Source of the DNA: a virus
Virus record (IMG/VR): IMGVR_UViG_3300030118_006784
Location: 1 to 28,645 of that record
Reading direction: 5' to 3' (one strand)
Length of the DNA: 28,645 bases
This document shows positions 1-28,645 of the stretch, piece by piece. Each line of letters starts with the position of its first letter. Position 1 is the first letter of the stretch. A program made the position numbers and the translations under genes. The notes under the pieces were generated by a model. It ran no database searches. It was not told the origin of the DNA and saw only the letters and a list, made by a program, of their open reading frames with translations.

Positions 1-3
1 CAT
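1..3 (-). CDS. Probable start codon of gp17 (large terminase), rest outside window
   Basis: The minus strand reads ATG at bases 3-1, preceded by CTAATAAA and, 42 nt further up, by a late promoter box. Only the start codon is inside the window, so nothing of the protein is visible. The identity (gp17, the ATPase/nuclease that pumps DNA into the head) is inferred only from the preceding gene being gp16 and from the 16-17 gene order conserved in T4-like phages. There is no Shine-Dalgarno sequence close to this ATG, so the true start could lie elsewhere. The 11-mer CTAATAAAATG is, however, identical to that at the gp8 start. Confidence 0.4.
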
Positions 4-44
4 TTTATTAGTAATAATACTTTGGGATTTCTCTCCCTGATGTA

Positions 45-416
45 TTATTTATCAGTATTATTCTTCAATAACTTTTGAAGTTCTGCTGTTGATCCAACAA
101 ACAATGCATTGTTAACTGTTGTAGGTCCTTTTTTGACTTGCTCTTCATTAACATCTTTAAGTTTCTGTTGAAGAGTCATTAGTTTATCTGTGGCATCAGC
201 AACATTTTTAATTAATTGACCAGCAACCTCATATGCTCTAGGCATTTCACTTTCTTGAGCAAGTTCTAAGATACCATTGATTGCCTCTTGTCCCTTTTCA
301 ATAATAGAATAAAGATTACCTCTAGTATATTCATAATCTTTCTCTACATCATCTTTGGTAAGGTGAGCAGGTTTCTCCTTACCTGGTGTAATGTCTATGA
401 TACTATCATCTGTCAT
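45..416 (-). CDS. 16: gp16, terminase small subunit
   Basis: This 123-aa protein is recognised as the marine T4-like gp16, the DNA-recognition subunit that works with gp17 to start headful packaging at the portal. T4 gp16 is somewhat longer (164 aa). The centre, around residues 28-75 (YTRGNLYSIIEKGQEAINGI, then LAQESE, PRAYEVAGQLIK), is predicted to be helical and is the most conserved part of the family. The C-terminal segment NNALFVGSTAELQKLL (about residues 102-117) is another family signature. The start overlaps the gp15 stop as ATGA (416-413), which implies translational coupling. A GGTGGA sequence sits about 6 nt upstream and can act as ribosome site. It is the last gene of the gp15-gp16 unit. 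Confidence 0.88.
   Translation of the reverse strand: MTDDSIIDITPGKEKPAHLTKDDVEKDYEYTRGNLYSIIEKGQEAINGILELAQESEMPRAYEVAGQLIKNVADATDKLMTLQQKLKDVNEEQVKKGPTTVNNALFVGSTAELQKLLKNNTDK
46..53 (-). promoter_or_regulatory. Late promoter box GATAAATA upstream of gp17
   Basis: The minus strand reads GATAAATA, a match to the NATAAATA late consensus of T4-like cyanophages. It overlaps the TAA stop of gp16 (45-47). The leader to the ATG at 3-1 is 42 nt, about twice as long as for the other four boxes. It contains a weak 4-bp hairpin (GGGA...TCCC, plus-strand 24-37) whose role is unknown. Confidence 0.6.
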
Positions 417-1420
417 AACAGTCCACCATCAAAACCAAAGTTATCACCAATATCGATGAACCCAGCGTCAGATGCCTGAATTCCAGAGACTGGTGCTCCT
501 AATACATGATTACTTGGTGTTGTCTTGTCTTGTCCTCTCTTAACAGTAAGTTTATTTCCATCAATAGATACAACAAACATTTCTTCTTCACCAACAGTAA
601 TATACTCTTTTGCAGTAACTGCTGTGCCATTAGCAACACTAATTATAGTTTCTGTGGTATCAACATCCTCAGCAAGTTCTGTAATTACATTACCTGTGTA
701 ATTCTTAGTTGCTCTTGGAACAACACTATATGAAACATCTCTAGTGTATGCTTGACCTGATGAAGTCCTCTGACCAGATACATAACCAACTTGAACTTTT
801 CTAATAACATCATTAGAGACGTCACTGATTGGTCCATAAAGATTAGTCTTTGCAATAAATCTTAGAGTATAAACAAGTGCTCTTCTAGTATCAAAATTAC
901 CCTCATAATCGTCCACCATAGATACACTTTCAAGTTGAACAGGAACATTTACAACTTCTTTAAGTTCACCTAAAAGTTTAATTGGCAATGTATATGATGG
1001 TTGGAAATATGGTAAAATTTGCTCTACAATTTGTAAGGCGTCATCATTCAATTTTGTCATAATTGAAAGTTCAAACCCCATGTTATATGGAACAGGCATA
1101 AAAACTTTTTTAGTCTTTGTGCCTGAAGTAGTTACAGGGTGAAATGCTTGAGTTTGAGTTGCCTTTCTAGCTGGATCATACTGAAGGTCAATAAATTCAA
1201 ATGACATTCTAGGTAGTGTCATTTGAACTGGTTTATTTAAATCTGCTTGCTGTTCCAATCTAGCAAGAAATTTTTGTGTAGGACCATATGCTAATGGAAC
1301 TTTTACCACACTAAATGTATCATCATTAGCATCTTTCTTGTGAATCTCAATTCCATTAAAGAGAGATCCAAAAGCAATGATTACTGATCTAAAGATTTCA
1401 TTGTAAAAATGTTCAAACAT
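413..1420 (-). CDS. 15: gp15, tail sheath stabilizer/tail completion protein
   Basis: gp15 caps the top of the contractile tail, fixes tube and sheath after assembly, and makes the joint with the neck. The N-terminal region is strongly family-like: MFEHFYNEIFRSVIIAFGSL, then VVKVPLAYGPTQKFLARLEQ (about residues 38-57) and PVQMTLPRMSFEF (65-77). At 335 aa it is longer than T4 gp15 (272 aa). The excess is mostly a compact module at about residues 250-314, placed just before a normal-looking end (IGDNFGFDGGLL). That module also occurs in the DUF4815 and gp7 proteins. AGGA lies 4-5 nt before the ATG and supports the start. A late box is 18 nt upstream, so gp15 heads a unit with gp16, which it overlaps by 4 nt. 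Confidence 0.93.
   Translation of the reverse strand: MFEHFYNEIFRSVIIAFGSLFNGIEIHKKDANDDTFSVVKVPLAYGPTQKFLARLEQQADLNKPVQMTLPRMSFEFIDLQYDPARKATQTQAFHPVTTSGTKTKKVFMPVPYNMGFELSIMTKLNDDALQIVEQILPYFQPSYTLPIKLLGELKEVVNVPVQLESVSMVDDYEGNFDTRRALVYTLRFIAKTNLYGPISDVSNDVIRKVQVGYVSGQRTSSGQAYTRDVSYSVVPRATKNYTGNVITELAEDVDTTETIISVANGTAVTAKEYITVGEEEMFVVSIDGNKLTVKRGQDKTTPSNHVLGAPVSGIQASDAGFIDIGDNFGFDGGLL
479..673 (-). other. Inserted 'IGdE...RG..GT...H' module within gp15
   Basis: This encodes gp15 residues of about 250-314. The visible pattern is a short beta start (TTETIISVANG), then YITVGEEEMFVVSIDGN, then LTVKRGQDKTTPSNHVLGAP. The same sequence logic (an ID/IG-x-E-E-(I/M) strand, then an RG or RA turn, then GT, then a spaced H-x-x-G) occurs in the DUF4815 protein and three times in gp7. 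Calling it an insertion rests on T4 gp15 being about 63 residues shorter and on the family-like C-terminus resuming directly after it. Confidence 0.6.
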
Positions 1421-1438
1421 TTTCCTACTTTTTTTTTC

Positions 1439-1446
1439 TATTTATT
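1439..1446 (-). promoter_or_regulatory. Late promoter box AATAAATA upstream of gp15
   Basis: The minus strand reads AATAAATA, overlapping the gp14 stop codon (1445-1447). It is followed by an A-rich leader with AGGA just before the gp15 ATG. The distance from box to ATG is 18 nt, so the predicted untranslated leader is only about 10 nt. Confidence 0.65.
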
Positions 1447-2830
1447 AAGGCATCCCAAAGGGATTAGTTTTGGTAAAGTCAATGATTGCATCTGCTTTAA
1501 CCTCAATATTATCATTATCTGCAAATGGATCATTTATATCATCTTTGTTGACAAGTCTGACAGCAAATGATGCTCCAGATTCAGAACCAACAATATTTTC
1601 ACCAACTAGGAATGCTCCATCAACTATAGACACCTCAAGAGTATTGTTAGAAGCATTATATTCTTTTACTCTTGCTGTGGTTCCAGAACTTGATCCTGTT
1701 ACAATTTCATTGAAAATATAACTTCCTGTAGCAACGCTTGCTGGAGGTGCAGCAAAGGTCAAAGTTGGAGTGCTTGTATAACCACTACCAGGATTAACAA
1801 TAAATGCAGAGGTAACAATACCTGCTGAGTTAATACGTCCTACACCAGTGGCAGTTATACCTCCAGATGGAGGAGCAGAGAATGTAATTGTTGGATTTTC
1901 AATATAACCAGAACCAGCACCAGTAATTGTGATTGCAGATACACTTGTATTTGTTGCTAATCCAGTGGTTGCTGTTGCCCCATCACCTCCACCACCACTT
2001 ATTACAATGGTAGGTGCAACTGTATAACCAGAACCAACATTAGAAAGTAAGATTGCTCTTACAGTTCCTCCCTTAGTTCCATCACAACCAACAAAGTCAT
2101 TAGTTATAGATGCTATACCCACAGCAGTGACACCTCCTGGAGGAGCAGATGAGAATCCCACTGTTGGTGCTGATGCATATCCAGCACCCATGTTTGTTAT
2201 TACAGGAATGGTAATTCCACCAGTCACTGTGCTTGCTGTTCCAGTAGCTGTTATTGCCTGACCAATCAGAGTCAAGGTCTGTATATACCCAATCTGTTCA
2301 ATCTCATCATCAATGGTTTCTACACCTGTATCAATAACCTCATCATCGTATCTGTAGAGTTGAAGACTGAGGGTATAGACATAGTTCTTTTGTAGTTGAT
2401 AAAATGGTTGCTCATGTTCAACATAGTTAATCTCAAACAACCTATCACCAAGTGGGAAATAAACCAAATCACCTTCTTTTGGTCTAGATGCTAACTCAAT
2501 GTTAGCAATATTTTTAATCAGTGGTGTGATATATCTTTCGTATCTGTCTCTAGATATGATTAATTTAAGATCATCTTGTTCCTGAATACCAAACTTTGAT
2601 AGTAAAGTTCCTTGACCACCATACCCATCATAACTATCAAGATATGCCTCAAGAGGATAAGCGTCAGTAAATTCAGATTGAATAACTTCTTTAATTACAG
2701 TATTTTTTGTTACATATCTTCTGGGGATGTAAAAAATCTCAATACCATACATCTGCAATTGTTCATTAACAAGACTTTGTATGAGATTTTGCTCTTGCTT
2801 AGAGTTGTTTAGAAAGAATGGATTGAGCAT
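1445..2830 (-). CDS. 14: gp14, head-completion/neck protein with a large repeat insertion
   Basis: gp14 joins gp13 to form the neck that seals the filled head and receives the tail. Residues 1-190 match the family: MLNPFFLNNSKQEQNLIQSL, then QMYGIEIFYIPRRYV (26-40) and RPKEGDLVYFPLGDRLFEIN (116-135). The extreme C-terminus (NDPFADNDNIEVKADAIIDF, ending NPFGMP) is also typical. Between them, at about residues 195-430, lies a Gly/Thr/Ala-rich block with four G(A/S)GY repeats and a G-SGT/SGA module. This makes the protein 461 aa against 256 aa in T4. The start lies 4 nt after the gp13 TGA stop, with TAGGTTG about 8 nt upstream, so gp13 and gp14 are coupled. The inserted block probably projects from the neck as a beta-rich decoration, which is inference. 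Confidence 0.93.
   Translation of the reverse strand: MLNPFFLNNSKQEQNLIQSLVNEQLQMYGIEIFYIPRRYVTKNTVIKEVIQSEFTDAYPLEAYLDSYDGYGGQGTLLSKFGIQEQDDLKLIISRDRYERYITPLIKNIANIELASRPKEGDLVYFPLGDRLFEINYVEHEQPFYQLQKNYVYTLSLQLYRYDDEVIDTGVETIDDEIEQIGYIQTLTLIGQAITATGTASTVTGGITIPVITNMGAGYASAPTVGFSSAPPGGVTAVGIASITNDFVGCDGTKGGTVRAILLSNVGSGYTVAPTIVISGGGGDGATATTGLATNTSVSAITITGAGSGYIENPTITFSAPPSGGITATGVGRINSAGIVTSAFIVNPGSGYTSTPTLTFAAPPASVATGSYIFNEIVTGSSSGTTARVKEYNASNNTLEVSIVDGAFLVGENIVGSESGASFAVRLVNKDDINDPFADNDNIEVKADAIIDFTKTNPFGMP
1745..2233 (-). repeat. GSGY repeat array (4 units) inside gp14
   Basis: This encodes gp14 residues of about 200-362. Four units start at GAGY (about 215), GSGY (266), GSGY (305) and GSGY (348), spaced 39-51 residues. 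Each has the form G-(S/A)-G-Y-x4-P-T-(L/I/V)-x-(F/I), followed by APP or a Gly run and a variable 15-25 residue strand region. At DNA level the plus-strand word tataaccagaacca (complement encodes GSGY) occurs exactly at 1903-1916 and 2023-2036, and again in gp7 at 15457-15470. The regular Gly-Tyr-Pro spacing suggests a repeated beta-sheet or beta-helix rung. Confidence 0.8.
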
Positions 2831-2834
2831 GATA

Positions 2835-3698
2835 TCAACCTATCATATCAAATGGAGGCAACTCATATCTACTTAGCATCTCTACTTTTATTTCATCAAG
2901 TTCTCTTTGTGCATCATCATAAAGTTGTCTTCCATTAAACTCAACTCCACCAGGAAGTTTTACACCAGTAAATTTAATTAAGTTTTGACCCCACTGTCTT
3001 TTAATTAAAGCAGTCAAATATCTCTTGAGGAATGGATCATTATAGACTCTTGTATAATCATCAGGATTAAGTGCTCTGTAACACTCAAGGATAATAAATT
3101 CCCCTTCTTTAATATTATCATAATCAACATCAAGATACATTCTATCTTGTCTAATATTAAATCTTATTCTCTTATGCGTATTCAGAAGGAAGTCCATGGT
3201 CTCCAAGTAACTCATAGACATTGAATATGAGAGTAAGTCTGTGCTTCCAAAGTAATAAATATCATTCAAAAATAGTTGATATTTAAAACTAAACATATTG
3301 CTACTACTTATAGACTGAGCATCATCATATTTAAAAATCTTTTCAATACCTATGACCTGTGGTGGTATTTGAATATAATTACTATTTTCGTAATATGAGA
3401 ATGTTGTTGCAGATCCAACTATGCTGGTAGTAACATTAGTAGTAGAAATACCTGTTTGAGTTGTTTCGCTTTTTGCACCTGGTGGTCTAGCTTTACCTCT
3501 CTCTATATCAGCAGCAGTCATTTGGTACTTGAGAAATGCTTTCTCAACACCATCATAATGTCTCTCTTGAAAATATTGAATAGCATCATCCATTAAGTCC
3601 TGGACTTGCTCATCAGCAACATTTATCTCCAAGACAGGAGCACCCAACTGTCTTAAACAATAATCTATAAGTTCTTGTCTTGAAGAAGGTTGTGCCAT
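2835..3698 (-). CDS. 13: gp13, head-completion/neck protein
   Basis: gp13 binds the portal vertex after packaging and forms the neck with gp14. The N-terminus is diagnostic for marine T4-like phages: SSRQELIDYCLRQLGAPVLE, then NVADEQVQDLMDDAIQYFQE (about residues 26-45). The C-terminal half has the conserved DPFLKRYLTALIKRQWGQNL and a closing helix with QLYDDAQRELDEI. At 287 aa it is near the T4 length (309 aa), so unlike its neighbours it carries no large insertion. A short, low-conservation TTQTGISTTNVTT stretch near residue 80-92 is probably a surface loop. AAAAGG lies about 12 nt before the ATG. A late box sits 21 nt upstream, and gp14 follows 4 nt after the stop. Confidence 0.95.
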   Translation of the reverse strand: MAQPSSRQELIDYCLRQLGAPVLEINVADEQVQDLMDDAIQYFQERHYDGVEKAFLKYQMTAADIERGKARPPGAKSETTQTGISTTNVTTSIVGSATTFSYYENSNYIQIPPQVIGIEKIFKYDDAQSISSSNMFSFKYQLFLNDIYYFGSTDLLSYSMSMSYLETMDFLLNTHKRIRFNIRQDRMYLDVDYDNIKEGEFIILECYRALNPDDYTRVYNDPFLKRYLTALIKRQWGQNLIKFTGVKLPGGVEFNGRQLYDDAQRELDEIKVEMLSRYELPPFDMIG

Positions 3699-3719
3699 TA
3701 TACACTATATCCTTTTCTA

Positions 3720-3727
3720 TATTTATT
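3720..3727 (-). promoter_or_regulatory. Late promoter box AATAAATA upstream of gp13
   Basis: The minus strand reads AATAAATA, running into the stop codon of the 127-aa gene (3726-3728). The box-to-ATG distance is 21 nt. It opens the gp13-gp14 unit in the only gap between the DUF4815 block and gp15 that is long enough to hold a promoter. Confidence 0.65.
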
Positions 3728-4109
3728 AGATGGAGAGACCTCCCTCCACCAATACGTTTCCTGATACCATCTTATATACTGTTGATCCTGAACTTACAGC
3801 AGATATATCATAATAGTATCTACCTGGGTTTAAAGAGGTAGTTATATCATCTGTCAAAGCAATATTAAATTCACCATTTGCAGCACTTGTGATACCACTT
3901 GTAAATGAAGTAATTCCTCCACTTGATGCTCCAATGGCCACACTTTTTTTCATCCTTGCCTGAATTGTATAACCAGATAAATCAAATACAGATTTATTTT
4001 CCTGTTTAACAGCAAATGTAGATTTAAAGTCAGCACCTTCCAAAATAGTAAGGTTCACACCAAATGCTATATTTGAGTCTGGATTAAAGGTGATTGTGTT
4101 GTTAGCCAT
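3726..4109 (-). CDS. Small beta-rich virion protein, unidentified (127 aa)
   Basis: I do not recognise a named family with certainty. The protein has the general look of small all-beta phage tail domains (similar to upper-baseplate N-terminal domains). The pattern is GADFKSTFAV, then DLSGYTIQARMKKS (about residues 43-56), then a Gly/Ser/Thr strand region, then SLNPGRYYYDISAV (about 90-103), then a final strand MVSGNVLVEGG. No signal peptide or membrane segment is visible. The start overlaps the stop of the 73-aa gene by 8 nt without a clear Shine-Dalgarno site, so it probably depends on translational coupling. Together with the 73-aa gene it occupies the slot of T4 wac (fibritin), between the fibre genes and gp13. 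A role on the neck or baseplate is inference. Confidence 0.75.
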   Translation of the reverse strand: MANNTITFNPDSNIAFGVNLTILEGADFKSTFAVKQENKSVFDLSGYTIQARMKKSVAIGASSGGITSFTSGITSAANGEFNIALTDDITTSLNPGRYYYDISAVSSGSTVYKMVSGNVLVEGGLSI

Positions 4110-4323
4110 TAGTTAGTGCTTTTAACATTGATTTGATTTCATCTAGATCATCTTTTAAATTATCAACTTTTGTCTCAAGGGAGTCAACTCTTTCTTTATC
4201 AGATAAAAGTTTCTCCCTATTTTTTATGTATGCTTCAAATTCATTTTTATTTGTATTAATGATGGCATTATTTTTTTCATCTCTGGACAAATTATCATTG
4301 CCCTCAACAGGTATCAATCTCAT
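4102..4323 (-). CDS. Small coiled-coil protein, unidentified (73 aa)
   Basis: The N-terminus MRLIPVEGNDNLSRDEKNNA, followed by IINTNKNEFEAYIKNRE, resembles small conserved proteins encoded near structural genes in marine T4-like phages, but I cannot name it. From about residue 38 the sequence is highly charged with a heptad pattern (RVDSLETKVDNLKDDLDEIK, then SMLKALTNG), which predicts a C-terminal parallel coiled coil and oligomerisation. The ATG overlaps the TGA of the DUF4815 gene as ATGA (4323-4320), and the next gene overlaps its end, so it is translated as part of a tightly coupled unit. Its position corresponds to T4 wac, whose product is also a coiled coil, but no fibritin sequence is visible. 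Confidence 0.75.
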   Translation of the reverse strand: MRLIPVEGNDNLSRDEKNNAIINTNKNEFEAYIKNREKLLSDKERVDSLETKVDNLKDDLDEIKSMLKALTNG

Positions 4324-7300
4324 GCTAATGCAATTGCTCTAAGATTTCTAAATTGTGGCACACATGCCTGGTTAGATGATGTCCCAATAAGTTTAAGTCT
4401 AAATGACTTAAATGGAGGGAGGTTATCCATGGTAAATTTGTATTCTGTAAAGTCATTAATTGCAGGTGTTTGAGTGAATTTATCACTTTTCTCCCTAGCA
4501 ATATCAGGAGTGCCATCTGCCAAATTAATATTGATGACATTTCCAAATGTATCTAAATTATCTGTTCCAGGGAATGGTCTAAACTTAGTCTCTTTTGCAG
4601 GTACATCTTGATCAAGTGCAAAGAACATTCTAACATCACTAGATGTTGCAATGTAAGAGTCAATGAACACTTTCAATGATGTTGCAGGATTTTCAAGAAC
4701 AACATTTTTTGTTACATATATCATACTATTTGGATCATTAGGAATTCCAGTGACTCTAGGATCAATTACAAAGTTAGTGATTGGACCATCTACTCTATTA
4801 GAAACAAATACAACAGAGGCATGGTTCAAATCAATCATTGGAGAAATTCTCTTATCATAGGTAATCATGTCAAGATTTAGAGTAAATGATTTGTTACCTG
4901 GTAAAGCAGTCAATGTTTCAGTTTCATTAATGTCAGATGCAACCATTCTTTGTGTTTCAAAGTAATTCTTCTTATTAAACTGAACATCTTGGAATCCCTG
5001 ATCAATGAATGCAACTTCATTTCCAGACACTGATTGCTCAGAAATAGATCTAGCAGATGCAAGAATATAAGATCCCTCAACTGTTGTTGAGGTTATATCA
5101 GGAATAATCAACGAATATGGAATGTTATAAGTGCCTTTTGCAACACCTATGTTAGTATTTCCATCAGTTAGATAATTAGTCTTTGGAATGAATGTTCCAC
5201 CAGCACCAGTTCTATTTGTTCCATTAGCATTCATGTCAACTTTAATGTGGTAAGAGTCAATACTAATTGGATCATCCTTAGTTACATTTTGAAGATTATG
5301 TTGTGTGTTAATTCTTCTCAATGATACACTATTAAACTCATACTTTGTTACAAGTTCATTAGTCTTATGACTAGCAGCAACACCTTCTGCTGCTCTTCCA
5401 ATTCCAGTTAGTGTTCCTGATGTTCCTGTTCCAGAGGTAATTCCTTCATATTTAATAATCTCTTCACCTATTTGTACATAACCTGGATTGGTATTTGAAA
5501 CACCAACATTTTCAAATGTATCAAATCCATTTGTGTTTGCAATTGAAATATTTGCAACACTTGATCTTGTTATGTCAGTAAGTAGACTTGATGGCAAGTT
5601 ACTACCTTTAACACCTTTAATCCTAACTCTATTTGTAGTTGAATACATTCCATGATTTCTTTGTCTCACTTTAAGATGAAGTCCATCTGAAATCACAGAT
5701 GTGCTTGTAGGAACAACAGAACCACCTACACCAGCGTTGACAGAAAGTCTTGTGCCAGAAGTTGAATCATACTCAAGATAATCATTTGCATTAGTGCTAA
5801 AATCACCTTGAACATTATGCAGAACAAGATTATTTTGTGCTGTAATAATACCAACAGTCAGTCTCATTCCAGAACCAATTCCCTTACCAAAGGGTAAAGG
5901 ACTGACAACATCTCCAAGTGTAAATTGAGACCCACCATTATTAATTGTTGCACCAATAGCAACACCATCAAGAGTTGTGATATCAGCAGTGGCATTAACA
6001 CCACGACCAGTAATTGCTGTCAATGCAATACCAGTATGAGTAAAGGAACCAACTGATGGAGTAAATCCAATACCAGGATTTGTAACACTTAATTGACCTG
6101 TGGCAATACCAGCAAACTTCTTAAGGAAACCAAATGCTCCAGTATTTCTCTGTATAACTTTGTTACCAACAATTAATGGATTAGCAGCACCACCTTGATT
6201 TACAGTTGTTCCAATACCAACACTAATTTTTCTTGACTCAGCAGATATTGCTCCAGGAGCAATAGCTTCATTCTTATCATCAAGATCTGGATTATAGAAT
6301 TGAATATTGCCAGAACCAACAAAATCACATCTGGTAAGGACAAATTTCATGTCCTCATATTGACTTGGAGTCCAAACAGTGGAGTTTTGAGATTTAAATA
6401 ATGATCCTAATACAGGTTGTTCTGTAACTAATACTCTACCTGATTCTGAAGCAAGTGTTGTAACATCTGCTTCTCCCAATCTTGAGATCCAGAGATTATA
6501 TGTTGTTACATTTGCAAGAACAACTAAAGCATATTCTCCACCTGGTCTAAGATAAACTGGTGACTCAAATCTGAACTCTGTTGCTACTGTTCCATCTTCA
6601 GAAACATTAACATCAAAAGAATCAAGAGTAACCTCTGAATAACCAAGAATAGTTGAGTTAGGTGTTCCTAATGTAGTTTCTCTTATTTGGATTGTTACAG
6701 GTTGTGTGTCATCTTTAGTTTGGAAGAAGAGATCTACCTTGCTGGCATATATACCAGTCTTAGCATCTATCTTGAAAGTTTGTGCAAGAGGGTCACCACC
6801 CTGTGGTGGGTTTGGTGGTGGTGGAGGTGGGGGTGTAGGTCTTAGAGTTGTGCTGTTAATGATATCAAGATTAACATCAGACTCAACTGTTTGTGATTCA
6901 GGTATTACATCCACTGTAGAAACTCTTGCATTTCTAAGTGACAGAGTTACTTCTTCTGTAGTATCAATATCACCTTGTGAGTAGAAAATTTCCTCCGCAT
7001 CTGTTGTAGTTGTCCCTTCAATTGAGCTGTTGATATTACTACTAGTCAGTTTAAATACATTCCTTCCAGTATTGAAGGTTTGCATTGTCAAATCACCCTC
7101 TCCTGGAACTTCAAAACAACCTTGAAGTGTCCCAACTCTATCTGTAATAAGATTCACATTTGCAACAGTTGCTTCTGCACCACTTGTTTGACCCTGAAGA
7201 GTCATAGTGTTAACAACATGTCCATTAAATGTTGGATTTTCTTCAGATGCAAGAGTTACAGTATCTACATTAAGAATTGTACTTTGGGCAGAATAAACTG

Positions 7301-10300
7301 ATGGAACAGCATTTGATCTTAAATATGGATTACTATCATAGAAATCAGTGGGATTGTTGTAAGGTCCATATTTATGATTTGCACTGGCAACTCTAAATCT
7401 AATTGATGCTGAACTATTACCTGGAATTGAACCAACAACTTCTTCACCTACCTGGAACACACCAGAGTTCATAGTAATTTGAATTAATTTAGGTGTGCAT
7501 CTTGCAGTAACGTTTACATTATCAAAGAATGCAAATACCTGAGTATTTGGTTTCATTCTAGTTGCAGTGAATTCAATATTTCTCTCCCTCATAAAGTTTG
7601 AGATAGTTCTATTTGTAATTCTAGTGCCAAATGACTCTGCATCTGTAAGCACTTCAGTCACAGTTTGTTGAACACCTGTCCTATTCTGTTCAATATTAAT
7701 TGTACCATCAAGTGTGGTAGAATTAATTGTGCTCAAACTTGCATTGTTTCCACCAAGACCTAATGAATTTGTTGATTGACCTGTTCTTTGTGAGAATGCT
7801 GCAAAAGATTCAGTTTGGGTGGTTCCTGTAAGGTCAAGATTAATACCAGTGGTCTCCCAAGAGTTCCACAGTGTAGGTGCTACACCAGTTCTAAGACCAT
7901 CAGCACCATCTTGAACATCTGCTTGAAGTGCAGCTGCAACTGACTCAAAATTGCCCTCTATAATTACATCATTTGTTTCAGGTGGTAAAGTGCTAACCCA
8001 AACATCAGTGGTTGGATTCAAGGCAATACTTCCTTTATAAAAATCAATTAAGAAGGGAGTTACATTTTCAACTCTAGTGGCGTATGGTTGAGATATTTCA
8101 GCAATTTCATTATAAAGTAAACTGACTACATTGCCTGTTCTTCTAACATTTTGTCCTGACAGTGCTGTAAATCTTGCATCTGCATCTGCTTGAGTAACAC
8201 TTCCAATTCCTGGAATTACAGAACTACCAATTTGAAGATTTATGGCAGTTGTATAGTGTGCAGGTCTTAAAACTTTTGCAACTGGATCAATACTATTTCT
8301 AATTCCAATAGTAACATCTTGTGGAGTATAAGAGGAGAAGTTATCAATAAAAATACCAGATTTGAATCTATTCAGACCATTTGCATCTGAAACAAATGCA
8401 TTCAAAGTATTTTGCTCAAGCATATTGAGAGATGTATAATACTCAAGGTTTTTTATTCTTCTCTCAAGTTTTGCGATATCATTCATCTGATATCTCTTAT
8501 GTTCTACAAACTTAATTTTTGAGTCTCTTACATTATAAAGATATGGGGGACTAAAAATATTAGAAATGTTAAGGGCGCCAGGAAGCACATCAGGTAATTC
8601 TGGTCTATCAGATGGAGCACCAAGTGTTACTTGTATATCACCATTTTTAGTTAGATAAATTCTATCTGCTCTTCCAAGATAATAATCATATGCTAATATA
8701 GAAGTCTCATCACTTGCAAATATATGTGTTGTACTATGATTTCCATTATCAAAAACTCTGCCATCAAATTCAAATGGTGAATTTCCACCATCTGTAACGT
8801 TATAATCAGAAACTCTAGGTCTTAAATCAATTAAGTCAGTGTTTCTTATCCCATCAATAGTTTGAATTTCATTAGAGTAATTACAATTGATATAAGAATT
8901 TGCAGTTGTTATATCACCAGTATCACTTGAATCATAATCAAGATAACCATAATAAATTAAAAGTTTTTTATTAGGTATGTGAGCACCTCTTACTCTCTGT
9001 ATCCTTGATATATCATAAATGTCACTTCTCTGACCATTGTCAAATTCAAATGAGGATGTAATATTTGGTGAACCAGATTGAATACTACTTACATTTGCCT
9101 GAACACCAGTATTTGTAAAGGTGACAATTTCACCATCTTGAAATTCTTGAGTATTGATGTAAGCAAAAGAAATTGATGATGATGATAACTGTTCAAGATA
9201 AATTGCTTTAGCACTACTCAAGTTTCCTACAAATATATCTCCAAGTTGAAGATCATTTGTATTTGCACTTGGACCTGTCATATTGGTGACAGTAAGTGAG
9301 GGACTTGATGGGTTATTAACATCAACTGATTCATAAACTGCATGAACAGTATAAACATCAGGTTTATTAAGTGATATTGTTTCGTCTTGCACCCTAGTTC
9401 CAAATGGATAATTACCAAACTCAAGACCATCATTTAATGTGGTTCCAGCAAATCCCACTGCATCAATTCCTGATACTGGATCAGATGATTTATCAATAAT
9501 TAACTTTTGAACAAGATTTTTTCTCTTAATTTTTGAACTGATTTTATTTTGAAGAACAGTTCCAATTAACACTGCTGGACCAGATCCAGATAATCCAGTA
9601 ATTGTGACTTCTGTTCTTGCAGTATTAAAACTAAATTTATCACTTGTTAGTATTTGAGTGGTGCCATCATCATTTTGAAGAGAATATCTTTCTTCATCAA
9701 AAGATTGCCATGTCTGACTATCAATATCATCAACACCAATAGCACCTGTTTCACCTGCAGCACTAATAGTTACATTTTTCTTAACTCTAATAACTGCATT
9801 AGCATTATTTAAATTAACTGACTTTACATTTACATTTGGCAATGCACTGTATAAAGTGTTTTTACCTGCTTCATTGCCACTATTGGAGGAATTTGCAAGT
9901 TTTGATGAAACAATTTTTAAAGAATTTACATTAAAGTTTGCATTAGGAAGAGCACCATTAGCAACTCCAGAAACTGTAGTAACAGCTGCTATTGTAAAAT
10001 CTGTTGAGGCAACAGAAACAACCCTTGCAAAAGATACATCACCTAATCCTGGTCTCTCATATTGTACAATATTATTTGTTGTTACTACACCTACAAAAGT
10101 TCTCCCTCCAATAGAAGGACTAGTTACAGTAGATATTCCAGCGCTTTCTGCTGTGATTAAAGCGTTATCAAATGTAAGGATGGGACTTTGTATGACATCT
10201 GCAGTAAATGTGTTTGCAGTTCCAACAACTCCATGAACTGATTTAACATCAGCCATTGAGAACTGATTTGTTTTAGTAATAAATCTTGTAACATCACTAT

Positions 10301-11885
10301 CACTATTAATAACAACAGGTTCTCCTACTATAAACTGACCCCTAACATTGACTAATGTATGAGCGATTCCTGTGGTAGCAATATCAACAAATCCAGTTGC
10401 ACCACTTTGTTGTCCTTCAATAAATGATGATTTTGCAAGTGTGGTATCAACATTTAAACTTATTTCATTTTTAAATTCAATATCAAATAATGATAAATCC
10501 CACTGATTAATATTTGCATTAGTTGCATTATAAGATCCTGACTCTAATGAAAAATCATAAACTCTTGCTTTTCCAATTTCTTGTCCAGTTGCAGTAAATT
10601 TGTTTTCATCAAGTCTTCTAGATCTGAGAGAAAGAGTATTAGTAGTGTTAAAACCAATTGGAGCATTACCAGTTACATTATTTACTTCTAATGTTGGGGC
10701 AAAATCAAAGGAAACACCAGTGTTTGCAATTGTTCGTGCTGTTCTTGGTTTTGGAATATCTATAAACTGTGGTGATTTAATCTCAGTCTCATATCCTCTT
10801 ACATATGCCTTACCAGGTGAAACCTGAACAACCATCAAATCATCTGAAGGAACATTTCCACCTTGAGTTAGTTGATCTGATCTATAAACACCTCTGTTTC
10901 CTTCAAGATTGTTTAAACTTTCTTTAATCTTAGTCTGCAATTCTTTGATATAGTAATGACCAGATTCTTCAAATGTTCTTTTTGCTAACTCATTTCCAAG
11001 AACATTATATCTTGTGCTGTTATTAAGAGCATTTTTAAGAGAACCATTGATAATCTCAGCAATTTGTACAAATCCCTGAGAGTCAAAATTGTCAATTGAT
11101 TTTTTAGCTAGTGTGGCAGTAATTTCAAATCTATCAGCACCAGGTGCTGTAAAATTATTGAACCCACTTGCATTATCATACAATGTATTATCATCATCTG
11201 CTGTAATAATTTTTTCTTCAATTTGAAAACCAATTCTGTAACTTGAATCTGTAGAATACTGATCAAGAATTAGAATTTGATCATCAACAGTTACAAAATT
11301 ACCTCTTAAGTAAAAAATACCAGCACTTAATATAAATGCAGTTCCTGTTCTTGCTGCCTGTGAAACAATAGTATTAGCAAATCCCTCACCTGCAGCAATA
11401 AATGAACTTCCAAATGCAATTGCTGAATCTGATGTTAATATTTCATCATCAAAAAATACTTCTGATGAATTGCCATCATCACTTGAATCCTCATAATTCA
11501 AATATAATGTATAATTGCCAAAATCAGATTGTGCATTAGTGATGAAGGTTACAACTTTTGCTGTAACTCCTGATGTTCTACCTGTTATTTTTTGACCAAT
11601 TAATGAGTCAAGATATAGATTTACAGGCACTCCTAAAAATTCAGGTTGAATCTGAATGCAGGCAAATCTAGATTTATATGATGAATTGCCAGGTATTACA
11701 ACACTACCCTCTTTAAAGAGGTTGTCTCCCATCGCCTCAATCTGCCCCTGCAGAATTGATTGAATATTATTTAACTCTCTTGCCTGAATTGGAAAAGAAG
11801 GTTTGAATAAAACTTTATTGTAATTTTTAGTTGCATCAAAATCATCAAAATAGGGAGCAACATTGAGATTAGTTTCCTGTGGCAT
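4320..11885 (-). CDS. Giant DUF4815-family virion structural protein (2521 aa)
   Basis: The N-terminus (MPQETNLNVAPYFDDFDATK, then NKVLFKPSFPIQARELNNIQ) is characteristic of the DUF4815 family, a common large structural protein of marine T4-like phages. Further landmarks fit it: VQVSPGKAYVRGYETEIKSP (about residue 360), a helical stretch MNDIAKLERRIKNLEYYTSL (about 1130-1150) followed by RFKSGIFIDNF, then EISQPYATRVENVTPF (about 1260), then MKPNTQVFAFFDNVNV (about 1440). A proline run near residues 1680-1692 acts as a hinge before GGDPLAQTFKID and a beta domain. Later parts carry GSGY-, SGA-, RG/GT- and HG-type modules shared with gp7, gp14 and gp15. The gene takes the place of T4 genes 9-12, so a peripheral baseplate or fibre-anchor role is likely but inferred. 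The start is 6 nt after the gp8 stop with only a weak AAAGAA site. Confidence 0.87.
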   Translation of the reverse strand: MPQETNLNVAPYFDDFDATKNYNKVLFKPSFPIQARELNNIQSILQGQIEAMGDNLFKEGSVVIPGNSSYKSRFACIQIQPEFLGVPVNLYLDSLIGQKITGRTSGVTAKVVTFITNAQSDFGNYTLYLNYEDSSDDGNSSEVFFDDEILTSDSAIAFGSSFIAAGEGFANTIVSQAARTGTAFILSAGIFYLRGNFVTVDDQILILDQYSTDSSYRIGFQIEEKIITADDDNTLYDNASGFNNFTAPGADRFEITATLAKKSIDNFDSQGFVQIAEIINGSLKNALNNSTRYNVLGNELAKRTFEESGHYYIKELQTKIKESLNNLEGNRGVYRSDQLTQGGNVPSDDLMVVQVSPGKAYVRGYETEIKSPQFIDIPKPRTARTIANTGVSFDFAPTLEVNNVTGNAPIGFNTTNTLSLRSRRLDENKFTATGQEIGKARVYDFSLESGSYNATNANINQWDLSLFDIEFKNEISLNVDTTLAKSSFIEGQQSGATGFVDIATTGIAHTLVNVRGQFIVGEPVVINSDSDVTRFITKTNQFSMADVKSVHGVVGTANTFTADVIQSPILTFDNALITAESAGISTVTSPSIGGRTFVGVVTTNNIVQYERPGLGDVSFARVVSVASTDFTIAAVTTVSGVANGALPNANFNVNSLKIVSSKLANSSNSGNEAGKNTLYSALPNVNVKSVNLNNANAVIRVKKNVTISAAGETGAIGVDDIDSQTWQSFDEERYSLQNDDGTTQILTSDKFSFNTARTEVTITGLSGSGPAVLIGTVLQNKISSKIKRKNLVQKLIIDKSSDPVSGIDAVGFAGTTLNDGLEFGNYPFGTRVQDETISLNKPDVYTVHAVYESVDVNNPSSPSLTVTNMTGPSANTNDLQLGDIFVGNLSSAKAIYLEQLSSSSISFAYINTQEFQDGEIVTFTNTGVQANVSSIQSGSPNITSSFEFDNGQRSDIYDISRIQRVRGAHIPNKKLLIYYGYLDYDSSDTGDITTANSYINCNYSNEIQTIDGIRNTDLIDLRPRVSDYNVTDGGNSPFEFDGRVFDNGNHSTTHIFASDETSILAYDYYLGRADRIYLTKNGDIQVTLGAPSDRPELPDVLPGALNISNIFSPPYLYNVRDSKIKFVEHKRYQMNDIAKLERRIKNLEYYTSLNMLEQNTLNAFVSDANGLNRFKSGIFIDNFSSYTPQDVTIGIRNSIDPVAKVLRPAHYTTAINLQIGSSVIPGIGSVTQADADARFTALSGQNVRRTGNVVSLLYNEIAEISQPYATRVENVTPFLIDFYKGSIALNPTTDVWVSTLPPETNDVIIEGNFESVAAALQADVQDGADGLRTGVAPTLWNSWETTGINLDLTGTTQTESFAAFSQRTGQSTNSLGLGGNNASLSTINSTTLDGTINIEQNRTGVQQTVTEVLTDAESFGTRITNRTISNFMRERNIEFTATRMKPNTQVFAFFDNVNVTARCTPKLIQITMNSGVFQVGEEVVGSIPGNSSASIRFRVASANHKYGPYNNPTDFYDSNPYLRSNAVPSVYSAQSTILNVDTVTLASEENPTFNGHVVNTMTLQGQTSGAEATVANVNLITDRVGTLQGCFEVPGEGDLTMQTFNTGRNVFKLTSSNINSSIEGTTTTDAEEIFYSQGDIDTTEEVTLSLRNARVSTVDVIPESQTVESDVNLDIINSTTLRPTPPPPPPPNPPQGGDPLAQTFKIDAKTGIYASKVDLFFQTKDDTQPVTIQIRETTLGTPNSTILGYSEVTLDSFDVNVSEDGTVATEFRFESPVYLRPGGEYALVVLANVTTYNLWISRLGEADVTTLASESGRVLVTEQPVLGSLFKSQNSTVWTPSQYEDMKFVLTRCDFVGSGNIQFYNPDLDDKNEAIAPGAISAESRKISVGIGTTVNQGGAANPLIVGNKVIQRNTGAFGFLKKFAGIATGQLSVTNPGIGFTPSVGSFTHTGIALTAITGRGVNATADITTLDGVAIGATINNGGSQFTLGDVVSPLPFGKGIGSGMRLTVGIITAQNNLVLHNVQGDFSTNANDYLEYDSTSGTRLSVNAGVGGSVVPTSTSVISDGLHLKVRQRNHGMYSTTNRVRIKGVKGSNLPSSLLTDITRSSVANISIANTNGFDTFENVGVSNTNPGYVQIGEEIIKYEGITSGTGTSGTLTGIGRAAEGVAASHKTNELVTKYEFNSVSLRRINTQHNLQNVTKDDPISIDSYHIKVDMNANGTNRTGAGGTFIPKTNYLTDGNTNIGVAKGTYNIPYSLIIPDITSTTVEGSYILASARSISEQSVSGNEVAFIDQGFQDVQFNKKNYFETQRMVASDINETETLTALPGNKSFTLNLDMITYDKRISPMIDLNHASVVFVSNRVDGPITNFVIDPRVTGIPNDPNSMIYVTKNVVLENPATSLKVFIDSYIATSSDVRMFFALDQDVPAKETKFRPFPGTDNLDTFGNVININLADGTPDIAREKSDKFTQTPAINDFTEYKFTMDNLPPFKSFRLKLIGTSSNQACVPQFRNLRAIALA
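5335..5490 (-). other. 'IGEE...GR...G...H' module in the DUF4815 protein
   Basis: The segment reads GYVQIGEEIIKYEGI, then a Gly/Thr-rich turn, then LTGIGRAAEGVAASHKTNEL. It matches the module inserted in gp15 and found three times in gp7: a strand with IG-x-E-E, a second strand, a GR/RG turn, a spaced A-x-S-H. It marks the shared parts among otherwise unrelated tail proteins. Confidence 0.6.
5850..6095 (-). repeat. Divergent GSGY-type repeats in the DUF4815 protein
   Basis: This encodes residues of about 1930-2012. Two units are visible: NPGIGFTPSVGSF, then LTAITGRGVNATADITTLDG, and INNGGSQFTLGDVVSP, then GIGSGMRLTVG. The pattern of G-x-G-(Y/F) followed by a Gly-rich alternating strand region corresponds to the arrays in gp14, gp8 and gp7, although here the second unit has SQF in place of SGY. 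Confidence 0.55.
6805..6850 (-). repeat. Polyproline hinge in the DUF4815 protein
   Basis: The minus strand encodes TPPPPPPPNPPQGGDP. Proline codons in a row (plus strand ggtggtggtggaggtgggggt) form a stiff linker between the DUF4815 core and a downstream beta domain. Such linkers typically separate a virion-bound part from a projecting part; that role here is inference. Confidence 0.75.
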
Positions 11886-11891
11886 AATTCT

Positions 11892-13448
11892 TTAGAATTG
11901 CAAAATGATTTTGACGTCTTCTTTCTGGGTAGTGGACCTAGTTACTGGAGGTCTATTGTCAACATAGACAATATTACCTGAATATTTTTTAGCTTCAGGA
12001 TTTGCAACTCCTTTAGTAAATTCCTGCCCAAGATTATATGTCTTATTATTTATTACAGTACTAATACCTGTAAATGAGGTACTGATCTGTAAAGTGGCAG
12101 ATCCTCCAGTAATATTTAAAGAACCTCCTGTATTTGACAATGCATTTGCATCAAAAAGAATATTGACAAATCCATATTTTGGAGATGAATTTTGTGAACC
12201 ATCAGAATTAAATCCTACATTGGTTCTATCTTGCCAATATTTTAGAACACCAGTTGTCTGATCATATGAAATTACTCTTCCAACTGCAGTTGAACCTAAA
12301 CCAACTGTTTGTGCAATTTCAACATCTGGTGTAAAAGTTACAGAACTATATCCTGTTCCAGTTAATCTTAATGCATAAGTTGCAGCTGCTCTATCAGATG
12401 TAAGTAGATTTGTTGATCCAAATTGTAATGGATTTTCAACTAGTCCCACTCTTGCAAACTGATTTCCAGTTATAAAATCTGGATCATTTGCATCATTATC
12501 ATATCTAGAATATGTCAATACATTAAAGGCACCCAATTCACTGTAAATATCATGACCATGACCACCTGTAGGTGGAATAATTACATCAAATACAGCAGAT
12601 GTAGAACCAGATATTCCAACTTCAGAAAGATCAATTGTTCCATAAGTGTAACCTGATCCACCACTTGTAACAGATACTGATTGTACTTTACTATCAGCAT
12701 TAACTACAACAGTTGCTTTACCACCTTTTCCATCACCTTTAATTGAAACACCTGTGTAAGTATTTGCGTTTCCTAATCCAGCACCTCTATTTCTAATAGT
12801 AATAATTTTTAATTGACCACTAGAAGCAGCATTTGATTTAATAGTGGATGTCTCAGTTGTATTTCCCCAATTATTTGGGACTGGAATATAATTAGTAGAA
12901 TCAAATTTTATGGCATCACCTGGTTTAATGGTGTATAGATATTTCCAAATATAACCATCACCACTAGAACCTGCTGCTTTAGGTTCTAAATCTGTAAAAG
13001 TTGGTTCATCTAATGAAGGACTTCCTCTGAAGTTATTTTCAGGACTTGCATTATTATAGAGACAAATGTAAACTCTAAAATCACTATTCATTACATAATA
13101 ATTAGATGAATAGATATTAAATGAACCAGATGGTTGTGAAGGATTTGATCTTGAGATATCATTTCTCCACATATCATAAATGTTACCAGATGACCAAGTG
13201 TTTTTATCAACAACTTGAGTTACATCTCCACTGCTAACCTTTTTTAAGGCAATCATTGTGTCCCAATAATCATTTGATTCATCTAAATTGTCTTTAGGAG
13301 ATGGAGGTGTTGCCTCCCAAGTTGATGAATAGTCAGTGGCATTGGGAAGACCAATGAACGTATAATAAGAATTGCTACTGGATTGAACACCAGCAACAAA
13401 ATTTTTAGCATTTAATATACGAAGTTGATCAGTTATAATCGCAGCCAT
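11892..13448 (-). CDS. 8: gp8, baseplate wedge subunit
   Basis: gp8 is an intermediate wedge component that binds the gp7/gp6 arm. The first 195 residues are typical: ITDQLRILNAKNFVAGVQSS, then PPSPKDNLDESNDYWDTMIA (about 48-67), then SLDEPTFTDLEPKAAGSSGD (about 145-164), then GYIWKYLYTIKPGDAIKF and YIPVPNNW. The C-terminus GNIVYVDNRPPVTRSTTQKE is also a family signature. T4 gp8 is 334 aa and this one is 518 aa. Extra sequence at about residues 200-290 holds a Gly-rich module with GGSGYTYG (263-270), and more sits between about 360 and 460. The ATG follows a late box at 19 nt without a recognisable Shine-Dalgarno site (leader ends CCTAATAAA). It heads the unit containing the DUF4815 and two small genes. 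Confidence 0.93.
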   Translation of the reverse strand: MAAIITDQLRILNAKNFVAGVQSSSNSYYTFIGLPNATDYSSTWEATPPSPKDNLDESNDYWDTMIALKKVSSGDVTQVVDKNTWSSGNIYDMWRNDISRSNPSQPSGSFNIYSSNYYVMNSDFRVYICLYNNASPENNFRGSPSLDEPTFTDLEPKAAGSSGDGYIWKYLYTIKPGDAIKFDSTNYIPVPNNWGNTTETSTIKSNAASSGQLKIITIRNRGAGLGNANTYTGVSIKGDGKGGKATVVVNADSKVQSVSVTSGGSGYTYGTIDLSEVGISGSTSAVFDVIIPPTGGHGHDIYSELGAFNVLTYSRYDNDANDPDFITGNQFARVGLVENPLQFGSTNLLTSDRAAATYALRLTGTGYSSVTFTPDVEIAQTVGLGSTAVGRVISYDQTTGVLKYWQDRTNVGFNSDGSQNSSPKYGFVNILFDANALSNTGGSLNITGGSATLQISTSFTGISTVINNKTYNLGQEFTKGVANPEAKKYSGNIVYVDNRPPVTRSTTQKEDVKIILQF

Positions 13449-13467
13449 TTTATTAGGACTTTTTGTT

Positions 13468-13475
13468 TATTTATA
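13468..13475 (-). promoter_or_regulatory. Late promoter box TATAAATA upstream of gp8
   Basis: An exact T4 late consensus TATAAATA lies on the minus strand in the 32-nt gap between the gp7 stop (13481) and the gp8 ATG (13448). The surrounding 14-mer CCCCTATAAATAAA (13466-13479) is identical to the one before gp25. The distance from box to ATG is 19 nt. Confidence 0.8.
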
Positions 13476-13480
13476 GGGGA

Positions 13481-16400
13481 TTAAGTGTAGTTTTTAAATC
13501 TAAGAGGATTGGTTCTTTGAACCAAAGCAGAAGTAGAAATACCAATCACTCCATTTTTATTAAAGGCATCAAAAGTCTTGGTATTTGTTCTTTCTGCAAA
13601 GTCAATAATACCCCAACTATAGTTGCCCATAAATGGTCTAATAGTGTGAGCAATTCCTGCACCAAATGTATCAACATTACATTTAATTCTTGTAACTGCT
13701 GTTGTAATGCCAGAACTGTTCTCAGTGAAAACTGTTACCATCTCTGTTGATGCTGATCCAACTTGATATACACAATCTAAATTAGTGGTTGCTACACCTA
13801 CAGCAGATGCAAATGTGCTTCCAATTGATAAGAATGTATCCTTAACAACAACTATATCACCAGATTGAATACCACTAACTGTGATGGCAGTGCCAACAAC
13901 AGATGCATCTCTCATAAATGAATCTGTTGGAATAAACAGATCAAAGAACAATTGTTTTTGTGCTCCTACATTAGTACTACCAACTCCTACAATGACACCA
14001 TTATCACCACTATATGAAAGGACATTAATAACCTCTTTATTAATCTTAGGTGGTTCAATGAGCACCAGTGGTTGTGTGGCATAATCAGTACCAATACCAG
14101 TGATAGTGACACTAGTAACAACTCCTGCTGTTACAGAGGCAGTAGCAGTTGCCTGATGAGTTGTTATTCCACTTGGTGCAGCAATAGTGACTGTAGGTGT
14201 AAAATCATAACCTGCACCACCATCAGTCAATGTTATTGAAGAAATAGTGCCACCAGTTGAGACAGTTGCAGTCGCAGTTGCTTGATTAGAAGCATTTTGA
14301 GAAATAAGTGTGACAGAATTTTGGAATGATCTGTTTGAAGACTCATTTGCAGTATTAAACAATGGTCTTACATTGTCAACATATGCTTCAGTTGAGGCAA
14401 CAGAAACTGAACTTGTCAAATATGCTGCAGGGAAAATTGATGGTTCATATTTTTCTCTATCCTTACCAACAAATTGACCATTAATTCTTCTATCAATTGT
14501 TTGTTTGCACCATGTCAAAGGTCTGGTCACAGTTCTATTGTTTGCAAGTCCAGGTCCAGCATATGCGTTTGTTTTAACAGCATCAATTGTAGTTATTCCT
14601 GTTATGACTCTTTTATTTTGATCAAATATAATACTCTGACCACCATCAATATCAGCATTTAATTCAACAGTATCACCAATTTTAACTGTCTGCAATATGT
14701 CTGTAAATGTTACATCACTATCTCCACCTCCCTTATAAAATAGTATTCTTGATGTATCACCATCTGGAACACCTGAATTAGGACCTTCAGGTGCCTCATT
14801 AAATGTAATTTGACTTCCACCCTCAAATGTGTAAGATTCTCCAGGAACTTGAAGAATATCATTGATAAAAACAAGGAGTGTTTGATCAACTTCAATATTA
14901 GAATCACGAGATGCTCTAATTGAAATTGGTTGTCCCTGTAATGTTAATGGGAATACTTTTTTCACTCCATCAAATAAATTATCAATTCTGTCAAAGACTT
15001 GGAATTCGCCAGGAGAATAACCATTAAAACTATCACTGTAAGTATCTTGAATTGAAATTTGGAACTCACTAAATGTTATTGAGGGATCAGTGGGAATGCC
15101 CAATGCACCTCCAACAGGCACTGTGAGAATATCTCCTCTCTTAAATGCGTATCCAAAATCATTTATTTCAAAACCTATTACACTAGATCCCTGACCAACA
15201 ATAATGTCTATAGTAGCCTCTGTGCCAACACCTGAAGAGGATGATGAATATACAAGAGGAATGTTACTATAGTTAAGTGGTTTATCAATTACAACAACAG
15301 GTGCATTTGTATTAGTATATCCAGAACCTGGATTAGTGATATTAACACTAGATACATGTCCATCAGTAATGACTGCAGTTCCAACATGCTCTAAAATAGG
15401 AACTACTCCAAAGTAAGTTTGAACACCTACAGTGTAGGATGTAACAACACCAGTTCTATAACCAGAACCACTGTTACCTATGCTTACTGAGGTGATAGTT
15501 CCAGCAGATGATACTACAGCAGTTCCACCAGCACCAATTAATGGTTGATAACCAGCACCTTCAACTGAACCAACTGATACTATCATTCCTCCAATTGGGA
15601 GACCACCAGCATTTTGATCATAACCAGTTACTGATCCAAGACCAGCAATAAATGTTACAGTGGATACACCAGAACTTTCAGAGTTTTGATATGAACCAAT
15701 TTCTAGTGATTGTACACCTTGTGGTGTTTGGAAAATATTATTAACAAGTAGAATTGTATTAGATGAGATACCACTTACATTTTGACCATCTGATTTTAAT
15801 GTAAATTCACTTGCAATTCCTGTGAATTGATGTGATATATCATCAAATACAAAGTTTTTACTATAAGTTTCATTTGTTGAAGATTCAACTCCTCTCTTTG
15901 TAAATACTCTACCACTGAATGTAGAGTTTGTAGAGATGCCAGAGAAATCTCTTTCATCAGGAGGATTAGTAGAAGTACCAATTGGTATATTTCCAAAAGG
16001 AGCACTTACAAAGTTCAATACATTATTTGTAACTGTATAATTACCAACAAATTTTTCAATAGTTGCACCAACACTATGAATACCAATTTCAGTTCCAAGA
16101 ATAGGTCTTTGAACAAATAAAGTTGTGCCTGTTCCAGTCACTGATGTTACTCTCATAAATTCATCATCAATTTTTATGATATCATTAGAACTAATTGATG
16201 TGATTCCACTTGTGCCAAACCTTGTTTGGAATACAACGTCTTCTGATAAAGTAGCTGCAATACCAGTATTAGAAATTGGTGCCTGAATCATATTATCAAC
16301 TGATACAAGCATTTTAGTTGTTTGCTTAGTAGCAGTGATAAAGTGTGAATTTCCAACTCCAACACTATCAAGTTCAATAAAAGTAGGATTGATTGCTTGT

Positions 16401-19400
16401 GCATCAGTTGGACTAGTTGCAAAACCAATTTGAGCATCATTTACTTTAATTACAAACAAATCAGTTGGTAATACTGATGTTGAACCAACACTTCCACCAA
16501 AATTAGTTGTAACAATACCAATTCTTTGATCAGTTCCAGTTACTGTATATTTGATTGCTTCTCCACTTTGGAAGAAATGATTTGGAAGAGAAATTTGATT
16601 TGATGTTGTATTAACAATAGATGTTGATGAACCATCAAACTGTCTTTCAAATATAGGATCACCCCTATGAGTTAGATTGAAACTAGTTCTTATTTCATTT
16701 TTAGTTCCAAAATAATTACCAGTTTGTGCTCTTAATAAACCATCATTTAAATCAATCTGATTATCAGTAATATTGTCTGGAGAAATTTCTCTTAAATCAA
16801 CAAAGAATGATCTAACTTCAACAGCAATACCTGGATTAGGTGTATATGTAACCTGAACTAAATTACCAGTAGTTGCAATACCAACTGTACCAAGTGATAA
16901 GTCAGTTTCAACTATACCAAATGGAGATATTCCCTGTGTAGGAATTGTTGTTGAGTTTACAACTCCAATTTCAAACATTTCATGATGATTATTTGAAGTA
17001 TCTTCAACTGTTATTATTTGATAAGATGCACTATAATTTTCACTTGCGTCAATAGTGTCATAACTTGACACAACATGAGCAGTAGGAGATCCTGAGGAAG
17101 CAATTGATGTATATGCACTACCAATTCTGGCAGTATTCATTGTAGTGATACCTGGAATAGTGTTTCCTCTTGCAGTATTTACAATCTGACTGTATGAAGT
17201 TGCTGCTATACCAGTATTAGGATGGAACTTAAGAAGAACATCAGATCCGCTAATTTCAGCACTATATGTTCCAATGCCACTATCTCCATATAGGATATTA
17301 TCATCCTCATCAATATTATTATATTCTACAAAACTAACATCAGTTCCATTATGGACTATATTTAATTCAGCAAAATGATATTCATCACCAGTCACTAACA
17401 AGTTCATTACCTTAAGTGATCTGTAACTTGTTCCTACAGAAACAATATTGGTAGTTGTGCCAGTTGACACATTAACTTCTTGACTTTCATAATCAATAAT
17501 ATTACCAAATGAAGTTACAGCAGCACCAGTCTTTGTTGGTTCAAAGGCAAATGAGAATGAAGATACAAAATAATTGTTAATAGTGAATTTAGTTGGATGG
17601 AATTGAAAATCAAAATCATTATCAGTGATTGCAAGATCAAAGAATCCTAAGTCTGGGAATGTGTGAATGATTCCATAACTTGTCAAGTAACCAAAGTCAT
17701 CATCTACTATGGCAGTGGATACTTGGAATTGTCTCTCATCTGTAAATGTGCTATCCTGTACATAGAATAATGATTTTACAAATTTAACTCCAGGATCAAA
17801 TGTAGATATTGAAGCAAACGCCTCTGCCCTTTCATTACTATTGAATAATCCACTTACATCATCTACACTTAGAACTCTGTTACCTGTTGATTCAAAGAAG
17901 TCAGTTAAAACAACATTTTCAAAGAAAACAGTGTCAGATAATGTTTCACCATTTACATCAAATAAATTTTCTCTTGCAAGATCAAAATCATAATAACAAT
18001 TTAAATCACCCTCACCAATACAATCAACAATAAATGACATTTCAGTATCATTTACAACTGGTGTTAAGTTGCTTTCAGATTCACTTTCAATCTGCAAATC
18101 AGAGAACTTTTTAAATCCTGCTGTATGGTTTAATGAACCAACAGTATTATCCCATTGATCAAATGGGATTGTTGATTTAAGTGAGTATGAAAATCTTTGA
18201 TAATAATTATTATCTGGCATTCTTTGCAGACTATCATTTAATACACCAGTATCTCTTGACCAACCATAATTAATAGTAGTGCCAGCACCAGTTCTAATGT
18301 CTGCAATAAAGTCAAACTTTTTAATTACAACTCCTCTAGTTTTTGAAGAGTCACCAATAACTAAATCATTTATATTAAGATCATCAGTAGTTTTTATTTT
18401 AACAATATCTGTTTCATTATTATAATCATCAACAATACCATTTTTTGAATTCCATCTAACAGTTTCATCCTGTAGAAACTTATTTTTTCCTAAGATAGGT
18501 TTGAATACTGGTAAATGAGATTCTGGTATTACTCTGGCAGAATTTAATGAGAGAACGTTTCCAGGAATTTCAGTGGAACTTAAATCATCTTCTAGTGAAT
18601 ACTCAACATAAGCACCTGCACCACCAGGGTTAGTTTGCACTCCTACAATTTCAAATAATTTGTGCTTATATTGTTCAGAGTTATAACCTCTACCTGTGCT
18701 TCCAATTCCAATGTTGACTCCCTCAACATATAACTTATTTCCAATAGAGAATGGATATTCACTATTACTATTAAATTGGTTAGTCAATCCCAATCTAATA
18801 GTTTTACCATTTACAGTAATACTTCCAATATCAAAACCATTTGAGTTTCTAGTTGCAATAATTCTAGGTGTGGTTGGATAAAAACCTCTTGAGTTTGTTA
18901 TAATATTAACCTCTGTATCACCTAATTCAAATTCTAAATCGCAATCAACAATATCACCAGTAAATCCATCCCTAACAATAAGATTGGGTGGCACTAAATA
19001 ATCTTTACCTGAAGTTGTAATACCAATTCTTTCAAATGATGCTAGTGGATTTACTTCAACAATTTCAGGAAGATTAGCAGTGGGTTTAAGAGTTTTGTCA
19101 GTAGGATAATTCCAACCTATATTATTTGATTTAAACTTTTGATTTTGAATCTTACCAATAGATTGAGATTCTGCAAAAAGAATAGCACCTGTTCCAATAC
19201 CAGTCTTAATTGATGATATACCAGGTAGTGTTTCATAACCATAATTGTTATCAACTAAATCAACATTTTTAATTGAACCAAGTGCATTTATTGATGTGGT
19301 TGTATATTCTGCATCAGCAGTTGTTCTACTATAAGAAGTTATAAGAGACGTATTATCAAGATCAAAATTAAAAGTTGTTAGACCCACACCAGTGATGGTA

Positions 19401-22400
19401 TAATTTCCATCTAAAATTGATGAAGACTTAAATATAGAATTATTAGAAATTACATCAGAATCTATAACAACTTTTTTCTCATCAAATATAAATGATTCAT
19501 TTACAATATTAAATTTGTAAAATAGTGCAGGTGGAGTTTCATTAATATTAATTGTTAATTGACCATCTACTCCAACAACACCATCTGTTTTTACATTAAA
19601 TTCATTCTCACCATTTGAAGTTAAATATTGATTGACAAACAATGTGTCAGTGTAGATTGCCATTTCAAAAGCAGGATATTTGATTGAATTTGAAATGAAT
19701 GACAATGAGCTATCTGATAAATCAAATTTTAGATTCGTTGATGCAGTTACACTTGGATTAATTTTAGATATAGTTCCAATACCAGCAGTTGTAATGTTTA
19801 CAAAATTTGGTTTGATTGAATTTAGTTCAAATTTATTTTCAACAAATTTAATTGTTGTTGGAGAATCACTAATAACATAATACATCTTTTCATTAACAAG
19901 TCCACCAGATGGTGAATTAGATGTATGAATAATTTTATCACCTGTCTTAAAAGTGTTTGTTGCAACACCAATGGTATTGTCAATTGTATTGACTGCAGAG
20001 GCAGCGAATGTTTGTGGATCAAATACAATTCTTCTATTGAAGTTATTGTATTTTACAATAATAGTTGTTTCATTTTTTGGATTTAATGAAAATAGAACTT
20101 TGTCATCCTTTCTTAAACCATGAGTGCTGGCAGTAGATACAGTTACATTAGTCCTTTCTGCTTTTGCTGATGCAACATTATCAAAATTAGTTACAAAACT
20201 ATGATAATTACTGGTTCCAACACCAGTAAAATAAAAAAGTCCAATGGTTGAGTCAAGTATTCCACGATAACCTGATGTTGTTAATCCAATCCTAGTAGAA
20301 GAAAGACCAATAAAGGTGTTATCAAAAGGAGCAACAAATAGAGTTGAAAAATTAGTTAATGATGTTTTAGCAATTCCACTTCCTCCATTCCAAACTTCAA
20401 TAGAATCACCAGTGTTTGTTTTATATGTTACAGTATCATTAACCTTGAATGTATGATTAGGGATATAAATTTGTTGTTCAGGAACAAAAATGTTAGTTGC
20501 ACCTGCTCCTGGATTTGAGAACACAATTGTCTTACCAGCACCAACAGTAGTTAAACTTCCAACACCAACTGCTTCATTTGGATCAAAGTAATGTTCAGTA
20601 TTTGTTTTTAAAATTCTAGTTGTTTTTAACGTACCTACATTAATTGAAAAACTTCTAGGATCTTGAAATAGTTTTACATTCCCTGTGTGAGCAGCTCCAG
20701 TAGTGCCATTCTGTGCTCTTAGAACTCTAACTCTATTGTTAAGCGCATCGCTGTTAAGAACCTTTACTTCCTCAGACTCAATTTTAATAATATCATTTGG
20801 TCTCATAAATGGGTACTGGAAGGCACCACCAACACTAAAGAATGTAACAATACCAGTGTTTGCAACTGTATCTACATCATCAAGAAGAACATATGACCCA
20901 GTATTAATTCCAATGTTATAATATTTGTCTAAACCAGGGTAGAAGTCAGTTAAACCAGATATTTTAAATCTTGTATTATTTGAAAGATTATGAGGGGAAG
21001 TCATAAATCCAACAAATTTATTAGAGGCACCTGCATTTGTAAATTCAATATTTGTAAAAGTGGTGGTTGCAATGTCTACAAAATCTACCCTCTTACCACC
21101 AATTTTATTAATTATTCCTCTTGCAGTTTTACCTGTGGTGTCACCCTTAAACACCACTCTATCATTAATTTTATAATTTGATCCACCAGTAAATATTCCA
21201 ACACTATCTACACTTCCTTTTGAAGTCGCTGTTACCTCAACAATTTGCTCTTTAACATTATTAGAATTAAATATGTAATCATAACCACCAAATTTTGAAT
21301 TAATTTTATATGGTGTGGTAATTCTTCTCCAATTATTTTGCACTAAATCATAATCAACATGATTTGAAACTTTTTTAAAATTGAAATCATTCTGCTTATG
21401 TTGGAATGAATTACCAATCAAATAAGGGAATTGTGGTCTCTTGAAGTTTTTAAAAGGACCTGTGCCATCTGGTGATTGTGAAATAGTTGAGAAATAAACA
21501 AATTTTCCATTAGGATAATCTGGTGTTACACAGAATCTACCATTAGATTCATTAAGATCTCCTGTGCCAATGTAATCAAAGTCCTCAACAAAGAATCCTA
21601 ATGGATATAAGTTAAGTGGAGGTCTGTTAGGTTTAGTAACTGATACATATCCAGATTTCATTCTTCTTACACCACCACCATTAGGTTTATCATAACCAAA
21701 TGGTCCATAAATTGGAGCACCATCATATGCCCAACCAATAATTGGTGAATGATATTTTGAATCAGTTTCTAAACCAAATTCAATAGTCAAATCAGGGTGA
21801 TTATATTGAGGTTCAGCATTTGATTTTTTACCATAAACAATAGATCTTAGATTTCTAGGTGCATATAAATGCGCTAATTGTGTTGTATTATCAATTGATC
21901 CAGAGGTAATAATACAATCATCATCTGTAAGTTTATTAAACTTTTGCTCAAACTTATTAACAACCCATTGATTAATATTGGCATCAATAGATCCATCAGT
22001 GCCTGAAGGTACAATAGTTATCAATGAATCATTTTTATAATCAATTCCACCTGACACCACTATTACTGAAGTAATAGAACCATTTATGATAATGGGTGTT
22101 AATTTGCAATATTTTCCATCAGAAATAATTAATTCTGGTGGAGAATTAAATCCACTACCACCTTGGTTTACAACAACTTCCTTGATTGATCCGTTTACAA
22201 CAATTGGTGTAAGTTGTGCCAGTTCACCACTTTCTAAAGAAACAACAGGTTTCCTGTCAAAATTTAAAATTTCAGATGAACCATAACCAACACCTTCACT
22301 TTGAACATCAGCACTTGTTATACTACCTCTAATAATTGGTTGCAAAGTGCAATCAATGTTTTGACCAAATGATGTATTAACACCAACTGATCCACTAACT

Positions 22401-25400
22401 GTTACAGTAATTGGTTTATAATTAAAACTACCAGAACCTAATTTAATGATATCTAAAACAATATTGTTGTCAATATAATATCTTTTTTCTAAAGAACCAG
22501 TTCCTACTTCATGTAGATTAAAATTATCATCATCAATCTTTCTAACAAAATAATCAGTTTCAGAAGAAATACCTGTTATTGCAGTTCCATTTGGTGTGTA
22601 TTGAACAATATCATTTGTTTCATAACCATGATTAGTAATAGTAAATGTGTTAAGTGATGTACTGATGCCTGTTGAAAGAATTGTTCTTTTTTGATTTTTA
22701 TATCCTGAACCAGGGTCAGATATAATCACATTACTGACAACTTTTTTTCTCTCTACAGTGGAGAAAGTTTGTTGACCATTACCAAGACCTGTTAAACTGA
22801 CAGTATTAATACCAATACTTGCATCATCAAACGTGGAGAATAATTTTATTCTTGTGCCATCAACAACCTTGGCAAAATACACTTGATTAGTGCCAAGACC
22901 AACAACTGGATTTTTTGTAGTATTATAAGTTACTTGCTCAATGTCTCTTAAATTGTGGAAGGTTAAAAATCCAACAATATTATTTGTTAGATCCACACCA
23001 CCATCAATATTATTAAATGAAACACCTGCATTAAAAGAAATAGAATGATCAATTTCAATTAGATTGACTTCTGCTTTTGCAGGCACATCAGGATTTCCAC
23101 CTTCAATAGTAACAACTGGAGTTTCAAGATAATCAAAACCCTTGTCAATTATTCTTAATTCTGAAACAGATCCAGAAACACTTACAGAACCTGTAGCACC
23201 TGTTCCAGCACTATCAGTAACACTTACAACAGGGGGATTAATTACATCATAGTTTTTACCAGGACTGGTAATCTCAAATGATTTTATTCCACCATAAAAA
23301 ATTACATCAGATGATTTATAATTATCTATCTCAACACCATTAATTAGTACACCTATTTTTCCAGGCTTTGTTGTAAAAACACCTGCTTCTTGTTCTGGTT
23401 CATTAATCTCTCTAAAAATTTTTTGACCAGTAATTGGTTTTTCAAAGAAGGGATAATATGTAAATTTATTATTTGTTACAGTGCCTGTGGGTGTGATGAA
23501 TTTATTATTAGCAAGATCTGCTTTACTTTTTGCTAATTTGACATTAAAAGCATCCTCTCTCTTAATAAAATATATCCCTTCATCCACGTCACTGAATCCA
23601 TCAGTTGTGGTATCAATAAAGGTTTGTCCACCAGTTGTAGATGCTGTGCTTACTCTGCTGTAGTTATAATAAACTGCATCACCAGTGTATAATCCATGGT
23701 CTGATGCAGATGAAATTTTTATAATATCAAAATTTGCTGAACCACTAAAGGTAAACACTTTGTCATCACATCTTATTTCATCTTGATAATTTGGAACACT
23801 ATTAGATGCTAACAGATATGATCCATTTTTTTTGTATGAATTCAATACATTAGAATTAATAGTATCAATAGGAAGTTCATTAGAATTTCCTTTAAGTAAT
23901 TGATTTTCAAGAGAGAAATTATTACTTAAAGTATTAGATGGGATGGCATTAACCATCTTTACATTTAATTGTGTATCTGAATCAATTGAAGATACTTCAC
24001 CTGAATAAATTGTATTTAAAAGTAAATCAGTTAATTCAATTTTATATCCAACAATTAAATTATGTTTTTCAAAAAAACTAATTGTGTATATATTATTTCC
24101 AGGATTCGTTAGAGTTAGATTTTTTACATCTAACTTAGACTTTACATTATAAAACCAATCAGTTTTAAAAGAATTATCTTCTACTCCAATTGTTTTTAAA
24201 CTAATTCTATCACCTTTTTTTAATCCAAAGTTATCATTAGTATATTCAATTGATTGTAGAGTTGATAAAATTCTAACTCTAATTTGATTATCACTTCCAA
24301 TACCAATATTTGCAAATGAATAATCATTATTTCTTACATCAATGCCTTTTGTAAAATTAGTGGTAGTGGTGGTTAGACCAATAAATTGTGTTAAATTTTT
24401 ATCAGTATAATTAATTAATTGTTCATCACCATTATCATCAATCATGGATAATGATCCAGATGATGCAAAATCAACTGTTGAATCAACATCAATAATTGTT
24501 GAACCAACACTTACATTATTAATGAGTAATGTCTTAGAGTTAGGTTCAAACTTTCCATATATTGTGCCATCAACATCAATATCTCGTTGATAACCAGTGT
24601 CAATGGAAATTTGATAAAAGTCACCATCTACGTTTAATTTTTCAACCTTTGTTACTGTTCCTCTTGCATTTGTAGAATTTTGAAAAATTGTTCTGTTATT
24701 TAATTTTAGTGGATCACCAATGTATTTTTCTACAATATAGTCTTGACTAACTACGTAATTTGCGTCTGATGGTCTAATCAAAGACTCATAAGGTTTCAGT
24801 ATATCTACATCAACACCATAAATTGATTTGAACAGAATTTTAAATGATTCATCTGTTCCCTTTGATTTGTAAAAACTATCAGCACCTGTAATAAAATTTT
24901 TTTTATTTAAATTAGATGCAAGAGTTCTATCTTCAAAACCAGGTGCAACTTGTGTCTTTAACTTTGTAAAAAATTCTTGTAAAAATAAAACACTTAAATT
25001 TTTAACAGTTGCACCATTTTCATGCTCTTCAACTGTTGTGGTAGTAAATGTTTGTTTATCAGGTACAAGTGTATTAATATATTCTGTAACACCACTGAAA
25101 CCCCTTATACACCCTTCTAAAGTAGTGTCAGTCTTAGTGCTGTATTTAATAATCTCATCATCAATTTGAATCAAACCATTGGTTTTAGGAAATTGATGTG
25201 TGAAATTAGTATCAGCAGATAATAAAATAGATGTTGACTCTGTATCAATGTCAGCACCTAACTTTGCCTCTGTTTTTAAATTAGCAAGTTCCTCAACTCT
25301 CACATATTGATCAAGATTTTCAATCAGGTCTAAAACACCACCCTGTGTCTCTTGAGAGACATAATACTCCTCTAAGAAATTTAAAAGTAAGGGAAAATCA

Positions 25401-25465
25401 TCCTGCACATATGAAGGAATCTGGGATGATAATACATCCTGAATTTGAACTCTATCTACCGCCAT
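13481..25465 (-). CDS. 7: Giant gp7-type baseplate wedge initiator (3994 aa)
   Basis: The gene sits between gp6 and gp8, the T4 gp7 position. Its N-terminus (MAVDRVQIQDVLSSQIPSYV, then DDFPLLLNFLEEYYVSQETQ and TLASNLNKKNFITGADSFYK, about residues 175-195) matches the gp7-type protein of marine T4-like phages. In T4, gp7 binds gp6 to start wedge assembly and is 1032 aa; this one is almost four times longer in one open frame. Landmarks: an RG module (about 95-135), several HG...D.V.Y modules (466-1840), GSGY-type arrays (about 725-790, 1040-1155, 3290-3395, 3720-3805), a YHYH-like domain (1220-1355), a core with NNYYQRFSYSLKSTIPFDQW (about 2420), three tandem repeats (2558-2892), and a closing GNYSWGIIDFAERTNTKTFD. 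The start is 6 nt after the gp6 stop with only a weak site. The name rests on position and N-terminus, not on a full alignment. Confidence 0.82.
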   Translation of the reverse strand: MAVDRVQIQDVLSSQIPSYVQDDFPLLLNFLEEYYVSQETQGGVLDLIENLDQYVRVEELANLKTEAKLGADIDTESTSILLSADTNFTHQFPKTNGLIQIDDEIIKYSTKTDTTLEGCIRGFSGVTEYINTLVPDKQTFTTTTVEEHENGATVKNLSVLFLQEFFTKLKTQVAPGFEDRTLASNLNKKNFITGADSFYKSKGTDESFKILFKSIYGVDVDILKPYESLIRPSDANYVVSQDYIVEKYIGDPLKLNNRTIFQNSTNARGTVTKVEKLNVDGDFYQISIDTGYQRDIDVDGTIYGKFEPNSKTLLINNVSVGSTIIDVDSTVDFASSGSLSMIDDNGDEQLINYTDKNLTQFIGLTTTTTNFTKGIDVRNNDYSFANIGIGSDNQIRVRILSTLQSIEYTNDNFGLKKGDRISLKTIGVEDNSFKTDWFYNVKSKLDVKNLTLTNPGNNIYTISFFEKHNLIVGYKIELTDLLLNTIYSGEVSSIDSDTQLNVKMVNAIPSNTLSNNFSLENQLLKGNSNELPIDTINSNVLNSYKKNGSYLLASNSVPNYQDEIRCDDKVFTFSGSANFDIIKISSASDHGLYTGDAVYYNYSRVSTASTTGGQTFIDTTTDGFSDVDEGIYFIKREDAFNVKLAKSKADLANNKFITPTGTVTNNKFTYYPFFEKPITGQKIFREINEPEQEAGVFTTKPGKIGVLINGVEIDNYKSSDVIFYGGIKSFEITSPGKNYDVINPPVVSVTDSAGTGATGSVSVSGSVSELRIIDKGFDYLETPVVTIEGGNPDVPAKAEVNLIEIDHSISFNAGVSFNNIDGGVDLTNNIVGFLTFHNLRDIEQVTYNTTKNPVVGLGTNQVYFAKVVDGTRIKLFSTFDDASIGINTVSLTGLGNGQQTFSTVERKKVVSNVIISDPGSGYKNQKRTILSTGISTSLNTFTITNHGYETNDIVQYTPNGTAITGISSETDYFVRKIDDDNFNLHEVGTGSLEKRYYIDNNIVLDIIKLGSGSFNYKPITVTVSGSVGVNTSFGQNIDCTLQPIIRGSITSADVQSEGVGYGSSEILNFDRKPVVSLESGELAQLTPIVVNGSIKEVVVNQGGSGFNSPPELIISDGKYCKLTPIIINGSITSVIVVSGGIDYKNDSLITIVPSGTDGSIDANINQWVVNKFEQKFNKLTDDDCIITSGSIDNTTQLAHLYAPRNLRSIVYGKKSNAEPQYNHPDLTIEFGLETDSKYHSPIIGWAYDGAPIYGPFGYDKPNGGGVRRMKSGYVSVTKPNRPPLNLYPLGFFVEDFDYIGTGDLNESNGRFCVTPDYPNGKFVYFSTISQSPDGTGPFKNFKRPQFPYLIGNSFQHKQNDFNFKKVSNHVDYDLVQNNWRRITTPYKINSKFGGYDYIFNSNNVKEQIVEVTATSKGSVDSVGIFTGGSNYKINDRVVFKGDTTGKTARGIINKIGGKRVDFVDIATTTFTNIEFTNAGASNKFVGFMTSPHNLSNNTRFKISGLTDFYPGLDKYYNIGINTGSYVLLDDVDTVANTGIVTFFSVGGAFQYPFMRPNDIIKIESEEVKVLNSDALNNRVRVLRAQNGTTGAAHTGNVKLFQDPRSFSINVGTLKTTRILKTNTEHYFDPNEAVGVGSLTTVGAGKTIVFSNPGAGATNIFVPEQQIYIPNHTFKVNDTVTYKTNTGDSIEVWNGGSGIAKTSLTNFSTLFVAPFDNTFIGLSSTRIGLTTSGYRGILDSTIGLFYFTGVGTSNYHSFVTNFDNVASAKAERTNVTVSTASTHGLRKDDKVLFSLNPKNETTIIVKYNNFNRRIVFDPQTFAASAVNTIDNTIGVATNTFKTGDKIIHTSNSPSGGLVNEKMYYVISDSPTTIKFVENKFELNSIKPNFVNITTAGIGTISKINPSVTASTNLKFDLSDSSLSFISNSIKYPAFEMAIYTDTLFVNQYLTSNGENEFNVKTDGVVGVDGQLTININETPPALFYKFNIVNESFIFDEKKVVIDSDVISNNSIFKSSSILDGNYTITGVGLTTFNFDLDNTSLITSYSRTTADAEYTTTSINALGSIKNVDLVDNNYGYETLPGISSIKTGIGTGAILFAESQSIGKIQNQKFKSNNIGWNYPTDKTLKPTANLPEIVEVNPLASFERIGITTSGKDYLVPPNLIVRDGFTGDIVDCDLEFELGDTEVNIITNSRGFYPTTPRIIATRNSNGFDIGSITVNGKTIRLGLTNQFNSNSEYPFSIGNKLYVEGVNIGIGSTGRGYNSEQYKHKLFEIVGVQTNPGGAGAYVEYSLEDDLSSTEIPGNVLSLNSARVIPESHLPVFKPILGKNKFLQDETVRWNSKNGIVDDYNNETDIVKIKTTDDLNINDLVIGDSSKTRGVVIKKFDFIADIRTGAGTTINYGWSRDTGVLNDSLQRMPDNNYYQRFSYSLKSTIPFDQWDNTVGSLNHTAGFKKFSDLQIESESESNLTPVVNDTEMSFIVDCIGEGDLNCYYDFDLARENLFDVNGETLSDTVFFENVVLTDFFESTGNRVLSVDDVSGLFNSNERAEAFASISTFDPGVKFVKSLFYVQDSTFTDERQFQVSTAIVDDDFGYLTSYGIIHTFPDLGFFDLAITDNDFDFQFHPTKFTINNYFVSSFSFAFEPTKTGAAVTSFGNIIDYESQEVNVSTGTTTNIVSVGTSYRSLKVMNLLVTGDEYHFAELNIVHNGTDVSFVEYNNIDEDDNILYGDSGIGTYSAEISGSDVLLKFHPNTGIAATSYSQIVNTARGNTIPGITTMNTARIGSAYTSIASSGSPTAHVVSSYDTIDASENYSASYQIITVEDTSNNHHEMFEIGVVNSTTIPTQGISPFGIVETDLSLGTVGIATTGNLVQVTYTPNPGIAVEVRSFFVDLREISPDNITDNQIDLNDGLLRAQTGNYFGTKNEIRTSFNLTHRGDPIFERQFDGSSTSIVNTTSNQISLPNHFFQSGEAIKYTVTGTDQRIGIVTTNFGGSVGSTSVLPTDLFVIKVNDAQIGFATSPTDAQAINPTFIELDSVGVGNSHFITATKQTTKMLVSVDNMIQAPISNTGIAATLSEDVVFQTRFGTSGITSISSNDIIKIDDEFMRVTSVTGTGTTLFVQRPILGTEIGIHSVGATIEKFVGNYTVTNNVLNFVSAPFGNIPIGTSTNPPDERDFSGISTNSTFSGRVFTKRGVESSTNETYSKNFVFDDISHQFTGIASEFTLKSDGQNVSGISSNTILLVNNIFQTPQGVQSLEIGSYQNSESSGVSTVTFIAGLGSVTGYDQNAGGLPIGGMIVSVGSVEGAGYQPLIGAGGTAVVSSAGTITSVSIGNSGSGYRTGVVTSYTVGVQTYFGVVPILEHVGTAVITDGHVSSVNITNPGSGYTNTNAPVVVIDKPLNYSNIPLVYSSSSSGVGTEATIDIIVGQGSSVIGFEINDFGYAFKRGDILTVPVGGALGIPTDPSITFSEFQISIQDTYSDSFNGYSPGEFQVFDRIDNLFDGVKKVFPLTLQGQPISIRASRDSNIEVDQTLLVFINDILQVPGESYTFEGGSQITFNEAPEGPNSGVPDGDTSRILFYKGGGDSDVTFTDILQTVKIGDTVELNADIDGGQSIIFDQNKRVITGITTIDAVKTNAYAGPGLANNRTVTRPLTWCKQTIDRRINGQFVGKDREKYEPSIFPAAYLTSSVSVASTEAYVDNVRPLFNTANESSNRSFQNSVTLISQNASNQATATATVSTGGTISSITLTDGGAGYDFTPTVTIAAPSGITTHQATATASVTAGVVTSVTITGIGTDYATQPLVLIEPPKINKEVINVLSYSGDNGVIVGVGSTNVGAQKQLFFDLFIPTDSFMRDASVVGTAITVSGIQSGDIVVVKDTFLSIGSTFASAVGVATTNLDCVYQVGSASTEMVTVFTENSSGITTAVTRIKCNVDTFGAGIAHTIRPFMGNYSWGIIDFAERTNTKTFDAFNKNGVIGISTSALVQRTNPLRFKNYT
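14050..14290 (-). repeat. GSGY-type repeats near the gp7 C-terminus
   Basis: This encodes two units at residues of about 3725-3805: GGTISSITLTDGGAGYDFTP followed by TVTIAAP, and AGVVTSVTITGIGTDYATQP followed by LVLIEPP. The form is 'strand, G-x-G-Y or G-T-D-Y, x-x-x-P, strand, APP/EPP', very close to the gp14 repeats. ATATA(T/S)V separates the units. Confidence 0.75.
15285..15590 (-). repeat. GSGY repeats in the C-terminal third of gp7
   Basis: This encodes residues of about 3290-3395. The units are VEGAGYQPLIGAGGTAVV, then GTITSVSIGNSGSGYRTG, then GHVSSVNITNPGSGYTNTNA followed by PVVVIDKP. The plus-strand word tataaccagaacca at 15457-15470 is identical to two copies in gp14, which points to recent relationship or shared codon choice for GSGY. 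Confidence 0.75.
16060..16190 (-). other. 'IDDE...RP..GT...H' module in gp7
   Basis: It reads NDIIKIDDEFMRVTSVTGTG, then TTLFVQRPILGTEIGIHSVG. A second copy is at about 20680-20810 (NDIIKIESEEVKVLNSDALN, RAQNGTTGAAHTG) and a third, near the N-terminus, at about 25090-25180 (GLIQIDDEIIKYSTKTDTTL, EGCIRGFSG). These are the gp7 members of the module found in gp15 and the DUF4815 protein. Confidence 0.6.
16790..17790 (-). repeat. Three tandem ~85-residue repeats in gp7
   Basis: The copies begin at about residue 2558 (FVKSLFYVQDSTFTDERQFQ), 2676 (YRSLKVMNLLVTGDEYHFAE) and 2808 (ASYQIITVEDTSNNHHEMFE). Each follows the same plan: an opening strand, a charged turn, a (Q/E)-x-(V/L/I) strand with V(V/H)(D/N), a middle G/Y-I strand, a LG-x-(F/Y/V) strand, then V-x-(L/F/V)-x-(F/Y)-(H/T)P(N/T). 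The third line of similarity is FQFHPTKF, LLKFHPNTG, QVTYTPNPG. The copies are clearly divergent, so the duplication is old. They probably form a row of beta domains. Confidence 0.65.
21400..21800 (-). other. YHYH-like domain inside gp7 (naming motif degenerate)
   Basis: This encodes residues of about 1220-1355. The YHYH-family hallmarks are visible: IIGWAYDGAPIYGPFGY, then a gap, then DLNESNGRFCVTPDYPNG, then KFVYFST, then FPYLIGNSF. In typical members the segment aligned with KFVYFST carries Y-H-Y-H; here it reads F-V-Y-F, so both histidines are gone. The family's activity is not established, and an enzymatic role is unlikely here. It may serve as a structural or ligand-binding domain on the baseplate. 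Confidence 0.7.
22000..22345 (-). repeat. 'PIIVNGSI...GG.GY' repeat array in gp7
   Basis: This encodes residues of about 1040-1155. Three units can be read: RGSITSADVQSEGVGYGSSE, then NGSIKEVVVNQGGSGFNSPP, then NGSITSVIVVSGGIDYKNDS. They are linked by LTPIVV/LTPIII before the N-G-S-I. This is a close relative of the GSGY repeat with a very regular unit of about 40 residues. Confidence 0.75.
23095..23285 (-). repeat. GSGY-like repeat pair in the N-terminal quarter of gp7
   Basis: This encodes residues of about 725-790: GGIKSFEITSPGKNYDVINP followed by PVVSVTDSAG, and GSVSELRIIDKGFDYLETPV followed by VTIEGG. The Tyr-x-x-x-x-P-V-V/T-V-T spacing is the same as in the other arrays, although the G-S-G has changed to G-K-N or G-F-D. 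Confidence 0.65.
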
Positions 25466-25471
25466 TTCTTA

Positions 25472-27607
25472 TTAATAACCTGAAGATGAAGATGATGAAC
25501 TTGATGATGAACTGGAACTGGATGTTGTAGTAGAACCAGTAAATGTTCCAGATGAATATGTAGTTGAGGTTGTGGTGCCATCCATTCCAGATATCACTGT
25601 AACAGTGCCTGATGTAACAGTTGGAGTTGGAGTGCTAGTTTGTGATGTTGTTACAGTGGATGAAGATGCTAAGATCTCTTGACCTCTGACAAGTTTTCCA
25701 TTTGAATATGAAGAAGAAACAATGTAATTACTTCCAGATATATCATCACCAGATGCAATTTCATCTGATACAGCATTAATGGTAACATTCAGTGGATCAA
25801 GTTGAAGATATAAATCTTGCTTACCAATTACATCATTTGAGTAAGGGGTAGCAGATATTTCAATCAGTGCCTCACCTCTATTTACTACAGTAGAAATGAT
25901 GTTAATTGGTGACAACATTATTTCACCCTTAACATAATCTACTGATCCAACATCTTGTTTTAATATTACATATTCAGTTTCAGAATTTAACTTGAATAAG
26001 AACATTGTACCCTTTTTCAATGTTTGATCTGGTGAATCACCCAGATAAACTGTATCAGAAATACCTGCTACTTTAAAACCAGATGATTTAATATTAAAAC
26101 CAATCTCACCACCATGTGTGCCATGACCATGATTTTTTATATGAAATCTGTTTCCAAAACAAATTTCATATTCAGCAAATGAATTCAAGACAACTTGCAT
26201 ATCTCTACGCATATTCACTGTTGTAATATTAGAAGTTATAGAGGTATGACTGTTATCTAAAACATTTTGAAATTTGCTATATTTAAATCTTGCACCAAAC
26301 TTATTGAGTTCTGAAGAATTTGCATATGCATTCACATTATTTCTACAAACACCAATCACTGTTGTTGGACTGGGTGCTTTATTTTCATTATAATAAACAA
26401 AAGAATTAGTTTCAACATAAAGGTACTTCAAATCAACAATCTCTGGAATAATGCCTGCAACAGAGTACTTTTTAAGTTGTCTTGATATATCTTGTTTTAT
26501 GGTGGTAGAGAGAAAGACACCATTGATTGGTTTGACAGCAATCAATACATTTCCAAACTTAGGTGGTGTCAGTTCCTCACCACCAAAAGCAGAAACAGAC
26601 TCTGCTTCAGGATAAATTTTAGGAATCAGTGCTTCATAATCAACTGCAGTAACAGCACGATTTTGTGAAGCATATATTTGAGGAGCAAATTTTTTAATAG
26701 ATTCTACACTTTCAATTTCTGCCCCACCAAAACTTGATTGATCAGTAAACAAACTTGTTATATTATTTGTAATTGAAGCACCATTGTTATCAACTAATTG
26801 ACCAGCATATGATAGTCTTGAAATATTATTACCTGATGAACCATTAGATACAATGTAACCTGCTTGAATTACATTTGGTTCTTGAACAGGCAGTCCAAAT
26901 ATACCATCACCAAATGTAATTTCATATCTCTCATTATCTACCTCTTGTAAGTAAAATATAGGTGAGTCTGATTTAATGTCAAATAATCCTTTTTGTTGAT
27001 TATATTTTCTTATTATTGATGAACTTGCAGAGTCCTTAACATTTACTCTAATCAAATTAGTATCAATACCAGAATTATTCAAGATGTATCTTTGATCAGG
27101 AGTTCTAGAGTTCACAGTGAACTCTTGCATGATATAAACACCTTCATAAATTGTAATGGAGTCAAATGTTGCTAAACCATTATCATCAACACCAACTGTT
27201 ATATCCTCTGGTATAGAAAATGTAAAACTTGATCCACCAAAGGTTGAAGATGTGGTAGCAACAATACCTTTCTTTAAGGTAACAGAAACAGTTGTTGTGC
27301 CACTTACATCAACTGCAAATGAAACTATTGCTCTTGCTGATCTTCTTGGTCTTGGTACATAACCAATGTTCTTTGCAAGTGATACAACATTTTCTCTTAA
27401 TGTAGCACTATCAATGAAGACCTCATTGGTCACCATGTTTGCATTATAAGAATTAATATATGTATTGTATGCTAACAGATCAATAATAGTTGAAAGGTTA
27501 GAACCTTCAAAATCATAATCAGTGAAGTCTGAATTCGCACGAAGGTAATCCCTTAAGGATGTTTTGATTTGATTAAAATCTAGATTGCTGAAATTTACTA
27601 AAGGCAT
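25472..27607 (-). CDS. 6: gp6, baseplate wedge subunit
   Basis: gp6 forms the ring that holds the six wedges together around the hub and changes shape on contraction. The N-terminus is family-typical: NFSNLDFNQIKTSLRDYLRA, then DYDFEGSNLSTIIDLLAYNT (about residues 30-49), then NMVTNEVFIDSATLRENVVS (about 57-76) and IGYVPRPRRSARA. The central VDYEALIPKIYPEAESVSAF (about 323-342) is the segment typical of baseplate J/gp6-like proteins. At 711 aa it is a little longer than T4 gp6 (660 aa), mainly because of a Thr/Ser-rich tail from about residue 645 that ends in 14 serines and GY. The ATG directly follows the gp25 TAA, with AGG 4 nt before it, so the two are translated together. It belongs to the gp25-gp6-gp7 unit. 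Confidence 0.95.
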   Translation of the reverse strand: MPLVNFSNLDFNQIKTSLRDYLRANSDFTDYDFEGSNLSTIIDLLAYNTYINSYNANMVTNEVFIDSATLRENVVSLAKNIGYVPRPRRSARAIVSFAVDVSGTTTVSVTLKKGIVATTSSTFGGSSFTFSIPEDITVGVDDNGLATFDSITIYEGVYIMQEFTVNSRTPDQRYILNNSGIDTNLIRVNVKDSASSSIIRKYNQQKGLFDIKSDSPIFYLQEVDNERYEITFGDGIFGLPVQEPNVIQAGYIVSNGSSGNNISRLSYAGQLVDNNGASITNNITSLFTDQSSFGGAEIESVESIKKFAPQIYASQNRAVTAVDYEALIPKIYPEAESVSAFGGEELTPPKFGNVLIAVKPINGVFLSTTIKQDISRQLKKYSVAGIIPEIVDLKYLYVETNSFVYYNENKAPSPTTVIGVCRNNVNAYANSSELNKFGARFKYSKFQNVLDNSHTSITSNITTVNMRRDMQVVLNSFAEYEICFGNRFHIKNHGHGTHGGEIGFNIKSSGFKVAGISDTVYLGDSPDQTLKKGTMFLFKLNSETEYVILKQDVGSVDYVKGEIMLSPINIISTVVNRGEALIEISATPYSNDVIGKQDLYLQLDPLNVTINAVSDEIASGDDISGSNYIVSSSYSNGKLVRGQEILASSSTVTTSQTSTPTPTVTSGTVTVISGMDGTTTSTTYSSGTFTGSTTTSSSSSSSSSSSSSSGY
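25481..25522 (-). repeat. Serine-codon run at the gp6 C-terminus
   Basis: Fourteen consecutive serine codons (TCC, AGT, TCA and TCT mixed) on the minus strand appear in the plus strand as tga/aga/act/gga triplets. The codons are mixed rather than a single repeated triplet, so the serine run seems kept at protein level and is not just a simple slippage product, although its TCA/TCT half is prone to slippage. Confidence 0.85.
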
Positions 27608-28009
27608 TTACCTAGTGAGCTCTAATGCAAAGTTGATTTGTTGGGATGATGCTTCAATCCCAATTACTTCATAATTTATTTTTACATCAAAAGCATTATT
27701 AGGAATGTTCGCTTCTACATCAACACGATTTAATTGAACTCTAGGTTCATACTTAATAATAGTATCTTCAATTTGTGATTGTATTGATGCTGCTGTTATC
27801 TGATCTAATTGATCAAATAATGATTCATAAACTTGAGAACCTAAAGTAGGTTGAAATGGTTTATCACCTGGTTCTGTAAGTATTAAATTACGAATAGATC
27901 TTGATATTGCATTTTCATTTTTTAACGCAATGAGATCACTGTTCAAAGGATTTGTTTGAAACGTCGCACTTATATCTTTAAATGGTTTGCTTACCCTTTG
28001 AACAGGCAT
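27608..28009 (-). CDS. 25: gp25, baseplate wedge subunit (GPW/gp25 family)
   Basis: gp25 is the small, widely conserved wedge component that, with gp6, nucleates the sheath; relatives occur in contractile injection systems. The 133 aa match the usual length (T4 gp25 132 aa). Visible signatures are AISRSIRNLILTEPGDKPFQ (about residues 33-52, the family's T-x-x-G-(E/D)-(R/K)-P-F), PTLGSQVYESLFDQ, and IKYEPRVQLNRVDVEANI (about 88-105). The gene is immediately followed by gp6 (TAA then ATG with no gap). It starts 24 nt after a late box without an evident Shine-Dalgarno site. In T4 this gene is not adjacent to gene 6, so the neighbourhood is of the marine type. Confidence 0.92.
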   Translation of the reverse strand: MPVQRVSKPFKDISATFQTNPLNSDLIALKNENAISRSIRNLILTEPGDKPFQPTLGSQVYESLFDQLDQITAASIQSQIEDTIIKYEPRVQLNRVDVEANIPNNAFDVKINYEVIGIEASSQQINFALELTR

Positions 28010-28033
28010 GATCTAGACACTATGATATGTCTT

Positions 28034-28041
28034 TATTTATA
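28034..28041 (-). promoter_or_regulatory. Late promoter box TATAAATA upstream of gp25
   Basis: An exact TATAAATA lies on the minus strand in the 48-nt gap before gp25, 24 nt from the ATG. It is embedded in CCCCTATAAATAAA (28032-28045), which recurs unchanged before gp8. A 5-bp stem with an 8-nt loop (28015-28019 with 28028-28032) follows it and might form in the leader. Confidence 0.8.
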
Positions 28042-28057
28042 GGGGTTATTTAGAAAT

Positions 28058-28645
28058 TTAAAGAGGATCTACAAGATCATTGATTTCCTTCTTTTTATCC
28101 TGAGTAGTTTTCCAGAAATATGAGTCCTCATCACCAAGTCCCATTCTGTCATGACCATTCTCCACCTGGTAATATTCAGTTGATACCTTAAAGTCAGGCA
28201 TCTTTGGATTCTCTGGTGTCAGACTGTTATCATAGATACGAGTTCTGTTATTAGGATAGAGACAATACTGACCATTGTTCAATTCAATCAGGTTATGTGA
28301 CTTGTGCTCAGATGGTATCTCAGAGGTGCTGTAATCAACAGTATCAATGTCCTGGTGGTAATTGTCTATAGTACACACATAGGTGCCTTTCTGGACTCCA
28401 TGGTCCCTTGTGAGCACCTCATAGTCCATTGATCCAATGAACTGCTTCTGAACTGCTACAACCCCATAGTCCATACAATTCCAGAACTGTAGATTATACA
28501 GACTCATATCTGGGTCAGGTGTCTTTGGTTCTGATACAAATGCACTGATAGGAAGTTTATCATACATTGCAGCATATTCTGGTAGATAGGTTTCAAAATA
28601 AAATGCCCTACCAGGAATACTCTTTGCTGATACCCACCAACCTTT
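28058..28645 (-). CDS. Conserved marine T4-like phage protein of unknown function (5' end cut)
   Basis: The frame stays open to the right edge. Upstream of the first internal Met (28567) the visible codons read KGWWVSAKSIPGRAFYFETY, then LPEYAA, which continue naturally into MYDKLPISAFV. The real start is therefore outside the window and the 169-aa ORF beginning at 28567 is not the whole protein; 195 residues are visible. The protein is rich in Asp, Tyr and Trp, with no membrane segment and no repeats. It resembles conserved hypothetical proteins encoded beside baseplate genes in marine T4-like phages, but I cannot name a function. Its end lies 48 nt before gp25, separated by a late promoter, so it belongs to a different transcription unit. 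Confidence 0.8.
   Translation of the reverse strand, partial: KGWWVSAKSIPGRAFYFETYLPEYAAMYDKLPISAFVSEPKTPDPDMSLYNLQFWNCMDYGVVAVQKQFIGSMDYEVLTRDHGVQKGTYVCTIDNYHQDIDTVDYSTSEIPSEHKSHNLIELNNGQYCLYPNNRTRIYDNSLTPENPKMPDFKVSTEYYQVENGHDRMGLGDEDSYFWKTTQDKKKEINDLVDPL

Follow-up and report, generated by a model that had tools for sequence, protein, structure and literature searches.

Four otherwise unrelated virion proteins of the analysed virus, gp14, gp8, gp7 and a DUF4815 protein, were shown to carry units of one repeat family (GSGY units). Comparison with related phages indicates that the spread of the repeat over these genes is ancient and that the units have since been inherited in place. On balance we favour an explanation in which pairs of units form six-stranded domains that were inserted long ago and that would act as outward docking or adhesion knobs.

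The window, i.e., the whole stretch of DNA analysed, is the entire virus record IMGVR_UViG_3300030118_006784 (28,645 bp). Genes for gp53, gp25, gp6, gp7, gp8, DUF4815/VrlC, a small protein, gp13, gp14, gp15 and the small terminase subunit were found on its minus strand, where the names gp53, gp25 and gp13 are presumptive and were taken from gene order in annotated relatives. The nearest named relatives belonged to the Kyanoviridae, for example Prochlorococcus phage P-TIM68 (63% identity for gp14), and the window is thus a fragment of a marine T4-like cyanophage of this family. The genes carrying repeat units were:

1445..2830, minus strand: gp14 neck protein (head closure Hc2), 461 aa; PF11649 E 7.7e-35, phrog_460 E 4.7e-132
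4320..11885, minus strand: DUF4815 / VrlC-like virion protein, 2521 aa; PF16075 E 5.5e-55, phrog_358
11892..13448, minus strand: gp8 baseplate wedge protein, 518 aa; PF09215 E 9.4e-14, phrog_438
13481..25465, minus strand: gp7 baseplate wedge protein, 3994 aa; phrog_2885 E 0

A unit profile of 35 columns was built from 22 seed units and then iterated over twelve phage gene clusters (consensus NGSITSVTITNGGSGYTVPPTITISGPGGGGATAT), and a profile score of at least 10 bits was set as the threshold for family membership. At this threshold 138 units were found in the 12 phages and none in the reversed proteins, and because of this difference the sharing of the repeat across virion proteins is real and not due to chance. 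This agrees with the sequence-only reading, which had proposed one repeat common to these proteins between positions 1745 and 23285, coordinates that proved correct. The motif written down in that reading, GxGY-x3-4-P-x-[VL]-x-[IF], held up less well, as it matched only three times in the window (twice in gp14 and once in gp7); a relaxed form matched seven times, and neither form matched in gp8 or DUF4815. The literal motif was rejected as a definition of the family, since too few units were matched. For the repeat itself, no Pfam or NCBIfam match was obtained at E 0.01, including the Ig, Big and fn3 models.

It is extremely improbable that the units represent low-complexity beta sequence that arose repeatedly by convergence. 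The motif is short and rich in Gly, Ser and Thr, and some profile matches cover just 10–15 residues, which would suit such an origin, but the reversed proteins gave no match of 10 bits or more, the unit columns are conserved across phages, and the profiles retrieved a two-unit insert in the tailspike Dpo31 from the PDB (E 0.001–0.003).

Units scoring at least 10 bits in the window numbered four in gp14, nine in gp7 and one in gp8, and two units in DUF4815 fell below the threshold when scored alone. In total, gp14 contained four units, gp7 twelve (some of them weak), gp8 one weak unit and DUF4815 two. The four units claimed earlier for gp14 were all recovered, with scores of 31–39 bits:

2123..2221, minus strand: gp14 GSGY unit 1 (residues 204-236), 31 bits; column in 12/12 phages
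1967..2071, minus strand: gp14 GSGY unit 2 (residues 254-288), 39 bits; 12/12 phages
1847..1948, minus strand: gp14 GSGY unit 3 (residues 295-328), 38 bits; 11/12 phages
1724..1822, minus strand: gp14 GSGY unit 4 (residues 337-369), 34 bits; column in 10/12 phages
1715..2290, minus strand: gp14 four-unit array (residues 181-372), proposed to form two six-stranded domains; outside the T4 gp14 core alignment

Residues 1-180 of this gp14 matched the head closure Hc2 family (PF11649, phrog_460), and the T4 gp14 profile match was confined to residues 1-167 of cyanophage gp14. Thus, within one family, the gp14 of the window carries the array whereas T4 gp14 does not. The array (181-372) was predicted alone with AlphaFold2 from 55 aligned sequences, as had been proposed from the sequence. 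Its strands were confidently predicted (mean pLDDT 88, pTM 0.80), with twelve strands over the four units, i.e., about three strands per unit, and two units spanning 85–90 residues.

In gp8 and DUF4815 the following units were accepted:

12597..12689, minus strand: gp8 GSGY unit (residues 254-284), 13 bits; column in 12/12 phages
6060..6089, minus strand: DUF4815 degenerate unit 1 (residues 1933-1942), 1.0 bit; homologous column detected in 4/12 phages
5904..5948, minus strand: DUF4815 degenerate unit 2 (residues 1980-1994), 0.9 bits; homologous column 14.8 bits in Bellamy

The gp8 unit, described earlier as the one clear unit of this protein, scored just 13 bits but was kept at its column in all 12 phages. 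T4 gp8 aligned to residues 3-191 and 485-518 of cyanophage gp8, and the unit falls between these segments; in both gp14 and gp8 of the cyanophage, the units occupy expanded regions that the alignment to the T4 cores does not reach. Another match in gp8, at residues 364-388 with 7.9 bits, had no counterpart in other phages and was set aside as probably due to chance. The two divergent units claimed for DUF4815 scored close to zero alone, and they owe their acceptance solely to the relatives, in which the same alignment columns score as high as 14.8 bits.

For gp7, where at least four clusters had been noticed, 12 units in about seven clusters were detected between residues 725 and 3806:

14048..14125, minus strand: gp7 unit (residues 3781-3806), 17 bits
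14162..14254, minus strand: gp7 unit (residues 3738-3768), 30 bits
15284..15364, minus strand: gp7 unit (residues 3368-3394), 27 bits
15449..15502, minus strand: gp7 unit (residues 3322-3339), 10.5 bits
18974..19027, minus strand: gp7 weak unit (residues 2147-2164), 6.4 bits; column in 9/12 phages
21131..21217, minus strand: gp7 unit (residues 1417-1445), polar turn replacing proline, 16.6 bits; 11/12 phages
21986..22084, minus strand: gp7 unit (residues 1128-1160), 18 bits; 12/12 phages
22115..22195, minus strand: gp7 unit (residues 1091-1117), 25 bits; 10/12 phages
22277..22327, minus strand: gp7 weak unit (residues 1047-1063), 5.1 bits; 6/12 phages
22694..22738, minus strand: gp7 unit (residues 910-924), 9.3 bits; 8/12 phages
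23090..23176, minus strand: gp7 unit (residues 764-792), 21 bits
23189..23293, minus strand: gp7 unit (residues 725-759), 22.5 bits; 11/12 phages

The arrangement in gp7 was not purely paired, as single units and one triple were present. This protein was found to consist of several repeated modules, including others besides the GSGY units.

The sequence-only reading had inferred that the repeat moves between structural genes, which was not supported in the cyanophage lineage. Unit columns were shared across the 12 phages for gp14 (units 1–4 in 12, 12, 11 and 10 phages) and for the main gp8 unit (12/12), and most gp7 units occupied a shared alignment column in 6 to 12 of the twelve phages, where it should be kept in mind that alignment can itself draw similar motifs together. 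The spacing of the gp14 units was almost constant in most of 54 metagenomic relatives, and that of the gp7 units, measured from the C-terminus, was near-identical in close relatives. The nearest neighbour lay at the same position in another phage for 115 of the 146 units compared, where 8.7 would be expected, and in the same gene for 132, where the expectation is 65.7. Units belonging to different genes were no more alike within one genome (18.1% identity) than between genomes (17.9%). A phylogeny of single units, the check suggested earlier, likewise showed clustering by gene, with 12 gene changes on a tree of 132 units compared to 48.1 with shuffled labels, at poor resolution (7 of 129 inner branches well supported). 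Units thus largely grouped by gene, the outcome named beforehand as refuting such movement; a minority of the gp7 and gp14 units, which were mutually nearest, departed from this. The fixed positions, the same-gene clustering and the lack of same-genome closeness together argue that the distribution over genes is old.

It is accordingly rated as highly unlikely that recombination or gene conversion still moves units from one structural gene to another in this lineage. A gp14 unit was the nearest neighbour of ten gp7 units and gp14 units 2 and 3 showed 79% identity over 34 nt, both of which would fit such movement; but unit positions were constant in the 12 phages and close relatives, units of other genes in the same genome were not closer than those in other genomes, and a same-genome paralogue was closer than the best orthologue for only 9 of 146 units. 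Besides, recent exchange at DNA level between the unit-bearing genes was sought in the window and none was found, the best cross-gene pair of 75-nt unit cores showing 60% DNA identity.

Gain and loss of units in other phages also speaks for mobility of the repeat, and here the claim of portability was borne out. In a set of 20 Pseudomonas genomes that have a PF16460 tail-tube gene, some of the prophage tail-tube proteins contained a two-unit insert of about 90 residues and others about 10 residues at the same loop. Flanks of proteins with and without the insert were at most 88% identical, the value for the closest pair (L275 and L264). A two-unit cassette has been gained or lost at one tail-tube loop. 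In addition, the inserts of L280 and L277 were 74% identical compared to 45% for their flanks, a difference that suggests cassette exchange, with the insert identity inflated by the strong repeat consensus. This cassette polymorphism in tail-tube proteins is new here, and the proteins with and without the cassette provide a clear system for studying gain and loss.

In a VIA search with the gp14 array, the top match was T4 gp18 residues 99-188 (Z 5.9, where the safe level is 8; rmsd 3.0 A, 75 aligned residues, 20% identity), and the next non-gp18 entry had Z 3.0. The match begins eight residues before the unit-1 motif of gp14, and the gp18 range about eight residues before GSNY. Since a Foldseek search of the PDB with the gp14 array gave no significant match, the apparent fold likeness to gp18 domain I is treated as a lead, short of proof. 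With the unit-pair profile, T4 gp18 was again the top match (10.8 bits vs. 4.7 bits for the best background sequence). The unit profile gave 11.6–13.8 bits for the first unit in five of seven gp18 orthologues (T4, 44RR, AM101, Lw1 and a Klebsiella phage) and scores below zero in the other two, and the second gp18 unit is degenerate. Aligning a profile of gp18 domain I to the pair profile gave a weak match (probability 5%, 20 columns), and gp18 was absent from the PDB search made with pair alignment A4.

Domain I of T4 gp18, a barrel of six strands inserted into domain II, protrudes outward, binds the retracted fibres and makes no inter-subunit contacts, and the mutations G106S, S175F and A178V inhibit fibre retraction (PMC3004832). 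These three residues fit the gp18 gene sequence only when the initiator Met is not counted, and by our own mapping G106 would be the first Gly of GSNY, in an invariant column of the unit and pair alignments. Like the proposed gp14 pairs, domain I (3FO8, 3FOA) is an inserted region of about 90 residues with six strands, and it has GSNY in its first half; unlike the cyanophage units, it has a degenerate second unit and a helix and is located in the sheath. The GSGY motif was absent from cyanophage sheath proteins, and T4 gp6, gp7, gp8, gp9, gp10, gp12, Wac, gp13, gp14 and gp15 all scored no higher than 0.3 bits with the repeat profile.

The marine tailspike Dpo31 was the best match in the PDB sequence search for both the unit profile (E 0.001) and the pair profile (E 0.003). 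Its units at 444-460 and 489-505 both lie within residues 434-536, described by the authors of the structure as the Ig-like domain D3* that interrupts the beta-helix (PMC13317679). Like the proposed cyanophage pairs, D3* (PDB 28LX, 8CK1) thus contains two GSGY units in one inserted domain, but it is a single domain on a podovirus tailspike and not part of a tandem array, and it is likened to gp14 by sequence only. The structures 28lx and 8ck1 were absent from both VIA fold-match lists, which does not exclude a likeness. Two units of three predicted strands each are consistent with the six-stranded gp18 domain I and with D3*. Ig-like add-on domains of phage sheath proteins are known and are thought to have been gained in evolution (PMC9230969). 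As beta-sandwich additions to virion structural proteins these resemble the proposed GSGY pairs, which differ in having two sequence-similar halves and in the lack of a Pfam Ig, Big or fn3 match for the repeat. New here is also the sequence family itself, which joins neck and wedge proteins of cyanophages to Dpo31 D3* and, with less certainty, to domain I of T4 gp18; no description of the GSGY repeat in phages was found in one open-access literature collection, and it may have been noticed earlier elsewhere.

In the explanation that we favour, each unit of about 40 residues would form a three-stranded beta element (strand, G-x-G-Y turn, strand, Gly-rich loop, strand), and two successive units would together make one domain of six strands, a barrel or an Ig-like fold of the gp18 domain I or Dpo31 D3* kind. 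Such domains would lie between the conserved core segments of gp14, gp8, gp7 and DUF4815 or after them, put there by ancient duplication and domain insertion in marine T4-like cyanophages and inherited in place since. Exposed on the surface, they would most likely serve as knobs to which tail fibres, baseplate parts or surface glycans dock or adhere, the model for docking being gp18 domain I holding the retracted fibres in T4. Since gp18 domain I binds fibres and G106S falls in the motif, docking or adhesion is rated the likeliest role of the domains in the four proteins, with glycan adhesion and bracing as close rivals; the docking role hangs on one distant, uncertain homologue, gp18 domain I, and the absence of the motif from cyanophage sheaths speaks against it.

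The first of these rivals, in which the domains are weak carbohydrate binders that keep the virion at the cyanobacterial surface, is possible but less probable. Dpo31 D3* is distantly similar to Ig-like sugar-binding domains (Z 2.8–2.9; PMC13317679), and Ig-like sheath domains have been proposed to bind surface carbohydrates (PMC9230969). However, this similarity is very weak, recognisable binding residues are absent, and the neck of a free virion lies far from the host surface. Similarly tentative is a role as passive spacers or stabilisers: the domains would have no specific ligand and would make the proteins larger and brace the subunits next to them. The cyanophage proteins are far larger than their T4 counterparts, and the gp14 array sits where T4 gp14 has its C-terminal region 178-256, which touches gp15 in the virion (PMC12270204); against this role, gp18 domain I, if a true relative, makes no inter-subunit contacts (PMC3004832).

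Docking also underlies a broader proposal that we consider rather doubtful, namely that phages, bacteria and archaea share an uncatalogued, portable beta-domain, the GSGY pair, which phages place at exposed loops as a docking knob for fibres or baseplate parts. In that case gp18 domain I, with G106S in the motif, would be the first member to have been tested by genetics, and in cyanophages the neck and wedge would have taken over docking from the sheath. The present results tie the repeat to solved structures and old T4 genetics. The virion proteins concerned are very large, mostly unexplained and from abundant marine viruses, and the repeat that makes up parts of them now has an identity that can be tested.

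Outside the cyanophages, an artificial two-unit consensus used as a genome search probe gave at least 80 listed matches, from Bacteroidota, Verrucomicrobiota, Planctomycetota, Pseudomonas and archaea, and the same consensus had no match in the phage collection at E 0.001. The repeat is widespread, extending over phages, bacteria and archaea, which indicates a widespread domain that had no Pfam or NCBIfam match here. Exactly two units were present in 42 of 79 cellular proteins among the matches listed, a number that the probe itself favours; above two units, 20 arrays were even and 15 odd, so that a preference for even numbers is unclear. The carrier proteins included multicopper oxidase-like, GH64, phage sheath and tail-tube families.

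Besides the GSGY repeat, gp7 (window 13481-25465) was found to contain a second repeated module with the pattern HG[LFY]..GD.[VI].[YF], of which all six copies detected in the window are located in this protein. Among the twelve phages compared, 62 of the 64 matches of at least 10 bits to this module fell in gp7, and no match was obtained in reversed proteins. A GSGY unit at gp7 residue 919 is followed by one copy of the module. A third module, with the approximate pattern [IV].I..E.[IM].V...L.V.RG..GT...H, was shared by gp15, gp7 and the DUF4815 protein, and a fourth, G[EQ].[VIL].G..SG..A.V, by gp14 and the DUF4815 protein.

Repeated modules other than GSGY (protein residues)
gp7 586-613, 941-972, 1778-1807, 1839-1862, 2958-2988: second module
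gp7 837-863: second module, weak copy
gp15 273-311: third module
gp7 98-125, 1559-1594, 3096-3136: third module
DUF4815 protein 2136-2155: third module
gp14 375-392, 407-420: fourth module
DUF4815 protein 93-115, 1563-1578: fourth module

Thus, with these further modules in gp7, gp15, gp14 and the DUF4815 protein, GSGY is one among several modules that these virion proteins have in common. At its C-terminus, gp6 (window 25472-27607) contains a long Ser/Thr run, TTSSSSSSSSSSSSSSGY.

Outside the window, a phage-like tail sheath protein of Nostoc foliaceum (L250:3861-5972) was found to contain six consecutive GSGY units (residues 264-485), N-terminal to the C-terminal sheath domains. In S-SCSM1, and in no other of the twelve phages, a pair of units was seen in a fibre-like protein of 1478 aa (L093:35707-40143) outside the gp14, gp8, gp7 and DUF4815 families, the two GSGY units being at residues 1261-1338 (25 and 29 bits). 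In the Pseudomonas genome G063 (locus L279), a tail-tube protein continues within one open frame into a different sequence directly past the second GSGY unit, which perhaps reflects recombination at the repeat, or perhaps an assembly fault.
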